Source: Sphingomonas sp. PAMC26645
Lineage (GTDB): Bacteria; Pseudomonadota; Alphaproteobacteria; Sphingomonadales; Sphingomonadaceae
DNA length: 64,000 nucleotides
Direction of reading: 5' to 3'
Assembly (NCBI RefSeq): GCF_004795835.1
Contig: NZ_CP039249.1
Span: 186,001-250,000, forward strand
Shown: positions 1 through 64,000 of the stretch, piece after piece
Layout: every line of letters begins with the position of its first letter
Numbering within the stretch: the stretch's first letter is position 1
Position numbers and translations under genes: made by a program
Notes under the pieces: generated by a model
Database searches by the model: none
What the model saw: only the letters and a program-made list of their open reading frames with translations
What the model was told of the DNA's origin: nothing

Positions 1-2
1 CG

Positions 3-236
3 CGGCCGGAGCTGTCGGGGCATTTCCATCCGAAGCTTCGGTTGCGCGTGCGGGGGAAGCAGGTGGCGCGGCGGTGTTTCGTGGCGACGTCGACGAAACT
101 GATCCTGCCGGCGTTCGGGTCGCTGACGGGCGGGCTGGACGTGGACCATCCGGAGATCGTGCGTGCGGTTGGGGTTGGGGCCGAGGCGATGGTGCCGGTG
201 GCGGACCGGATGCTGCGGTTTCCGGTTGCGGCCTAA
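3..236 (+). CDS. pdeM: Ligase-associated phosphoesterase PdeM, C-terminal part
   Basis: The frame is open from the window edge and ends at a TAA at 234-236, so only about 77 C-terminal residues are visible. A GHFHPK stretch near the start and a later LPAFG..TGG segment match the C-terminal part of calcineurin-type phosphoesterases of the PdeM group, in which the GH.H supplies metal ligands. That family acts with an ATP-dependent DNA ligase and a Lhr-type helicase in DNA repair. The partner genes would lie left of the window. The call is by motif only. Confidence 0.6.
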   Translation, partial: RPELSGHFHPKLRLRVRGKQVARRCFVATSTKLILPAFGSLTGGLDVDHPEIVRAVGVGAEAMVPVADRMLRFPVAA

Positions 237-307
237 GGTTCCTATCGTCACCCCGGAGCGGGTGCGATACTTCCCTGTCGAAACATCACCTCATCCCTCC
301 TTGTTCT

Positions 308-350
308 CCCGCGAAGGCGAGAGCCCAGTCTGGGTCCCCGCCTTCGCGGG
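308..350. repeat. REP-like palindrome between pdeM and msrA
   Basis: Arms CCCGCGAAGGCG and CGCCTTCGCGGG flank a short loop. The same arm type recurs at 5.3 kb. It lies between the convergent 3' ends of pdeM and msrA and could act as a terminator or be a dispersed sphingomonad repeat. Confidence 0.7.
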
Positions 351-401
351 GAAACAAGCTACTTAAGTCCAGTAATCTACTGGGGGCCCCGCTAACCGAA
401 T

Positions 402-1061
402 TCAGCTAGAAATCGTCGGAAACGCCGCGCGGAAAGCGGCTACCTTCGGCTTGTCCCACATCACGACATACGGGTGTGTGGGGTTTCGGTCGTAGAAATT
501 CTGGTGATACGCCTCGGCCGGATAGAACGTCCCCGTCTCCAGCTTCGTCACGATTGGCCCGGAGAACGCGTGCGTGGCACCGAGTTGCGCGATGTAAGCC
601 CGCGCGACCTGTGCCTGCGCGGGCGACTGCGGGAAGATCGCCGAGCGATAGCTGGTGCCGCTGTCCGGGCCCTGCCGGTTCAACGTCGTCGGATCATGCG
701 CGATCGAAAAATAGACGCGGAGCAGCGTACCGTAACTCACGACGCGGGGATCGTAGGCGATCTTGATGGCTTCGGCATGCTTCGTCGTCTCGGCGGAGAC
801 CTGGTCGTAGGTCGCGGTCGCCTTGGTGCCGCCGGCATAGCCGGTCGTGACGGCCTTCACGCCCTTCACATGCTCGAACACCGCTTCCATCGTCCAGAAG
901 CAGCCGCCCGCGAGTACCGCGGTCTGAATACCGGGCGCGGCGGGAAGGTCTGTCTTGACGGCGGGGATGACGACGGCGCGGGCGCCTTGCGCGGTGCCGG
1001 TGGCAATAAACGCACCGGCGATACCGATGGCGGCGAGCGTGGCGAGAAGCGGCTTTTTCAT
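402..1061 (-). CDS. msrA: Peptide-methionine (S)-S-oxide reductase MsrA, exported
   Basis: MsrA reduces the S-epimer of methionine sulfoxide in proteins. The GCFW active-site motif is present, with the catalytic Cys at about residue 54, followed by typical MsrA segments (TGYAGG, HAEAI, HDPTT..RQG.D.G..YRSAI). The first ~25 residues form a basic-hydrophobic signal peptide, so the enzyme should work in the periplasm. A second ATG lies 12 bases upstream at 1073; 1061 is preferred because it begins directly at the signal peptide. A second MsrA domain exists in the fusion at 19.9 kb, which has no signal peptide. Confidence 0.93.
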   Translation of the reverse strand: MKKPLLATLAAIGIAGAFIATGTAQGARAVVIPAVKTDLPAAPGIQTAVLAGGCFWTMEAVFEHVKGVKAVTTGYAGGTKATATYDQVSAETTKHAEAIKIAYDPRVVSYGTLLRVYFSIAHDPTTLNRQGPDSGTSYRSAIFPQSPAQAQVARAYIAQLGATHAFSGPIVTKLETGTFYPAEAYHQNFYDRNPTHPYVVMWDKPKVAAFRAAFPTISS

Positions 1062-1125
1062 GCTTTGATACATGGGGTTGCGCTTGCGCTTCGCTAGGCC
1101 ATCGTTGCAGTTACCAAGTGGGCAT

Positions 1126-1275
1126 TTATCGCGCGGTGGCGGAGACGCTGTGCTCGAAATGGCTGGCGAAGGTCTGGCGGGCTTCGGCGGGCTGGAGTGC
1201 GAGCAAGCCGATGGCGCCGAGGACGAAACCGCCGCTGAACTGCCAGAAGAAACTCGACTTTACGATGCTGCGCAT
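1126..1275 (-). CDS. Small single-pass membrane protein (49 aa)
   Basis: A 49-residue frame starts at an ATG and ends with TAA. The N-terminus is MRSIVKSSFF. A glycine/leucine-rich hydrophobic segment (about residues 15-27) is followed by a polar tail. It lies upstream of msrA on the same strand, in a gap that otherwise holds no gene. It has no recognised family. The frame bias and a plausible transmembrane helix support it. Confidence 0.5.
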   Translation of the reverse strand: MRSIVKSSFFWQFSGGFVLGAIGLLALQPAEARQTFASHFEHSVSATAR

Positions 1276-1485
1276 GATGCGATCCCAATGAAACCCAGTG
1301 ATGGCGCCGACCGGATAGGTCAGCGTCAGTTACGGACCGGCATGTCGTAGAGATGCCGGTCAACCACAATGTCGTTTTTAGAAACTCTCGATTAACGCGC
1401 CGTGGCCGATGCGTTCATCGTGCAGCAGGCATCGCCCGGCAGGGTTGCCGGAAGATGTCGCCGCGTGTCTCGAATGTTGCCGGCG

Positions 1486-4496
<3,011 letters not shown>

Positions 4497-4576
4497 CGTC
4501 GCGACTGTTGCACGGAGCGCGAGGCAAACCGCAAGCGGCGATTGCTCCAACGGACGCGCTATCCTATTTCGAGGGC

Positions 4577-5254
4577 ATGACAAATCCTCCCCTCCGCGCT
4601 GCGCCCCCGCTCCGTGCTGCCATCGTGCCCGTCACGCCGATCCAGCAGAACTGCACGATTATCTGGTGCACCGCGACGATGAAGGCGGCGGTGATCGATC
4701 CAGGCGGCGACCTGCCGCGGATCATGGCGGCGGTCGAACAGGCGGGGGTCACGGTCGAGAAGATCCTGCTGACGCACGGGCATATCGATCATGCCGGCGG
4801 TGCGAAGCGGCTGTCGAACGATCTCGGCGTGCCGATCGAGGGGCCGCACGAGGCGGACCGGTTCTGGTTGCAACGGCTCGATCAGGGCGGGCCGAAATAC
4901 GGGATCTCCGGCGTGAATTTCGAGCCCGACCGGTGGCTGGTCGAGGGTGATACGGTGTCGGTCGGCGACCTTGTGCTCGATGTGTACGAGACGCCGGGGC
5001 ATACCGAGGGGCATGTGATCTTCCACCACGCGCCGTCGAAGTTCGCGCAGGTGGGGGATGTGCTGTTCCAGGGGTCGGTCGGGCGATCGGACATGCCTGG
5101 AGGGAATCACGAGACGCTCGTGAAGTCGATCGTCGAGAAGCTGTGGCCGCTGGGGAGCGATACGAGCTTCATTCCGGGGCATGGGCCGGCGAGCACGTTT
5201 GCGCATGAGCGGGCGACGAATATGTTCGTTAGCGATCGGGCGCTGGCGGGGTAG
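4577..5254 (+). CDS. Metallo-beta-lactamase-fold hydrolase, glyoxalase II-like
   Basis: This 225-residue protein carries the di-metal motif THGHIDH (ligands H67, H69, D71, H72), a later GHTEGH and a PGHGP. It matches the small glyoxalase II-like YcbL group, thought to hydrolyse thioesters such as S-lactoylglutathione. The start follows a GAGGG ribosome site and fits the family N-terminus, whereas the longer open frame from 4376 runs antisense through pabBC. The gene ends in the palindromic repeat region shared with the convergent peptidase. Confidence 0.88.
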   Translation: MTNPPLRAAPPLRAAIVPVTPIQQNCTIIWCTATMKAAVIDPGGDLPRIMAAVEQAGVTVEKILLTHGHIDHAGGAKRLSNDLGVPIEGPHEADRFWLQRLDQGGPKYGISGVNFEPDRWLVEGDTVSVGDLVLDVYETPGHTEGHVIFHHAPSKFAQVGDVLFQGSVGRSDMPGGNHETLVKSIVEKLWPLGSDTSFIPGHGPASTFAHERATNMFVSDRALAG

Positions 5255-5291
5255 ATTGCTACCGTTCCCCCGCGAAACCTCCTGCTCCCTT

Positions 5292-5358
5292 GCGAACGCG
5301 GGGGTCCAGGGTACCAAGCGGCAGTGCCTGTAACCCTGGGCTCCCGCCTTCGCGGGAG
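5292..5358. repeat. Imperfect palindromic repeat
   Basis: Arms with GGGTCCAGGGTACC and GTAACCCTGGGCTCCC flank a short loop, and the outer arms carry GCGAACGCGGG and CCTTCGCGGGAG. It lies just downstream of the hydrolase gene and resembles the repeat at 308-350. Confidence 0.6.
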
Positions 5359-5389
5359 AACAAGAAGAAACGCGTCCATCACAATCACT

Positions 5390-5493
5390 CCACCCCGGCG
5401 AAGGCCGGGGCCCAATTGGGGGACGGTGATTGGCGGATGAGGCGCTCCGTTACAGCAACCTTTCCAATTGGGCCCCGGCCTTCGCCGGGGTGG
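5390..5493. repeat. 30-bp perfect inverted repeat, likely bidirectional terminator or REPIN
   Basis: Arms at 5390-5419 and 5464-5493 are perfect reverse complements over 30 bases, separated by 44 bases. They start CCACCCCGGCGAAGG. The repeat lies between two convergent genes (hydrolase and M28 peptidase), where it could end transcription from both sides. The doublet of palindromes with a spacer also resembles REPIN-type elements mobilised by RAYT transposases; no such transposase is seen here. Confidence 0.75.
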
Positions 5494-5516
5494 TACTGGG
5501 GTGTGAAGGCGACCTT

Positions 5517-7142
5517 CTACTGCCGCTCCCCCACCGTCTGAGCCCGCACAGACTTGAATTCCGACCCATCGCGCCATTCCGGCCACAACCGGCTGTTCGC
5601 CAGCTTCGTGCCGATCGTCTTGAACAGGTCCACGTCCTGCGCCGCGCCGCGCAGATCCCAGTCCACACCCCACGCGTCACACGTCTGGTGATAGCATTTC
5701 ATATAGCCGTCGAGCCACGCCTGCCCCGCGGTCCGGCCGCCCTTGACCAGATCGGGTGCGCCGCTGATCGCCATCAGCAACAGCGTCGGCACGCCGCGCC
5801 GTGCGACCGAGAAATGGTCGGCGCGGTAGAACAGCCCGCGTTCGGGGAGCGCTTCCGGCGTCACGACGCGGCCTTGCGCTTTCGCCGCATCGCTGAGCAT
5901 CTCCTCAAGACTGTTCTGGCCCGCCCCTACCAGCATGACGTCCTTGGCAGGGCCTGCCGTCTGGAGGATGTCCAGCGTCAGGTTGGCGACCGTCTTGGCG
6001 GCCGGATAGACTGGGTTCACCGCATAGGTCTCCGACCCGAGCAACCCGCGCTCCTCGCCGCTCCACAGCGCGAAGACGAGGCTGCGATCGGTGCGGGGGG
6101 CCTTGGCGAAGTTGCGCGCGAGTTCGAGGACGCCCGCCACGCCGAGGCCGTCGTCGTTGGCGCCGGGGCGGATGGTGCGCCCCTGCGCATCGGGCGCACC
6201 GATGCCGTACGCGTCCCAGTGCGCGCCGAACATCACGACTTCGTCCGCGTGCCTGGTGCCCGGCAGCTTGGCGAGCACGTTCTGGCTTACGGCGGTGTCG
6301 TGCTTGACCGGCAGGTCGGTGGTGAACGCCTGCTTCAGCGCGACCGGACGGAAGTCGCTCCGCCGCGCCGCCTTGCGCAACGCCGCCAGATCGAGGCCCG
6401 AGCTTGCGAACAACCGGGTCGCCGCACCGCCCTCCAGCCATCCCTGGAGCATCACCCGCGACTCGGGATCCTTCCGGACGATATCGTAATTCTCGCCGGC
6501 AGGGGCGGTGACCGTGTTCCAGCCGTAACCAGCGCCCGCCGTGTCGTGGACGATCAGCGCGCCGACCGCGCCACGTCGCGCGGCTTCCTCGTATTTGTAC
6601 GTCCAGCGGCCGTAATAGGTCATCCGGCGATCACCGAACTTGCCCTTCGCATCGTCGCCGGCGACCGCCTCGAAATCGGGATCGTTGACGAGGAACACCG
6701 CGACCTTGCCCTTGAGGTCGAGGCCCTTGAAGTCGTCCCAGCCGCGCTCGGGCGCGCTGACGCCGTAACCGACGAACACCATCGGTGCGTTGGCGATCGC
6801 GACGCGGTCGACGCCGCGGACGGTGCTGAGATAGACGTCGCGGCCCTGAACGAGCGCGGTGTCGCCGGCGCGGACGGTGCCCGCGCCCATCCGGGTGTGG
6901 ACGAGCGGCACGGGTTGCGTCCAGCTGCCGTTCGGGCCGCCGGGTTGCGCCTTCATCGCCTTGAACTGCGCGATCAGCCAGGCGATCGTCTTGGTCTCAC
7001 CCGGCGTTCCGGGCGCACGGCCCTCGAACGAGTCGGAGGCGAGCGTCTTCACGTCGGCGGACAACCGCTCTGGCGAAACTTGCGCCACTGAAGGCGACGC
7101 GGTCAGCAGCGCGGCAGCGGTAAGATAGCGAAGCGCGCTCAT
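5517..7142 (-). CDS. Secreted M28-family zinc peptidase
   Basis: This 541-residue protein begins with a signal peptide (MSALRYLTAAALL..). A protease-associated insert near residues 130-260 is followed by the M28 catalytic core: HWDAYG (metal His), ANDDGLG (bridging Asp), GEERGLLGS (catalytic and metal Glu) and a later ADHFSVA. It should be a periplasmic or outer-membrane aminopeptidase releasing N-terminal residues from peptides. The ATG overlaps the stop of the upstream MAPEG gene by four bases, so the two are cotranscribed. The longer frame to 7673 is antisense extension. Confidence 0.9.
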   Translation of the reverse strand: MSALRYLTAAALLTASPSVAQVSPERLSADVKTLASDSFEGRAPGTPGETKTIAWLIAQFKAMKAQPGGPNGSWTQPVPLVHTRMGAGTVRAGDTALVQGRDVYLSTVRGVDRVAIANAPMVFVGYGVSAPERGWDDFKGLDLKGKVAVFLVNDPDFEAVAGDDAKGKFGDRRMTYYGRWTYKYEEAARRGAVGALIVHDTAGAGYGWNTVTAPAGENYDIVRKDPESRVMLQGWLEGGAATRLFASSGLDLAALRKAARRSDFRPVALKQAFTTDLPVKHDTAVSQNVLAKLPGTRHADEVVMFGAHWDAYGIGAPDAQGRTIRPGANDDGLGVAGVLELARNFAKAPRTDRSLVFALWSGEERGLLGSETYAVNPVYPAAKTVANLTLDILQTAGPAKDVMLVGAGQNSLEEMLSDAAKAQGRVVTPEALPERGLFYRADHFSVARRGVPTLLLMAISGAPDLVKGGRTAGQAWLDGYMKCYHQTCDAWGVDWDLRGAAQDVDLFKTIGTKLANSRLWPEWRDGSEFKSVRAQTVGERQ

Positions 7143-7582
7143 GCCCGGCCGCCCGACGGCACGACCTGGAAGGTCTTCGCGGCCGGCACCGCGTTCGCCT
7201 GATATGCGATCGCCAGCGCCCATCCGGCCAGCACCGCCATCAGCGCCCAGGTCGCCAACGCACCCCCTGCCCGCGGCACGCTCGACGTCGTCCGGTCCAT
7301 CCCAAACGCGTGAGCGATTCGCGCGATCACGAACACCGCGCCGGCGATCCACAGCCATAGCGTCGATCCACCGGCGAGCTCGATCAGCCCCATCAGGATC
7401 AGGATGAACGGCGCATATTCGGTGAAGTTGGCATGCGCGCGCATCCGCGCCTGCAGGCGGTGGTTGCCGTCGTCGCCGATCAGCACGCTTTCCTTCACGC
7501 GCATCGGCACGATTCGGAAGGCGAGCCACAGGTTGACGACGGCGGCAGCCGCGGCGATCGTCAGCGTTACGGGTAATATCAC
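7139..7582 (-). CDS. MAPEG-family membrane protein
   Basis: This 147-residue protein has four hydrophobic segments and the MAPEG signature region (R..A..NF.EYAPF near residues 47-60). Members resemble eukaryotic glutathione-dependent membrane enzymes; the bacterial YecN-type proteins have no settled role. The start is a GTG at 7582. The stop overlaps the start of the M28 peptidase gene, which suggests translational coupling but not an obvious shared pathway. Confidence 0.85.
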   Translation of the reverse strand: MILPVTLTIAAAAAVVNLWLAFRIVPMRVKESVLIGDDGNHRLQARMRAHANFTEYAPFILILMGLIELAGGSTLWLWIAGAVFVIARIAHAFGMDRTTSSVPRAGGALATWALMAVLAGWALAIAYQANAVPAAKTFQVVPSGGRA

Positions 7583-7819
7583 GGCGTTGCCCCTCGAATA
7601 TCAGGTCTTTTGTCAGGCGCACGCCCTGCCACTCGAGATCAAGGGTTGCAACGTGGGGGGCGGAAGCTTGCAACGCGGGGTGAAATCGCTATAGCGCCAC
7701 GCTTCGCGAGCGTCAGGCCGCATGGGTTGCTTCAGGCGGCCGGCATTCTTGTCGGTTGCCTGTGTCCTGTGTCCGGACGTACTCGGAGCCCCGACCTTTA
7801 GATTGAACAAGGTGCCGAA

Positions 7820-7999
7820 ATGGCCGTCCCCAAAAGAAAAACCTCGCCCTCCAAGCGCGGCATGCGCCGTGGCCACGACTCGCTCACGATCGCGTCGTTC
7901 CAGGAATGCCCCAACTGTGGCGAATTGAAGCGTCCGCACAACCTGTGCGGTTCGTGCGGTCACTATAACGGTCGCGAAATCCTCTCGATCGAGGGCTGA
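7820..7999 (+). CDS. rpmF: 50S ribosomal protein bL32
   Basis: This 59-residue basic protein begins [14 protein letters not shown] and contains a CPNCGE..CGSCGHY four-cysteine zinc site, as in zinc-binding bL32. It is followed 41 bases later by plsX, the conserved proteobacterial arrangement linking ribosome and phospholipid synthesis. Confidence 0.97.
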
Positions 8000-8040
8000 G
8001 GCTTCCGTCCGGAACCTCTAACTTGAACGAAGGATAAGCG

Positions 8041-9069
8041 ATGCCCGACAGCGGCTGGATCGCGGTCGATGCGATGGGTGGCGATGACGGGCTGGCAGTG
8101 ATGCTCGCCGGTGTCGCTCGCGCGCGTCATCAATTCGAGGGCATGCGCTTCCTGCTGGTCGGCGACGAAGCTGCGATTCGCGAGGGGCTGAAGGCTCATC
8201 CGAACCTATCGCAGCATTCGGAGATCGTCCACGCGCCGGAAGTCGTCGGGTCGAGCGACAAGCCGACCCAGGCGATTCGGCGTGCCAAGAAGACCTCGAT
8301 GGGCATCGCGATCGACCTGGTGAAACAGGGTCGCGCCGCCGCTGCGGTGTCGTCGGGGAATACCGGCGCGCTGATGGCGATGGCGAAGCTGTCGTTGCGG
8401 ATGCTGCCCGGGATCGACCGGCCGGCGCTCGCGGCGCGTCTGCCGACGCTCGGCGACACCGACATGGTGATGCTCGACCTCGGCGCGAACACCGAATGCG
8501 ACGCGCGCAACCTCGTCCAGTTCGCGATCATGGGCGCCGCCTATGCCCGCACCGCGCTCGACATCCCGCATCCTCGCGTCGCGCTGCTGAATATCGGCAG
8601 CGAGGACATGAAGGGTACGGACGAGATCCGTGATGCGGCGGCCCAGCTGCGTGCGACGCCCGCTGTCGACATGCAGTTCAACGGCTTCATCGAAGGCGAC
8701 CGCCTGTCGCGCGGCGAGGTCGACGTCGTCGTGTGCGACGGATTCTCAGGCAACATCGCGCTGAAGACCGCCGAGGGCACCGCGCGATTCGTCGCCGACC
8801 TGCTCAAGCGCGCGTTCCGCAGTTCGGTGCGGTCGAAGCTCGGCTTCCTGATCTCACGGCCGGCGACCGAGTTGCTGCGCGATCACCTCGATCCCAACAA
8901 TCACAACGGTGCGGTATTCCTCGGGCTCAACGGCATCGTCGTGAAGAGCCACGGCGGCGCTACCGAGCGCGGCGTCGCGACGGCGATCGGCAATGCCGCC
9001 AAGATGGTGCGAAACGATCTGGTGCGGCGGATCGCCGATGATCTTGGCAGCGTGGAGAAGGCGGCATGA
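8041..9069 (+). CDS. plsX: Phosphate acyltransferase PlsX
   Basis: PlsX makes acyl-phosphate from acyl-ACP for the first step of phospholipid synthesis. The 342-residue protein opens with the family's [10 protein letters not shown] and has SSGNTGA and the later [12 protein letters not shown] segment. Its length is normal. The gene follows rpmF and its stop overlaps the fabH start in ATGA. Confidence 0.96.
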
Positions 9070-10034
9070 TCCGTTCGGTCGTCATCGGCACCGGCTCCGC
9101 CCTGCCCGCGCGTCGCGTCTCGAACGCCGAGCTGGCGGAGCAGGTCGATACGAGCGACGAGTGGATCGTCGAGCGCACCGGCATCCGCTTCCGTCACATC
9201 GCCGGCGAAGGCGAGACGACCGCGACACTGGCCGCCGACGCATGCCGCGCGGCTTTGACGGCGGCGGGGATCGAAGCCGACAGCATCGACCTGATCGTTC
9301 TCGCCACCGCGACCCCCGACCAGACCTTCCCCGCCAGCGCCACCAAGGTGCAGGCTATGCTCGGCATCAACGATTGCGTCGCGTTCGACGTGGCGGCGGT
9401 CTGCTCGGGCTTCCTGTACGCGGTGCAGGTGGTCGACAGCATGATCCGCAGCGGCGTCGCCAAGCGCGCGCTGGTGATTGGCGCCGAGACGTTCAGCCGC
9501 ATCCTCGACTGGGAAGACCGGACGACGTGCGTGCTATTCGGCGACGGCGCCGGCGCGATCGTGCTGGAGGCGCAGGAGACCGCGGACGAAGGTGGTCGCG
9601 GCATCCTGACGACCAAGCTGCACGCGGACGGCCGTCACAACGCGCTTCTCTATGTCGACGGCGGCGTCTCGACGACCGGCACCGTCGGCAAGCTGCGCAT
9701 GAAGGGCCGCGAGGTCTTCCGCCACGCGGTCACCAACCTGGCTTCGGTGATGACCGAGTCGCTGGCGATGGCTGGCTTGTCTTCGGATCAGGTCGACTGG
9801 GTCGTGCCGCATCAGGCGAACGCGCGGATCCTCGACGCGACCGCGCGCAAACTGGGCCTCGCGGCGGGCAAGGTGGTGGTCACCGTCGACCAGCATGCCA
9901 ACACGTCGGCCGCCTCCGTGCCGCTCGCGCTCGACGTCGCGGTGCGCGATGGACGTGTCCGACAAGGCCAGATCGTCGTACTCGAGGCGATGGGCGGCGG
10001 GTTTACCTGGGGCGCGGCGGTTATCCGCTTCTAA
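9066..10034 (+). CDS. fabH: 3-oxoacyl-ACP synthase III (KAS III)
   Basis: FabH condenses acetyl-CoA with malonyl-ACP to start fatty acid synthesis. The 322-residue protein has the catalytic Cys113 in AAVCSGF, the His in PHQANARI and the Asn in HANTSAAS, completing the Cys-His-Asn triad. Translation overlaps plsX. Confidence 0.97.
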
Positions 10035-10128
10035 TCTCGTAGAAAGAGATCGATTCACTTGTAGAACAAAAGTTCTTCCGGTCGCGATCCTGCTTGTGTA
10101 GAGAAGCGCCGAGACTGGGAGCTTGCGA

Positions 10129-10428
10129 ATGACGATGACCGGTACATTGACGCGCGCCGATCTGGCCGAGTCCCTCCACCGCGAGGTGGGATTGTCGCGT
10201 GCGGATTCCTCGAAGATCGTGGAACAGATTCTTTCCGAGATGTGCGGCGCACTGTCCGAAGGCGAGAACGTCAAGATCTCGGGGTTCGGCACGTTCGTAC
10301 TCCGCGACAAGGGCGAGCGGGTCGGCCGTAATCCGAAGACGGGCATCGAGGTGCCGATCGCACCGCGTCGCGTCCTGACGTTCCGCGCGAGCCAGATGAT
10401 GCGTGAGCGCATCGTCGGCGCCGACTGA
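10129..10428 (+). CDS. ihfA: Integration host factor subunit alpha
   Basis: This 99-residue HU/IHF-fold protein has the arm motif GRNPKTG and a core [10 protein letters not shown]. The operon position between fabH and a MerR gene is the standard alphaproteobacterial place for ihfA. The ATG at 10129 is used; a TTG six bases earlier is less likely. IHF bends DNA and would also serve site-specific recombination of the elements at the right of the window. Confidence 0.95.
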
Positions 10429-10435
10429 TTCTGTA

Positions 10436-10900
10436 ATGCCCGATGACGCCGATACTTCCGGTGGCGATTTTACGGACGACATCGACGTAGCGGGCGATCC
10501 CGGTTCCGACGACGGCAGCACATCCTTAGGTGCCGTGGGCATAGCGACGGCGGGGCCGGGCAAGGCGGGCGCTGCGTTCAGGACGATCGGCGAACTCTCG
10601 CGTGAGACCGGCCTGCCACAGCATATCCTGCGCTATTGGGAGACCCGGTTTCCGCAGTTGCGGCCGCTGCAGCGCGCGGGGAACCGGCGCTATTACCGTG
10701 CCGAGGATGCGGTATTGGTCCGGCGCATCGATACGCTGCTCAACCGCGAAGGTTATACCGTCCGCGGCGTGCAGCGACTGCTTGCGGCCGAAAAGACAAT
10801 GCCGGTCACGACCGACACAATCGAGCCGGTGATACCGGCGCTGCGTGCGATCCGCGCGCTTTTAGCGCAGGCGTTGGTCGAGGACGGCCGGCGCGCATAG
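10436..10900 (+). CDS. MerR-family transcriptional regulator
   Basis: This 154-residue protein has an acidic, disordered N-terminus of about 45 residues, then a winged HTH of MerR type (FRTIGELSRETGLPQHILRYWETRFPQL split across helix-turn-helix and wing). It starts 7 bases after ihfA. The same MerR gene follows ihfA in many sphingomonads and caulobacters; its ligand is unknown and no metal-binding cysteines are seen. Confidence 0.88.
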   Translation: MPDDADTSGGDFTDDIDVAGDPGSDDGSTSLGAVGIATAGPGKAGAAFRTIGELSRETGLPQHILRYWETRFPQLRPLQRAGNRRYYRAEDAVLVRRIDTLLNREGYTVRGVQRLLAAEKTMPVTTDTIEPVIPALRAIRALLAQALVEDGRRA

Positions 10901-10961
10901 CGCGTAACTGGCCGTCGTGAAGGGGAGAGGGGAAGGACGACGCCCTCCCCCCTCGCCGATC

Positions 10962-11477
10962 TCAATCCTCGCTGCCGAGCGTCTTCTTGGCGGCATCAAG
11001 CGCTGCCTTGCCGCCCTTGCGAACGGTCTTCACTGCGTCTTCCGACGCCTTCTCAACCGTTGCACCTGCCTTGCGACCAAGCCCGATCGACTTCGCCATC
11101 GCACGGCGCGCTTCCGAATAGGTCGCGGCGACCATCGGATAGTCGGACTTCAGGTTGAAGCGCTCGCGATACTGCTCCGGCGTCATGCCGTTGGTCGACA
11201 GGTGACGACGCAGCGTCTTGTACTTCTTGCCGTCGAGCATCGAGATGATGTGATCGGGCGATGCCAGCGACTTGCGGACCGAAACGGCTGGCTCGGACGT
11301 CGGCTGTGCTGTTGCCTCGGGCTCCGCTTCGCCATTGCCGACCAGCTTCTCGACGGCCGAATGCATCGCGACGAGGAACGCAGGCACGTCGTCGGCCGCA
11401 GTGCGCGTATTGGGGTTGGCAAGCCATGCTGCCGTCAGTTCGGCGGCGAGCTCGACTGTATTAAGTGTATCGGTCAC
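10962..11477 (-). CDS. MucR/Ros-family transcriptional regulator lacking zinc cysteines
   Basis: This 171-residue protein contains the MucR core, DGKKYKTLRRHL followed by MTPEQYRERFNL and a YPMVAATYSEARR segment (about residues 80-130). Ros/MucR proteins normally bind zinc with two Cys and two His. Here the Cys positions are not cysteine and only one of the histidines remains, as in some rhizobial homologues that still fold without zinc. The family binds AT-rich DNA and represses many genes, including virulence, motility and exopolysaccharide genes. The C-terminus is lysine/alanine-rich. A 13-bp palindrome lies 65 bases upstream. Confidence 0.85.
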   Translation of the reverse strand: MTDTLNTVELAAELTAAWLANPNTRTAADDVPAFLVAMHSAVEKLVGNGEAEPEATAQPTSEPAVSVRKSLASPDHIISMLDGKKYKTLRRHLSTNGMTPEQYRERFNLKSDYPMVAATYSEARRAMAKSIGLGRKAGATVEKASEDAVKTVRKGGKAALDAAKKTLGSED

Positions 11478-11898
11478 GGTATGTCCTTGAATTCGTAATG
11501 CACCCCTGCTGGCAGGCGCCTACTATATTTGTATGAAATTGAACACCAGGTGTTTAACATACGTGCATCATTACATTTTGTTCATCGTCCGACATAAATA
11601 TAATCGGCTTGACTGATACTGGCTGGGCTTCGTCGCTACTCCGGCCCCGCTCGGTAGATGTCGGAGTAGATGATCAAATCTATGAAACGTGCTGCATCGC
11701 GCGCGCAACACGGTAATATCACGCCGCATTAAGCGTATTGCATCCTTACCTATCATGGATAGGCGGCGCGGAAGTCCGGTGGGTAACTAGCGTTACTTGC
11801 TTATCGGCACGGATTTTGCGGAAGGTCGCCGGCGACCCTCTCGCTCGCGGACTGCCCGCGACATCGTGACGAACAGTCCTGTACCGCGAGTCCGACGC
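11478..11898. other. Intergenic region upstream of mucR
   Basis: No convincing gene is seen. The part next to mucR (11,520-11,610) is unusually AT-rich for this genome and contains the palindrome AACACCAGGTGTT at 11542-11554, a possible operator or autoregulatory site for the MucR-type gene. The short minus-strand frame at 11571-11756 has no coding character. Confidence 0.4.
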
Positions 11899-12183
11899 CT
11901 ATTTCGCCGACGCGACAATGCAATATAACAGGATTGGCACGCCGATCACGAGGATCATTAGGATAAGATTCACGTCGATGAAGCGGTTCAACCAGTTCGG
12001 CTGCTTGCGAGCGCGACGATCGCCATCATCGGCAGAATAGTTTTCGACGATCTCCAGTTCGAACTGGTTCGAGAAAAAATGCTTCGGCCTCATTCTAAGG
12101 AAGGGCTGCGAGGCGCGATCCTGCAGTTCGACGTCATGATCCGCCAAAGGGCGACTATCTTTATCAGGGTTCTGTTCCGACAC
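11899..12183 (-). CDS. Hypothetical protein with C-terminal membrane anchor
   Basis: This 94-residue protein has a charged N-terminal two thirds and a single hydrophobic helix (residues ~72-92) at the C-terminus, as in tail-anchored proteins. No family is recognised. The start ATG is at 12183, with the candidate small RNA gene and its terminator just upstream. Confidence 0.6.
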   Translation of the reverse strand: MSEQNPDKDSRPLADHDVELQDRASQPFLRMRPKHFFSNQFELEIVENYSADDGDRRARKQPNWLNRFIDVNLILMILVIGVPILLYCIVASAK

Positions 12184-12242
12184 TGTGCGGTTTCCGTTTA
12201 CTCGAGATCATGGGCGCGCAGAGCACGTCCCAAAGCTCAGAT

Positions 12243-12350
12243 CGAATAAAGCCCGAACTCGAACGGCGAACAGCCGCGAGCTCGGGCTAACCGCGTGCGG
12301 CGAGTTGACCCGAATGGTCGAGAAAACGCTTATGTGTCGCAGGAGCGTAC
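12243..12350 (-). ncRNA. Candidate small RNA with promoter and intrinsic terminator
   Basis: On the minus strand a TTGACA (12382-12387) and a TGTAAC-like -10 (12357-12362, spacing about 19) precede a stretch with no reading frame. This ends in a 12-bp near-perfect stem (AGCCCGAGCTCG with CGAGTTCGGGCT, 12250-12288) followed by TTTATT. That layout fits an sRNA of about 105 nt. The spacing is longer than the ideal 17, so the promoter is tentative. Confidence 0.35.
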
Positions 12351-12445
12351 ATGCAAGTTACATCGGAGCCGTGACCATCAATGTCAACACGCATGGGACG
12401 TGACTTAGAGGCCGCTCGACGTCAGCGACTTGGTCTTGCTGCCAA

Positions 12446-12484
12446 TTAAAGACGGTCGGGCAGCGGACGTGCCGCCCGACCGTC
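12446..12484 (-). terminator. Intrinsic terminator of ohr
   Basis: A perfect 11-bp stem (GACGGTCGGGC with GCCCGACCGTC) around a 12-base loop lies just after the ohr stop. On the minus strand it is followed by TTTAATT. Confidence 0.8.
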
Positions 12485-12496
12485 AGGGCTTCACCT

Positions 12497-12922
12497 TCAG
12501 GCGAGCGTCAGGCCGACATCGACGTTGCCGCGGGTGGCGTTCGAATAGGGGCAGATTTCGTGTGCGGCATCGACCAGACGCTGCGCTTCGGCGCGGTCGA
12601 TGCCTGGCAGCGACACGGTCAGGTCGGTGGTGATCCCGAAACCGCCAGCCGAACGCGGGCCGATACCGACTTTCGCGGTGACCGAGACGTCGTCGGGCAG
12701 CTTCACCTTCAACTGCTGGCCAGCGACCTTCAGTGCGCCGATGAAGCACGCGGAATAGCCGGCTGCGAACAGCTGCTCGGGGTTGCTGCCGTCGCCGCCT
12801 GCGCCGCCCAGTTCTTTCGGCGTCGAGAGCGCGACGTCGAAACGGCCGTCCTGCGACCGTGCATGGCCGTCGCGGCCGCCGGTTGCGGTAGCTTCGGTGG
12901 TGTATTTTACATCGACGGACAT
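12497..12922 (-). CDS. ohr: Organic hydroperoxide resistance protein
   Basis: Ohr is a thiol peroxidase that reduces organic hydroperoxides using lipoyl partners. The 141-residue protein has the two reactive cysteines, Cys59 (AGYSACFIGA) and Cys124 (HEICPYSNATRGN), in the Ohr/OsmC fold. The start at 12922 is used; the frame extends 28 codons upstream but through the operator region. It is divergent from ohrR. Confidence 0.95.
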   Translation of the reverse strand: MSVDVKYTTEATATGGRDGHARSQDGRFDVALSTPKELGGAGGDGSNPEQLFAAGYSACFIGALKVAGQQLKVKLPDDVSVTAKVGIGPRSAGGFGITTDLTVSLPGIDRAEAQRLVDAAHEICPYSNATRGNVDVGLTLA

Positions 12923-12936
12923 GCTGAAATCTCCAT

Positions 12937-13007
12937 ATTGCTTATCGCGATAACGATCTATGATGTGGCGGTACCGAAGTCCAGTAAGATTTGCCGCGAT
13001 AAGCAAT
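12937..13007. promoter_or_regulatory. Two OhrR-type operators between ohr and ohrR
   Basis: The gap contains ATTGCTTATCGCGATAACGAT (12937-12957, 21 bp; one half-site perfect) and ATTTGCCGCGATAAGCAAT (12989-13007; the other half-site perfect). Both are variants of one palindrome, ATTGCTTATCGCGATAAGCAAT without its changes. One lies close to the ohr start, the other close to the ohrR start. This fits shared repression by a MarR-type dimer. Confidence 0.6.
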
Positions 13008-13039
13008 TTTATGTACGGTCGAGCGTGAAGGAGCCTGCC

Positions 13040-13489
13040 GTGTCCGATCCCCTGCCCCTCGACGACCAGCTCTGCTTTTCGCTCTATGCCGCGACGATCG
13101 CGATAAATCGCGCGTACAAGCCCGTGCTCGACCGGCTCGGCATCACCTATCCACAGTTTCTCGTCCTCCAGACGCTCAACGAGGCGGAGGATGGCTGTTC
13201 GATCGGCGCGATCGCCGAACGGTTGGCACTCGAACCGAGCACGATCACGCCGTTGGCGAAACGGCTGGAGGCGGCGGGGCTGGTCACGCGCATCCGCAAT
13301 CCCGCCGACGAACGACAGGTGCGCGTACGTCTAACTGAGACCGGCAGGGCGCGGTGGGCGGAGACAGGGTGTCTTGGCCCGCTGATCGTCGAGCGGTCCG
13401 GCATGACGCAGGATCGACTCGCAGCCCTGAACGTGGAGGTCGCGGCGCTGCGGCGAGCACTTGCAGGGGACCGTTCGGCGATGCAGTGA
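13040..13489 (+). CDS. ohrR: MarR-family peroxide-sensing repressor OhrR
   Basis: This 149-residue MarR protein has the conserved N-terminal sensor cysteine (Cys12, in QLCFSLY) that organic peroxides oxidise to release DNA. The recognition helix region (CSIGAIAERLALEPSTITPLAKRLE split over the HTH) and the wing (RNPADERQVRV) are clear. The GTG at 13040 sits six bases after AAGGAG and is the best start. It is divergent from ohr, its expected target. Confidence 0.92.
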   Translation: MSDPLPLDDQLCFSLYAATIAINRAYKPVLDRLGITYPQFLVLQTLNEAEDGCSIGAIAERLALEPSTITPLAKRLEAAGLVTRIRNPADERQVRVRLTETGRARWAETGCLGPLIVERSGMTQDRLAALNVEVAALRRALAGDRSAMQ

Positions 13490-13593
13490 CGCTCGTAACG
13501 CGCCAATTCTGCAGGCATGACTGACGATCGGTCGAACGAGGCCGACTGACTCGGCTGGGAAGTACGTACGCGAAGATCGACGCCTACCCGTCC

Positions 13594-14511
13594 TTATCGT
13601 TTGGTGTCCAAGAACCCGCGTACGGCTGAGATCGTCGCGACAGGCTGTTCTTCCATCAGCCAGTGGCCCGAGTCCGGGATCACCACCTGCGTCACGTCGC
13701 TCGCGGCGAACCGCATTACCGTCGCCATCATCGGCCCGAACGACTTGGCGCCACCGATGGCAAGCACCGGCATGGTCAGCTTGCCCGCCGCGACGAAGCC
13801 GGCATTGTCCGCTGCGTCGCGGTCGAACGCGGCGAACTGCGCAAAGCCCGCGTGCATCGCGCCGGGCCGGGCATAGAGCGCGGCATAATGAACGCGGGAG
13901 GCTTCGCTGAACTTCGCCGGTGACGCCGAGAACTCGTTCCAGAACCGGTCGAGATAGATGCGCTCGCGACCCGCGACGAGCCGCTCCATATCGGGACCGC
14001 CGAACCGGAAATGCCAGAGCAGCGGGTTCTTCAGCAGTTCGTCCCACGGCCCGATGCCGGGCAAGGGCGCGTCCATCAGGACGAACCGGGTAACTCGGTC
14101 ACGGTTCCGGGCGGCGAAGGCATAGCCGACCATGTTGCCGATATCGTGCGTCACCAGATCGGTCCTATCGATCTGCAGCGCGTCGAGCACACCGACCATG
14201 TCGACTGCCTGCGTCGACTTGTCGTACCCGCCCGCCGGTTTCGATGAGAGGCCCATGCCGCGCAGGTCGGGAACGATCACCAGGTGGTCGCGCACCAGAT
14301 CGGCGGCGAGCAGCGCCCACATGTCACCGGTCTCGCCATAGCCGTGCAGCAACAGGACCGCCGGACCGTGGCCCCCCGCGCGCACATGGATCGTCGTACC
14401 GTTCGTCACGACATCGCGTTCGGTGAAGCCGGGTGGGAACGGCTGAACTTGTGCCAGCGCGGGCGTGGCGACGAGTATCGCCAGGATGGCGGCAGCGGCA
14501 TGTCGTAACAT
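13594..14511 (-). CDS. Exported alpha/beta hydrolase, epoxide-hydrolase-like
   Basis: This 305-residue protein starts with a signal peptide (MLRHAAAAILAILVATPALA). It has the oxyanion HGYGETG loop, a nucleophile position in TDLVTHDIGNM (Asp rather than Ser, as in epoxide hydrolases and haloalkane dehalogenases) and a C-terminal DSGHWLMEE histidine. The substrate cannot be read from the sequence. It is divergent from a LysR regulator whose start is 110 bases away, which may control it. The longer frame to 14589 crosses the promoter gap and is not used. Confidence 0.82.
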   Translation of the reverse strand: MLRHAAAAILAILVATPALAQVQPFPPGFTERDVVTNGTTIHVRAGGHGPAVLLLHGYGETGDMWALLAADLVRDHLVIVPDLRGMGLSSKPAGGYDKSTQAVDMVGVLDALQIDRTDLVTHDIGNMVGYAFAARNRDRVTRFVLMDAPLPGIGPWDELLKNPLLWHFRFGGPDMERLVAGRERIYLDRFWNEFSASPAKFSEASRVHYAALYARPGAMHAGFAQFAAFDRDAADNAGFVAAGKLTMPVLAIGGAKSFGPMMATVMRFAASDVTQVVIPDSGHWLMEEQPVATISAVRGFLDTKR

Positions 14512-14621
14512 CGCGGTGCTCCTGGGCAGCATTGCCGCTGCAACTGGACAGGAGCGTGCCGCGCGAGCACCGTTCGCACTAGCCGGCAAAAGCCGAAACC
14601 GCCTTCCGGGATTGTCGAACG

Positions 14622-15551
14622 ATGATGAAGCTCGACGGTATTGCGGCGTTCGTTGCCACCGCGGAAGCGGGGTCGATCAGCGCGGCGGCGCGGCGCTTGG
14701 GCAACGCCAAATCGGTGGTCAGCGAACGACTGGCGGAGCTGGAGCGATTGCTCGACACGCGCCTGATCCAACGCACGACGCGCAAGCTGTCGCTGACCGA
14801 GGACGGCCAGACCTTCCTGCCGCGCGCGCAGCGGATCCTGTACGAGGCAGCGGAAGGCGCCGCGGAGATGGCGGCACGGCGTGGCACGCTGGTCGGGCCG
14901 CTGCGCCTGTCCGCGCCGGTCGGCTTCGGCGTGCTGCATCTCGGACCAGCAATCTGTCGCTTCCTCGCCGACCATCCGGGCATCGACCTGACGCTCGAAC
15001 TCGACGACCGCTTCGTCGATGCGGCGGCCGACGGCTTCGACGCGGTCATTCGCCACGGCACGATCGCCGACACCAGGCTGGTCGCCAAGCGGCTCGCCAC
15101 CAGCCAGCGCATCCTCCTGGCCTCGCCCGCCTACCTCGCGCAGCACGGCGTGCCGCAAAGCGTTGCCGACCTCGAAGCGCATTGCGGCATTCTCTACGCG
15201 AACCGCGATGCCGACTGGCGTTTTGCGAGCGCCGACGGGTGGACCGTCGTGCGACCGCGCGCCGCGCTACGCGTCAACAATGGCCTAGTGATGCGCGACG
15301 CGGCGCGCGCCGGTCTGGGCATCACGTTGCTGCCGACGTTCTTCGCACATGCCGATGTCGCGACCGGGGCCTTGGTCAGGATCGATATCGGCTGCGCGGC
15401 CGAGGGTGCCGAACTGTACATCGCCTATCCGCGAGAGCGCAGCGCATCAGCGAAGATCGCTGCCCTGACGCTGAGCCTCAGGGGCTCGTTCGGCGATCCG
15501 CCCTATTGGGACTTGCCGCCGAGCGATCGCGGCGTGCCACCTTCCGCCTAG
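14622..15551 (+). CDS. LysR-family transcriptional regulator
   Basis: This 309-residue protein has an N-terminal LysR winged HTH (AFVATAEAGSISAAARRLG, then VSERLAELERLL) and a periplasmic-binding-like effector domain. The layout and the DDRFVDAAADGFDAVIRHG region fit the subgroup of AaeR/DsdC-like regulators often paired with one divergent target. The divergent hydrolase at 13.6-14.5 kb is the likely target. Either of two tandem ATGs may start it. Confidence 0.9.
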   Translation: MMKLDGIAAFVATAEAGSISAAARRLGNAKSVVSERLAELERLLDTRLIQRTTRKLSLTEDGQTFLPRAQRILYEAAEGAAEMAARRGTLVGPLRLSAPVGFGVLHLGPAICRFLADHPGIDLTLELDDRFVDAAADGFDAVIRHGTIADTRLVAKRLATSQRILLASPAYLAQHGVPQSVADLEAHCGILYANRDADWRFASADGWTVVRPRAALRVNNGLVMRDAARAGLGITLLPTFFAHADVATGALVRIDIGCAAEGAELYIAYPRERSASAKIAALTLSLRGSFGDPPYWDLPPSDRGVPPSA

Positions 15552-15612
15552 GATCGCATTCCGGGATACGCCCGGATAGGCTGCGGCGTTTCGATCTGGC
15601 AGGGAGGCCGTG

Positions 15613-17220
15613 ATGACGACGCTCGCCAAGCCCTTCGTAGAGCCCCATACCCCCTCCCGCGCCACTACCGTCCTGCCGACGGTCGCCGACCTGCCCTGGC
15701 TGGTCGGGTATGCGCTCGCGTTCCTGGCGGCGCATCATATCGCCGCCGAATGGGGCGGGCGCGGTTTCTATTCGCTGCTGTATCCCGCTGCCGGCTTCCG
15801 CATTGCGCTGCTGTGGCGGCGTGGGCCGCGCTTGACCGTTGCGATCATCGTGACCGAGATCCTCGTGCAGATTGGCACCGGCGTGATCGATCCGCGGTCG
15901 GCGGGATGGCTGACCGCGCTGATCGGCGTGATCCGTCCGCCGCTGGTCTATGGCCTGATCGTGCTGCTGGTCCGGACGATGGCGGATCGTGCGCAGACGA
16001 GCATGAGCGTTGCGCCGATGCCGCTCGGCCTCGCCTCGGTCGGCGCGCCCGCCGCCGCTGCGTTGACCGCGCTGCCCTGGTCGTTGCTACGCCCCGATCT
16101 CACCGGCGTGTCCGGACTGCGCGAGACGGTGACGTCGCTGACCGGGTTCGTCGTCGGCGACCTGCTCGGCGTCCTGCTGCTGGCACCGCCCCTGCTCTGG
16201 GTGGCGGACCTTGCGACGGGCAGCGCGTTGCGGCCCGGACGCCCGAGCATGGCGTCGGTCGCGGAGGCCGTGGTGATCCTGGTCGCGTCGTTCGCGATCG
16301 AGATCCTGCTCGCGCGGATCGGCCTGGGCACGCCGCATACCCCCGTCCTGCTCGCGGTCGCGTGGATCGGGCTGCGGTTCGGGCGACTGGCGAGCTGGCT
16401 GGCGATCGTCGTCGTCGCGGCGATGGTCCTGCCGCAAACCGCGATGCCGATGGACATGGGCGGGCGCCTCGCGCTGCACATGAGCCTCGCCTCGATCATG
16501 GTCGTCGGGTATCTCGCCGGCAGCTTCGCCGACGCACAGGCCAGGGTGCGCGTCGACCTGGAACGCCGTGATCGCCTGTTGTTCCAGGCCGAACGGTTGA
16601 AGACGTTGCGGGCAATGTCGGTGGCGGTCATCCACGAGATCAGCCAGCCACTCTCGACGCTGGCGATCGAGGCCAAGCATCTGCACGAGCTGACCGTCTC
16701 GGCCGATGTCGAGATCGCGACCACCGCGGCGCTGATCGATCGCAAGGCCGCCGCATTGTCAACGCTCGTCCGCCGGCTCCGGCGGTTCGGCGGACGGACG
16801 GTCGACGTGCCGACGCCCCTGCCGCTCGCGACGTTGATCGACACCGTCGCGGCGCTGGCCCGGCCCGAGGCGAAATCGCACGGTGTCACGCTGTCGATCG
16901 ACGCCGTTGCGCCCGACCTCGTCATCCTCGCGCAGGAGGTCGAGCTGGCGCAGGCGATCGTCAACCTGGTGCGCAACGCGGTCCAGGCTTGTGGCAACGG
17001 CACCGTGACGCTCGGCGTGACGCGCACGAACCGAGGCGTGGAGCTGGTGGTCGTGAACGGATCGCGCCCGACCCGCCCCGAGCAACCCGGCATGGGCGTC
17101 GGCATCCTCGTCGCCCGCGCGATCGTCGAGGCGCATGGTGGCACCCTGTCGCGCATCACCGATACGGCGGGGCAAACGCGCGCGACCATTGCCCTTCCGC
17201 TCGTTGGAGAGCCCGAATGA
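15613..17220 (+). CDS. MASE1-domain sensor histidine kinase
   Basis: The N-terminal ~300 residues contain about eight hydrophobic segments of the MASE1 sensor type. A HisKA region carries the phospho-acceptor His341 in HEISQPLS, followed by an HATPase with NLVRNAVQA (N box) and MGVGILVARAIVEAHGG (G boxes). It should autophosphorylate and pass phosphate to the response regulator whose ATG overlaps its stop. The ATG at 15613, five bases after AGGGAGG, is preferred over the GTG at 15610. The HEI..P type is of the FixL/DctB class. Confidence 0.9.
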   Translation: MTTLAKPFVEPHTPSRATTVLPTVADLPWLVGYALAFLAAHHIAAEWGGRGFYSLLYPAAGFRIALLWRRGPRLTVAIIVTEILVQIGTGVIDPRSAGWLTALIGVIRPPLVYGLIVLLVRTMADRAQTSMSVAPMPLGLASVGAPAAAALTALPWSLLRPDLTGVSGLRETVTSLTGFVVGDLLGVLLLAPPLLWVADLATGSALRPGRPSMASVAEAVVILVASFAIEILLARIGLGTPHTPVLLAVAWIGLRFGRLASWLAIVVVAAMVLPQTAMPMDMGGRLALHMSLASIMVVGYLAGSFADAQARVRVDLERRDRLLFQAERLKTLRAMSVAVIHEISQPLSTLAIEAKHLHELTVSADVEIATTAALIDRKAAALSTLVRRLRRFGGRTVDVPTPLPLATLIDTVAALARPEAKSHGVTLSIDAVAPDLVILAQEVELAQAIVNLVRNAVQACGNGTVTLGVTRTNRGVELVVVNGSRPTRPEQPGMGVGILVARAIVEAHGGTLSRITDTAGQTRATIALPLVGEPE

Positions 17221-17801
17221 CCGATACGGCGTGTGGCATGGTGTATGTCGTCGATGACGACCAGGACCTTGGCGCTGCGGTCGCACGTCTGCTTCGCCGT
17301 CACGGTCATGTCGCGGAACCGTTCTTGGATCCGGCCCCGTTGCTGGAGGTGTACGAGCGCGCCCCGGCGCACTGCATCGTCACCGACGTGATGATGGGCG
17401 AGATCGACGGGTTCGACTTTGCCGATCGCGTCCGACTACTCGACCCCGCGGTCGCGATCATCTTCATGACCGCGTGGCCGACGACCGCCAACGCAGTCGA
17501 TTCGGTGCGTCGCTATGGCGGCCTCGACTATCTCGAAAAGCCGATCGACGAGGACCGGTTGCTCGCCGCCATCGCCAAGGGCGTCGCCTGGTCAAAGGCG
17601 CAACGCTCCGCACTCGCACGGACCGCGGGGCTGACGCCGCGGCAGCGCCAGGTGTTCGACCTGCTCGTGAAGGGCCACAACAACCAGGCGATTGCCGCCG
17701 CGCTCGACATCAGCCCGAAGACGGTGGAGGATCACCGTGCCGCGATCGTCGCGAAGACCGGCACCAACGGCATCGCCCAGTTGATCGCGCTCGCACGGTA
17801 A
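17217..17801 (+). CDS. FixJ/LuxR-type response regulator
   Basis: This 194-residue protein has a receiver domain with the acidic pocket (DDD near 13-15), phospho-acceptor Asp57 (VTDVMMGEIDG) and Lys in EKPID. It is followed by a LuxR-type HTH (LTPRQRQVFDLLVKGHNNQAIAAALDIS split). It starts inside the kinase stop (ATGA), so the pair forms a two-component system. The frame runs open further upstream but the family N-terminus begins here. Confidence 0.93.
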   Translation: MTDTACGMVYVVDDDQDLGAAVARLLRRHGHVAEPFLDPAPLLEVYERAPAHCIVTDVMMGEIDGFDFADRVRLLDPAVAIIFMTAWPTTANAVDSVRRYGGLDYLEKPIDEDRLLAAIAKGVAWSKAQRSALARTAGLTPRQRQVFDLLVKGHNNQAIAAALDISPKTVEDHRAAIVAKTGTNGIAQLIALAR

Positions 17802-18038
17802 TCCCCGCGGTCGATCGGACCACCGGATGGGTAAGCTTGATGTGGATTCGGGCGATGCGGTCGGCGGCCGCTGGAATGCTGGGACCGCTATTCGGTCGAT
17901 GCGCGCTGACCGGTCTCGATGCGCCATCCTCGGCGCTGTCGGCAATGCATGACGCGTCTCGGTATATTTCCCGGATTGGGTGCGCTTCGACACCGGGATA
18001 CGCATTCTGGACGATGATCCAACCAGATCGGATGAGAA

Positions 18039-18530
18039 TTGCGCGCTTTGAAGGAACTCTCGGTTCCCTGTCGCATGAATGTCGGCGGCAAATGGTCGAA
18101 CGGATGCATTCATGACGTGTCCGACAAGGGCCTGCTCGTATCAAGCAGCGAACCGCCGATCCTCGGCACCTATGTCGACATCCGCCGCGGGACCCTCGTC
18201 ATCATTGGTCGCGTGGTGTGGAACGGTGGCAGCCGCTTCGGCGTCCGGACGCAGGATCCGGTCAGCCTGGCTGCATTGCTGAGCGAACCCGTCCTGAAAC
18301 ATCGCCCCCCCGCCGCCGACGCCGACCGCCGCGCGATGAAGCGCGAACAGTCCGCCCGGCGGATCGTCGAGCAGACCGACCGTACCAAACGCCGCGCATC
18401 GGCATTCCAGTTCGTCTGCCTGGCGATCATCGGCGCGGGTATCGCCTGCTTCGCGGCCATGTCCTGTTACCAGGCGCTGGTGGCTCCCCTCGGTACGACC
18501 GTCGACGTGCTCGCTGGTGCGGTGAGCTGA
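18039..18530 (+). CDS. PilZ-domain protein with C-terminal membrane helix
   Basis: This ~163-residue protein has a PilZ-like barrel (CRMNVGGKWSNGCIHDVSDKG split around residues 11-31, then GRVVWNGGSRFGVRTQDPVS) and a C-terminal hydrophobic helix. PilZ domains bind cyclic di-GMP; the usual RxxxR is not clear here, but the D.S..G part is. No ATG precedes the domain: TTG at 18039 or 18048 must start it, because an in-frame TGA lies just upstream. A close paralogue lies at 59,745. Confidence 0.75.
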   Translation: MRALKELSVPCRMNVGGKWSNGCIHDVSDKGLLVSSSEPPILGTYVDIRRGTLVIIGRVVWNGGSRFGVRTQDPVSLAALLSEPVLKHRPPAADADRRAMKREQSARRIVEQTDRTKRRASAFQFVCLAIIGAGIACFAAMSCYQALVAPLGTTVDVLAGAVS

Positions 18531-18617
18531 CGCGCCTGCGGGGAACGACAGTTTCCAGCGCGCCGTGCTGCCGAGCGACGCGAGCCGGAGGCTTCGCGGG
18601 ACAGCACCTTCACATGG

Positions 18618-19210
18618 CTATGCGACCGAAGCCGATCGGTTGGTCCATTCGATCATCTTGGTCGTGGCGACGGCGGTTCGCGCTTCCGTGCCGACGATTT
18701 GCTCTTGCGTGGTAGTCGAGTGCAGCGACTGGACCTTCAGCATCGCCAGGATCACCACGACGTCGCCGCCTTGCACGGACAACGTGGTTTGAGAATTCGA
18801 CGGCTTGATGCCGTTGCGCGCCATTGCGGTCTCGACGGTGTACGTGCCGGGCGGGACCTCGGCCATGACGAATTGGTTCATCCGGATCTGCCCCGACGCG
18901 ACGCCGTGGATGTCGATTTTCATACCGGCCATGCCACCCATGAAGCGCGCCGCACGACATAGATCCGCGCGCTACCCGCAGCCGGCCGAAGCGTCCGCGC
19001 GTCCGCAATAACGGCAGGCGGCGCAGTCTTGCCGACCCTGTTGCCGGACAGCGACCAGATCACGAACGCGGTGGCGGCGACGAACAGCCCCCCGAAGATC
19101 ACGACCGCCGCGCCGCCGGACAAGGATTGCGCCCCCGTCATGCCGAATATCACGCCGAAGAATGCCGCTATCCCGGTGAGAACAAACCATTTAATATTAT
19201 TCGGCCTCAT
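18618..19210 (-). pseudogene. DUF2846-like membrane protein split by a frameshift
   Basis: The upstream half (18920-19210) has two transmembrane helices and begins the motif GSARIYVVRR, then goes out of frame. The downstream half (18618-18941) continues as RFMGGMAGMKIDIHG..PPGTYTV. Read together they give one protein with two N-terminal helices and a DUF2846-like beta domain. A one-base change near 18,938-18,945 joins them. Either a real frameshift, a sequencing error or translational coupling explains this. Confidence 0.55.
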
Positions 19211-19437
19211 ACCTACTCCTCGGATATTCTACCGCGGTTCACGATTGTTCGCCGGTCTTTGCCGATTACTGTTCGCGTAATAGCTCGCGACATTGCTTGA
19301 TCAAGGTCGCCCCGATGAACGTTCGAACGCCGCGGGTCGCTTTGCCCTGCCGTGCGCGGCCGGCACCAGCCGACTGTCGCAACGGCGCCCGCCCCGCTAA
19401 GGAAGGCGTCGCAATCATCGGGACTTGAGACAGACGC

Positions 19438-19776
19438 ATGGCGCGCAAACATTCGAAACACGGTCCCTATGAAGATCCGCAGGCCGAGGAGGACGCGCCC
19501 GTTGCGATCGTCGCGTGCTGGCTATGTGGTCGCCCGACCGGCAAGACCATCGTCTGGCACCATCCCGTCCCCAAGAGCCGGGGCGGCCGCGACGTCGTGC
19601 CGATGCATCCGATCTGCCAGCAGACGCTGACCGCGAACTTCACCAATTCCGAGCTGCAACGCCACGGCATGGACGTCGAGGGACTGCTGGCCGACCCGGC
19701 GGTGCGCAAGTTCGTCGACTGGGTCGCGAACAAGGATCCCGATTTCACCGCGACCCTGACCAAGAAACAGCGCTGA
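19438..19776 (+). CDS. HNH-endonuclease-like small protein
   Basis: This 112-residue protein contains a CWLCGR cysteine pair, then [22 protein letters not shown], a pattern of HNH domains (second and third metal/catalytic positions as H..H and C). Such stand-alone HNH proteins are common in sphingomonads with no known target. It lies 78 bases upstream of the MsrB-MsrA gene on the same strand. Confidence 0.7.
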
Positions 19777-19853
19777 TCGCAGGGCGGCGGTGCCTGCCCG
19801 CATCTCGACAGCGAGATGACGGCACACCACATTCCGGTCAACGGAGTGCCGCC

Positions 19854-20810
19854 ATGACCAGTTACCACAAGACCGAAGATGCCGTCGCCGCGCTGACGCC
19901 CGAACAATACCGGGTGACGCAGGAGAATGCGACCGAGCGCCCCGGTTCCGGTGCGTTGCTGCACACCAAGGACGCGGGGATCTACGTCGACATCGTCTCG
20001 GGCGAGCCGCTGTTCGCCAGCGCCGACAAATACGAGTCCGGTTGCGGTTGGCCGAGCTTCACGCGGCCGATCGAACCGGCGAACGTCAAGGCCAGGCGCG
20101 ACTGGTCGATGCTGATCCCGCGTACCGAAGTTCGTTCGGCGCATGGCGACAGTCACCTGGGTCACGTCTTCAAGGACGGTCCGAGAAGCCGTGGGGGCCT
20201 GCGCTACTGCATCAATTCGGCAGCGTTGCGCTTCGTCCCGCGCGAAGAGATGGTGGCGCAAGGCTATGCCGCGTATCTCGATCAGGTCGAGGAAGTTCCG
20301 GCCCGGACCGAACGCGCGGTACTCGCCGGCGGATGCTTCTGGGGGATGCAGGACCTGATCCGCGCGCTGCCCGGCGTGGTCTCGACCCGCGTCGGCTATT
20401 CGGGCGGGGACATCGCCAATGCGACGTATCGCCGCCACGGCAACCATGCCGAAGCGATCGAGATCGTCTTCGATCCGGCACGCACCGACTTTCGCACGCT
20501 GCTCGAATTCTTCTTCCAGATCCACGACCCGACGACGGTCAACCGGCAGGGCAACGATCGCGGCGCGAGCTACCGCTCGGCGATCTTCTACACCGACGAC
20601 GATCAGAAGGCGGTCGCGCAGGAGACGATCGCCGACGTCGAGGCATCGGGCCTATGGCCGGGCAAGGTCGTGACCGAACTCTCCCCGGTCGGCGATTTCT
20701 GGGAGGCCGAGCCCGAGCACCAGGATTACCTCGAGCGCAAGCCGAACGGCTACACCTGCCATTTCGTCCGCCCGAACTGGAAACTGCCGCGCCGCGCCGA
20801 AGCGGACTAA
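19854..20810 (+). CDS. Bifunctional MsrB-MsrA methionine sulfoxide reductase
   Basis: This 318-residue fusion has MsrB first (CGWPSF near 64-69, catalytic Cys119 in RYCINS) and MsrA second (catalytic Cys161 in AGGCFW, then HDPTT.NRQG..RG..YRS). Together they reduce both sulfoxide epimers. The MsrB half lacks the four-cysteine zinc site of the other MsrB class. With no signal peptide the fusion should be cytoplasmic, unlike MsrA at 0.4-1.1 kb. Order MsrB then MsrA is the less common fusion order. Confidence 0.93.
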
Positions 20811-20828
20811 GCGCGGCGCGAACGGTGA

Positions 20829-21050
20829 TCAGCCTGCCTTGCGCTGCCAATTGTCGCGTTCGGCGAACACGCGCGTGACCTCCGCCATGTTTTCGGTCCC
20901 ATAGGCGCATAGCGGAGCCAACGCTTCGGCCAGGCTCCGCCTTATTGGCGTCAGGCTATAATCAAGCCGCGGCGGGACCCTCATGTTGGTCGGTCCGCGT
21001 CAGCACAGAGGCCGCCTCCTGAGCGCGCCCGCTCGTTGCAGTTCGAGCGG
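20829..21050 (-). pseudogene. HxlR-family regulator remnant
   Basis: Reading leftward, the sequence gives VPPRLDYSLTPIRRSLAEAL..LCAYG, the C-terminal part of HxlR-type winged-helix repressors, ending at a TGA (20829). Upstream, a related ELQRAG.L region is interrupted by a TGA and frame changes, and the HTH core is missing. It is a decayed gene fragment. Confidence 0.55.
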
Positions 21051-21119
21051 ACACGGGCGGCGCTTGCGGGAAATCCTGCCGCATCCTACCCCGTGTCATC
21101 GCATCCAAAGGAACACGCG

Positions 21120-22946
21120 TTGTCCGTCAAACTGCTGCTTGCCGCTTTCCTGTCCACGACCGTCTGCAGCGCCGCGGCGAGTGCGCAGGCGCTGCCGCCT
21201 CCCGTCGCGCAGCCCGGTGAGAGTGCGGACGATGCGCGGCTCAAGCGGGTGTTCTACGACAGCGACGAGGCGAGCCTGAAACGCAATCCGATCGAGGGGA
21301 TCTTCCGCGGCGATTTGCGCTATGCGGACCGGCTCGGCGATTATCTGACCGATGCGTATCTGGCCGCCGAACGCGCGGCGATCGAGCATGATCTGGCCGC
21401 GCTCAAGACGATCGACCGGACGAAGCTGACCGCGACCGACCAGATCGCGTACGACGTGTTCAAGACGCGCAACGAGACCGACCTTGCCGGCTACGCCCCC
21501 GCAATCGTCAGGGTCGAGCGCGACCTGCCGATCGACCATTTCAACGGGTTCCAGACCTTCTATCCCGACCTCGCATCGGGCAAGGGCGCAGCGCCGTTCA
21601 AGACGCTCGTCGACTATGAGAACAACCTGAAGCGCAACGCGCAATATGCCGCGGTGCTGGACCGCGCGATCGGGCTGTTCCGCCAGGGCATGAAGGACAG
21701 GATCGTCCAGCCTAAGCTGGTCGTGACCAACATGATCCAGGAGTTCGACAACCTCATCGCCGAAGGTGTCGAGGGATCGACCTTCTACGGCCCGGTGAAG
21801 ACCTTCCCCGCGTCGATCTCGGCGGCCGACCAGACGCGACTGAAGGCGGCCTATGCGGCGCAGATCCGCAATGTCATCACGCCTGCGCACCAGCGGATGC
21901 GGGACTTTCTCGCCAAGACGTATCTGCCGGTTGCGCGCGACACGGTAGGCCTGTCCGCGCTGCCCGAGGGCGATGCCTATTATGCGTATCTGATCCGCAA
22001 GAACACCACGCTGCCGATGACCGCCGAGCAGGTCCACCAGCTCGGCCTGTCCGAGGTCGCGCGGATTCTGAAGGGGATGGAGGCGCAGAAGCAGGCGGTC
22101 GGGTTCAAGGGCGATCTACCGGCTTTCTTCACCTTCCTGCGCACCGACAAGCAGTTCCAGCCGAGTTCGGTCGACCAGTTGCGCGACGGCTATCGTGCGA
22201 TCGAGAAGCGCATCGACCAGCGCATTCCCGAGCAATTCTCGCTGACGCCGAAGACCGCGCTCGAGATCCGCCCGGTCCCAGCCTTCAAGGAAAAGACCGA
22301 GGCCGGTGGCTCGTATCAGGGCGGAACGCCTGACGGCCTGCGGCCCGGGGTATTCTATTACAATACCTACGACCTGCCTTCGCGCTACATGTGGGAGATG
22401 GAGACGCTGTTCCTGCACGAGGGCGTGCCGGGGCATCATTTCCAGATCAGTCTCGCGCAGGAGAACACCGCGCTGCCAGCCTTCATGCGGTTCGGTGGCA
22501 ACACCGCGTATGTCGAGGGCTGGGCGCTGTATGCCGAAAGCCTGTGGAAGGAACTCGGCATGGAGACCGATCCTTATCAGCGGATGGGCGGGCTGAACGA
22601 CGAGATGCTGCGCGCAATGCGGCTGGTGGTCGACAGCGGCATCCATGCCAAGGGTTGGACGCGCGATCAGGCGATCGACTACATGCTCGCCAATTCGCCG
22701 ATGGCGCGGACCGATGCGACTGCCGAGGTAGAGCGCTACATCGCCATTCCGGGGCAGGCACTGGCGTACAAGATCGGTCAGCTGACGATCGCGCGGACCA
22801 AAGCGAAGGCGCAGGCGGCACTCGGCGCGAAGTTCGATCCGCGTGATTTCCATGCGCAGGTGCTCGATACCGGATCGCTGCCGATGCCGGTGCTCGAACG
22901 CAAGATCGACGCCTGGATCGCTGCCGGCGGCGGGGCAGCGAAATAA
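21120..22946 (+). CDS. DUF885-family exported protein, zinc-peptidase-like
   Basis: This 608-residue protein starts with a signal peptide (SVKLLLAAFLSTTVCSAAASA). Its C-terminal half carries HEGVPGHHFQ, an HExxxxHH-like zinc motif, with an upstream FYYNTYDLPSRY and a later EGWALYAE glutamate. It should be a periplasmic metallopeptidase of the DUF885 family; substrates are not established. A TTG at 21120, seven bases after AAAGGA, is the likely start. Confidence 0.85.
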   Translation: MSVKLLLAAFLSTTVCSAAASAQALPPPVAQPGESADDARLKRVFYDSDEASLKRNPIEGIFRGDLRYADRLGDYLTDAYLAAERAAIEHDLAALKTIDRTKLTATDQIAYDVFKTRNETDLAGYAPAIVRVERDLPIDHFNGFQTFYPDLASGKGAAPFKTLVDYENNLKRNAQYAAVLDRAIGLFRQGMKDRIVQPKLVVTNMIQEFDNLIAEGVEGSTFYGPVKTFPASISAADQTRLKAAYAAQIRNVITPAHQRMRDFLAKTYLPVARDTVGLSALPEGDAYYAYLIRKNTTLPMTAEQVHQLGLSEVARILKGMEAQKQAVGFKGDLPAFFTFLRTDKQFQPSSVDQLRDGYRAIEKRIDQRIPEQFSLTPKTALEIRPVPAFKEKTEAGGSYQGGTPDGLRPGVFYYNTYDLPSRYMWEMETLFLHEGVPGHHFQISLAQENTALPAFMRFGGNTAYVEGWALYAESLWKELGMETDPYQRMGGLNDEMLRAMRLVVDSGIHAKGWTRDQAIDYMLANSPMARTDATAEVERYIAIPGQALAYKIGQLTIARTKAKAQAALGAKFDPRDFHAQVLDTGSLPMPVLERKIDAWIAAGGGAAK

Positions 22947-23074
22947 TCGTACGGGCGCTACCCTGCTAGAATGGTTCGGTTGGCGCCTGGTGGACAGGGT
23001 TTATCCCTGCCTCGCCAAGCGCCAGTCATGAACCGCGGTGGGGACGACGCGTGAGCAGCTTGCCCGCCTAGCGC

Positions 23075-24751
23075 CTAGGCCTTCCGAAGCGATTTGACCG
23101 CATGATCGGCGGCGCGTGCGGTCAGGGCCATGAAGGTCAGCGACGGGTTCACGCACGAGATCGACGCCATCTGCGCGCCGTCGGTGACGTAGAGGTTCGA
23201 GGCGGCGTGCGCCTGGCTCCATTCGTTGAGCACCGAGGTGCGTGGGTCGCGGCCCATGCGAGCGCCGCCCATTTCGTGGATCGCGTCGCCGGGGACGTGC
23301 TCGCTCTCCGAACTCTTGACGTTGGTGAGCCCTGCACCTTTCAGCATCGCCTCGCCCTGCGCCCGCGCATCGGTCATCATCTTCAGTTCGTTGTCGCGGA
23401 AGCGGACGTCGAAGCGGACCAGCGGCACGCCGAACCGGTCGACCTTGCTGGCGTGCAGCGAAACCTTGTTGTCGGCATAGGGCAGGCACTCGCCGAACGC
23501 GCCCATGCTGAAGCGCCAAGGCGCGTATTTGCGCATGCCCTGCTTCATCGATGCACCGAACCCGACCGGCGCGGCGGGGTTGCGATACGCGCTGCCCTGA
23601 TAGCCATAGCCGCGCTTGAAGCCGACGCCCTCGTCGCCGCCGATATTGCGGAAACGCGGCACGTAGACGCCGCCTGGACGGCGACCGAATTCGATGAACT
23701 CCTCCATGCCGGGGATGTCGCCTTCGATCCCGACGCGGAAGATGTGGTCCATCACATAGCGGCCCAGCGTTCCGCTCTCGTCGAAATAGCTGCGGTCGCT
23801 GCCCGGCGCGCGCGAGTTCAGTAGGATCTGCGTCGACGCGATCGCCGAGGCGCATAGGAAGACGAGATCGGCGTTGACCGTTTCCGCCTTGCCGGTCTTG
23901 GCGTCAATGTAGCTGACGCCGGTGACCTTTTTGCGTGTCGCGTCGTACACGAGGTTCGTGACGACGGAGTCCGACTTGAGCGTCAGGCGGCCGGTCGCGC
24001 GCGCGGCTGGCAAGGTCACCGCCTGGGTTGAGAAATAGGCACCGAACGAGCAGCCATTGCCGCACTGGTTGCGGAACTGGCATTTCGTGCGGTTCTGGTC
24101 GGGCTTGTCCTCTGTCATGTTCGACAGCCGCGTGTTGATCAATTTGCGGCCGGGGAACTTGGATTCGAGACCTTGCTTCAGCCACTTCTCGGCGACGTTC
24201 ATCGGCATCGGCGGTTGGAACTCGCTGTCGGGCAAATAGGCGAGGTTCTCGCGCGAGCCGGACACGCCGATGTATTTCTCGACATAGCTGTACCACGGCG
24301 CGACGTCGTCATAGCGGATCGGCCAGTCGCCATCGAGGCCGTCGCGCTTGTTCGCCTCGAAATCCTCCGGGCTCCAGCGGAAGCACCAGCGGCCCCAGAT
24401 CAGCGACTTGCCGCCGACCGCGCCCGGCCGGATCCAGTAGAATTTGCTGCCCTCGTCATAGGCGTACGGGTTCAGCCGGTCGTCGTTGTGGAACTCGCGG
24501 TTGCTGGGCTGGACATAGCCGTGCTTGGCGATGAAATAGTCGCTGTCCACCAATGGCTTGGGCATAATGTTACGCGCGGGGACCTCGTAGGCGGGCTTGC
24601 CGTCATAGGTGTAGCCCTCGCCGTGCTCGACCATCTTGCCGCGGTCGAGCATCAGGACGCGGAGGCCCTTCTCGGTCAATTCCTTCGCAGCGAAACCGCC
24701 GCTGACGCCCGAACCGATTACGATCGCGTCGAACCTGTTGGTCTCGGCCAT
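23075..24751 (-). CDS. GMC-family flavoprotein oxidoreductase, glycoside 3-dehydrogenase-like
   Basis: This 558-residue protein has the N-terminal FAD dinucleotide fold (IGSGVSGGFAAKEL), a CG..CSFGAYF cluster in the middle and the C-terminal GMC active site (HEMGGARMG; then ISCVNPSLTFMALTARAADH with the catalytic Asn). It has no signal peptide of its own and probably leaves the cell with the Tat-exported small subunit encoded by the fourth-to-last... neighbour at 25.6-26.2 kb. Together with cytochrome c (28.0 kb) this resembles three-part membrane sugar dehydrogenases that oxidise the 3-hydroxyl of glycosides. It is the last gene of the operon, 53 bases after the preceding one. Confidence 0.82.
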   Translation of the reverse strand: MAETNRFDAIVIGSGVSGGFAAKELTEKGLRVLMLDRGKMVEHGEGYTYDGKPAYEVPARNIMPKPLVDSDYFIAKHGYVQPSNREFHNDDRLNPYAYDEGSKFYWIRPGAVGGKSLIWGRWCFRWSPEDFEANKRDGLDGDWPIRYDDVAPWYSYVEKYIGVSGSRENLAYLPDSEFQPPMPMNVAEKWLKQGLESKFPGRKLINTRLSNMTEDKPDQNRTKCQFRNQCGNGCSFGAYFSTQAVTLPAARATGRLTLKSDSVVTNLVYDATRKKVTGVSYIDAKTGKAETVNADLVFLCASAIASTQILLNSRAPGSDRSYFDESGTLGRYVMDHIFRVGIEGDIPGMEEFIEFGRRPGGVYVPRFRNIGGDEGVGFKRGYGYQGSAYRNPAAPVGFGASMKQGMRKYAPWRFSMGAFGECLPYADNKVSLHASKVDRFGVPLVRFDVRFRDNELKMMTDARAQGEAMLKGAGLTNVKSSESEHVPGDAIHEMGGARMGRDPRTSVLNEWSQAHAASNLYVTDGAQMASISCVNPSLTFMALTARAADHAVKSLRKA

Positions 24752-24804
24752 GATCTTCCTCTCCTAATATCCTGTAAGAAACGCGCCCGTTCAGAAGCGG
24801 CCGA

Positions 24805-25638
24805 TCAGAACCGAAGCGCGCGCAACGTCCGGAAACTCGTGGTGATGTCGGGCAGGTACGGCGCGGGGGCCTGGTCGTTCTCGACGTAGAAATGCCGAAC
24901 GCCGGCGCTGCCCTTCAGCTGGAACAGCGCGGCGAAATCGACCGTCCCCGCACCGACCGCCGCCATGCTGCGATCGGGCCGCATATCCTTGACGTGATAG
25001 GCGTAGATCCGCTGCGAGAGACGCTCGATCAGCGTCGTCAGGTTCTCGCCGGCATGCAGCGCCCAGTAGAGATCGAGCTCGAGCTTCACGAGCGCGGGAT
25101 CGGTCTCTTTCAGCAGCCGCTCGTACAGGCTGACGCCGCCCGGTTTGGTGGTGAACTCGAAATCGTGGTTGTGATAGGCGAAGCCCAGCCCGGCCTTTTT
25201 CAGGTCGGTCGCGAACCGGTTGAAGTTCGGCAGCGCCGCGGTCCAGCCCGCCTCGTTGCGATGCTCGTCGGTCATGTACGGGAGCACGACCGTGGTCGCG
25301 CCGAGCGTCTTGGCCATCGTAACCGACTGGTCGAACCGCTGGAGTAGCGCGTCGTAACCGATATGCACCGACGGCGCGGTCAGGCCGAGCTTGTCCATCG
25401 TCCGGCGCAGCTGCGCGTGGTCCATGCCCTCGTAGCCGCCACCGCCAAATTCGACCTCGCGGTAGCCGATCTTCGCGACCTGCCCGAGCGTACCGAACGG
25501 GTCCTTCGAGAAGATGTCGCGGATGGTGTAGAGTTGCAGGCCGATCGCCTTCAACTGTGCCGCGGAGGCAGTCGGGACGAACGCGAGGGCGGCGACCGCG
25601 CCGGAGCCGGCAAGCAGGTTTCTACGGCTGAGGATCAT
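24805..25638 (-). CDS. Tat-exported TIM-barrel sugar isomerase/epimerase
   Basis: This 277-residue protein starts with a twin-arginine leader (MILSRRNLLAGSGAVAALA). The rest fits AP-endonuclease-2-type TIM barrels (IxLYTIRDIF, HNHDFEF, ELDLYWALHAG, HVKDM), with metal ligands in HNHDFEF and the later HVKD. These enzymes isomerise or epimerise keto sugars. Its ATG overlaps the stop of the GMC small-subunit gene. In this operon it likely acts on 3-keto sugars in the periplasm. Confidence 0.85.
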   Translation of the reverse strand: MILSRRNLLAGSGAVAALAFVPTASAAQLKAIGLQLYTIRDIFSKDPFGTLGQVAKIGYREVEFGGGGYEGMDHAQLRRTMDKLGLTAPSVHIGYDALLQRFDQSVTMAKTLGATTVVLPYMTDEHRNEAGWTAALPNFNRFATDLKKAGLGFAYHNHDFEFTTKPGGVSLYERLLKETDPALVKLELDLYWALHAGENLTTLIERLSQRIYAYHVKDMRPDRSMAAVGAGTVDFAALFQLKGSAGVRHFYVENDQAPAPYLPDITTSFRTLRALRF

Positions 25639-26216
25639 GCGGAATACACCTTGTTGACCTGAGAATAGGGGAATGCGCCGTTATACTCGCCCGGCACGGG
25701 CAAATATTCGCGCTCCTGCGTCATGCCGATTTCCGACGTGTAATAGCCGGTGACGACGAGTTGGCGGAACGCCTCGAAGAAGACCCCGCCGGACGGGATC
25801 TGGTCGTTCATCGCCAGCGTGAGGAGCGCGTCGTGCTGTGCCGCGGTCGCCTTTGCGCCGGGGACCTTGTAGTCCGCCAAGCTTCGCGCCTCGATTGCGT
25901 CGAGGCCGGCGAGGATCGGCACCCGATCAGCGGGCGCAGCCCAATCGGCGAGCAACTTTTCGATAAACGCGGGGACGCCGGCCGCAATCGCGCCTGGCGT
26001 ATCGGTGGTCGGCAGCACGCGTTCGCTGAGCGCGGTCATCAGCGCGCGCTGAGGGGCCGTGAAGACCGCGACACTTGGCGGGCCTTCGCTGATGACGGGG
26101 ATCCCCGCCGCGGCGCCCGGTGTTGCAGCGATCCCGGCGGCGCGTGCGATCGGCGCATACAAAGCCGTGCCGAACATGGCGACGACACCGGCGAGTGCTG
26201 TTCTGCGGTCGATCAT
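25635..26216 (-). CDS. Gluconate 2-dehydrogenase subunit 3-type small subunit
   Basis: This 193-residue protein carries a Tat leader (MIDRRTALAGVVAMFGTALYA) and a helical body with the family's early RVLPTTDTPGA segment. Small subunits of this family pair with GMC flavoproteins and carry them through the Tat channel. The stop and start overlap with both neighbours. It makes the GMC/subunit-3 pair of this operon. Confidence 0.85.
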   Translation of the reverse strand: MIDRRTALAGVVAMFGTALYAPIARAAGIAATPGAAAGIPVISEGPPSVAVFTAPQRALMTALSERVLPTTDTPGAIAAGVPAFIEKLLADWAAPADRVPILAGLDAIEARSLADYKVPGAKATAAQHDALLTLAMNDQIPSGGVFFEAFRQLVVTGYYTSEIGMTQEREYLPVPGEYNGAFPYSQVNKVYSA

Positions 26217-27046
26217 TTACCGTCCTTCTTCAGGTCCTGCGCAATCGCCGCTTGGGTCAACGGACGGACCCAGATGTTGCGAAACGACACCGGTGAATCG
26301 TGATCCTGGAGCTGGATCGGTGCGGCATCGGCGTGCGCGGTGTAACTGGCCACCTTGCGCCAGATGGTGGTGCCGAGCATCGCCTGGTGGTTCTGGACGA
26401 GCACGCCGTTAAGCAACGCGGTGACGTAGGCCGGGCGGAGCAGGCTGCCGTCGGCAGCGAAGCGGGGGCGCTCGAACACGATGTCGTAGGTTTGCCACTC
26501 GCCGGGCCGGCGCGCGGCGTTCACTAGCGGCGGCTTCCAGCCGTAGACCGCGCCAACGGTGCCATCGGCGTAGGTCGGGTTCTGCGAGCCATCGAGGATC
26601 TGCAGTTCGTAGCGCTGCATGAACCAGATGCCGCTGTTGCCGCGATCCTGTGATGTCTTGGTCGGCGGGTTGGGCGAGCGGAATTCAAGGTGCATCTGCA
26701 CGTCGCCGAAGCTCTGTTTCGAGACGAGGTTGTTCTCGCCGCCGCTTTTCGCGCGCGAGGGGATCGTGAGGACACCGTTCGCGATCGGCCAAGCGATGCG
26801 ATCGGGTTTCCATGCGTCGAGCGAGCGTCCGTCGAACAGCACGACCGCGTCGGCGGGCGGACCGCCGGGGGTCGCGGCCGGGGCGACGATGACCGGCGCG
26901 GGGCGGTCGGCATCATGGACGTGCCACTGGCCGCCCGGCAGCATCGGCGTGTCCTTGAAGCCGGGCTTATCCTGCGCCGCAACTGGCCCCGCCAGCGCCA
27001 CGATGACGCTCGCCATCACCACCGTCTTCATCCCCATCCCCTTCAT
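26213..27046 (-). CDS. DUF1080 exported hydrolase, 3-keto-glycoside hydrolase-like
   Basis: This 277-residue protein has a signal peptide near MKTVVMASVIVALAGPVAA. It then shows the DUF1080 concanavalin-like fold: VVLFDGRSLDAWK, FGDVQMHLEFRSP, GNSGIWFMQRYELQILDG and a late DHDSPVSFRNIWVRPL. DUF1080 proteins include enzymes that cleave 3-keto-disaccharides and 3-keto-glycosides. The first of three nearby ATGs (27046) overlaps the upstream stop and is used. The DUF1080 gene next to GMC genes is the main clue to the pathway. Confidence 0.87.
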   Translation of the reverse strand: MKGMGMKTVVMASVIVALAGPVAAQDKPGFKDTPMLPGGQWHVHDADRPAPVIVAPAATPGGPPADAVVLFDGRSLDAWKPDRIAWPIANGVLTIPSRAKSGGENNLVSKQSFGDVQMHLEFRSPNPPTKTSQDRGNSGIWFMQRYELQILDGSQNPTYADGTVGAVYGWKPPLVNAARRPGEWQTYDIVFERPRFAADGSLLRPAYVTALLNGVLVQNHQAMLGTTIWRKVASYTAHADAAPIQLQDHDSPVSFRNIWVRPLTQAAIAQDLKKDGK

Positions 27047-27960
27047 GCTGCGTCGATCTCGCGGTAGGCGGCGATCAGGCGATCCTCGCCTGCGCGGCCT
27101 GCGATCGAATTGCCGTGTTCCATGCCGATCACGCCGGTGTAGCGCTTCGCCTTCAGCCACTTCACGACCGAGGCGAAGTTGATCTCGCCGGTCGACGGCT
27201 CGTTGCGACCCGGATTGTCGCCGAACTGGATATAGCCGATCTCGCTCCAGCAGGTGGCCAGCGTCGGGATCAGGTTCCCCGACTGGATCTGCTCGTGATA
27301 CAGGTCGGCGAGGATCTTCACCGCCGGGCTGTTGGCCCCGCGCGCGACCGCATAGCCCTGCGAGATCGTCTGCATGTAGACGCCGGGATGGTTGGTCCGC
27401 GTGTTGAGCGGCTCCATCACCATCGCCGTGCCCGACGGCGCGACGATATCGCCCGCGCGGCGCATGACGTCGATCACGCGCGCCGTCTGGATATCGACCG
27501 GAACCTTCGGGTCCATGAAGCCGGTCACGACGGTCATCCGCTTTGCATTCAGCCGCTTGGCGACGTCGAGCGAGGCGCGGATATCGGCGAGGAAAGCCTC
27601 GCGCTCGGCGCCGTCGTTAGCGCCGAGGAGCGGCCGCGACTTCGCCCATTTCGGCATACTGGCGACGAACACGCCCATCGTCATGCCGCGCTGCGCCAGC
27701 GCCTTGGCCATCTGCTCCTGCTCGGCGACCGACCGCGTTGCCGCCTCATTGTCCTCCCAGGCGGTGAACCCCTGGTCGGCGGCATAGGCGATCTGCTCGA
27801 TCCGTCCGCCGCGACTGGCGAAGCTGCCCTCGTGCGGCGCGTAACCGAGCGAGAACCGTGCGGCATTGCTGCCGCGGCGCTGGGCGGCGATCCCGGCGGG
27901 GACCAGCGATGCCGCGGCACCGGCGGCGAGCAGGGTACGGCGCGAGAGCGTCATGCGCAC
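27043..27960 (-). CDS. Exported TIM-barrel isomerase, hydroxypyruvate-isomerase-like
   Basis: This 305-residue protein has a Tat-like leader (MRMTLSRRTLLAAGAAASL) and a TIM barrel of the Hyi/IolE group: VMEPLNT (Glu metal ligand), ADLYHEQIQSGNL and a late IGMEHGNS with the second Glu. It would isomerise a keto sugar released in the periplasm. Its stop overlaps the DUF1080 start; seven bases separate it from the cytochrome gene. Confidence 0.84.
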   Translation of the reverse strand: MRMTLSRRTLLAAGAAASLVPAGIAAQRRGSNAARFSLGYAPHEGSFASRGGRIEQIAYAADQGFTAWEDNEAATRSVAEQEQMAKALAQRGMTMGVFVASMPKWAKSRPLLGANDGAEREAFLADIRASLDVAKRLNAKRMTVVTGFMDPKVPVDIQTARVIDVMRRAGDIVAPSGTAMVMEPLNTRTNHPGVYMQTISQGYAVARGANSPAVKILADLYHEQIQSGNLIPTLATCWSEIGYIQFGDNPGRNEPSTGEINFASVVKWLKAKRYTGVIGMEHGNSIAGRAGEDRLIAAYREIDAA

Positions 27961-27967
27961 GGCGCGA

Positions 27968-28354
27968 TCACTTCGCGCCCTCCGCCTTCAGGTACGCGAT
28001 GATCGCAGCACGCTTGGCGGCATCGGGGGTCGCGATCGGCATGCGCGTGCCCGGCACCTTCTTCTGGGGTGCGGTCAGATATTCGTTGAGCGTCTGCTCG
28101 TCCCAGCGCAGCTTCGACGCCTTCAGCGCAGCCGAATAGTTGAAGCCGGGTGTCGCGGCGGCGGCACGGCCGACCACGCCGTACAGGTTCGGGCCGATGC
28201 CGTTGCGGCCGCCCTTCACGACGGTATGGCAGGCGCGGCAAGCTGCGAACGCCGGGGGTGAGGCTGCGGTCGATTGCGCGGTGGTCGGCACGGATATCGT
28301 GACCGCCGCAACCGCCGCGATGCTTCCCGCGACCAAGGCCATGAGCAACTTCAT
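27968..28354 (-). CDS. Class I c-type cytochrome
   Basis: This 128-residue protein has a signal peptide and one haem-binding CRACH (Cys39, Cys42, His43), with an axial Met probably in GTRMPI. It resembles small cytochrome c2-like proteins. Within the operon it is the natural electron acceptor for the GMC dehydrogenase, passing electrons towards the respiratory chain. Its ATG overlaps the stop of the Gfo/Idh/MocA gene. Confidence 0.9.
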
Positions 28355-29496
28355 TCATTCTCTCCCGGATTTACTGAAGTCCATTTCTGGTCCGATGCGG
28401 CGTTGGCGATCACCGCTTCGATGAACCGCATCGTACGCAGGCCATCGGTCACGCCCGGAAACCAGCGTTTGTCGCTATCACTGCGGATCGCCGAGGCGAA
28501 TGCGCGGTAGAGGTTGGCGAAGGCTTCGATATAGCCCTCGGGATGCCCCGCTGGGGTCCGCACCAGCGTGGCGGTGGCGTCGAGCATGCCGGGCCCGCCG
28601 GTCCGTACGATCTCGGCCGGACGATCGAGCCAGCGCAATGTCAGCGTGTTCGGCTCCAACTGCGACCAGTCGAGCCCGCCGCGTTCGCCGTGGATGCGCA
28701 GCCGCAACCCGTTCTCCTCTCCCGCCGCGACCTGACTCGCCTTGAGCACGCCGCGCGCGCCGCCCTCGAAGCGGAGCAGTGCGTTGACGTCGTCGTCGAG
28801 CCGGCGGCCCTCGACATGCGTGGTGAGGTCCGCAGAGACCGATTGCACCGACAGGCCTGAGACATGCTCGGCAAGCTGGAACGCGTGCGTGCCGATGTCG
28901 CCGAGGCAGCCGCCGAGCCCCGCGCGGGCGGGATCGGTGCGCCACTCGGCCTGCTTGTTGCCGTCGGTGTCGATTGGTTGGCTGAGCCAGCCTTGTAGAT
29001 ATTCCACCTGCACCAACCGGATCGCGCCAAAATCGCCACGGGCCACGCGGGCGCGTGCCTCTTCGACCATTGGATAGCCGCTGTAAGTGAACGCCAGCGC
29101 GAATTGGCGGCCGCTCGCCTTGGCGGCGGCGGCGATCGCCTCGGCCTCGAAGACGCTCATCGCCATCGGCTTTTCGCAGAACACGTGGAAGCCGGCGTCG
29201 AGCGCGGCGATCGCCATAGGCGCGTGGAGGTGGTTCGGCGTGACGATCGCTAGGGCTTCGATGCGCTCATCCGCGGGCAATGTGCGTTCGTGCGCGATCA
29301 GTGCTTCAAGCGACCGGTAGACGCGCTGCTGATCGAGACCGAGCAGCTCGCCGGTGCGCGTATTGCGCCCGCCATCGGTGCTGAACGCACCCGCCACCAG
29401 GTCCCAATCGCCGTCGAGCGCCGCCGCCATCCGGTGGACCGCGCCGATAAAGGCCCCCTCCCCGCCGCCGGCCATGCCGAGACGGAGACGGCTCAT
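28351..29496 (-). CDS. Gfo/Idh/MocA-family NAD(P)-dependent oxidoreductase
   Basis: This 381-residue protein opens with a nucleotide fold ([18 protein letters not shown]) and has the family's FCEKPMAMS motif with its catalytic-site Lys, then a [10 protein letters not shown] segment. It is cytoplasmic by absence of a leader. Members oxidise or reduce sugar hydroxyls, often at C3. Here it could reduce a 3-keto sugar imported by the operon's transporter. Overlaps both neighbours by four bases. Confidence 0.9.
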
Positions 29497-30557
29497 GCCT
29501 GCTCCTCCGACAGTCCGAGCAGCTTGCGGATAGCGACGCGATCGATGCCGCTGGCGGCGAAGTCGTCGAACGGGTGTTCGGTCAGGCGAATGATGTGATC
29601 GCGGATGAACGGCGCACCTTCGCGGGCGCCGTCATCGGACCGCTTGAGCGCACACTCCCATTCGAGAACCGCCCAGCCGTCATAGCCGTATTGCGCCATC
29701 TTGCTGAAGATGCCGGAGAAATCGACCTGCCCGTCGCCGAGCGAGCGGAACCGGCCGGCGCGATCGACCCAGTTCTCGTAGCCGCCATAGACGCCGGTGC
29801 GACCGTTCGGGTTGAACTCGGCATCCTTGACGTGGAAGCACGAGATCCGGTCGTGATAGCGGTCGATGAAGTCGAGATAGTCGAGCTGCTGCAACACGAA
29901 ATGCGACGGATCGAACAGGAGGCGCGCGCGCGGATGGTTGTCGACGGCCGTCAGGAACCGCTCCCAGGTCGCGCCGTCATGGACGTCCTCGCCGGGATGC
30001 ACCTCGAACGCGCAATCGATGCCAGCTTCCTCGAAAACGTCGAGGATCGGCGTCCACCGGCGCGCGAGTTCGGCAAACGCCTCCTCGATCAGCCCGGCGG
30101 GGCGTTGCGGCCAGGGGTAGACGTACGGCCATGCCAGCGCGCCGGAGAAGGTCGCATGCGCGGACAGGCCGAGATTGGCGCTCGCCTTCGCCGCCAGTTT
30201 CACCTGCTCGACCGCCCAGAGCTGGCGCTCGGCAGGTTTGCCGTGGACCTCGGGGGGCGCGAAGCCGTCGAACAGCGTGTCATACGCCGGATGGACCGCA
30301 ACCAGCTGTCCTTGCAGATGCGTCGACAGCTCGGTGACTTCGATGCCGCGCTTGGCAAGGCTACCCCGAAGGTCGTCGCAATAGGTCTTGCTCTCGGCGG
30401 CGAGCTTCAGGTCGATCAGTTGCGCGTTGCAGGGGATCTGGACGCCGACATAGCCGAGCCCCGCCGCCCATTCCGCCAGACCGTCGAGCGTGTCGAACGG
30501 CGCTTCGTCGCCAAGGAACTGGGCGAGGAATATCCCGGGGCCCTTCATGCCGGTCAT
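29493..30557 (-). CDS. Cytoplasmic TIM-barrel sugar isomerase/epimerase
   Basis: This 354-residue protein has no leader. Its barrel has [28 protein letters not shown] (Glu ligand), [21 protein letters not shown] and VLEWECALK. This set matches the IolE/ThuB-like group of large sugar isomerases. The start at 30557 overlaps the transporter stop; the longer frame to 30641 runs inside the transporter. It is the third TIM-barrel gene of the operon. Confidence 0.87.
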
Positions 30558-31804
30558 GCTGCGATCTTCCTGGTGTCGTCGCGGAACGTGAACTGGAACA
30601 GCAGCGCGATCACTGCCGCGGCGATCGCGGGATACCACCACATATGCTGCCAGTCGGCGATGGTCGGCGATGCGGGCAATTGCGCATACAACAGCGCACC
30701 GATCTGCGATCCGAGCAGCATCCCGACACCGTAGGTGAACAGCGTCAGCATGCCCTGCGCCTGCGCATTCACACCCTTCGGCGTGGCGATCGTGCCGGTG
30801 TAAATCGCGCCGGCGACAAAGAAGAAATCATAGCACACGCCGTGAAGGGCGACGCCGAGATACACCGCCCACAACGACGATCCGCCATCGCCGATCGCGA
30901 ACAAGGCGTAGCGCAACGCCCATGCCGCCATGCCGACCAGCAGCAGCGGCTTCACGCCGAACCGGCGGTACAGCCACGGCATCGAGAACATGAACACGAG
31001 TTCGGACATTTGCCCGATCGCGAGCGTGCCGCCGACGTTATTGATGCCGGTCGCGCCGACATAGGGCGACGCATAGGCGTAATACATCGCCAGCGGGATC
31101 GAGATCAGCGTCGCGCAGGTCATGAAGATCAGGAACGAGCGCTGGCGGAGCAACCCGAACGCCTCGACGCACAACACTTGGCGGAGCACGCTCTCGTCGC
31201 GGGGCGCATCCGCCGTCACGTTCGGCAGCGTGAAGCTGTAGAGGCCGAGCGCGATCGACACCACGCCTGCGACGCGGAAGATCTCGGGGCTCGCGGACAG
31301 CCCTGTCGAGCCGATGATCAGACCCGCCGTAATCCAGCCGAGCGTACCGAACGCACGGACGAACGGGAACTTGTCGGTCCGCTCGCCGAAGCTCTTCAGC
31401 GCGATCGTGTTCGCGAGACCGACCGTCGGCATGTAGAGGATCATGTAGCAGAGCAGCAGCCAGACGAAAGTGCCGCCGTTTTCCGGCGTGACCAGCGACG
31501 GCAGAACGAACAACAGCACGCCGCCTACTAGGTGCAGGATGACCATCAGCATCCGCGGGCTGACATACCGTGCGGCCGCCATGCCGAGCAGGAACGACCC
31601 GACGATCGACGCGATCGGCCCGACCGAGAACGCGTTGCCGATGAGGTTGCCGATCCCCACGGTCTGCATGACGAGGCCAAGCGTGACGGTCCAGGCGCCC
31701 CACACGAAGAACTGCATGAACATCATCGCGCTCAGGCGGCCTGTCAGCAGACCACCCGGCTGCGCGACGTCTGTTGAATATTGTGCAGTGTCCGCAACGG
31801 CCAT
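30554..31804 (-). CDS. MFS transporter, nucleoside:H+ symporter (NupG-like) family
   Basis: This 416-residue protein has twelve predicted hydrophobic segments and fits the Nuc_H_symport group (FVWGAWTVTLG at the first helix; GVCYDFFFVAGAIYT in the second half). In sphingomonads and Bacteroidetes such permeases often sit in sugar operons, so the substrate may be a glycoside or keto sugar rather than a nucleoside. It is the first gene of the nine-gene operon, beginning 126 bases from the divergent LacI gene. Confidence 0.87.
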   Translation of the reverse strand: MAVADTAQYSTDVAQPGGLLTGRLSAMMFMQFFVWGAWTVTLGLVMQTVGIGNLIGNAFSVGPIASIVGSFLLGMAAARYVSPRMLMVILHLVGGVLLFVLPSLVTPENGGTFVWLLLCYMILYMPTVGLANTIALKSFGERTDKFPFVRAFGTLGWITAGLIIGSTGLSASPEIFRVAGVVSIALGLYSFTLPNVTADAPRDESVLRQVLCVEAFGLLRQRSFLIFMTCATLISIPLAMYYAYASPYVGATGINNVGGTLAIGQMSELVFMFSMPWLYRRFGVKPLLLVGMAAWALRYALFAIGDGGSSLWAVYLGVALHGVCYDFFFVAGAIYTGTIATPKGVNAQAQGMLTLFTYGVGMLLGSQIGALLYAQLPASPTIADWQHMWWYPAIAAAVIALLFQFTFRDDTRKIAA

Positions 31805-31868
31805 TCGCCACCTCTCCGATCGCAGTTTTACTGCTTGTCGGACATGAAGCTACGGAGCCCCCAATCGA

Positions 31869-31884
31869 ATGTAAAGGATTACAT
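31869..31884. promoter_or_regulatory. LacI-type operator
   Basis: ATGTAAAGGATTACAT is an inverted repeat (ATGTAA, four bases, TTACAT) in the gap between the divergent LacI gene and the transporter operon. Its place suits repression of both directions by the LacI-family protein. Confidence 0.6.
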
Positions 31885-31929
31885 CGGATATAGATCGACA
31901 CTGTCCACGACCGGATACATGACGGCCTT

Positions 31930-32937
31930 ATGCCGACGATCATCGAAGTGGCCGCTCTCGCAGGCGTCTCGACCGCCACGGTTTCGCGCGTTCTCAGCCG
32001 CCCCGAACAGGTGTCCGAAGAAACGCGGCGACGTGTCCTGCAGGTCGTTCGCGAGTCCGGCTACACGCCCAACGTCGCCGCACGCAGCTTGCGGACGTTG
32101 CGTGCCGCCAAGATCCTGCTGACCGTCCCCGACATCTCCAACGCGTTCTTCGCGAGCGTCATCCGTGGCGCCGAAGAAGCTGCACGTGACGCCGGCTATT
32201 CGGTCGTGGTCGGCGACACGCGGCACGATCCGGAGGTCGAGGACCAATATGCGGACATGCTCTCGCGCCGCGAAGTCGACGGGCTGATCTTCCTCGGCCA
32301 CCGCCTGCCCGCCAGCCTCGCGCCATTGCTGTCGCGCAAAGGGACTGCGGCACCGATCGTCAACGGTTGCGAATACAGCGCCGACCTTGGTGTCCCCAGC
32401 GTCCACATCGACAACGCCGCCGCCAGCGCCGACGCGATCCAGCACCTGATCGACCTCGGCCACCGCAAGATCGGCATGATCACCGGCCCGCAGATCAGCC
32501 CGATCAGCCGCGATCGCCTCGCCGGCGCGATCGACGCCGCGACCCGCGCCGGCCTGCGCGACAGTCTCTCCATCCGGATCGGCGACTATTCCGCCGGCTC
32601 GGCCATCGGCCACACGCGCGACCTGATCGACAACGACGTCACCGCGATCTTCTGCTTCAGCGACGAGATGGCGATGGGCGCGCTCAGCGTGATCGGCGAC
32701 GCAGGGCTCAAATGCCCGAAGGACGTCTCGGTGATCGGCTTCGACGATCTTCCCCTCGCGCGCTATTTTCAGCCCCCGCTGACGACGATCGCCCAACCCA
32801 AAGGCATGATCGGCCGCCGCACCGTCGATCTGCTCGTCGACATCCTCCGTGGCGTCGAAAGCCCTTCGCAGCAGGTTACACTCCAACACGAACTCGTGAT
32901 ACGCAGCAGCACCGCCCCCCCTGCTGTGGACCTTTGA
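31930..32937 (+). CDS. LacI-family transcriptional repressor
   Basis: This 335-residue protein has the LacI HTH (TIIEVAALAGVSTATVSRVL) with hinge helix (PNVAARSLRT) and a periplasmic-binding-like sensor domain. It is transcribed away from the nine-gene sugar operon, which it most likely controls through the palindrome at 31,869-31,884. The inducer is probably a sugar made or imported by that operon. It is the last gene left of the tRNA-fragment boundary. Confidence 0.92.
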   Translation: MPTIIEVAALAGVSTATVSRVLSRPEQVSEETRRRVLQVVRESGYTPNVAARSLRTLRAAKILLTVPDISNAFFASVIRGAEEAARDAGYSVVVGDTRHDPEVEDQYADMLSRREVDGLIFLGHRLPASLAPLLSRKGTAAPIVNGCEYSADLGVPSVHIDNAAASADAIQHLIDLGHRKIGMITGPQISPISRDRLAGAIDAATRAGLRDSLSIRIGDYSAGSAIGHTRDLIDNDVTAIFCFSDEMAMGALSVIGDAGLKCPKDVSVIGFDDLPLARYFQPPLTTIAQPKGMIGRRTVDLLVDILRGVESPSQQVTLQHELVIRSSTAPPAVDL

Positions 32938-33241
32938 CCAGCATCGAACTCAGCGGTTGGCAGTTTTCGGCAGGAAGGCGTGGCACGACACATGTCCCTT
33001 GCGACGTATCGAGTTGACGCTGAACATCGTGCGCGATCATCGGCAAGATCGTCCACCCGCGGTGACAGCCCCTGTCTTCAGTGATCCGCCAACCCACGGA
33101 GGGGCCAAATTCCGGAGAGATCAACAGGCGACATTGAACGATACCGCAAGATCGGACCGCGCCACTACAATCCGGCCGCCATTGTCCGATCGGTAAATGG
33201 CGGTTCGGACTAGTTTCAAAGATATCAGCGATTTAATAGGA
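32938..33241. other. Intergenic stretch before the island boundary
   Basis: Nothing convincing is seen: no good frame, hairpin or repeat. It is the last chromosomal sequence before the left att copy. Confidence 0.4.
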
Positions 33242-33286
33242 TGGTGCCGCTTACAGGACTCGAACCTGTGACCCCCGCATTACGAA
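33242..33286 (-). repeat. Left att site: 3' half of a tRNA-Thr(CGU)
   Basis: On the minus strand this reads anticodon loop TTCGTAA (anticodon CGU), variable region, T arm GGTTCGAGTCC and acceptor AAGCGGC-A-CCA. The 5' half (D arm, acceptor GCCGCTT) is absent to its right. The identical 45 bases recur at 60382. A tRNA 3' half of this kind is the usual footprint of a tyrosine integrase. Confidence 0.85.
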
Positions 33287-33576
33287 GGCTAGTGACGCAC
33301 GGGGAATAACCAAACAATTATAGGTACTTATGGACCTATATCCTGTGCCCCGGCGGCGGCACCCAGCCGCTTCCCAGTTTGGACTGAGACCGCCGATCGG
33401 CCGCTTCCTAGCGAAAGCGCTTTGGCTTGGGAAAAGCCAAAAAATCGACCTGCGCTATACCCGGCTACCAGACGGTAATGCTGGCGGCGCAGCTACGTTG
33501 GCGATCTTCCCGGATGCGAACCGGTAAACGGCGTCGAAGCTCAACAAGCCCCACCAAAACGTCGAACACCTACACG
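33287..33576. other. Region just inside the left island end
   Basis: No gene of convincing coding character is seen. The two overlapping plus-strand frames here (33330-33527 and 33427-33648) lack ribosome sites and coding bias. Confidence 0.4.
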
Positions 33577-33816
33577 TCACCTGCCGATCCCCAGCACCCT
33601 CAGCCGTTCAATCAGCGCATCACACTCGGCTACACTGAGAGTGCTTGAGGCCTCCAAGGGCCCAGCGGTAGCGGATCGCCCCTTGGAGAACCCACGGAAC
33701 CACGCAGTCCGTAGGTTGCCCTCCTGGAAGCTGAAGGGGCATTGCCCTGCGTACGAGTCCGCCCGTCGTCCGTGATCCTCGCCGTCACTCTCCGCCATTA
33801 TCAACGTAATCGTCAT
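33577..33816 (-). CDS. RMF/CrpP-like small protein
   Basis: This 79-residue protein contains ADSYAGQCPFSFQEGNLRTAW then GFSKGR, similar in layout to ribosome modulation factor and CrpP proteins (CPF/Y..., R..W..G...). The ATG follows GGAGG at good spacing. RMF dimerises ribosomes in stationary phase; CrpP is linked to fluoroquinolone tolerance. The role here is unproven. Confidence 0.5.
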   Translation of the reverse strand: MTITLIMAESDGEDHGRRADSYAGQCPFSFQEGNLRTAWFRGFSKGRSATAGPLEASSTLSVAECDALIERLRVLGIGR

Positions 33817-33847
33817 GGTGCGGACCTCCTGCCTCCCAGCCTATGCC

Positions 33848-34093
33848 CTAACCGCGCGGGATGTTGTCAATCAATGCCGTCAAAGCGCCGTCTTGGAAGG
33901 TGTGCGGGCGGATAAGCCGATCGGGCAGCGACAGGCGCAGACCGCGACGATCAAGCTGCTTCATCGCCTGAACCTTCTTGGCGAGCGCCAGCAACGTACC
34001 TTCGAATAATATTTCGGATGACTGATCGTCCGATTGACCGGCGGCGGCCATACGCACCAGCGTAGCGTTCTCTTTCCAGGGAAAGTTCATCAT
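33848..34093 (-). CDS. Hypothetical protein
   Basis: This 81-residue protein begins at one of two tandem ATGs behind AAGGAC. It is mostly helical and contains no motif I recognise. It lies between the RMF-like gene and the Crp/Fnr regulator on the same strand. Confidence 0.55.
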   Translation of the reverse strand: MMNFPWKENATLVRMAAAGQSDDQSSEILFEGTLLALAKKVQAMKQLDRRGLRLSLPDRLIRPHTFQDGALTALIDNIPRG

Positions 34094-34169
34094 TTGAGTC
34101 CTTTAACCGGCAGCGCTGCATCGAGATGAAACCAAGAGCATCATCATTTGGATAGATCGCGGCGGGCGG

Positions 34170-34910
34170 TTATTTCAGGTGAAGGTAACGCGGATTGAAA
34201 CCGGCCTCTTGTTTCAGCGCTTCGATATCCTGGATGACGATCTTCCGGTTTGAAAACGTCATGAGCCCGCGCTCCCGAAGGCGTCGAACAACTCGGTTGA
34301 TGTGAACCGGGCTGAGACCAAGGGCATCGCCGAGATCCTCTTGCGTCAGGGGCATCTCGAAGGTGTTGTTGCCGCCCATGCCAACACTAAGTAACCTGGC
34401 GTGCAGCTCGCATACGAGGTGGGCGACGCGGTCGGAGGCGTCCCTGCGCCCCATGTTGACGAGCCAAGCCCTTAAGACCCCTTCATCGACGAGGCTTGCC
34501 CACCACAATGCCCGCGTGAGACCTGGGCGCTCCACGACTTCGGCCATCAAATCCTTCGATATGAACGCCACCCTCGCTTGGCCCAGCGCACCGATGCTAT
34601 GATCCATCTGGCCGAGCATGATGATGTGCGCATCACAAAAATCGCCTGGGACAAGGAACGCGGTGATCTGTCGCTGACCGTCATCGACAATTGAATAGCG
34701 GCACGCCCATCCGTCTATCACTAGATGGACAAACTCGGGATTGTCGCCGACCCGGATAATATCACGACGGCCATCGAACGTCCGGATGTCAGCCAGCATC
34801 CTGCTCAGCAAATCTCGGTCCTCAGGCGGAAGCGTCGCGTGCTGCTCGAGCTTCATGAGCAGCGGGTGCGCAGGGTTGGCGTCCAGGAGGGCACGTTGCA
34901 ACATCAGCAT
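34170..34910 (-). CDS. Crp/Fnr-family transcriptional regulator
   Basis: This ~246-residue protein has a cyclic-nucleotide-binding-like N-terminal domain and a C-terminal Crp HTH (LTQEDLGDALGLSPVHINRVV), followed by a wing. No FNR-type cysteine cluster is present, so it is not an oxygen sensor by iron-sulfur; a ligand cannot be named. Possible starts are GTG 34928, ATG 34910 and ATG 34904; the last overlaps the upstream stop in TGATG. Many such genes occur in sphingomonad islands. Confidence 0.85.
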   Translation of the reverse strand: MLMLQRALLDANPAHPLLMKLEQHATLPPEDRDLLSRMLADIRTFDGRRDIIRVGDNPEFVHLVIDGWACRYSIVDDGQRQITAFLVPGDFCDAHIIMLGQMDHSIGALGQARVAFISKDLMAEVVERPGLTRALWWASLVDEGVLRAWLVNMGRRDASDRVAHLVCELHARLLSVGMGGNNTFEMPLTQEDLGDALGLSPVHINRVVRRLRERGLMTFSNRKIVIQDIEALKQEAGFNPRYLHLK

Positions 34911-35080
34911 TTCAGGCCGTCTTCGCACCGAGCCTCACGCGCGGACCATGCGCGATCTGCGTAGCGGTCAGCCAATTCGGCATGTGCTACCCGAGCGGTA
35001 TCATCTGCAGCATTTTTCGCAGCGAGCCGTTCTTCAGCCTCGCGCACCAAGCTGTATTCTATGTCATATTTGGGGATCAT
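34904..35080 (-). CDS. Small hypothetical protein upstream of Crp/Fnr regulator
   Basis: A 58-residue, highly charged helical protein (IPKYDIEYSLVREAEERLA..). Its stop overlaps the next gene. Upstream ATGs at 35128 could lengthen it. It resembles the short helical proteins often found in sphingomonad accessory DNA but has no family name I can give. Confidence 0.5.
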   Translation of the reverse strand: MIPKYDIEYSLVREAEERLAAKNAADDTARVAHAELADRYADRAWSAREARCEDGLKC

Positions 35081-35170
35081 GGCAGGCACTCGGCTCTGCA
35101 AGCGAGAGTTATACCCCCCTGTCGTCATCGTGCTCGCGGCATAGTCGATGACAATATTATAAATTAACAC

Positions 35171-35505
35171 AGGTTAGATGAAAGTGCTACTCCGAATAAT
35201 GCAGCGCTTGAACTTGGATAATATCGTAAAGTCGCCATGCGAATAAATATCTAGGCAGCATCCCGATAGAATCTGTCGTAAGCAATTGTAGAGGTTGACA
35301 GATTTCAGGCATCAGGGTTTCCGGCTTGGCGCCAGGCTGCACCTCTAATTAACCTTATCCTCCGGTTTAACGCGTTTGTACCACGAACGCATGGGTCCCC
35401 GCTTCAGCGCTTATACAAAGGGCATTGACCTTAAACCCCAACCGAAAGGATGTATGCCTTTCGCGCGTATAAAGATTTATCCCCTGAGCTTCTGCCGCGC
35501 GTCGT
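35171..35505. other. AT-richer intergenic region
   Basis: No gene is seen. There is a 7-bp inverted repeat CGAAAGG..CCTTTCG (35443-35463) downstream of the globin gene; it lacks a T run and so is a weak terminator candidate. Confidence 0.35.
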
Positions 35506-35925
35506 CTAGTTTTCAGGATACGCTGCGGAGATCATAACGCCCGCAGTTTCGGCGTAGACCAACTCCCAAGCCTCACGGGCTTCACGGGTGAAATCCTCTC
35601 CCAAGAGCTCTGCAAATGTATCGATCAATACCGTTCCGACCGCAGCATATTGGTATGCCTTAACGCCGTACTTGACATGCTTCTTCGCCAGATCCGTCAA
35701 CGTCGGCCTTAGTCGCGTAAGATTCGCAACATTCTCAACCAGAACATCAATAGTTTTTGAGAAAACAAATATCTGATGCGTCATGTCGTCAGGAAAAAGT
35801 GCGCGTGCAAAGGGGTGGTTCAGCAGTAGTCGATAATAAAATATTTCGGAATAAGGATGCGGGGAACTCGATATCTGGGCGTAGCTGCGCGTTACAAGTC
35901 GCATCTGCTCCATCGTCAAAGGCAT
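35506..35925 (-). CDS. Single-domain globin
   Basis: This 139-residue protein has a globin fold pattern with the proximal His (H83) in KKHVKYGVKAYQY, as in bacterial haemoglobins related to flavohaemoglobin N-termini. There is no reductase domain. It could bind O2 or NO. Neighbours are a Crp/Fnr regulator and a diguanylate cyclase. The distal position is near FPDDMTHQ. Confidence 0.85.
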   Translation of the reverse strand: MPLTMEQMRLVTRSYAQISSSPHPYSEIFYYRLLLNHPFARALFPDDMTHQIFVFSKTIDVLVENVANLTRLRPTLTDLAKKHVKYGVKAYQYAAVGTVLIDTFAELLGEDFTREAREAWELVYAETAGVMISAAYPEN

Positions 35926-36003
35926 TTCCCCCTCCCCTTACAGATGGACCTTATGCATACACGACTATTTGTTACTGATGCGTTATCAGGTTAGCCTTTT
36001 GGT

Positions 36004-37803
36004 TCATGAAGCCAAGCGCAATCGGTTTCGGCCTGCACTTTTTGCTTCGTACAGCGCCACGTCGGCACGCTTGAGAATACTATGACTGGTATCCTCGCCG
36101 CCAGTTGAGGCAATGCCAAGGCTGACGGTAACCGTCGGTTGCCCCTCATGCTGAGAGGCTTCAACCTTGGCTCGGACGCGTTCGGCGATCTGCAACGCCG
36201 AGCTCGCGTCGGTTCCGGGTAGGATGATAACGAACTCCTCCCCCCCGTAGCGACCGATAAGGTCAGTGTTTCGCAGCCCTTCAGCGGCGGCCGACGCGAC
36301 CCGTTTGAGAACCTCGTCGCCGATATCATGTCCGTAGCGATCATTGACGAACTTAAAGTGATCAATGTCGAATAAGACGATCGAAGGCTGAGCCTCACCG
36401 GCGGCTGCGCCCCTCAATTTGTCATCGAGATATTCGACAATACGCCGCCGGTTCGCGAGACCGGTCAAGGCATCGGTTGAAGCGAGTAACATCGCAGCCT
36501 CAGCGCTCCGATCGGCTGCGTCGCGAGCATCGCTGAGGACCCGTCGCGCTTCGATTTGCTCTGTAACATCGCGGATCAAACCGAATAGTCCGATCGCATC
36601 CTCTCTCGACGAGTACACTCGCTCACCCTGCGTCTCGACATGCCGAATGGCGCCGTCGGAACGAACCAGCCGGGCTTCGAACGCGAACGGCCGACCATCC
36701 GTAAGGGCGCGTTTTACAGCCTCCGACACACGCCCCCGGTCAGCTGGGTGATACAGATCAATGGCCTGATCCAATGCTGGCGGTTGGCCCTCCGGCAGAC
36801 CATGAATGCGGAATACCTCAGGCGACCAGTAGATCGCCTGATCGGAGGGATTGATACGCCAATGCCCGATGTGCGCGACCGCCTCAGCCTGATCGAGCAG
36901 ACGGACACGTTCCGAAAGATTGATCCTTAAGCGATCGCGGGCGGCAAGAAGCGTTGCCATCGGGAGCGCGGAAACGAACAGCGACAAAAGGTAGAACTGA
37001 AAAAACAGAATACGCGATTCATGGGACGCACGGATCAGGAAGATAGGTCCCGAGCCCAACCAAAGCGCCAGCGATCCGAGCATCACAACGACGATAATGC
37101 TGATGACCCCGCCGAGCATGCCGCCGCGCAGGACTGCGATCACGATGACCATCATCGGCACGAACAGCATCGGATATTGGCTTTGATAGAACGTCGTACC
37201 GGTCGCGACGACCGTCAACACAACGATTCCTGCCAAGTTCAGAGTTTCACGGCCGGACACCGCCCGTTTCGCAGAGACAGCTATTTCGAATATCGCAAAC
37301 AATAGCGGCGTCACGAGCAACATGCCCAGCCATACCGTGCTAAGCCAAGCGAGCATGAATTCCCGGCCTGGCTGGGGAGAAATACAGGCCGCCAGCCCTG
37401 CACTTACCGATGCGGCGATCAACGTCGCGATAAAGAATGTGGACAAGCCTGATGGATCGATAAAAGATATCCGCCGCCCACCTCGCCGCCTCAGCATCAC
37501 CGTCGCAACCAATGCCTCGATCCCGTTGGCAGCGGTAAACCCCGCAGCGACGCGGAATCCGGATCCTTCAAGAAGGTTCGCCGCCAAACTTGCAACGATC
37601 GCAGCCATCGCGAACCGCCAGACGGCACGCCGGGGCACGATGAGCAGCGTTGCCAATAGAATGCCGCTAGGCGGCCAGATTGCGGCTATTCCATGAGCCC
37701 CCCGCGCTACGACCAGCGACAACACGGCCAATGCAAAATAAGCGATGCCTAGCAGCGCCGGACCGAGCGGCGAATAGCCCAACCGTGCAAACATTTGGCG
37801 CAT
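36004..37803 (-). CDS. MASE1-PAS-GGDEF diguanylate cyclase
   Basis: This ~600-residue protein has about eight transmembrane helices of MASE1 type (1-~300), a PAS domain (AHIGHWRINPSDQAIYWSPEVFRIHG region) and a GGDEF domain with RYGGEEFVIILPG and FDIDHFKFVNDRYGHDIGD. It should make cyclic di-GMP, the ligand of the PilZ proteins in this window. Start is ATG 37803 or GTG 37836; neither has a strong ribosome site. Confidence 0.9.
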   Translation of the reverse strand: MRQMFARLGYSPLGPALLGIAYFALAVLSLVVARGAHGIAAIWPPSGILLATLLIVPRRAVWRFAMAAIVASLAANLLEGSGFRVAAGFTAANGIEALVATVMLRRRGGRRISFIDPSGLSTFFIATLIAASVSAGLAACISPQPGREFMLAWLSTVWLGMLLVTPLLFAIFEIAVSAKRAVSGRETLNLAGIVVLTVVATGTTFYQSQYPMLFVPMMVIVIAVLRGGMLGGVISIIVVVMLGSLALWLGSGPIFLIRASHESRILFFQFYLLSLFVSALPMATLLAARDRLRINLSERVRLLDQAEAVAHIGHWRINPSDQAIYWSPEVFRIHGLPEGQPPALDQAIDLYHPADRGRVSEAVKRALTDGRPFAFEARLVRSDGAIRHVETQGERVYSSREDAIGLFGLIRDVTEQIEARRVLSDARDAADRSAEAAMLLASTDALTGLANRRRIVEYLDDKLRGAAAGEAQPSIVLFDIDHFKFVNDRYGHDIGDEVLKRVASAAAEGLRNTDLIGRYGGEEFVIILPGTDASSALQIAERVRAKVEASQHEGQPTVTVSLGIASTGGEDTSHSILKRADVALYEAKSAGRNRLRLAS

Positions 37804-37853
37804 GGTAATTACGTAGCCGAAAATCCTTAACGGCACTGCTTACCAATTTAAGT

Positions 37854-38063
37854 TTATGGTTGGATCGTGGTGAAAAGCGGCAAACGTAGCTGCCCCACCT
37901 CAATACCAATCGGCCTGTAGAGGGCGCTGTAGACGTGCCGGACAACCTCCCGTCGTGCGTCAGCTCTCAATCGCTCCTGCGGCACGGTAAGCCCCACAAG
38001 GGCCCAGCCCGGAGCCTGCTTGATCAGGTCTGCGATCCGTTCAGCGGTGATCAAGCTCGCCAT
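37854..38063 (-). CDS. Small protein B1 (island repeat family)
   Basis: This 69-residue protein (SLITAERIADLIKQAPGWAL..) is a member of a short sphingomonad family I recall as DUF6771 but have not checked. Related copies occur at 51165-51356 (intact) and 40672-40860 (decayed). Its start overlaps the A1 stop, so A and B form a unit. Function unknown. Confidence 0.65.
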   Translation of the reverse strand: MASLITAERIADLIKQAPGWALVGLTVPQERLRADARREVVRHVYSALYRPIGIEVGQLRLPLFTTIQP

Positions 38064-38525
38064 GAACCAAACGTCATAGCATGGGGTGAAAGGCCACGAC
38101 GTGCGAACTCCGCCTCGATTGGCGCCAACAGGCTTTCGGGGCCGTCCTCCATGCACTGGAAGTAGACCGTCTGCATCTCCGCAGGCCGTAGTTCGGGCAA
38201 GATTTCCGCGATCAGATGGTGCGTCTGAGACAGCGGTTCAGCGCCATGGCGCACCGCGTCGGGTGCATGTTCCATGAGAACAAGGTGGAACGCAGCGGCG
38301 GCCGTGTCAATGTTCGGCCTAGCCCTCCAGGCCGGACCTGCGCCATCAACTCTTGTGTGTGCGCCAAGGGTAAAGGGGAGGCCCGAAAACCTCCCCAGCC
38401 CATTACTGCCTTTCCGCACGATTATGATGCGGAACAGAGCCAATGCGGTTCACGCGGTAAACGCGCAAGACAGTCTTTTCGGACAACGCTGGGCGTGCGC
38501 CTGTCATCGGAGTTGGCCCTGACCA
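37880..38525. repeat. A/B unit, copy 1
   Basis: This 650-bp stretch is clearly homologous to 51190-51806 over most of its length, including the promoter side (ACAACGCTGG.CRTGCGCCTGTCAT). It holds genes A1 and B1. It is an old duplication within the island. Confidence 0.7.
38051..38443 (-). CDS. Protein A1 (island repeat family)
   Basis: This frame of up to 130 residues ends in SQTHHLIAEILPELRPAEM.. then MEDGPESLLAPIEAEF. The C-terminal ~75 residues match copy 2. The TTG at 38443 or the ATG at 38275 may start it; the N-terminal part is less certain. Its stop overlaps the B1 start. Function unknown. Confidence 0.5.
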   Translation of the reverse strand: MALFRIIIVRKGSNGLGRFSGLPFTLGAHTRVDGAGPAWRARPNIDTAAAAFHLVLMEHAPDAVRHGAEPLSQTHHLIAEILPELRPAEMQTVYFQCMEDGPESLLAPIEAEFARRGLSPHAMTFGSWRA

Positions 38526-38740
38526 CTATGCATTAAACAGGCAATGCGTCGTGAAGGTCCACCGTTGATTAGCAGATTGTAAATATATGGGTCAAAACAG
38601 AAGCTGCTGCTTCGGTGCAAATGCGCGACACAGGTCTTATTCGAAGCGTCCGAACCCATTCAGGATCAACCACGTTGATCTGTGACAATACCCCGGCACC
38701 ATGAACGGGCAGTTGCGTTAACAGTGGATAGGAGATCGCG

Positions 38741-39019
38741 GTGCCCCGTTTTTACTTCCATACCGAGACCGACATACGGACCACCGACGACGAGGGGATA
38801 GAGTTTCCCGGTTATGCGGAAGCCCGTCGAGAGGCGATCCGTACCTGCGGCCAGATGATGCAAGACGCCCCTGAAGTGTTCTGGGGTTCTCGCCCCTGGA
38901 ACGTGTCTGTAACCAACGCAGAGGGCCTGATCTTGTGGGAAATTTACGTCGATGGTCAGACGTCCGCCGCCGCTATGTCGCTTGACCGCGATCGTGACCG
39001 GCGAGACCCGGACGCGTGA
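38741..39019 (+). CDS. DUF6894-like small protein
   Basis: This 92-residue protein starts with GTG (PRFYFHTETDIRTTDDEG) and matches the short DUF6894 type: MPR(Y/F)(F/Y)F..., a T.D.EG step and EARREA. The ~297 bases before it (38444-38740) hold only the promoter side of the A/B repeat. Function unknown. Confidence 0.7.
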   Translation: MPRFYFHTETDIRTTDDEGIEFPGYAEARREAIRTCGQMMQDAPEVFWGSRPWNVSVTNAEGLILWEIYVDGQTSAAAMSLDRDRDRRDPDA

Positions 39020-39074
39020 TCAAGCCATAGGCTATCGCGTCAACTCTCGCACGCCGGGGGCGACCGCCCATCCG

Positions 39075-39365
39075 CTATCCCGCGCTACGTTCGCCGATGT
39101 GGTCTGCTCTAATCGCCGCGGTAATATCGGACGGTTTCACATCGGACAGTTGGGTGATTGCTCCGTTGATCCTGTATCGCCGTTCAACGGCACGCTGAAC
39201 GACGCGTTCCTGCTCTTGGTCGCCCAAGCCTTCGCAATTCCCGATAAGACGCTCATAAGCGGCCTTTGATAGCCTCCCCTGGATCACCGTATAACGCGGG
39301 AGGAAGACTCCCGGAACTCCACCGTCGCTGATCATAAAATCGAATTCGCGATCTGCGTTTATCAT
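39075..39365 (-). CDS. Hypothetical protein
   Basis: This 96-residue protein starts at an ATG behind GGAGAAACGA. It has a charged N-terminus and a mixed alpha-beta pattern; no motif is recognised. A GTG at 39377 could lengthen it by four residues. Confidence 0.55.
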   Translation of the reverse strand: MINADREFDFMISDGGVPGVFLPRYTVIQGRLSKAAYERLIGNCEGLGDQEQERVVQRAVERRYRINGAITQLSDVKPSDITAAIRADHIGERSAG

Positions 39366-39540
39366 TCGTTTCTCCACGAGTGACGTATCTAGCGCTTCAC
39401 GGCGATCTACGTTTGGGTCGCGCCCGCGGATGCAGTTGATGGGGACATCGGTTCATCCCTCATTCCTTCAGGATGTAGATACCCAACGTTCGATGTCACG
39501 GCGCCGCTGATTGATCGCGTTTGCACATGTCTGATTACGC

Positions 39541-40575
39541 TCAGCTCGAAAATGCTTTGGAACTCATCGTCAGCTGATTACCATTTTTCGTACCGGTGCG
39601 TTGGCCGTGGTTGATCAAACTCCATACCTGATTAGGCGATGGCAACGCGGTAAAAGACTGGAAAGCTGATACCGTCCCTTCGACGTCTTCCAGAGAAACC
39701 GAATATAATCCGGTTTTATTGATCTGTCCCATGATGGACGGATACACGCTAACGACACGACCAGCATCGTACAACGCGAGCACGTAGCCGCTTGAAGCGC
39801 CATCTGATCGGTACATTCCGTATTCCGTTCGCGTGTCCCCATCGCGACACCAAGTCGTACGAACCAAAGGTTCGGACTTCGCCTCCGCATTCTTCTTGGC
39901 CGCTAGACTGCTTCCCATCAGAGACATCAGCAGATCAGCCCCGTCTGGCTTGGCCAACTTCGCCTTACCGAATGTCAGCGGCGTCGCACATCCTTTCAAC
40001 GGCGCGGCGGCGGGCGCTTCGGCGCCAACGGCTTGAGGCCAACGGATGGCCGCAATCACCTGCTGAAGACGTGCGTCCAGTTGCTCAGCGGTCAGTGTCT
40101 TGGCGCTCATTCGAACGCTGACGATCCAATCACCGACCGGCACGACTGAGAGCGCGGTGCTCCGGTATTGACCCGCAGGTGTTGCATAGACCTGGCGCAA
40201 CGACGACGCTGCCCGTGCGCCGCCGACGGCGAAAGCGATCGGATCGGCGGTTGCAGGCGACGCGTTCTTGAAAAGGTCTCGCGCTTCCAGCGCCGTTTGC
40301 GATCGGTCGAACCAAAAGCTGACGTCAGCTATCGCGGGGTGAAAAAGGTAGATGGTAGCAAAAGCGTTCTTATCCGGCGTCTCGTACTGCGCGGCTACAT
40401 CATGCTCAGTCTGCGTCGCATCGGTGAGCGCGGTACGCGACATTTCAGCCAGTTGCGGCATTAGTATCAACCCTGTCTCGGCATGCTTCCAGCCTTTGTC
40501 CGTCGGGACCGACAAGTCCCGCGCTGCTACCGGCATTGCAAGCCCCAACGCGACAGCCATCATCAACCGCTTCAT
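39541..40575 (-). CDS. Secreted hypothetical protein
   Basis: This 344-residue protein has a clear signal peptide (MKRLMMAVALGLAMPVAA) and no further hydrophobic helix, so it should be periplasmic. No domain is recognised. Its C-terminal third has two Cys that could pair. Confidence 0.7.
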   Translation of the reverse strand: MKRLMMAVALGLAMPVAARDLSVPTDKGWKHAETGLILMPQLAEMSRTALTDATQTEHDVAAQYETPDKNAFATIYLFHPAIADVSFWFDRSQTALEARDLFKNASPATADPIAFAVGGARAASSLRQVYATPAGQYRSTALSVVPVGDWIVSVRMSAKTLTAEQLDARLQQVIAAIRWPQAVGAEAPAAAPLKGCATPLTFGKAKLAKPDGADLLMSLMGSSLAAKKNAEAKSEPLVRTTWCRDGDTRTEYGMYRSDGASSGYVLALYDAGRVVSVYPSIMGQINKTGLYSVSLEDVEGTVSAFQSFTALPSPNQVWSLINHGQRTGTKNGNQLTMSSKAFSS

Positions 40576-40671
40576 GCGCGCCCTTCCCCTATAAATTATC
40601 GTCATGATCCAGACCGGCCACGAGGACAAGCATCGCCAGAACCTTGCCCAGCGTAGCGCCATGCCCAAAAG

Positions 40672-40860
40672 TTATACTGGCAGAGGAGGCTGCCTTACCT
40701 CGATATCGAGCGACTGATAGATTGCGCTGTAGACTTGTTCGACAACCCCGCCTCTCGGGCGTCTGCCTAATCGCTCCTACGGCCGTGAGCGCCAACAGCG
40801 CCCAGCTGGGATTTTACTCGATCGGATTCGCGATTTGCTCGCTATCAGCCAAGCCATTGC
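40672..40860 (-). pseudogene. Decayed copy B3 of the small protein B family
   Basis: Translated leftward, the stretch gives EQIANPIE, a stop, then WALLALT and, in a second frame, ERLGRR..VVEQVYSAIYQSLDIEV. These match B1 and B2 (ERIADLIEQAPGWALVALT and the ARREV..H..SAL...I.VE region). An internal stop and a frameshift mark it as dead. Confidence 0.65.
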
Positions 40861-40934
40861 AGAGATCGAAAGCAATATTCTGCGGACCTATTCTTATTGG
40901 CGCGAACACGCCTTCCACCGGCGGACTGCCATAC

Positions 40935-40967
40935 GAAAAGGGCGCCCAAGTTTCCTCGGGCGCCCTT
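40935..40967 (-). terminator. Intrinsic terminator of the lipoprotein gene
   Basis: AAGGGCGCCC and GGGCGCCCTT form a 10-bp stem around a 10-base loop, followed by TTTTCG on the minus strand, about 45 bases after the stop at 41013. Confidence 0.85.
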
Positions 40968-41012
40968 CCAGTTCGAGCTGTGCTTGGGAGCGGCTCGTTC
41001 TGACTCGTGAAA

Positions 41013-41282
41013 CTAGATACCGTTCGACAGGTTCGTGTCGGGATCGTTCGTCAGCATATCGTCAGCTTGGTTCTGACCGGTTGCACGGACGGCATCCGCC
41101 TTGTTCTCGAGGCTCGCTTCGGCCGCGTCGTTACTCACGTTGTCCGCAGCGTCTTCCAGGTTATCTGCGACAGCCTCGGTGTTGGACTCGATGTTATCTG
41201 CTGCCTGTTCACGTGGGCTGGAGTTGCATGCCGACAGCGAGACAAGCCCGGCTGCCATTGCGATAACGAATGCCTTCTTCAT
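41013..41282 (-). CDS. Small lipoprotein
   Basis: This 89-residue protein has a lipobox (VSLSAC, Cys19) after a short hydrophobic leader. The mature part is an acidic, alanine/asparagine-rich helix with repeated ADN spacing. It should be anchored in a membrane. Function unknown. Confidence 0.7.
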   Translation of the reverse strand: MKKAFVIAMAAGLVSLSACNSSPREQAADNIESNTEAVADNLEDAADNVSNDAAEASLENKADAVRATGQNQADDMLTNDPDTNLSNGI

Positions 41283-41474
41283 TTTTCGATCCCCTGTCGT
41301 TCGTTATGAACTAGGCAGGTTGAAGTCCCGTGGAAGTGATTTGTTCCGTTGTGCTCCGCGACGGCGGCAGAGCCGATCTATGTTTGCCCGCGGAAAGCGT
41401 CTTTTAAATACAAATAACCAGATCCGTCTGGGTTTAGGTTGACCCCTTAGATTAGAAAGACTTCGGTTTGTTTA

Positions 41475-41492
41475 TCGGCCTGGGGAGGCCGA
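41475..41492 (+). promoter_or_regulatory. Hairpin just upstream of a ribosome binding site
   Basis: TCGGCCT GGGG AGGCCGA forms a perfect 7-bp stem five bases before the AGGAGGGG site of the gene at 41512. It may affect translation or RNA stability. Confidence 0.4.
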
Positions 41493-41511
41493 ATCAGGAG
41501 GGGTTGTTTAA

Positions 41512-42111
41512 ATGAAATATACAGTTGGCGCGTTCGTGTGCGCGCTTACCATGTCTTCGCCTGCGGTTCAGGCGCAGACCGCGCCAGTGACGACCGCAGC
41601 GACGACCTCTGGTACGTTACGCGCTGGCACCTCGGTTCCGCTTAAAATGAGCGAACCGCTGACGACACTCGGCAAGAAACTGAAGGTCGGGCAGCGTTTC
41701 CAGCTTGAGACCGCTGAGAACGTGATGATCGACGGCAACGTGGTGATACCGGCAGGCAGTCCTGCAACCGGTGAAGTCACCGAGGTCCGCAACAAGGGCA
41801 TGTGGGGCAAGTCGGGCCGTATCAACGGCCGTGTGCTCTACGTTCGCGCCAACGGTCGACAGATCCGGATGTCCGGCCAACTGGACGATAAGGGCACCAC
41901 GGGAACCGCAGCCGTGGTCGGGTCGCTCGTCATCATCCCGATCGCAGGGTTCTTTATGACTGGAACCAGCGCGAACATACCGCTGGGTACGCCTGTCACT
42001 GCATTCATCGACGAGGATGTGTCGGTTGCATTCTCTGGGGCAGCCGCGCCGATGGTCGTAGCTCCCGCCGCCGTTGTCCCGGTAGCGACGCCAGTCACTA
42101 TAAAGAAGTAA
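41512..42111 (+). CDS. Secreted hypothetical protein
   Basis: This 199-residue protein has a signal peptide and an AGTSVPLKMSEPLTTLGK step followed by a beta-rich body. It includes a hydrophobic stretch (AAVVGSLVIIPIAGFFM) near residue 140. Similar proteins occur in sphingomonads, but no function is known to me. A strong AGGAGGGG ribosome site precedes it. Confidence 0.75.
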   Translation: MKYTVGAFVCALTMSSPAVQAQTAPVTTAATTSGTLRAGTSVPLKMSEPLTTLGKKLKVGQRFQLETAENVMIDGNVVIPAGSPATGEVTEVRNKGMWGKSGRINGRVLYVRANGRQIRMSGQLDDKGTTGTAAVVGSLVIIPIAGFFMTGTSANIPLGTPVTAFIDEDVSVAFSGAAAPMVVAPAAVVPVATPVTIKK

Positions 42112-42149
42112 TAGAGCCGGCGCGGGCATATCGATCCGCGCCGGTTTGT

Positions 42150-42338
42150 TCAGACAGGCTTGGCTCCAGCCGTGCCGCACTTCGCGAACTTGCCATTCGC
42201 GCTTTTGCACCGGACAGTCTTGGTTGGCGCTTTCGGGCACTTGGCGAAGCGGCCCTTGGCGTCCTTGCATGGGGCGGCCATCGACGGCGCACCGATAAGC
42301 AACGACAGCGAGGCGGCAGCGAATAGCATATTGCGCAT
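42150..42338 (-). CDS. Secreted small protein with two cysteine repeats
   Basis: This 62-residue protein has a signal peptide (MRNMLFAAASLSLLIGAPSMA). The mature part holds two copies of CK.A.G(R/K)FAKC. Each could form one disulfide. The upstream extension to 42401 is not used. Role unknown. Confidence 0.65.
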   Translation of the reverse strand: MRNMLFAAASLSLLIGAPSMAAPCKDAKGRFAKCPKAPTKTVRCKSANGKFAKCGTAGAKPV

Positions 42339-42477
42339 GTGGAAGGTCTCCTTGCCCCTGATGGGCAACCTAAATGCTATGCCGACGGCCGCGTCGGTCA
42401 ACTTACAAACCCTTCATCAGTTTTGCGGAGCTTTCCGCTCGTCGCGCGTTGGCTGCCTACCAGATTTGGAGGTTGCC

Positions 42478-42915
42478 ATGACGGACGACAGCACGCCGAA
42501 GCCTAGCGACAATGTTCGAGTAAAATCGGGGGCTGCAGACCGGACCGAGGATGGCTTCGGCAAGGGCGAAGGCTATTCTGGCGACGAGTACGACAGCGCC
42601 GACCATGCAGCGGAGCGCCACTTGCAGAACCGTGACGGTGCTCGCAACGCCGGTGCCGACAAAGCTGCAGACGGACGCGACATCCCGCCAGAAGCCGGCA
42701 AGCGCGCCTACATCGATAACAAGACCGGGGAAGTTCACGGCAGTGGTTCGAGTGCAGGTGGCGGGAACCCCGGTGAGGACATTGACCTCGACACTTCAGA
42801 AGTGGACCTGAAGAATAACAGCAGGACGGCGTTCGAAGGCCTAGTGGCGAGGGCAGGGGGTTCAAGCTCGACCTTGCCCCTCTCCATCGCTGAAACATTC
42901 CGTCCTGCTATATGA
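42478..42915 (+). CDS. Acidic, disordered hypothetical protein
   Basis: This 145-residue protein is rich in D, E, G and S with no clear fold. The ATG follows TTGGAGG. The frame is open upstream to 42160 but crosses the opposite-strand gene. Similar stress-type low-complexity proteins are common in sphingomonads. Confidence 0.6.
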   Translation: MTDDSTPKPSDNVRVKSGAADRTEDGFGKGEGYSGDEYDSADHAAERHLQNRDGARNAGADKAADGRDIPPEAGKRAYIDNKTGEVHGSGSSAGGGNPGEDIDLDTSEVDLKNNSRTAFEGLVARAGGSSSTLPLSIAETFRPAI

Positions 42916-42951
42916 TATGGAAATGGCAGGTGTGCTGGCCTAACAAGTATT

Positions 42952-43266
42952 ATGTTCAGCGCAGATTTCGAAGCCGCGAAGACAGTTAAGCGTGGCGCGG
43001 CCCGATCAGCGATCGGCTTAGATGCTGAGCTTGATGGCTTGCGTCGCACGTTGTGCCGAGTTTCGGATATTTCAGTCAGTGGTGCACGGCTCAGGACGTA
43101 CTCCGCACTTAAGGTCGGTTCCGTCATCTGGTTGACCCGCCCGTTGGTAGGACGAGTTTCGGCAACAGTGAAATGGGCAGACGAGTACAATTCGGGCTGC
43201 CAGTTTGCCGAACCGTTGGATGCTGCGATGATCGAGGCCTTGCTGGTGGAGGCGGGGTGGAAGTAG
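42952..43266 (+). CDS. Stand-alone PilZ-domain protein
   Basis: This 104-residue protein is a single PilZ-type barrel (RVSDISVSGARLRT, then TVKWADEYNSGCQFAEPLD). The RxxxR motif is not strict (RRTLCR). It is a likely cyclic di-GMP receptor. A diguanylate cyclase lies 6 kb to the left in the same island. Confidence 0.75.
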   Translation: MFSADFEAAKTVKRGAARSAIGLDAELDGLRRTLCRVSDISVSGARLRTYSALKVGSVIWLTRPLVGRVSATVKWADEYNSGCQFAEPLDAAMIEALLVEAGWK

Positions 43267-43433
43267 CTGTCACGCTGACGGGTTTAGTGCGACCGTTCTA
43301 GCTAGCTGCGGACTACGTTTCCCAATCCGGCCCTTCTTCATCATGATCAACGCGAGCAATTGTGCTGACGAATATCAACCACCGCGGAGCGGCGCGGCCC
43401 CAACGGCCGTTGGCCAGTTATTGGAGAAACCCA

Positions 43434-43643
43434 GTGACAGAAGCTCTCAAGCATCAGGCCTTTCGCATCTCAGCAAGCGAGGGGATGGTGCTCATCGAGG
43501 CGCCTGGCGTAGTTGCGACGCTCGACGTAGATGCAGCGTCGCTCCTATCGGACCAGCTGCTCGCTGCATGTGGCATGGCCCGTCTTCAGCAGCACGCCGA
43601 GATCGGTCAGCCGTCAGAGCTCGGATTATCATTAGAGGGGTAA
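43434..43643 (+). CDS. Hypothetical protein
   Basis: A 69-residue frame from a GTG behind GGAG (TEALKHQAFRISASEGMVLI..). The frame is open from 43362 as well. It has no recognised motif. Confidence 0.45.
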   Translation: MTEALKHQAFRISASEGMVLIEAPGVVATLDVDAASLLSDQLLAACGMARLQQHAEIGQPSELGLSLEG

Positions 43644-43769
43644 CCAGGCCCTAACTGAGGATCCTGGTGGTGCCTACCCGCAAGCGGAGAGAACGTTCGA
43701 CGTCAGCTCGGCCAATCTTGAGATCATCTGCTCTTACAGGCGCCGCCGCCGCATAGGAACTTATCACCT

Positions 43770-43997
43770 GTGGTAGATGAAGCCGCGGATCTTGAGCAGG
43801 TCGACTTTCATGCGCTTGACCCCGGCATCTATGCTCCTAGCGGAAGTGTCGCAACCGCACTTCAAAACGCGATAGCAACTCGGCAGTTGAAATCATTGTT
43901 CAAGACCGAGATAATGAAACTTCGGACGGCGTACGCAGATCTCCACCATCAACTCAGAAGTGCCTGCCCCATCGCCATTGCCATGCTCGGCCAATGA
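43770..43997 (+). CDS. Possible small protein
   Basis: A 75-residue frame from a GTG; no strong ribosome site and no motif. It lies just before the 244-residue gene. Confidence 0.3.
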   Translation: MVDEAADLEQVDFHALDPGIYAPSGSVATALQNAIATRQLKSLFKTEIMKLRTAYADLHHQLRSACPIAIAMLGQ

Positions 43998-44012
43998 ATC
44001 TGGAGGAATGAG

Positions 44013-44747
44013 ATGCTGGATGATGATCGCGTCGATACCGTCAAGCGGCTGCTGTTCGATTACGTGAAGAGTCCATCTCTGCGGCACATCAAAGACCCTT
44101 ACATGCTGATCAAGCTGGCGCAGGACATCGTCAAGAAGCTCGATCGGGGTAACTCGGCCTGGACGAAGTGGAACGGTCCTCGCGAGCAGCTCGTCGAGTC
44201 CGCCACCGCCTGCTGGATCCCGATCGGCGACCTGCAGGACCATCTAAACCGCATGGAAGGGCCGAAGCTGTCGTTCAGCGACGTGGAGCAACGCCTGAAG
44301 GCCTTCGCTGATGAACGCTACAGCGAGTACCCGCGCGATGAACTGCAAGAGGGCTGCCTCGCCGTTTACGGAGCTGAGAAGGCGCTGGGGACCGAGATGC
44401 CCGCCATCGTTGGCGTGTTGCGGGATCACATCGAGAAGGAGGAAGAGCGACTTCGCCTGGAACAGGACGCGCATTTTCGACAACTCAGGGAAGCAGAAGC
44501 GGCCGCCGCCGAGCAACGCCTTCTGTCTGGCGCGGACTGCAAGTGGACGCCGCAGCAAGGGAGCAAGGACGTTTTCTGTCGAGTGAGCGGGCGGCTTTTC
44601 CGGCTTACGACCACGACCGACAAACGGGTCGAACTGTATCGGTCAGAAAATCTGGAAGCGGGAAAGGGAACGCTGTTGGGCAAATACCTGAAACGGGGCG
44701 ACGCGACCAAGGCAGTCGCCCAGATCGCGTATCAACCGGAGTTTTAG
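44013..44747 (+). CDS. Hypothetical protein with coiled-coil centre
   Basis: This 244-residue protein has a TGGAGGA ribosome site. Residues ~125-165 look like a charged coiled coil (HIEKEEERLRLEQDAHFRQL), and the C-terminus has CKWTPQQGSKDVFCRVSGRLF with two cysteines. It stands ~100 bases upstream of the HARE-HTH nuclease gene and may belong with it. No family is recognised. Confidence 0.65.
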   Translation: MLDDDRVDTVKRLLFDYVKSPSLRHIKDPYMLIKLAQDIVKKLDRGNSAWTKWNGPREQLVESATACWIPIGDLQDHLNRMEGPKLSFSDVEQRLKAFADERYSEYPRDELQEGCLAVYGAEKALGTEMPAIVGVLRDHIEKEEERLRLEQDAHFRQLREAEAAAAEQRLLSGADCKWTPQQGSKDVFCRVSGRLFRLTTTTDKRVELYRSENLEAGKGTLLGKYLKRGDATKAVAQIAYQPEF

Positions 44748-44850
44748 ACGATCCAGCTATCTGCTCCCTGTCTGGGCAAGCTTGCACTTGCCGCATCGAA
44801 ACGCAACTGTCGGCAAAGTGGCTGATGTGGCTGCAACGAAGGGGGGCTAC

Positions 44851-45648
44851 GTGCCGAAGCTGAACCGAAAGCAGATACAGGAACAGGCTATAGCCGTGCT
44901 GCAGGGTGCACACGGCGGCATTCGCTGGAGCGAGCTATTAAAGGCTGTCGTGCAAACGAGCCCGGAGACGCCGCAGAACAGCATTCATGGCGGCATACAT
45001 AACCTGCTGAAGACGGACGGCCGTATCGAGAAAATCGCGAAGGGGACGTACCGCTGGGCTGAGTTGAGCGATGCCGGAGATAGTGCGGCAATTGCACAGG
45101 ACGAGGCCGTTGCGCAGACACCGGTGCAGGTTGAGACAGCCGACCACACGCTCGTGACGTATGTCGAAGCAGACTTTTATCAGAGCTTCGCCGATTGGCT
45201 TGTCGACGTAGCGGAGGAGGTGAACGCCGCGGTGGCGCTGGGCGGCAGTGTTCTAAGGGGTAAGTGGGGAACCCCAGACGTGATCGGGGTGCTCAAGCCA
45301 CGCACTCAGGACATGCTCAAGTTCGAGCCACAGATAGTGTCGGCGGAGATCAAGATCGACCCCAACCAGCCCGTGGTCGCGTTCGGGCAGGCCGTCGCGT
45401 ATCGGTTGTTCAGCCACAAGAGCTACATTGTCGTGCCCAGTACAACCGGCGAGGACGACATGGGCCGACTTAAGGCACTTTGCTCGATCCACGGCGTAGG
45501 GTTGGTGACGTTCACGCTCGACAAGGCGGCGCCGGACTACACAACGCTTGTGCTGCCGCAGCAGGCCAGCCCGGACATGTTCTACGCCAATCAGATGTTG
45601 CGGCGCTTGTTAGCCGCAGAACCGACCGCCTTCGAACGACTCTTTTAG
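44851..45648 (+). CDS. HARE-HTH / PD-(D/E)XK nuclease-like protein
   Basis: The N-terminal ~70 residues (QEQAIAVLQG..GGIRWSELLKAV, GGIHNLLKTDGRIEKIAKGTYRW) fit a HARE-HTH, a DNA-recognising winged helix known from restriction enzymes. The C-terminal part has D143 in GTPDVIG, ExK at E166-K168 (SAEIKID) and a FGQAVAYRLF helix, the PD-(D/E)XK nuclease pattern. It is probably a modification-sensing or stand-alone restriction nuclease. The GTG at 44851, behind AAGGGGGG, is preferred to the TTG at 44782. It lies immediately left of the type I restriction operon. Confidence 0.65.
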   Translation: MPKLNRKQIQEQAIAVLQGAHGGIRWSELLKAVVQTSPETPQNSIHGGIHNLLKTDGRIEKIAKGTYRWAELSDAGDSAAIAQDEAVAQTPVQVETADHTLVTYVEADFYQSFADWLVDVAEEVNAAVALGGSVLRGKWGTPDVIGVLKPRTQDMLKFEPQIVSAEIKIDPNQPVVAFGQAVAYRLFSHKSYIVVPSTTGEDDMGRLKALCSIHGVGLVTFTLDKAAPDYTTLVLPQQASPDMFYANQMLRRLLAAEPTAFERLF

Positions 45649-45981
45649 GCGACGACTGTGGACCGGCGCCGAAGCTGGACCCCGACAGGTTTCGCCTAAA
45701 CCATCGGGTCTGCGTCTAGCCTATAGAGCCTAAGGGTCCCCACTTCGGCACCGATCATGATCCGATCGCGATCCCATTTTTCTAAAACATCGTAGCTAGT
45801 TGCGCCGGTTGAAGGCGGCGGCCTGCTTCGGCGCTGATCGACAGTGCAAGGTTGTGGAATAGTAAGCAAACTAACTCGTCGCTGTCGAAAAACGTGGTTT
45901 AGGGCCTAATTTCGCTGTGCATGCTCCCAAGCTACCCCTACCGGAAAAACGAATGAGCGATGAACGGAAGCGGGGAACTTC
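45649..45981. other. Gap before hsdR
   Basis: No gene, strong hairpin or repeat is seen. It should hold the restriction operon promoter. Confidence 0.35.
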
Positions 45982-48510
45982 GTGAAAGCCAACGAGGCTA
46001 CGGCTAGGATTAAGATAAATCGGCTACTTGAGGAGGCCGGATGGCGCTTCTTGGACGACGCGATGGGGCACGCCAATATCGTGTTGGAGCCGAACACAAA
46101 AATCACCGAAATGCAGATCAACGCTCTTGGCGAAGATTTCGAGACTACCAAAAACGGGTTCATCGACTTTCTGCTACTTGATCAGGATGGCCGCCCCCTA
46201 ATCGTACTCGAAGCCAAGTCTGAGGCGAAAAATCCGCTTTCTGCTAAAGAGCAAGCACGCCGATACGCGCGGGAGCAAAATGCTCGCTTCGTAATTCTTT
46301 CTAACGGCAACATCCATTATCTCTGGGACTTGAAGCAGGGCAACCCGAGCGTAATCACTAAGTTTCCAAGCCAAGCCGAAATCAGGGATCATCACGCCTT
46401 CCAGCCTGACGCCGAACGCTTGTCCAGCGAGGTCGTTGATCGCGATTATATCGCCCTCACCCAGATGCCCGGATACCTAAACGAAGCCGGATGGAAGAAC
46501 GAGGCCGAACGTCCGGCTTTCATCGAGAGAACTAAGCTGCGGTTTTTGCGAGATTATCAGAAGAAAGCGGTCCATGCTGTCCAGCGCGCCGCGAATAAGG
46601 GAGCCGTGCGCTTTCTATTCGAAATGGCAACTGGCACCGGCAAAACGCTTACCTCAGCGGCGATCATCAAGCTTTTCCTGAGAACCGGCAATGCGCGCAG
46701 GGTGTTGTTCCTGGTCGATCGCATAGAGCTGGAGGTACAGGCGGACAAAGCGTTCAAGGCCCTGCTTAAGAACGATTTTACTTGTGTAATCTACAAAGAG
46801 CGGCGCGGGGATTGGCGCAAAGCAGATATCGTGGTCACGACCGTCCAGTCACTGCTGTTCAACGATAAATTCCGTCGGTTTTTTGCCCCGACAGATTTCG
46901 ACCTCGTCATCTCGGACGAAGCGCACCGCTCGATCGGCGGCAACGCCCGCGCAGTGTTCGAATATTTCGTTGGCTTTAAGCTCGGCCTCACCGCCACACC
47001 CAAGGATTACCTGAAGCAATCAAAAAGCAGCATGGCAACACGCGATCCTCGGGATACCGAACGCCGGCTGATGCTGGACACGTATCGAATCTTCGGATGC
47101 GAAGGCAACGACCCGACTTTCCGCTATGCGCTGGTGGACGGCGTGCGGGAGGGATTCCTGATCAACCCCTATGTCATTGACGCCCGAACCGAGATCACGA
47201 CCCAGCTGCTCTCAGATGAGGGGTTTGTAGTTGAAACAACGGACGACAACGGGAACGAAACCAAGGAAGCGTTCGCCGGGAAGGACTTCGAGAAGAAGTT
47301 CTTCGCTGATGCCACCAACGATGTTTTCTGCGAAACATTCCTCAAGCACGGCCTGCACGATCCGGTGACGAGCGAGTTCGGCAAGGCCATCGTCTTCGCC
47401 GTGAGCCAGAACCATGCGGCCAAGGTTGCTCAGGTTCTGAACGAAATGGCCGAAGCAATATGGCCTGGAAGATACCAATCTGACTTCGCAATGCAGGTCA
47501 CCAGCGAAGTCATGAACGCGCAGACCATGACAGTGCAGTTCGCCAATAATAACCTTGCCGGGCGCAGCAACTTCAATGAAAGCTATGTCACCTCACGGGC
47601 GCGGGTCTGCGTCACCGTCGGCATGATGACGACTGGCTACGATTGCCCAGACATTCTGAACCTGGCGATGATGCGGCCGATCTTCAGCCCTTCGGACTTC
47701 GTGCAAATGAAAGGACGCGGCACTCGCAAACATTGGTTCGCACAGGAGATGCGAGACCCCGTGCGCAAGGCGGAGCTCGCCGGGCTCGAAAAGACCCAGT
47801 TCCGCCTGTTCGATTTTTTTGCCAATTGCGAATATTTTGAGGAAAAATTCAACTATAACGAAGAACTTCGGCTGCCTAAGATCGGTGCGGAGCCGTTTGC
47901 GTCGGGCGTCCAGTCCCCGGCGCGGACATTCAAGGGCTTCGAGACTTTCCAGCCCGATGCCATCGCAAGCCACAACGAGCAGCAGATCGGCATCGAGGGT
48001 ATGCGCGTGGACCGCGAGCTCTTCCAGAAGTTCGAGGACATGGCCCTCGCCGATGCGGCGCTGAGCGCAATGGTCGAACAGCAGAATTGGGAAGCCGCAA
48101 CCCGTCGGGTGATCGAGCATCTGTTCGACAAGCCGGATGAGTTTTTCAGCCTTGAAAAGCTGCGACGCGCGGCCGGTTTGGACCGCCGTCTTACAGTACG
48201 CGAAATCGTCGAGAAGGCATTCGGCCACATCCCGCGCTTTAAATCCAAGGACGAGCTGATCGACGACGAATTCCAGAAATTTCTGCTCGATCAGAAGCCT
48301 GAACAGGCCGATCGCATCGCCCAGATGCGCTATTATTTCGAGGCCTACATCAAGGACGCCAGCGTCCGCAAAACCATCGACGACGGCCATTTTGCCGCAC
48401 TCAACGTCAACCCCCGCTTCCGGACGTCCGATCTGCGTGCGGTCCCCAATGAATGGCGCAGGGGCATCCCGGAATACATCAAGGACTATGTGTCCCTTAA
48501 GTCTGGTTAA
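45982..48510 (+). CDS. hsdR: Type I restriction enzyme R subunit
   Basis: HsdR is the translocase and nuclease of a type I system. The 842-residue protein has an N-terminal nuclease (D62 in GFIDFL; E77 and K79 in IVLEAK), a helicase with Walker A ATGTGKT (K221), DEAH box, and a QMKGRGTR motif VI. The start is a GTG. The C-terminus runs to a typical EYIKDYVSL end, then into a few junction residues. It is followed directly by a broken methylase gene. Confidence 0.92.
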   Translation: MKANEATARIKINRLLEEAGWRFLDDAMGHANIVLEPNTKITEMQINALGEDFETTKNGFIDFLLLDQDGRPLIVLEAKSEAKNPLSAKEQARRYAREQNARFVILSNGNIHYLWDLKQGNPSVITKFPSQAEIRDHHAFQPDAERLSSEVVDRDYIALTQMPGYLNEAGWKNEAERPAFIERTKLRFLRDYQKKAVHAVQRAANKGAVRFLFEMATGTGKTLTSAAIIKLFLRTGNARRVLFLVDRIELEVQADKAFKALLKNDFTCVIYKERRGDWRKADIVVTTVQSLLFNDKFRRFFAPTDFDLVISDEAHRSIGGNARAVFEYFVGFKLGLTATPKDYLKQSKSSMATRDPRDTERRLMLDTYRIFGCEGNDPTFRYALVDGVREGFLINPYVIDARTEITTQLLSDEGFVVETTDDNGNETKEAFAGKDFEKKFFADATNDVFCETFLKHGLHDPVTSEFGKAIVFAVSQNHAAKVAQVLNEMAEAIWPGRYQSDFAMQVTSEVMNAQTMTVQFANNNLAGRSNFNESYVTSRARVCVTVGMMTTGYDCPDILNLAMMRPIFSPSDFVQMKGRGTRKHWFAQEMRDPVRKAELAGLEKTQFRLFDFFANCEYFEEKFNYNEELRLPKIGAEPFASGVQSPARTFKGFETFQPDAIASHNEQQIGIEGMRVDRELFQKFEDMALADAALSAMVEQQNWEAATRRVIEHLFDKPDEFFSLEKLRRAAGLDRRLTVREIVEKAFGHIPRFKSKDELIDDEFQKFLLDQKPEQADRIAQMRYYFEAYIKDASVRKTIDDGHFAALNVNPRFRTSDLRAVPNEWRRGIPEYIKDYVSLKSG

Positions 48511-50332
48511 CCTCTATCTCCACGGCTTTGCCGATCCCAAGGTGGAGGAATATGATACGCTAACCAGCGATGACAAATGGGGTGAGACGGCCGACGTCAT
48601 CCTGGCCAATCCGCCGTTCATGTCACCGAAGGGTGGGATAAAGCCACACAACCGATTTCAAGTCGCGTCGAAACGCAGCGAAGTTCTGTTCGTTGACTAT
48701 ATGGCCGAACATCTCACCCCGAATGGTCGCGCCGCCATCGTCGTGCCAGAGGGCATCATCTTCCAGGGCCAGAGCGCTTACTGCGAGTTGCGTCGAATGC
48801 TGGTTGAGGGCCGCTACCTCGCCGCCGTTATTTCGCTGCCCGCTGGCGTATTCAATCCTTATTCGGGAGTGAAGACATCGATCCTTATCCTAGATCGAGC
48901 GGCGGCAAAGGCCAGCGCCAGCATTGCCTTCTTCAAGGTGGAAAATGACGGCTTCGGCCTTGGGAGCCAGCGGCGCGCTGTAAAGGGCAGTCAGCTGTCG
49001 CAGGTGAAGGCGGAGCTCGCAGCCTGGCTGGCGGCGGCGCGTCGCGGCGAGGGCGAGGGCGAGGGCGAGGTGCTCGAGTCTTCGATAGGTCATGCGGTGG
49101 CAAAGGCGAAGATTGCAGAAGGTGGAGATTTTAATCTTACCGGGGAAAGGTATCGAGGCGACGTTCAGCAATCAGCTCATTGGCCCATGGTTGCAATCGG
49201 GGATCTTTGTGAGATTGCGCGGGGTGCGTCACCCCGCCCTATCCAAGACTTCATGACGACAGCGTCGGACGGAGTAAATTGGATAAAGATCGGCGATGCT
49301 CAGATGGGCAGAAAGTTTATCAGCAAGACAAAAGAGAAAGTCAGCCCCGAAGGAGCAAAAAAATCACGTTATGTGAAACCGGGTGACTTTCTCCTGTCCA
49401 ATTCCATGAGCTTTGGACGGCCATACATAATGGCAACGGATGGTTGCATTCATGATGGATGGCTGCTGCTTCGTCCTAGGGCTAATGATATAGACCAAGA
49501 CTACTTGTATCACATTTTGGGATCGCAGCCTGTCTATGATCAGTTTGTGAGGCAAGCAACGGGTGGGGTAGTCAACAATCTCAACAGTAGTATCGTTGCT
49601 GCGGTTCAAGTTCCCTTCCCGCCTCTGAACGTTCAACGTGAAATTGTCGCACAGATCGAAGGGTATCAGAAGGTCATCGACGGCGCCCGCGCCGTCCTCG
49701 AAAGCTACCACCCCCGCGTTCCCGTTGATGCGGCCTGGCCGATGGTGGAGATTGGTAGTTGCTGCCGGCTTATCAATGGACGAGCCTTCAAGCCTTCTGA
49801 CTGGGAATCGGAAGACGGTGGCGGACTACCTATTATACGGATTCAAAATTTGAACAGCCCATCCGCTAACTTAAATTACTACTCTGGGGACGTGAAGTCA
49901 CAGTTCATTGTTGAGCCGGGTGAACTGCTCTTCTCGTGGTCTGGGTCGCGAGGAACTTCTTTTGGTGCGCATATCTGGAACGGATCAAAGGCGATCCTCA
50001 ATCAACATATCTTCCGTGTGCTGCTTGACGAATCGCAAACTGTGAAGTCTTTCATGCTGCACATCCTCAACGCAGCCGTGGAAGAGGTGGAAGATAATCT
50101 GCACGGGGGCGTCGGCTTGGTGCACATCACGAAAGGGAATTTGGAAAAGATCAAAATTCCGCTCCCGCCGCTCAAAACCCAGCAATCCATCGCCGCCGAA
50201 ATTGAGGCCGAGCAGACGCTCGTCGCCGCAAACCGGGAGCTCATAACCCGCTTTGAAACGAAAGTTAAACAGGCCATCGCCAGCGTTTGGGGCGGAGCCA
50301 GAGAGGCTGCCCCCAAGGAGGCAGTCGCCTGA
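48488..50332 (+). pseudogene. hsdMS: Type I HsdM-HsdS fusion lacking the N-terminal half of HsdM
   Basis: The reading frame joins in at NLYLHGFADPKVEEYDT, the middle of the methylase, so the HsdM N-domain and SAM motif I are gone. The catalytic NPPF (motif IV) is still present. After about residue 200 come two target-recognition modules (WPMVAIGDLC and WPMVEIGSCC starts) with conserved PFPPLN and PLPPLK ends, i.e. HsdS fused to HsdM. HsdR and HsdM overlap at the join near 48,505, which suggests a deletion of about 0.75 kb. Translation could restart at ATG 48488. Confidence 0.75.
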
Positions 50333-51063
50333 TGGACGAGGCGCTCGAACTCAACGAATACCTGCCTTATTCGATGGCAGCAGCGAACGAGCAGAGCTAC
50401 TTGCAGTTCCTTTGGTCGGCGTTCGAGAGCAATTACCAGCAGGGCCGCTACGAATTCGCCAGCTTAGCCTTCCACCTACTCTATATGAGTTTCGTCAGCT
50501 TTTCTATCTGGCAGATAAGGCTGGCCCGGCCCGATGTATTTCACATGGCCATGGTCGGCTTTCGCGCCGAGGACGAGTCTAAGATAACCGAGTGTGATAG
50601 CCCGTTCAAGTTCTATGAGAAGCTTAGAGAGTCTCAGATATTTCGTTTCCTCAAGTTAATCGGCTGCAGCAATACCCAGGTTGGCGAGTTCGCTAAGTTC
50701 GTGAAGCGGCGCAACAAGATCGCTCACCCTACCGGCACCGTGTTCTTCAACGACCAGCAAGCGATCGATGAGGAAATAAGTGAGATGATGCGCGAGGTGC
50801 GCAATATCGAAGGTCATATGCAGCCCGTCATCATTGAGCTGTATCAGCGCTTCCTATCCGACAGCGCTGCTGCCGAGGTTTTGCAGTATGGCACCTATGG
50901 CGAGGAGCTGACTGCAAATTTCGTCCACAAAGCCTACATGTCGATGGCCGACCTTCGCCATTGCGCGGCGTTCAACATTGCCCTGTTAGCGGATCATCCC
51001 GGGCAGGAGGCGATTGCCGGGTTGTACGGCGAAGTTGGCGCGCTGATTGCCATCGACGACTAA
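50332..51063 (+). CDS. HEPN-like protein in the restriction operon
   Basis: This 243-residue, mostly helical protein starts in the hsdMS stop (TGATG). The R127-x4-H132 (RRNKIAHP) matches the HEPN ribonuclease motif. HEPN proteins often act as toxins or effectors in restriction and abortive systems. It could be an accessory nuclease of the type I operon, or simply an adjacent gene. Confidence 0.6.
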   Translation: MDEALELNEYLPYSMAAANEQSYLQFLWSAFESNYQQGRYEFASLAFHLLYMSFVSFSIWQIRLARPDVFHMAMVGFRAEDESKITECDSPFKFYEKLRESQIFRFLKLIGCSNTQVGEFAKFVKRRNKIAHPTGTVFFNDQQAIDEEISEMMREVRNIEGHMQPVIIELYQRFLSDSAAAEVLQYGTYGEELTANFVHKAYMSMADLRHCAAFNIALLADHPGQEAIAGLYGEVGALIAIDD

Positions 51064-51164
51064 CAGGAGGGAGCCTGATGCCAATCCAGAATGCGATCTG
51101 GACGTTAGGCAACAGTCCGGACCCTGTTGCCGAAGCTCCGGCCGTCCGCCGTCATTCAACTGTT

Positions 51165-51356
51165 TCACAGCGGCAAACGAAGCAGCCCCGCCTCTACGTC
51201 GATCGGTTGGTCGAGGGCACTGTCGACGTGCTCGGCAACTTCCCGTCGTGCATCAGCCCTCAGCCGCTCCTGCGACACCGTAAGCGCCACGAGAGCCCAG
51301 CCCGGAGCCTGCTCGATCAGGTCCGCGATCCGTTCAGCGGTTATCACGCTCGCCAT
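51165..51356 (-). CDS. Small protein B2 (island repeat family)
   Basis: This 63-residue protein (ASVITAERIADLIEQAPGWAL) is the second intact copy of the family B gene; see 37854-38063. Its ATG overlaps the A2 stop (TGATG). Confidence 0.65.
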   Translation of the reverse strand: MASVITAERIADLIEQAPGWALVALTVSQERLRADARREVAEHVDSALDQPIDVEAGLLRLPL

Positions 51357-51806
51357 CAACCGAACGTCATCGCATGGGGCGACAGGCCGCGCTTAGGGAA
51401 CTCGGCCTCGATCGGTGCCAGCAAGCTTTCGGGGCCGTCCTCCATGCACTGGAAGTAGACCGTCTGCATCTCCGCAGGCCGTAGTTCGGGCAAGAATTCC
51501 GCGATCAGATGGTGCGTCTGAGACAGCAGTTCAGCGTCATTGCGCATCGACTCGGGTGCGAGTTCCTTGAGAACAAATGGGGCATGATGCAAATTGAGTC
51601 AACGTGCTAACGGTTGCTTCTGATATCGAAGTACGGTCGTCAGAAGGGGAAATGGGGAGGCTCTCCAACCTCGCCGGTCCGTTACCGTCCTTCCGCATGT
51701 ATATGATGCGGAACAGAGCCAATGCGGTTCACGCGATTACACGCGCAGGACGATCTTTTCGAACAACGCTGGACATGCGCCTGTCATTGGAGTCGGCTCC
51801 GACCTC
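51190..51806. repeat. A/B unit, copy 2
   Basis: Homologous to 37880-38525; see there. It contains B2 and the frameshifted A2. Confidence 0.7.
51356..51722 (-). pseudogene. Frameshifted copy A2 of protein A
   Basis: Its N-terminal part (ALFRIIYMRKDGNGPARLESLP) and its C-terminal part (SQTHHLIAEFLPELRPAEM then PESLLAPIEAEF) match A1, but lie in different frames that join near 51590-51610. The C-terminal part alone could be read from a TTG at 51592. Confidence 0.55.
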
Positions 51807-52047
51807 CGGATCATGAACCGCCATTCTCCGTGGAATGTCCATGACCGAGTAACGAATTGTAAACTTATGACGATGAGCGGCGGCAGTCCTCAATCGATCG
51901 GCCCGTTGGCGACTTAGAAGCTCACGCCTACCGGCAGGCATACTTGGGACGTACGGAGCCGAACCGACCCCGTTGCGCGAAGTGCCGTTACAGAGGCCTC
52001 CTGGCTTATCAGGATGGAACAATTCGATGTCAGGGTCGATCGCGGCT
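51723..52047. other. Non-coding stretch after the A/B copy 2
   Basis: Its first ~85 bases are the promoter side of the A/B repeat. No gene is seen in the rest. The long minus-strand frame 51729-52205 is low in coding character. Confidence 0.35.
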
Positions 52048-52365
52048 TCAGGTGACGGGCAGACTGTAACGCTCGTTCTCATCACAATCCCAGAGCCCAT
52101 CGGGTCCAGACTTCTCATTGAGCGTCGACAGCACATCGGATGCCCGTAGCGGCAGAACGCGGGCGATGCGTTCGATCCAGTATTCAGTCCTATATCCAGC
52201 CTCAAGGCATTCGAGGATCAGGATAGTTGCCAAGTCGGCTTTCGACGCCCTTGGGCCGTGCGATGCAAGCTCATTGCGTACCTGAACGATGAAGGGCTTG
52301 AGCTTGGCTTCAAGCGCTGCTGTTCGAGCTTCGCGAGTAGCGTCAACGGTGTTCGTGTCTGTCAT
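52048..52365 (-). CDS. Hypothetical protein, paralogue of 52611-52979
   Basis: This 105-residue protein starts MTDTNTVDATREARTAAL. Its C-terminal half shares with its neighbour the pattern C(I/L).AG(F/Y).T...I, later R...V...L, then W..D.E..YSL. Function unknown. Confidence 0.6.
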   Translation of the reverse strand: MTDTNTVDATREARTAALEAKLKPFIVQVRNELASHGPRASKADLATILILECLEAGYRTEYWIERIARVLPLRASDVLSTLNEKSGPDGLWDCDENERYSLPVT

Positions 52366-52610
52366 GATCGTGCTTTCAGTCGATCGGCCCCGACGTACGA
52401 AAAGCCGAAAAATAATGGGATGATTCCCCGACCCACACATCCGGCAAAGCGCCAGCGCATGGATCGGGGAAATGTAGCTAGTTCGACCATCCGATCCTGG
52501 GACCGGAACGCAACGCGCGGGGGCCTGTGGGCATCATCAGGTAATGCGCACGCCCGTTCGGCAGCCCGAGCATTCAACCTGTGGCCGATCGGATGCTCGT
52601 GCCCGGGACG

Positions 52611-52979
52611 TTAGGAGGCCAAGCTGTACTGCTTCTCCGCGTCGCGACGCCAGTTAGGCACCTTCGACTTCCCAGCAGTGCTACCGCTCAGCACCGCTCC
52701 GACGTGCCCGCGGCTGAAACCAAAGGTCATCGACGTTGCGATGATGGCGCCCGCAGTGGTGAAACCCGCCCCGATGCATGCCGTGATGACGTTCACCAAC
52801 CGTTCGTTGGAGTTCGCGTCGGCGCAGTCTTCGAGCATTTCCTCAACCCCCAGCGTGAAGTTGGCAAAGTCTTCATCCGACATCCGCTTGGAGATGATGG
52901 GCGTGGCTGGGATCGGCCTAACCGCGATGTCCGGGATGGTGATATTCCAGGGGGAGGTAGCCTTGTTCGTGTCAATCAT
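52611..52979 (-). CDS. Hypothetical protein, paralogue of 52048-52365
   Basis: This 122-residue protein has the sequence VITACIGAGFTTAGAIIATS and ends NWRRDAEKQYSLAS. The shared pattern with the gene 245 bases downstream suggests a local duplication. Function unknown. Confidence 0.6.
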   Translation of the reverse strand: MIDTNKATSPWNITIPDIAVRPIPATPIISKRMSDEDFANFTLGVEEMLEDCADANSNERLVNVITACIGAGFTTAGAIIATSMTFGFSRGHVGAVLSGSTAGKSKVPNWRRDAEKQYSLAS

Positions 52980-53093
52980 CTTACTCGCCTTCAAATATGA
53001 TTATTGGCGACCCAACGGGAAACCAAAAAAAGATCAGGAGGATGCCCGACCCACCCACCAGCAGCGCGCTAGCGAATGGATCGGGATGGGGGT

Positions 53094-54263
53094 CTAGACC
53101 GCAGGGTTCCAATCGATCTTCTGCTTCGCCGCGCCCGCTTCGACCGCAGCAAGGAGAGTGTCGTTGGCTAGGTGAGAATACCGCTGGGTTGACTGGTACG
53201 AGGCATGACCGAGCACCTTCCCAACAGCGAACAGGTCGACGCCGCTATTGATCATGAACGACGCCGCTGAATGTCGCAGATCATGTATCCGCAGGTCGTG
53301 CAGACCCGCATCATCCCTAGCCTTCTGCCAAGCGTGCTTGATCGTCGTGAAAGGCTTGAGCGTAACGGGGTTGGGCAAAAGATACTGACACCGGCCGACC
53401 CGAGGCAACTGCTCAATAATGCCGATCGCCGCCTGGGAAAGCGGCACGTGACGGGACTTTCCAGTTTTGGAAGTCGGGATGAGCCACGCGCGGCGTTCAA
53501 GATCAACGTGCTGCCATTCGGCATTAAGCAGTTCAGAGACCCGCGCGCCGGTCAGCAACAGCAAGCCGACAATAGCAGGCAGCAGCGTGTTGCGCGACGC
53601 CGCCACCGCCTTCTGCAGCCGCCGCGCCTCTTCGACACTTAGAAAACGTTCCCGAGCGTTGTTGATGGCCGGACGACGAATACCAACGACTGGATTACGG
53701 GTGACACCAGGCGTGCCCCAGGTCAGGGCTAGAGAGAACGAACGTCCGAACGTCACCCGAATCTTCTCAACGGTTGCGGGCGCAAGCCCCTCCCCCGCTT
53801 TCAGCGCCAGCCATTGTGCGACGTCCTGCTGCCGAATCTCCGTCAGCCGAACCTTCCCCCAGCGCGGCAGAATGTGCCTGCGGACATACATTTCCGTTGT
53901 ATCGTAGCTCCGCTGATAGGTTTTGGCATGCGCGAGGTGCATAACGGCCAGCTCCGCGTAGGTCGGGACAGCTTTGACGTCCTCCTTCACGGCCGCCGGA
54001 TCTCCGCCTAAAGTAATCTCTGATCGCAACCGTTTCGCCTCTTTGCGGGCTTGATCGAAGGTAATGTCTCCGAACACACCAATCTTGTGCTGGCGCTGGC
54101 GATCATGTTTGTCGTTGTATCGCATGTAATAGGTCTTACCCCCGGAGGATCTTACCTCCAGGACGAAACCGGTCGTTATCGTATCGTAGAATGTTTCCTT
54201 AGATTTGCCTTCTGGGCAGAAGGCGGTGAGGCAGAATGTATTATCAAGCTTTGCCTTGGGCAT
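53094..54263 (-). CDS. P4-type tyrosine integrase
   Basis: This 389-residue protein has an N-terminal arm-binding DUF4102-like domain (residues ~1-90), a core-binding domain and a C-terminal catalytic domain with TGARVSELLN (Arg), HDLRHSAASF (HxxR) and LGHASYQSTQRYSHL (Tyr). It should excise and integrate the element using the tRNA-Thr 45-bp site. The start at 54263 is behind AAGGA. It stands 6 kb from the right att, next to vapE. Confidence 0.92.
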   Translation of the reverse strand: MPKAKLDNTFCLTAFCPEGKSKETFYDTITTGFVLEVRSSGGKTYYMRYNDKHDRQRQHKIGVFGDITFDQARKEAKRLRSEITLGGDPAAVKEDVKAVPTYAELAVMHLAHAKTYQRSYDTTEMYVRRHILPRWGKVRLTEIRQQDVAQWLALKAGEGLAPATVEKIRVTFGRSFSLALTWGTPGVTRNPVVGIRRPAINNARERFLSVEEARRLQKAVAASRNTLLPAIVGLLLLTGARVSELLNAEWQHVDLERRAWLIPTSKTGKSRHVPLSQAAIGIIEQLPRVGRCQYLLPNPVTLKPFTTIKHAWQKARDDAGLHDLRIHDLRHSAASFMINSGVDLFAVGKVLGHASYQSTQRYSHLANDTLLAAVEAGAAKQKIDWNPAV

Positions 54264-54517
54264 GATTTGGTTTCCTTATTTGTGTGCGTAAACCGCGATC
54301 GGCTTAGAGCTCCCGTGGGATGGAGAAGCGATGCGGCAGGCAGTGGTGCCCGTTCGAACAAAACGTCGCTGAGTGGGCCTGCCTGGATGCCTATTGGGTA
54401 CATCCAATTGGCAGGGCCACGAGCGAGCCTGCCTTCCGAGCGCCAGCAGCAGTGGGGGCAGGGGGAGGGAAACGGACGGAGTAGCCACCCCCCCGTCCGA
54501 AGGTGCCGGCCGCTACG

Positions 54518-55957
54518 CTAGAACGCGTCTCCAACGGGAGGCTGCTTTGGCCCCATGCGCGGCTTCAGCAACGGTTCGGCACGCTTTAACGGGACACGCC
54601 ACTTGTCTCCGCCGTGGACCCGCTTTGGTTCGCCGCAAATCTCTCGCAGCACCGTGCCGCAATCCTTACTCTGCGGGTTGGTAGGTACAGCGATTCCAAG
54701 CCGCCTCAGAAGTTCGCTAGCGGACATATATTCATTCCCAGCATCTCCGGCCAAGGATGTGTCTAGGGCGTCCAAAACAATGTCACGTATAGAATTAATC
54801 GATCTGTAGTTGAGATTGCTAGTAGTCAGCAAAGCTTCCTCGCCTTCAGACAACCACCATTCGCCCCCGTCATTATATCTAACGGCAAGCTGCGCGTAAA
54901 CTTGCTGCATATCTATTGTATGGTTATAATCTAGGCTGGTGACAGGAATGGTCCAAAACCGGCTATTTCCAGTTTCATCCACCAAGAAGTTTTTCTGGTT
55001 GACCGTTGCAAAGCAAACCGTGCGCCGTCCATACTCTGACTCCGCCTTCGCGTACGGCCTCCTGATCTTGTCAGAGTTTCCGGTAATAAAGCTTTTCAGA
55101 CGAGCAACATCCCGACGGAAAGAGCTATCGAGTTCGCCAATTTCGACGATCCAGTGCGTGATAGCCGCCAAGACAGAGTCTTTGTTACCCGCATCGAGAT
55201 GATGTCCCAGCTTCACGAATTGATCTCGCAAGCCGGGATCTGATACGAGCTTCATCCCCCAGGTAGTTTTACCTATACCCTGGCCGCCTTGTAACGTCAG
55301 GACGCCACGCGCATAAAACCCATGCTTGCTGAGCGCGGCTGCTACAAGGCTGAGCATCCACTTCTCGATCAGGGTATTCTTCAGATCTACTGAAAAGTCG
55401 TCTTGGGCCACGACCGTACCGCAGAAATCAGTAAGACGGTCGCATCCGTCCCACGGGACTGACATAATCCAATCCTTAACCGGATTGTAAGCGTTCCGGT
55501 CACCAATGGCTTCAACATAAGAAGATATTTGGCCAACTGATAAGCCGTGCAGCGAAGCCAGGCTTATTATTGCTGTTAGCGTCGCATTATCGCGATTATC
55601 TGCTGTCCCTTCAAGATTTGGTACAAGAATCTCTACTCTCTTTTTTATCTCATTGTACCTTACAGTAACATCGAACGCTCTAAGTATGTGTTCCAGATTT
55701 TCTATGGTTGTCGGCAGATGGCTCGATGTTCCAACGGGACAGTCGGGAAAGTCACTCGCTTCCAAGCGGCGATTGATCTTCGATACCCTGCCGGTGACCT
55801 GCCGTCCGATTGCGAGCGCCTGCGATGCCTCGGTCGTAGCGTTTTGATCCTCAGTCACTTGGATCGGTACGGTTCCAGTATCACTGACATCAATAATTAT
55901 GTCCGCAGGGCATACACGTTGGGACATAGTTGGGGTTCTAGCTTGAACGCTATCCAT
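54518..55957 (-). CDS. VapE-like P-loop ATPase
   Basis: This ~479-residue protein has the virulence-associated protein E domain: RNAYNPVKDWIMSVPWDGCDRL, a P-loop LQGGQGIGKTTW and the SDKIRRPYAKAESEYGRRTVCFATVN step. No primase domain precedes it. VapE/D5-like proteins replicate plasmid-, satellite- or phage-type elements. The start is ATG 55957 (GAGAG site), with a TTG at 56005 as an alternative. Confidence 0.85.
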   Translation of the reverse strand: MDSVQARTPTMSQRVCPADIIIDVSDTGTVPIQVTEDQNATTEASQALAIGRQVTGRVSKINRRLEASDFPDCPVGTSSHLPTTIENLEHILRAFDVTVRYNEIKKRVEILVPNLEGTADNRDNATLTAIISLASLHGLSVGQISSYVEAIGDRNAYNPVKDWIMSVPWDGCDRLTDFCGTVVAQDDFSVDLKNTLIEKWMLSLVAAALSKHGFYARGVLTLQGGQGIGKTTWGMKLVSDPGLRDQFVKLGHHLDAGNKDSVLAAITHWIVEIGELDSSFRRDVARLKSFITGNSDKIRRPYAKAESEYGRRTVCFATVNQKNFLVDETGNSRFWTIPVTSLDYNHTIDMQQVYAQLAVRYNDGGEWWLSEGEEALLTTSNLNYRSINSIRDIVLDALDTSLAGDAGNEYMSASELLRRLGIAVPTNPQSKDCGTVLREICGEPKRVHGGDKWRVPLKRAEPLLKPRMGPKQPPVGDAF

Positions 55958-56005
55958 AAAACTCTCACGGCTTTCGGCTGCGAAACTTGGTCGAGCCGAG
56001 TTCAA

Positions 56006-56449
56006 ATCGGGTAGGGTGAAAGCTACTAGCAGTGCGCGGGTTCACATCCGCCGGAGCGGACGACTGAAGAGGGCGCTTAAAAAGCTAGTAGTGCCGTGGC
56101 GATTAGCCGGTCCTTCAATAGGACAGCGACTAGCCAACGCCGACATAATGCTCAGACGGGTGAAAGGTTCATGCTGTAAGAAATTTAGCTAGTGCGCTGA
56201 GGCTTACCGTTGATGTCACTGTAAGGCACGAGCTGTGAAGGAACCTATCTGGACCGTATGCTACCGCATCACCAACCGCCAAGATCTTAATCTTACCGCC
56301 TCCGGCGCGATCCGCCCTACCGATGACGAGGCGGTTACCGTTATTGGCAAGTGTGGCTGCCGCCGTTGACCGGTAGCGATGTCTCAGTTTTGCCGCCCCC
56401 TCCCCCCACCGAGCCCATTTGCTGCGAGAGACCTGATGATGTCGGCGAC
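56006..56449. other. Intergenic region with GC-rich direct repeat
   Basis: No gene is seen. A 22-base run (TTGCCGCCCCCTCCCCCCAC then CG) occurs at 56390-56411 and again at 56466-56487, the second inside the next gene's 3' end. It may be a replication-type iteron or chance. Confidence 0.35.
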
Positions 56450-56794
56450 CTAGCCCTGGCTTGGGTTGCCGCCCCCTCCCCCCACCGCCGGTAGTACGGC
56501 AACATTCGTTTGTTGACTGATCTGAACGCGAACTGGCGGGCGCGTGATCACTGACCGGTCGCGCTTCAGCATCATCATGATGAGCGTGAGGCTGCCTATC
56601 CAGATGCACCCTACCGGGTGCGTCTTTAGAAGGCTGGCAAGCATGCCGAAGGCGAGCAGGCCGAACGTCTCAGCCGGACGAAGCAATATCCCAACGATGA
56701 GGCCGATCAAGCCGACGACGAGCAGAACTGATAACGCCGCCTGAAGAACGTTGAGGACGATCCCCGCGAGTAGCAGTATGCCAATGATTTTCAT
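56450..56794 (-). CDS. Small integral membrane protein
   Basis: This 114-residue protein has two to three transmembrane helices (IIGILLLAGIVLNVLQAAL, LIGLIVGILLR, GCIWIGSLTLIMMML) and a glycine-rich C-terminus. Its start overlaps the stop of the upstream gene. Function unknown. Confidence 0.6.
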   Translation of the reverse strand: MKIIGILLLAGIVLNVLQAALSVLLVVGLIGLIVGILLRPAETFGLLAFGMLASLLKTHPVGCIWIGSLTLIMMMLKRDRSVITRPPVRVQISQQTNVAVLPAVGGGGGNPSQG

Positions 56795-57195
56795 GGTTTG
56801 TTCCTTTGATTGACGTGCGCGTTGCACAAAGCGAGGAGATTGGAATCGACCCCTTCGGCATTCTCGATCAGTAGGATGTACGCAAAGCCGGTATCGCCAA
56901 CGGTCACGATCATCTCGAACCAGCCGCCCTCGTCTTGCAGCCAGTCCCAGAAGGGGTGGAAGTCCGTCGATCCGAAATGGGTACCGTCGATGGGGCTGGT
57001 TGTCGGATAAAGCCCGATCTCCCGCATAATGACGGCGGCAGTATCGCCCGGTTGGACCACGACAATATGCGTCAGGGAACCCACCCCGGCGGCTGCGTAA
57101 TGGATAATCCGGGTAGTTAGTAACGCGCGCAGGTGGGGATCGATCGGCAGTGCCAAAACGGCCTGCATTGTTGCTTCATCGTGAAGTGAGAGCAT
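56791..57195 (-). CDS. Hypothetical protein, paralogue of 57277-57684
   Basis: This 134-residue protein starts MLSLHDEATM and has DPHLRALLTTRII, a FHPFWDWLQ step and a GFAYILLIENAEGVDSNLLA end. It shares this frame with the next gene. It lies in an operon with the membrane gene. No function known. Confidence 0.65.
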   Translation of the reverse strand: MLSLHDEATMQAVLALPIDPHLRALLTTRIIHYAAAGVGSLTHIVVVQPGDTAAVIMREIGLYPTTSPIDGTHFGSTDFHPFWDWLQDEGGWFEMIVTVGDTGFAYILLIENAEGVDSNLLALCNAHVNQRNKP

Positions 57196-57276
57196 GGTGG
57201 CTTCCTTCTGGCATAAAAAAAGCACCCCGAAGGATGCTGCGATGCCGCTGGATGCGGCGGGTCTTGGTTGGATCGG

Positions 57277-57684
57277 TCAGGAAGCGTAAGATTTGCAGAG
57301 GTCTAAAAGACGCGGGTCGACGCCCAGCTGGTCAGGCACCAGCAGAATATGTCCAAAGCCATCGTCGGACAGCACGAAGGCCAGTTCGAAGTAGCCAACG
57401 TGATGCTCGATCCATTCCCATGACGGGACGAAATCGGAATGGCCAAACGCAACGCCATCCACGAGGTTGATATCGACGGCGAACCCGAGGGCCGCCTTTA
57501 CCTCTATCATCCCGTCTCCCGCCTCGACGGCGTGGAAGTGGGCAAGGTCGCCGAGTTCGATGTCCGGTTCTGTATCGTCTGCCAGCTGCGATGCTCGGAT
57601 AGCGAGTAGGTTACGGAGGTCGGGATCAAGTGAGGGGTTTCGGATGGCAGTCTCGACGGCGGCGCGTGTAACGAGTGATAGCAT
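57277..57684 (-). CDS. Hypothetical protein, paralogue of 56791-57195
   Basis: This 135-residue protein starts MLSLVTRAAVETAI and has the shared DPDLRNLLAIRAS, FVPSWEWI and GFGHILLVPDQLGVDPRLLDLC pattern. It is the tandem copy of the gene to its left. No function known. Confidence 0.65.
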   Translation of the reverse strand: MLSLVTRAAVETAIRNPSLDPDLRNLLAIRASQLADDTEPDIELGDLAHFHAVEAGDGMIEVKAALGFAVDINLVDGVAFGHSDFVPSWEWIEHHVGYFELAFVLSDDGFGHILLVPDQLGVDPRLLDLCKSYAS

Positions 57685-57941
57685 ATATCGTCTCCTGATT
57701 TAGTTATGAAAAAGGCCCCCGCGAACTGATCGCAGAGGCCCAGGGCAGATTTATAATAGGTGATTAGCTGAATAAGCTTAGTCTTGTGCGTATTCCAACA
57801 TCACGCTGCCGCCATCACTTATATGTGCCCCGTACTCTGCGAAGCCCGTGCCTTGGCTCCATTCCGCACTAGCAATGCATTTAATCTCCTGGCCCGATAT
57901 ATTGTATTTGGTTTGTATGTTCGATATCTCAAATATCTCTG

Positions 57942-58889
57942 GTGTCTCCAAGAGAATTACAAGAAGCTTTCGAGAGCATTCGCGGAGCGCTACCGGTGGA
58001 GAACGCTTCTGTAATGCTACAGCGCCTCCCGAGCTTGGGACGCATTGATCAAGACTCGGCTGATCGGCGATTTATAGATACCTACATTCTCGATGGCCTC
58101 CGTGCTGTAGGAGTCTCGAGAATTGTGGATGCAGACGACTCGACGAAAAGAAAGTTTATAGATGTTAAGTGGTCTAATCCGCTTCACGCACTTGGCCAAG
58201 AGGTTTTAGCAAGAGAGATTGTTACGAGCGTAGGTGGATATATTAACCTTGCATTAAAATCAGCGAAGTCATCAAACAAAGTATTAGCGGCCGATATTAT
58301 TGCATCTTCAGCGCGCTCAAAACAGATCGTCGACTTCGGTGGACTTCACGTCGAGGATGCAGCCATATCGCAACTCGACCTTGAAGGTGCCATAATTAGT
58401 AATGTCATTCTAACGTCCTGCACGATCGAGGAGCTTGTTTTACCAGCTGATGTTCCGATCGGATTAGCGATCAATGACTCGTTGATAACCAAGGTGTCAG
58501 GAGTTTCTTCAACAGCTGGATTACCGAGTTGGCTTTCAGATAACTCAGTGGAAGAGTTTGATTCGGTTCGCACAATGAGTCGAATTAGAGATGCCGGACT
58601 TGGCTCAAGCCATGAGGTACTTGTTGTTGTGCTAAAGAAAACATTCTTTCAGCCCGGGACAGGCAGGAAAGAGGAAGCGCTTCTCAGAGGGTTTGAAGCT
58701 GGAAGGCACAATAAGGTTGCAAGACGCGTTATCTCCGCACTCGTTGCAGAAGATTTCTTGGGGACATTTAAAGGCAAAGAAGGCATCGTTTACACCCCAA
58801 ATCGAGCGATGACGTCACGTGCAAAGAGAATGCTGGACGAACTTAAAGCTAGCCAAGATCCTATGTGGATCAGTGTAGGAACACTTTGA
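57942..58889 (+). CDS. AT-rich ORF, possibly the C-terminal part of a larger defence-type protein
   Basis: This 315-residue protein starts at a GTG, with an in-frame TAA at about 57,880. Its codon use and base content are clearly more AT-rich than its neighbours. A pentapeptide-like beta part (FGGLHVEDAAISQLDLEGA) is followed by a winged-helix-like C-terminus (RKEEALLRGFEAGRH then a short basic helix). This tail resembles the C-terminal region of large NTPase defence proteins; the resemblance is from memory. No NTPase motif is present. Confidence 0.5.
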   Translation: MSPRELQEAFESIRGALPVENASVMLQRLPSLGRIDQDSADRRFIDTYILDGLRAVGVSRIVDADDSTKRKFIDVKWSNPLHALGQEVLAREIVTSVGGYINLALKSAKSSNKVLAADIIASSARSKQIVDFGGLHVEDAAISQLDLEGAIISNVILTSCTIEELVLPADVPIGLAINDSLITKVSGVSSTAGLPSWLSDNSVEEFDSVRTMSRIRDAGLGSSHEVLVVVLKKTFFQPGTGRKEEALLRGFEAGRHNKVARRVISALVAEDFLGTFKGKEGIVYTPNRAMTSRAKRMLDELKASQDPMWISVGTL

Positions 58890-59014
58890 TCACGTATTCC
58901 GACGTCTCGGCCGATCCGGAATTTTCATTTCCGCGGAACATGGTGCTGGACGACGAATCACTGAATGTCGGCAACAACCAGAAGTCGGATTATATCCGTT
59001 GGCGAATGGAGTAG
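58886..59014 (+). CDS. Possible 42-residue ORF
   Basis: A frame from a TTG overlapping the upstream stop, with normal amino acid content (ITYSDVSADPEFSFPRNMVL..). No homologue recognised. It could be the 3' scrap of another gene. Confidence 0.3.
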   Translation: MITYSDVSADPEFSFPRNMVLDDESLNVGNNQKSDYIRWRME

Positions 59015-59044
59015 GGATGGCAAGGGTCGCCCCACTTCCCTATC

Positions 59045-59153
59045 AAAAGCGCCCCAAGCAAGGCTCAAGCAACAGCCCCGCCGGACGGTCTTTCAGCTTT
59101 AGCTGCCGCCGTTCCCCTTGGAAGCGCCACAAAGAAGGTGGTGCGGCTTGCAG
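59045..59153. repeat. att-flank repeat R1 (decayed)
   Basis: AAAGCGCCCCAAGCAAGGCT .. GCCGCCGTTCCCCTTGG .. AAGGTGGTGCGGCTTGCAG resembles R2 and R3 in the same orientation. It ends in a decayed form of the tRNA-Thr acceptor end (TGGTGCGGCTTGCAG versus TGGTGCCGCTTACAG). Confidence 0.6.
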
Positions 59154-59156
59154 CTT

Positions 59157-59558
59157 TCAATCCCGAACGCGATGCAGCTTTGCAGACGCACTTCCAAGCT
59201 CAACCTCCAGCACATCCGTCCCCGCGTCCAACGCCCTGGCTTGAAAGTCGAACGGCTCGACGTCGCTCGGGTGGTAGGTGAAGCGGTAGCTGTTTGGCCC
59301 ACCGGCCTTCACGACGAACGTCGCCAGCCCCTTGCTGTCGGCTTCTCGCACGATGCTCACCTCCCCGATGACCGGCCCCTCTTCCAGCCTAGTCTCGTTC
59401 TTGTCATCGCTCATGTAGAACAGTCCGGCGGCGTTAGGCCACGTCACCGCAAGCCCTTCAGCGGGCGTACCCTCCGGTAGTTGCGCGACGACACGCAAGG
59501 CGTCGCTCGGGTCACGCGTACCCGTAGCGTCCCAAGCAGGACCTAAACGGCCGCCCAC
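59157..59558 (-). CDS. Hypothetical protein, possibly a fragment
   Basis: This 133-residue frame has a beta-rich pattern (EGLAVTWPNAAGLFYMSDDK, EVSIVREADSKGLATFVVKA). Its N-terminus lies inside repeat R2, so the 5' end may have been replaced. No family recognised. Confidence 0.4.
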   Translation of the reverse strand: MGGRLGPAWDATGTRDPSDALRVVAQLPEGTPAEGLAVTWPNAAGLFYMSDDKNETRLEEGPVIGEVSIVREADSKGLATFVVKAGGPNSYRFTYHPSDVEPFDFQARALDAGTDVLEVELGSASAKLHRVRD

Positions 59559-59623
59559 CGGAAAGACAGTTCAGCCTCAGCCGCCGCTGTTACCTTGTGG
59601 AGATACCCTAAAGTAAGTGGTAC
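59526..59623. repeat. att-flank repeat R2 (decayed)
   Basis: AGCGTCCCAAGCAGGACCTA .. CAGCCTCAGCCGCCGCTGTTACC .. AAAGTAAGTGGTACC matches R3 closely until the tRNA-derived part, then diverges. The next 21 bases nearly match a stretch at 31,878. Confidence 0.6.
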
Positions 59624-59744
59624 CATTACATCGGATATGGATCGAATTTTTCTTAGTAAAATGGCAGCTCAGGACATTACCCTGATTGGAACCACGCTCG
59701 CGTTAATATACCGATCATGATCGGCGGGGCGGTGGGTCTGATAA

Positions 59745-60227
59745 ATGTCGCTACATTCGAAAGAACTCTCCGTGCCATGTCGCCTGAATGTAAGCGGTAA
59801 CTGGTCGAATGGGTGCATTCATGACGTGTCTGACAAGGGCTTGCTCATCTCTTGCACGAGCCCGCCGCCCATCGGCACGTACGTCGACATTCGCCGTGGG
59901 ACACTCGTGATCATCGGCAGAGTAGTTTGGCAGGGTGGAAGTCGCTTTGGCGTGCGGACGCAGGACCCCGTCAGCATAGCCGCCCTCGTGAACGAACCCG
60001 TGCTTAAGAGCCGCCCGGCGACCTCCGACCGGCGTACCCTGAAGCGGAAAGAATCAGGCCGATGCGCGATCCAGCAGGCCGAACGAAATCGGCAGCGCTC
60101 AACGGCGTTCCAATTCGTCTGCATCGTCATCGGCGGCGCAGGAATCGCGTACTACGCGGCAATCTGTTGTTATCAGGCCCTCGCAGTACCCCTCGAAGCG
60201 ATAGCTGACGCGCTTAGCGGCGGGTGA
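59745..60227 (+). CDS. PilZ-domain protein with C-terminal membrane helix, paralogue of 18039-18530
   Basis: This 160-residue protein starts SLHSKELSVPCRLNVSGNW and then matches the 18.0-kb gene over its whole length, including the C-terminal helix. At DNA level the identity looks to be about three quarters, so it is not a recent copy. It lies between repeats R2 and R3, as cargo of one insertion. Confidence 0.8.
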   Translation: MSLHSKELSVPCRLNVSGNWSNGCIHDVSDKGLLISCTSPPPIGTYVDIRRGTLVIIGRVVWQGGSRFGVRTQDPVSIAALVNEPVLKSRPATSDRRTLKRKESGRCAIQQAERNRQRSTAFQFVCIVIGGAGIAYYAAICCYQALAVPLEAIADALSGG

Positions 60228-60286
60228 ACTGAAACCCAACGGCGATGGACCACAGGTATAGCGTGGGTCGAGCCCGTTCTCCTACC

Positions 60287-60381
60287 CAAAGCGCCCCAAA
60301 CAGGACCCAAACGGCTACCCAGCCGAAAGGCCTATCAGCCTCAGCCGCCGCAGTTCCCTTGTGGACGTGCCATAAAGTAGG
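60287..60381. repeat. att-flank repeat R3 (intact)
   Basis: AAGCGCCCCAAACAGGACCC .. CAGCCTCAGCCGCCGCAG .. ATAAAGTAGG leads directly into the tRNA-Thr fragment. It is the template for R1 and R2 and probably the arm-type binding region of the integrase. Confidence 0.65.
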
Positions 60382-60426
60382 TGGTGCCGCTTACAGGACT
60401 CGAACCTGTGACCCCCGCATTACGAA
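60382..60426 (-). repeat. Right att site: 3' half of a tRNA-Thr(CGU)
   Basis: Identical to 33242-33286. To its right stands CGAAACCGATAG, not a tRNA 5' half, so this copy too is only a fragment and marks the start of another element. Confidence 0.85.
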
Positions 60427-60625
60427 CGAAACCGATAGTCCGGTTTCCCGGCGTTTTCGCGAGGATTAGGCACCTAGACCGAGGCGTAGGAACCGCAGAA
60501 AACCGTTGGTGAAAACGGGCTGCACCGAAAACGCACCGAAAACCAAGTGACATCGAGCCCCGCAATTCCGGCGCTTCCAGCGCCGGCCGATTGCCTGCCA
60601 TCGACTTCCTTCGGGAGCCGACACG

Positions 60626-61368
60626 ATGTCGAATTCACTGCCCGCCGCCACGTTCCCCCGCGCATCCTCCGGCGCGAGCAATATCGCCCGCTCGTTTAGC
60701 GAAATCACCACAGGCGTTCGCGACCGTGCCCGCTCAAACTCGCACGTTCGCCGCCACAGTAAGAATGCCGGCGGTACCGAGGTTTCGCTCTGGCGCACGC
60801 ACAACACGTTTCCAAAGGACGAACACAACGCGCGCATGCGCGCGGCCGAAGCGTTCGAGCATGAAACCAAGCTGCCGGGTAAGCGCAACGGTGCCCTCGG
60901 GGGATCGGCCTCGACGTGCTGCGCTGCCTGCTTCGCCTGCGTGGGCGCAAGGACGGCCGACTGGACCCGACCTACCAGTGGATTGCCGATAAGATACACA
61001 AGTCCCGTAGTGCGGTGGTGGAAGCCGTCGCCCGGTTGAAGGCTTGTGGCTTCCTCGACTGGATCCGCCGCTGCGTGCCGATCGAAGACGCCTTGCCTGA
61101 CGAACAACAAAGCGAGCAGATCTCGAACGCCTTCATCCTGCTACAGCCGCCCTCGGTGCGTGAGTGCGTTCGCCGCATGCTCCGCAAGCCCAGCGAGTTC
61201 GTCCGCGCTGTTGCCGAGAAGCTCGCCCGACAGAAGAAGCTGGACACCGCGACGGTCGACGACGTGATCGCAGAGGTCCAGAGCCCCGAGCTGCGCGCTA
61301 TCCTCGCCCGCGTCCGCGCTTCTGTTGATAGTGCAAATCCGCCGAGCGGTCACACAGAGGCCCTGTAA
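60626..61368 (+). pseudogene. Replication-type HTH protein split by a one-base frameshift
   Basis: The first part (60626-~60903) has VSLWRTHNTFPKDEHNARMR and FEHETKLPGKRNGALG. It then goes out of frame in a run of five G (60899-60903). The second frame continues as GIGLDVLRCLLRLRGRKDGR, then YQWIADKIHKSRSAVVEAVA, a winged-helix pattern of sphingomonad phage/plasmid replication proteins. One extra G would restore a ~247-residue protein. Sequencing error in a homopolymer is as likely as a true mutation. Confidence 0.6.
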
Positions 61369-61879
61369 GATCTAAATATAAAAGGAACGCCTATGGCGTG
61401 CGCAGTTTGAAGCTCCACCAAGCCCCCGAGGCCCCGAACCCAACGGGTTCATCATCCAGCGACCGCGGGTGAGCGTGCCGGCTTGCGCCGTCCCGTGCAT
61501 CCTGGGGAGGATGCGCAAATTCGGTGCCATTCTGCCAAGATACGTCGCCCCCGTTGCGAGACCGCGATCTGCACCGAACTGCACCGGCGTATGAGCCCCA
61601 AATACCGCGACGCGGCCTAGGACCTAGGCCAGTTTCCGCAGGTCGTTCGATCGCACCTTTTGCGACACGAAAAGACCGCGGGCGAGGCGGGGGGAAAAGC
61701 GTGTTTCTCGGGGTGGCAAGATCGGGGCGGCGGCGGGGCCGGCCTCGTCGATTTTGTAATTTTCTTTCGCGTAATTTTATTTCGTCAGTCGCCAGAGGCC
61801 GAGCCCGCCGGCCGCGGGCGGGTCTGTCATCACCGCCCCGCCCCTTGCGGAATGTTCCTCGTTCGTTCCAGATGGCCGG
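61369..61879. other. Non-coding stretch in the prophage
   Basis: 511 bases with no convincing gene. The minus-strand frame 61391-61894 is rich in R, P and G and looks antisense. A replication origin or promoter could lie here, but no clear iterons are seen. Confidence 0.35.
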
Positions 61880-62152
61880 ATGCAACGGCATCACCGAATC
61901 ACAGTCGACCTCGCGGTTCAGATCTTGCGCGCCGCTGTCGACCAGGCTGGCACGGCAAAGGTCGACACGGTGCCCACCCGCCTCGCGCTCCGCGTCCTAC
62001 TACCCCACTGCCCCGAGCGCTGGCCGCTCACCGGATTTTGGGAGTCCAGCAGCCAAGAGAACGTCATTGGCCGCGAGCAGGGTGTAGGCGCGGCATTCAA
62101 CGCGATATGCCTACAGCTGAAGAAGTCGGGCGCGTGGGCGCAGCGCTCGTGA
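61880..62152 (+). CDS. Small phage hypothetical protein
   Basis: This 90-residue protein starts MQRHHRITVDLAVQ and contains GFWESSSQENVIGREQGVGAAFN split. No motif is recognised. Confidence 0.5.
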   Translation: MQRHHRITVDLAVQILRAAVDQAGTAKVDTVPTRLALRVLLPHCPERWPLTGFWESSSQENVIGREQGVGAAFNAICLQLKKSGAWAQRS

Positions 62153-62169
62153 TCGAACCGGCCGACCGA

Positions 62170-62397
62170 CTACTCGTCGACGGCAGGCCGCGGCCGTTTC
62201 TCGATCGCGACCGGCACGGCGAGGAAATGCTCGCGCGCCTCGCCGTCCCAGCTCGCCAGGTGCTGCTGGATCGCGTCCCACTTCGCCTCGGCAAAACTAT
62301 CCCGCCACGGCCCCCGCGGCTCACCAAACACCGTCACGCGGTGTTCGTTCTTCGGGTCGGGAGTGAACGTGCGCGGTGCGGCCGTCCGATTAGCCAA
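62170..62397 (-). CDS. Small phage hypothetical protein
   Basis: This 75-residue charged protein starts MANRTAAPRTFTPDPKNEHR. It overlaps the neighbouring gene by eight bases and is transcribed with it. Confidence 0.5.
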   Translation of the reverse strand: MANRTAAPRTFTPDPKNEHRVTVFGEPRGPWRDSFAEAKWDAIQQHLASWDGEAREHFLAVPVAIEKRPRPAVDE

Positions 62398-62623
62398 TGA
62401 TCACCAGCCGCAGGTATTCGCTAACGCCGCTTTTGAAATGGACCAGGACACGAGCTGCCTCGACATCGATCCGCGCGTTGAGGATCCGGCCGCGCTCGCT
62501 GCGCAGCTGCACGATCACGTCGGGGCCTAGATCATGATCGACCGCGGTCACAACCTTCAGCGGGTCGGGCGCGATCGTATAGACACGCTTGCGGAGCTGA
62601 TCAGTCACTCGACGGGAAGTCAT
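62390..62623 (-). CDS. Small phage hypothetical protein
   Basis: This 77-residue protein starts TSRRVTDQLRKRVYTIAPDP. A TTG at 62629 is an alternative start. It overlaps the 52-residue gene upstream by 23 bases. No family recognised. Confidence 0.55.
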   Translation of the reverse strand: MTSRRVTDQLRKRVYTIAPDPLKVVTAVDHDLGPDVIVQLRSERGRILNARIDVEAARVLVHFKSGVSEYLRLVIIG

Positions 62624-62759
62624 CGACAAAGCTGATCAGCGTATCGATGTCGTCGGCCGACAGACCGCTCTGCTCGTCGATGATGTCGCCGGGGTTCCAT
62701 GTCAAACGGAACGCCTTCAGCCGGGCGAGTGCGTCGTTGAGATCGGGTGCTTGGTCCAT
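62601..62759 (-). CDS. 52-residue phage protein
   Basis: MDQAPDLNDALARLKAFRLT begins this acidic helical protein, which ends FVDDFPSSD. It overlaps the 3' part of the methylase fragment in another frame. The coding pattern in this frame is better than in the methylase frame. Confidence 0.5.
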   Translation of the reverse strand: MDQAPDLNDALARLKAFRLTWNPGDIIDEQSGLSADDIDTLISFVDDFPSSD

Positions 62760-63156
62760 CTGGCCAATGTATCCCTTCCCCAGCCGGCCGCAAGCCAGTC
62801 GCCTCGCAGGGCGGGTGCGGGGCGGCGCGCTGCGCCTTCAGCCGTTCGAACTCTGCCCGGCTGGCGATGCGGAACCGCAGCATGTCGATCATGTAAGGGT
62901 AGTGCCGCTGCAGCACGCGGAAGAACGTCGCGACGTCGCCCGACACGTCGTTGATGACCTCAACCTTCGGCCGCGATCGGCGGCGAAGGAAGACGCCGCC
63001 CATCCCAACGAAGGGCTCGGCAGAGCCGTCATGGTCGACGCGCTCGATCATCGCGACCAGACGCGATGCCAGATTGCGCTTGCCGCCAATATATCCCGCA
63101 GCGGGTGCGACGGGCCGAATAAGATTTAGAGTGTTCACTTTACGTTCTCGCGTCAT
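62620..63156 (-). pseudogene. DNA adenine methylase, truncated N-terminal part
   Basis: The first ~100 residues match Dam-type (D12) methylases: AAGYIGGKRNLASRL (SAM-binding motif), AEPFVGMGGVFLRR and EVINDVSGDVATFFRVLQRH. From about residue 105 the frame turns into unrelated R/P-rich sequence and the catalytic DPPY is missing. The gene was cut, and the 52-residue gene now occupies its 3' side. Confidence 0.65.
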
Positions 63157-63285
63157 AAGTGCCGCACCTCGCGAATCGCGGGGTGCGGGACGGCCGGTGG
63201 CCGATGGTCGTGGCGAGAGTGATCCTCGTCGGTTTGCCGGGCTCCACCCCGACATCCCCCGCCCGGCTATGCCGGACGTGAAACC

Positions 63286-64000
63286 TTAGCTGGCTGGTGC
63301 CGGTGCCTTCCGCGGCGCGAACGCGACCGCTTCGACGCCCACCGCCTCGTTGATGTCCAACAGGCGCGCCTGGATCGGTTCGATCTCCAGCTCGAAAAAC
63401 ATATCGACCGCCTCGCTGGGCTTGCCGAGCGTCGATCCCTGCGCCGGCACGATGCCCAGCAGCACGGGTGGCGTGCGGTGCGCTGCCAGTACGTCGTCGC
63501 GTGTTGCGTTCTTGATCCCCATGAACTCGTCGTTCGCGCCGACCTGGGCGATCGGCAGGATCTTGATACCGCCATCCTTGCCGCCAGGCTGGTGGACGAA
63601 GAGATTGCGGAAGTTGCCCGGCCCCTTCGACCGCTTCAGCGCGTCGCGGATCGCATTGACGTCACCATCCGAGAATTCACCGGTCGCATGTAAGATGAAA
63701 CCTGCATGACTACCGTTCAGATAGTATTTACGGCGAAACAGGGTGGCGGCTTCATTGAGCAACGCGGATTGTAGCGCGGAGATATACTCTGGCACGCCGT
63801 AAATCTCTTGGTTGATGTCGGGCTGCATGATCTGAATGACGCTGCCAGGTCGAAACTCGAACTCGGTCGCTAGGTTTTCCACGAAGAAATACCGGCCCTC
63901 TTCGATCCCCCGACGTGTGAATTTAGCCAGGGAATGATCGAGCCGCATCAGTCCGCCAAGGACGCTCCGGCGCTGCTCGACGAAGCCGAAGCCGAACACC
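63286..64000 (-). CDS. P2-like phage portal protein, C-terminal part
   Basis: The visible 237 residues match portal proteins of the P2 gpQ type (EQRRSVLGGLMRLDHSLAKF, PDINQEIYGVPEYISALQSA, LFRRKYYLNGSHAGFILHAT, KGPGNFRNLFVH, DDVLAAHRTPPVLLGIVP). The portal forms the DNA gate of the capsid. About 100 N-terminal residues lie beyond the window edge. The gene is transcribed leftward towards the methylase fragment. Confidence 0.88.
   Translation of the reverse strand, partial: VFGFGFVEQRRSVLGGLMRLDHSLAKFTRRGIEEGRYFFVENLATEFEFRPGSVIQIMQPDINQEIYGVPEYISALQSALLNEAATLFRRKYYLNGSHAGFILHATGEFSDGDVNAIRDALKRSKGPGNFRNLFVHQPGGKDGGIKILPIAQVGANDEFMGIKNATRDDVLAAHRTPPVLLGIVPAQGSTLGKPSEAVDMFFELEIEPIQARLLDINEAVGVEAVAFAPRKAPAPAS

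Follow-up and report, generated by a model that had tools for sequence, protein, structure and literature searches.

Two different integrative elements probably inserted in tandem at a tRNA-Thr(CGU) gene of Sphingomonas sp. PAMC26645

We analyzed a 64,000-nucleotide stretch of the genome of Sphingomonas sp. PAMC26645 (the window) together with stretches to its right. Very probably, two different site-specific integrative elements lie here in tandem, both inserted at the 3' end of a single tRNA-Thr(CGU) gene. It has the features of a tandem island array: one intact tRNA at one end, tRNA 3' fragments in the same orientation, elements with their own integrases and an empty site in relatives. Element 1 is an integrative element whose core (an integrase, a VapE-type primase/helicase and the p65/p66 proteins) is interior, with cargo to either side and a conserved attP arm at each end. 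Element 2 is, judging from its predicted proteins, a contractile-tailed prophage. One tRNA gene is the landing site across a genus for at least two distantly related integrase families. The features of the locus are collected in Table 1; genes in the elements were called by a custom script.

Table 1. Features of the locus (positions in the window)
Feature	Position	Strand	Remark
Left-flank chromosomal gene	31930..32937	+	flank syntenic with the empty site in relatives
att copy A	33242..33286	-	distal end of element 1; 45-bp tRNA-Thr(CGU) 3' half running from the anticodon loop to CCA
Element 1	33242..60381		27,140 bp, GC 0.564; between copies A and B, absent from empty sites
Left-end arm, element 1	33287..33471	+	127-175 bp match five family-1 elements at 82-85%; other elements match less well
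Left CCCA-N7-CCCA pair	33362..33376	+	76 nt inside core; proposed integrase arm site
Crp/FNR-like regulator, cargo	34170..34910	-	PF13545, PF00027
Globin, cargo	35506..35925	-	PF00042
MASE1-PAS-GGDEF protein, cargo	36004..37836	-	domain matches
Direct duplication, copy 1	37876..38524	-	~650 bp; DUF6771 ORF and small partner ORF
Type I restriction subunit HsdR, cargo	45982..48510	+	PF04851, HSDR_N; PADLOC REase_I
HsdM-HsdS fusion, cargo	48392..50332	+	N6_Mtase, Methylase_S; PADLOC MTase_I from model position 233
Direct duplication, copy 2	51169..51804	-	82-84% by piece
Small core protein adjoining integrase	52611..52979	-	cluster in 12/20 family-1 elements, own included
Element-1 tyrosine integrase	53094..54263	-	PF00589, PF13356; 19.8 kb from left end, 6.1 kb from right
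VapE-like primase/helicase, replication	54518..56005	-	PF05272; PHROG DNA helicase/primase
Small core protein p64	56450..56794	-	cluster in 8/20 elements, own included
Core protein p65, p66 paralogue	56791..57195	-	p65/p66 cluster in 18/20 elements
Core protein p66	57277..57684	-	p65/p66 cluster in 18/20 elements
Putative fossil right end 1	59014..59138	+	nhmmer E 6e-15, arms-only profile; second CCCA mutated, then degenerate core start
Putative fossil right end 2	59519..59615	+	nhmmer E 2.5e-15, arms-only profile; CCCA motif lost, degenerate core start
Live right-end arm, element 1	60252..60381	+	similarity to family-1 right arms
Right CCCA-N7-CCCA pair	60295..60309	+	87 nt before core B
att copy B	60382..60426	-	internal junction, elements 1 and 2
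Element 2, part inside window	60427..64000		35.2 kb from 60,382; ends G000:281622
Left end of element 2, CGAAACC...	60427..60626	+	prophage-type inner end
Element 2 portal gene	63286..64000, continues beyond window	-	PHROG 68, E 2.5e-133

A whole-genome search with up to three mismatches recovered three copies of the 45-bp tRNA 3' half in one orientation, all matched on the + strand (A at G000:C1:219242, B at 246382, C at 281623). A reversed control pattern had no match in the same search. Three exact 45-mers are not a product of chance, and an assembly artefact is unlikely because the flanks align with empty sites in two relatives. An earlier reading of the window from its letters alone (the sequence-only reading) had described copies A and B as identical halves in the same orientation, as the search confirms; ARAGORN calls no tRNA gene in the window. 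The intact tRNA-Thr that this reading placed beyond position 64,000 was found at copy C, 31.6 kb to the right of the window, the only copy completed to a whole tRNA. Across the window and the stretches to its right, ARAGORN calls an intact tRNA-Thr(cgt) solely there (76 nt, minus strand, L003:1501-1576), and its 5' end, read from the sequence, is GCCGCTTTAGCTC, the acceptor foreseen. The contrary arrangement, an intact tRNA elsewhere with no third copy at the right, does not occur: the third copy lies to the right, and there is no fourth within three mismatches.

The same site in relatives is empty in two genomes (G166 and G216, by flank alignment), holds the prophage type without element 1 in two (G131 and G037) and the element-1 type without the prophage in one (G279), and carries both stacked in one. 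Left-flank alignments at 90-91% reach within 7 bp of the core in these five named genomes; in G159 the figure is 89%. Where the flanks meet in G166 and G216 the segment from 33 to 60 kb is absent, which argues against its being syntenic core DNA, and the separate occurrence of each type at the site bears out the proposal that copy B is a junction of two elements. It is very improbable that the DNA between 33 and 95 kb is a single composite island or provirus in which copy B arose by internal duplication. IMG/VR does contain one 54.6-kb viral contig (unaligned) with an identical element-1 integrase; its length exceeds that of the prophage alone, which suggests that the predictor merged two elements. 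The composite's parts, however, occur alone at the same flank in G131, G037 and G279, and elements 1 and 2 each have their own integrase family and their own inner ends. As a unit of descent the composite island is refuted, and the analysis separates two elements apparently entered as one provirus in a viral database. With empty, single, double and older states all present, island build-up can be compared directly, step by step.

The family of element 1 (family 1) is present in Sphingomonadales and Brevundimonas, with sizes of 6.5-37 kb, and looks undescribed in the literature searched. Its integrase and replication core is usually mid-element and not next to att. The centrality test was limited to elements with a full core, 17 of the 20; over all 20, which are not independent, the mean core offset is 0.31 (KS p 0.025). 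The predicted structure of p65 is a confident model with no clear fold match. One relative, G187, has a partial second integrase. The 7.5-kb element G025_1 has the core at both ends and keeps the left-end motif, lacks the right-end motif and has no member of the integrase cluster; by sequence it fits the definition of a CIME, with att sites kept and the integrase lost. About half of the large cargo proteins scanned in family 1 are phage-defence-like, the scan covering 20 of the 23 longest of 97 cargo clusters (three long ones were left out). This suggests that family 1 may carry defence systems in sphingomonads.

The ends of family-1 elements share a signature. A CCCA-N7-CCCA pair stands at a near-fixed distance from the core in 21/21 left ends (position 76) and 20/21 right ends, compared with five forward and seven reverse matches per 465,577 bases of element interiors. 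The position of these pairs suggests that they are binding sites of the element-1 integrase. In the genome under study the left-end and right-end patterns each match solely at the respective end of element 1. Of 295 genomes, 39 contain the left-end pattern (no control match), including 26 of the 29 genomes with integrase family 1; the right-end pattern matches in 54 genomes against seven control matches, and some of its matches are away from any att. Among named organisms, the motif is missing at the usual distance in 5 of 23 loci (of 33, those with a core in the available stretch, save one). The family-1 left arm also contains an inverted repeat. In the arm-profile search (nhmmer), we discounted 17 minus-strand matches. 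Fifteen came from the left-arm profile (E 5e-6 to 0.08), 12 of them in an element's own left arm and three in a right arm; the other two came from the right-arm profile (E 0.05 and 0.08). Three weak matches of the prophage-arm profiles (E 0.05-0.1) were dropped. With sequence as the sole input, the signature locates family-1 ends and tells most live ends from dead ones.

The state of element 1 itself bears on whether it is an ordinary island in decay that is no longer mobile, a reading that we find doubtful. The HsdM part of its fusion protein is without the N-terminal ~230 residues (PADLOC), which breaks the restriction system, and no relaxase, transfer or packaging gene was found in 20 element-1 proteins (Pfam) or in 20 large cargo proteins of relatives. 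Against decay, the integrase and VapE reading frames are open, both cores are exact, and both arms retain the CCCA pair that most dead ends have lost. Element 1 may still be mobile.

Besides the live right end, two decayed ones lie just inside copy B, within 1.4 kb of the live one. Similar fossils in G129, G163 and G039 lie within 4.4 kb of the live right end. The CCCA pair is lost in 8 of 9 fossils; the fossil in G130 keeps it. Eight of 10 continue into at least six of the first seven core bases within 21 nt, against 2.7% of random places; a partial G129 match (E 0.0054) is in this count of 10 and outside the motif count of nine. The two fossils inside copy B likely record earlier tandem insertions. 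Their nearness to the live right end would also fit local duplications of the right arm that never were att junctions. We consider this origin quite unlikely, since the profile comprised arms only and yet the core start follows, and since right ends also occur beyond the distal att: one in G108, and in G163 a prophage right end with its integrase. The fossils, the mid-element integrase and the identities of the elements go beyond what the sequence-only reading had covered.

These observations can be joined in a mechanism. The element-1 integrase would bind the CCCA-N7-CCCA pairs in both arms, and the crossover would fall in that end of the 45-bp core which encodes the anticodon loop. With its own copy of the 3' half the arriving element would restore an intact tRNA, and the old half would be left at the far end. 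Five named loci have both a displaced half and the intact tRNA; at two of them, L096 and L139, the T-arm is not the same in the half and in the tRNA, as expected from a crossover on the anticodon side. The site so regenerated could be used repeatedly, which would give stacked elements, and in some of these, later deletion of the left end and most of the body would leave a decayed right end, as in the two cases inside copy B. For family 1 we propose, tentatively and as a possibility rather than a probability, that the mid-element core places attP at the opposite pole of the circle and that the elements grow by stacking and trimming. A newcomer inserting between the resident and the tRNA would later be stripped of its left end and the bulk of its body, and the resident would thereby gain a fresh right end and a scrap of cargo. 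If this is true, stacked dead right ends are a readable record of insertions.

Ten proteins of element 2 compared with PHROGs include terminase, portal, capsid, tail sheath, baseplate, tape measure and integrase. An inner end like that of element 2 (CGAAGCC...) is present at the copy left of a prophage-type element in G163, G159, G131, G037, G160 and G161. The tyrosine integrase (L006:4255-5592) lies 33 bp from copy C; it is below the Pfam cut-off and was found with PHROGs. It belongs to a different family from the element-1 integrase, blastp covering 64 residues at 27%. In all 17 places checked, 24-67 bp separate the prophage integrase from the att on the tRNA side. Three genomes with the integrase at 67% identity or more were left out of this check, among them G014, where a broken prophage integrase gene lies 1.7 kb from att.

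The adjacency of the two elements raises the question of a phage satellite that depends on, and is packaged by, element 2 or its relatives. In its favour, the element-1 proteins scanned (20 with Pfam, six core proteins with PHROGs) include an integrase and a primase/helicase and no capsid protein, and the element-1 type directly adjoins the prophage type in all four mixed tandems (G000, G163, G159 and G254). Co-occurrence, however, is at chance level: both integrases are found in two genomes against about 2.0 expected (29 x 20 / 295), and left ends together with the prophage integrase in three against 2.6. The two elements share only the cores and exact matches of 17-18 bp (E 0.2-0.7), among which no packaging site stands out. 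We therefore consider such a satellite unlikely. A shared packaging site as short as 17-18 bp could escape this comparison.

The association of each integrase with core-copy number also supports two site-specific elements. Among 295 genomes, counted by eye from a table of core copies, 55 have at least two core copies, 12 at least three and nine three on one strand. At least two copies are present in 26 of 29 genomes with integrase family 1 (at least 58% identity) against 29 of 266 others, a single att copy being found in the remaining three of the 29, and in 15 of 20 genomes with the prophage integrase (at least 67%) against 40 of 275 others. Both identity cuts were chosen after the lists were seen, and the compared genomes are related, which makes the p-values of the integrase/att association too small. 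Eight of the 55 multi-copy genomes have neither integrase.

Compared with known systems, element 1 resembles P4-like satellites, as described in PMC8628076, in its tyrosine integrase, primase/helicase and defence cargo. It differs from them in that family 1 spans 6.5-37 kb with an integrase that is usually interior and not terminal. By the psu and sid criterion element 1 is not a P4-like satellite: neither gene has a match in 20 element-1 proteins (Pfam) or six core proteins (PHROGs). Nor do delta and alpA match in the same 20 and six proteins, 13 small gene calls being outside the Pfam scan. PICMI (PMC10803314) likewise have an integrase, a primase and defence cargo, and share with element 1 that no capsid-remodelling gene was found; they sit next to fis and have AlpA, whereas family 1 sits at tRNA-Thr and element 1 is not integrated beside fis.

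Tandem accretion at tRNA genes is already known (Islander, PMC4383910; PMC5704250). The ICE, IME and CIME arrays of PMC5704250, so far as its consulted sections go, are alike in the att sites kept by decayed elements and in the attI junction. They differ in that no relaxase or T4SS gene was found in the family-1 proteins scanned, most cargo being outside the scan, and stacked right ends without cores were not found described in those sections. The tandem islands of Islander (PMC4383910) are alike in that one end has the intact tRNA, the displaced 3' fragments all point the same way and each island has one integrase; that paper also lists an anticodon-centred attP subsite as common. For all tRNA genes of 2168 genomes it gives 125 tandems of at least two and four of at least three. 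Here, by comparison, nine of 295 genomes of one genus have three same-strand core copies at one tRNA, and the putative fossil ends deepen the array further.

The genome of Sphingomonas sp. PAMC26645 (4,283,956 bases, single contig; the window spans its positions 186001-250000) carries two identical copies of the 45-bp 3' half of tRNA-Thr(CGU), the core, in the same orientation within the window, and exactly one further copy was recovered by a whole-genome search. The sequence-only reading had predicted an intact tRNA-Thr with the acceptor GCCGCTT to the right of the window. The third copy lies there; of the three, only this one belongs to a whole tRNA-Thr(cgt) gene, and the gene has the predicted acceptor.

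Using a 675-base probe of the empty site (left flank, core and right flank), we searched 295 genomes of the genus and read the site content in six of them. Among the matches listed in order of score, the probe is unbroken in G166 and G216, where base-by-base reading shows both flanks (90–93%) joining at an intact tRNA. In the four others the left flank is as in PAMC26645, followed by an element of the prophage (element 2) type only (G131, G037), an element of the element 1 type only (G279), or an element 1 type together with an 8.8-kb prophage-type remnant (G159). With empty and singly occupied sites in relatives, the region between 33 and 60 kb is not syntenic core DNA. The presence of each type alone at the site bears out the earlier proposal that the middle copy is a junction: the locus is two elements rather than one. 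In S. parapaucimobilis (L237) this core is overlapped by a gene of a recombinase family, which perhaps marks yet another kind of element at the site.

Positions of features at the tRNA-Thr site and in related elements
Feature	Sequence	Coordinates	Basis
Core copy A	window	33242-33286	
Core copy B	window	60382-60426	
Core copy C	own genome	281623-281667	whole-genome search
Phage_integrase with arm-binding domain, element 1	window	53094-54263	
p65/p66	window	56791-57684	
Duplication of ~650 bp, first copy	window	37876-38524	
Duplication of ~650 bp, second copy	window	51169-51804	
Fossil right end just inside copy B	window	59014-59138	right-arm profile, E 6e-15
Fossil right end just inside copy B	window	59519-59615	right-arm profile, E 2.5e-15
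Recombinase-family gene	L237	12408-14030	
Decayed third element	G163 C12 (oriented stretch)	34076-51641	
Right-end pattern outside the distal core; further core copy with left end	G108 C1	2285379-2285510; 2308989-2309122	

Element 1 (27,140 bp, GC 0.564) encodes an integrase and a VapE-like protein. Element 2 (35,241 bp, GC 0.632), a contractile-tailed prophage, has its integrase 33 bp from copy C, and among ten of its proteins scanned are terminase, portal, major head, tail sheath, baseplate and tape-measure proteins. The two integrases share 27% identity over 64 residues (blastp).

The core, allowing two mismatches, is present in 284 of the 295 genomes; by-eye tallies give at least two copies in 55 and at least three in 12, in nine of which three lie on one strand. 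At least two cores were found in 26 of the 29 genomes with an element 1 integrase of at least 58% identity, versus 29 of the 266 others (Fisher 7e-19, indicative only since the genomes are related), and in 15 of the 20 with a prophage integrase of at least 67% (1.5e-8). More distant integrases showed no link to multiple cores, either for element 1 (39–51%; two of nine genomes) or for the prophage (five of 24). The left end or one of the two integrases is present in 47 of the 55 multi-copy genomes.

The ends of the element 1 family share a CCCA-N7-CCCA pair. In 21/21 left ends it starts 76 nt inward of the distal core, and in 20/21 right ends it starts 75–88 nt ahead of the proximal core. Element interiors (465,577 bases) hold five forward and seven reverse matches, and none occurs in the arms of four prophage-type elements. 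Patterns combining the pair with core letters were run genome-wide alongside control patterns: the left pattern matched in 39/295 genomes (0 control matches), the right in 54/295 (7 control matches), and in PAMC26645 each has a single match, the left pattern at the left end of element 1 and the right pattern at its right end. Left pattern and integrase occur together in 26 genomes, the pattern alone in 13 and the integrase alone in three. The motif also lies 75–78 or 86–89 nt from the core in 18 of 23 core-holding loci of named organisms, including Brevundimonas, Sphingopyxis, Novosphingobium, Erythrobacter and Pontixanthobacter; in the remaining five, two Sphingobium among them, it is elsewhere or absent. 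We infer that the pair is a putative arm site of the element 1 integrase. The right-end pattern occurs without a left end in 21/295 genomes (e.g. G098, G223, G134), several adjoining the tRNA; some are chance matches, others look like relics of lost elements.

Five loci of named organisms show both a displaced half and the intact tRNA. In two of them (L096, L139) the T-arm sequence of the displaced half is not that of the intact gene. Such differences would be expected if the crossover took place at the anticodon-loop end, with the incoming element supplying its own 3' half. The identical copies in the window are uninformative on the crossover side.

Of 25 att-bounded elements read from 20 genomes, 20 (from 19 genomes) have the element 1 integrase. 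These span 6.5–37 kb; 18 carry the p65/p66 pair family and 18 a replication gene, nine of VapE type and nine of a second type, whose single scanned member is Prim-Pol/PriCT_2/AAA_25. The two replication types never co-occur in one of the 20 elements, and they differ between PAMC26645 and G163 despite 93% identical integrases. Only one of the 20 has its integrase no more than 1 kb from an element end; in contrast, the prophage integrase is 24–67 bp from att in all 17 places checked, a set excluding G014, where a broken copy lies 1.7 kb off att. In 17 elements with a complete core gene block this block is nearer the middle than random (mean offset 0.27 versus 0.5; simulated p 0.0003, taking no account of kinship among elements), with element 1 itself off-centre (0.81). 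The paralogous p65/p66 pair gave a confident AlphaFold model (mean pLDDT 93.4) with no clear fold match; it has 410 relatives at E 0.001, and none of the 120 listed has a Pfam domain. A 7.5-kb element in G025 has both cores and the left-end motif, lacks an integrase and adjoins a complete family member; it is possibly a cis-mobilizable element.

In the mixed tandems of PAMC26645, G163, G159 and G254 (the last assigned from junction sequences), it is the prophage type that adjoins the tRNA, with the element 1 type on the far side. If elements enter at the intact tRNA, the prophage would be the more recent arrival. The opposite order is also seen: outside its element 1 type, G163 carries the decayed remains of another prophage-type element, the third there, which resembles element 2 at 91–94% over integrase and right end; between the two integrases the identity is 94%.

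A right-arm profile without core letters detected two additional right ends just inside copy B, further ones in G129, G163, G039 and G130, and an extra right end outside the distal att of G108. Eight of ten such fossils reach at least six of the first seven core bases within 21 nt, versus 2.7% of random places. The CCCA pair is lost in eight of nine and retained in G130; no internal left-end fossils were found on the forward strand. We read the fossils as remains of earlier tandem insertions with their left parts deleted. G108 holds a more complex stack: a right-end pattern directly borders the distal core on its outside, and 23.6 kb on there is another copy of the core, inverted and with a left end.

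The cargo of element 1 includes genes for a globin, a GGDEF protein and a Crp-like regulator. There is also a type I restriction set, whose HsdM is missing its first ~230 residues. Most large cargo clusters in relatives are confined to one element. From the 23 longest of the 97 cargo clusters there, 20 large proteins were scanned. PADLOC matches at 1e-10 were obtained for 11 of these, including HmaABC, GmrSD and methylases; several of the 11 are weak helicase, ATPase or nuclease matches. No relaxase, transfer or packaging protein was found among 40 proteins scanned from element 1 and the relatives' large cargo. Element 1 also contains a direct duplication (82–84% by piece, 13.3 kb apart); its DUF6771 ORF and partner ORF have relatives in the left part of the prophage-type elements of G131, G163 and G159.

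We found no report of the element 1 family or of a Sphingomonas tRNA-Thr element in the literature covered, which excludes most subscription journals. A 54.6-kb IMG/VR contig carries an identical element 1 integrase. Published accounts (PMC4383910, PMC5704250) already describe islands in tandem at tRNA genes as well as accretion involving distantly related integrases.
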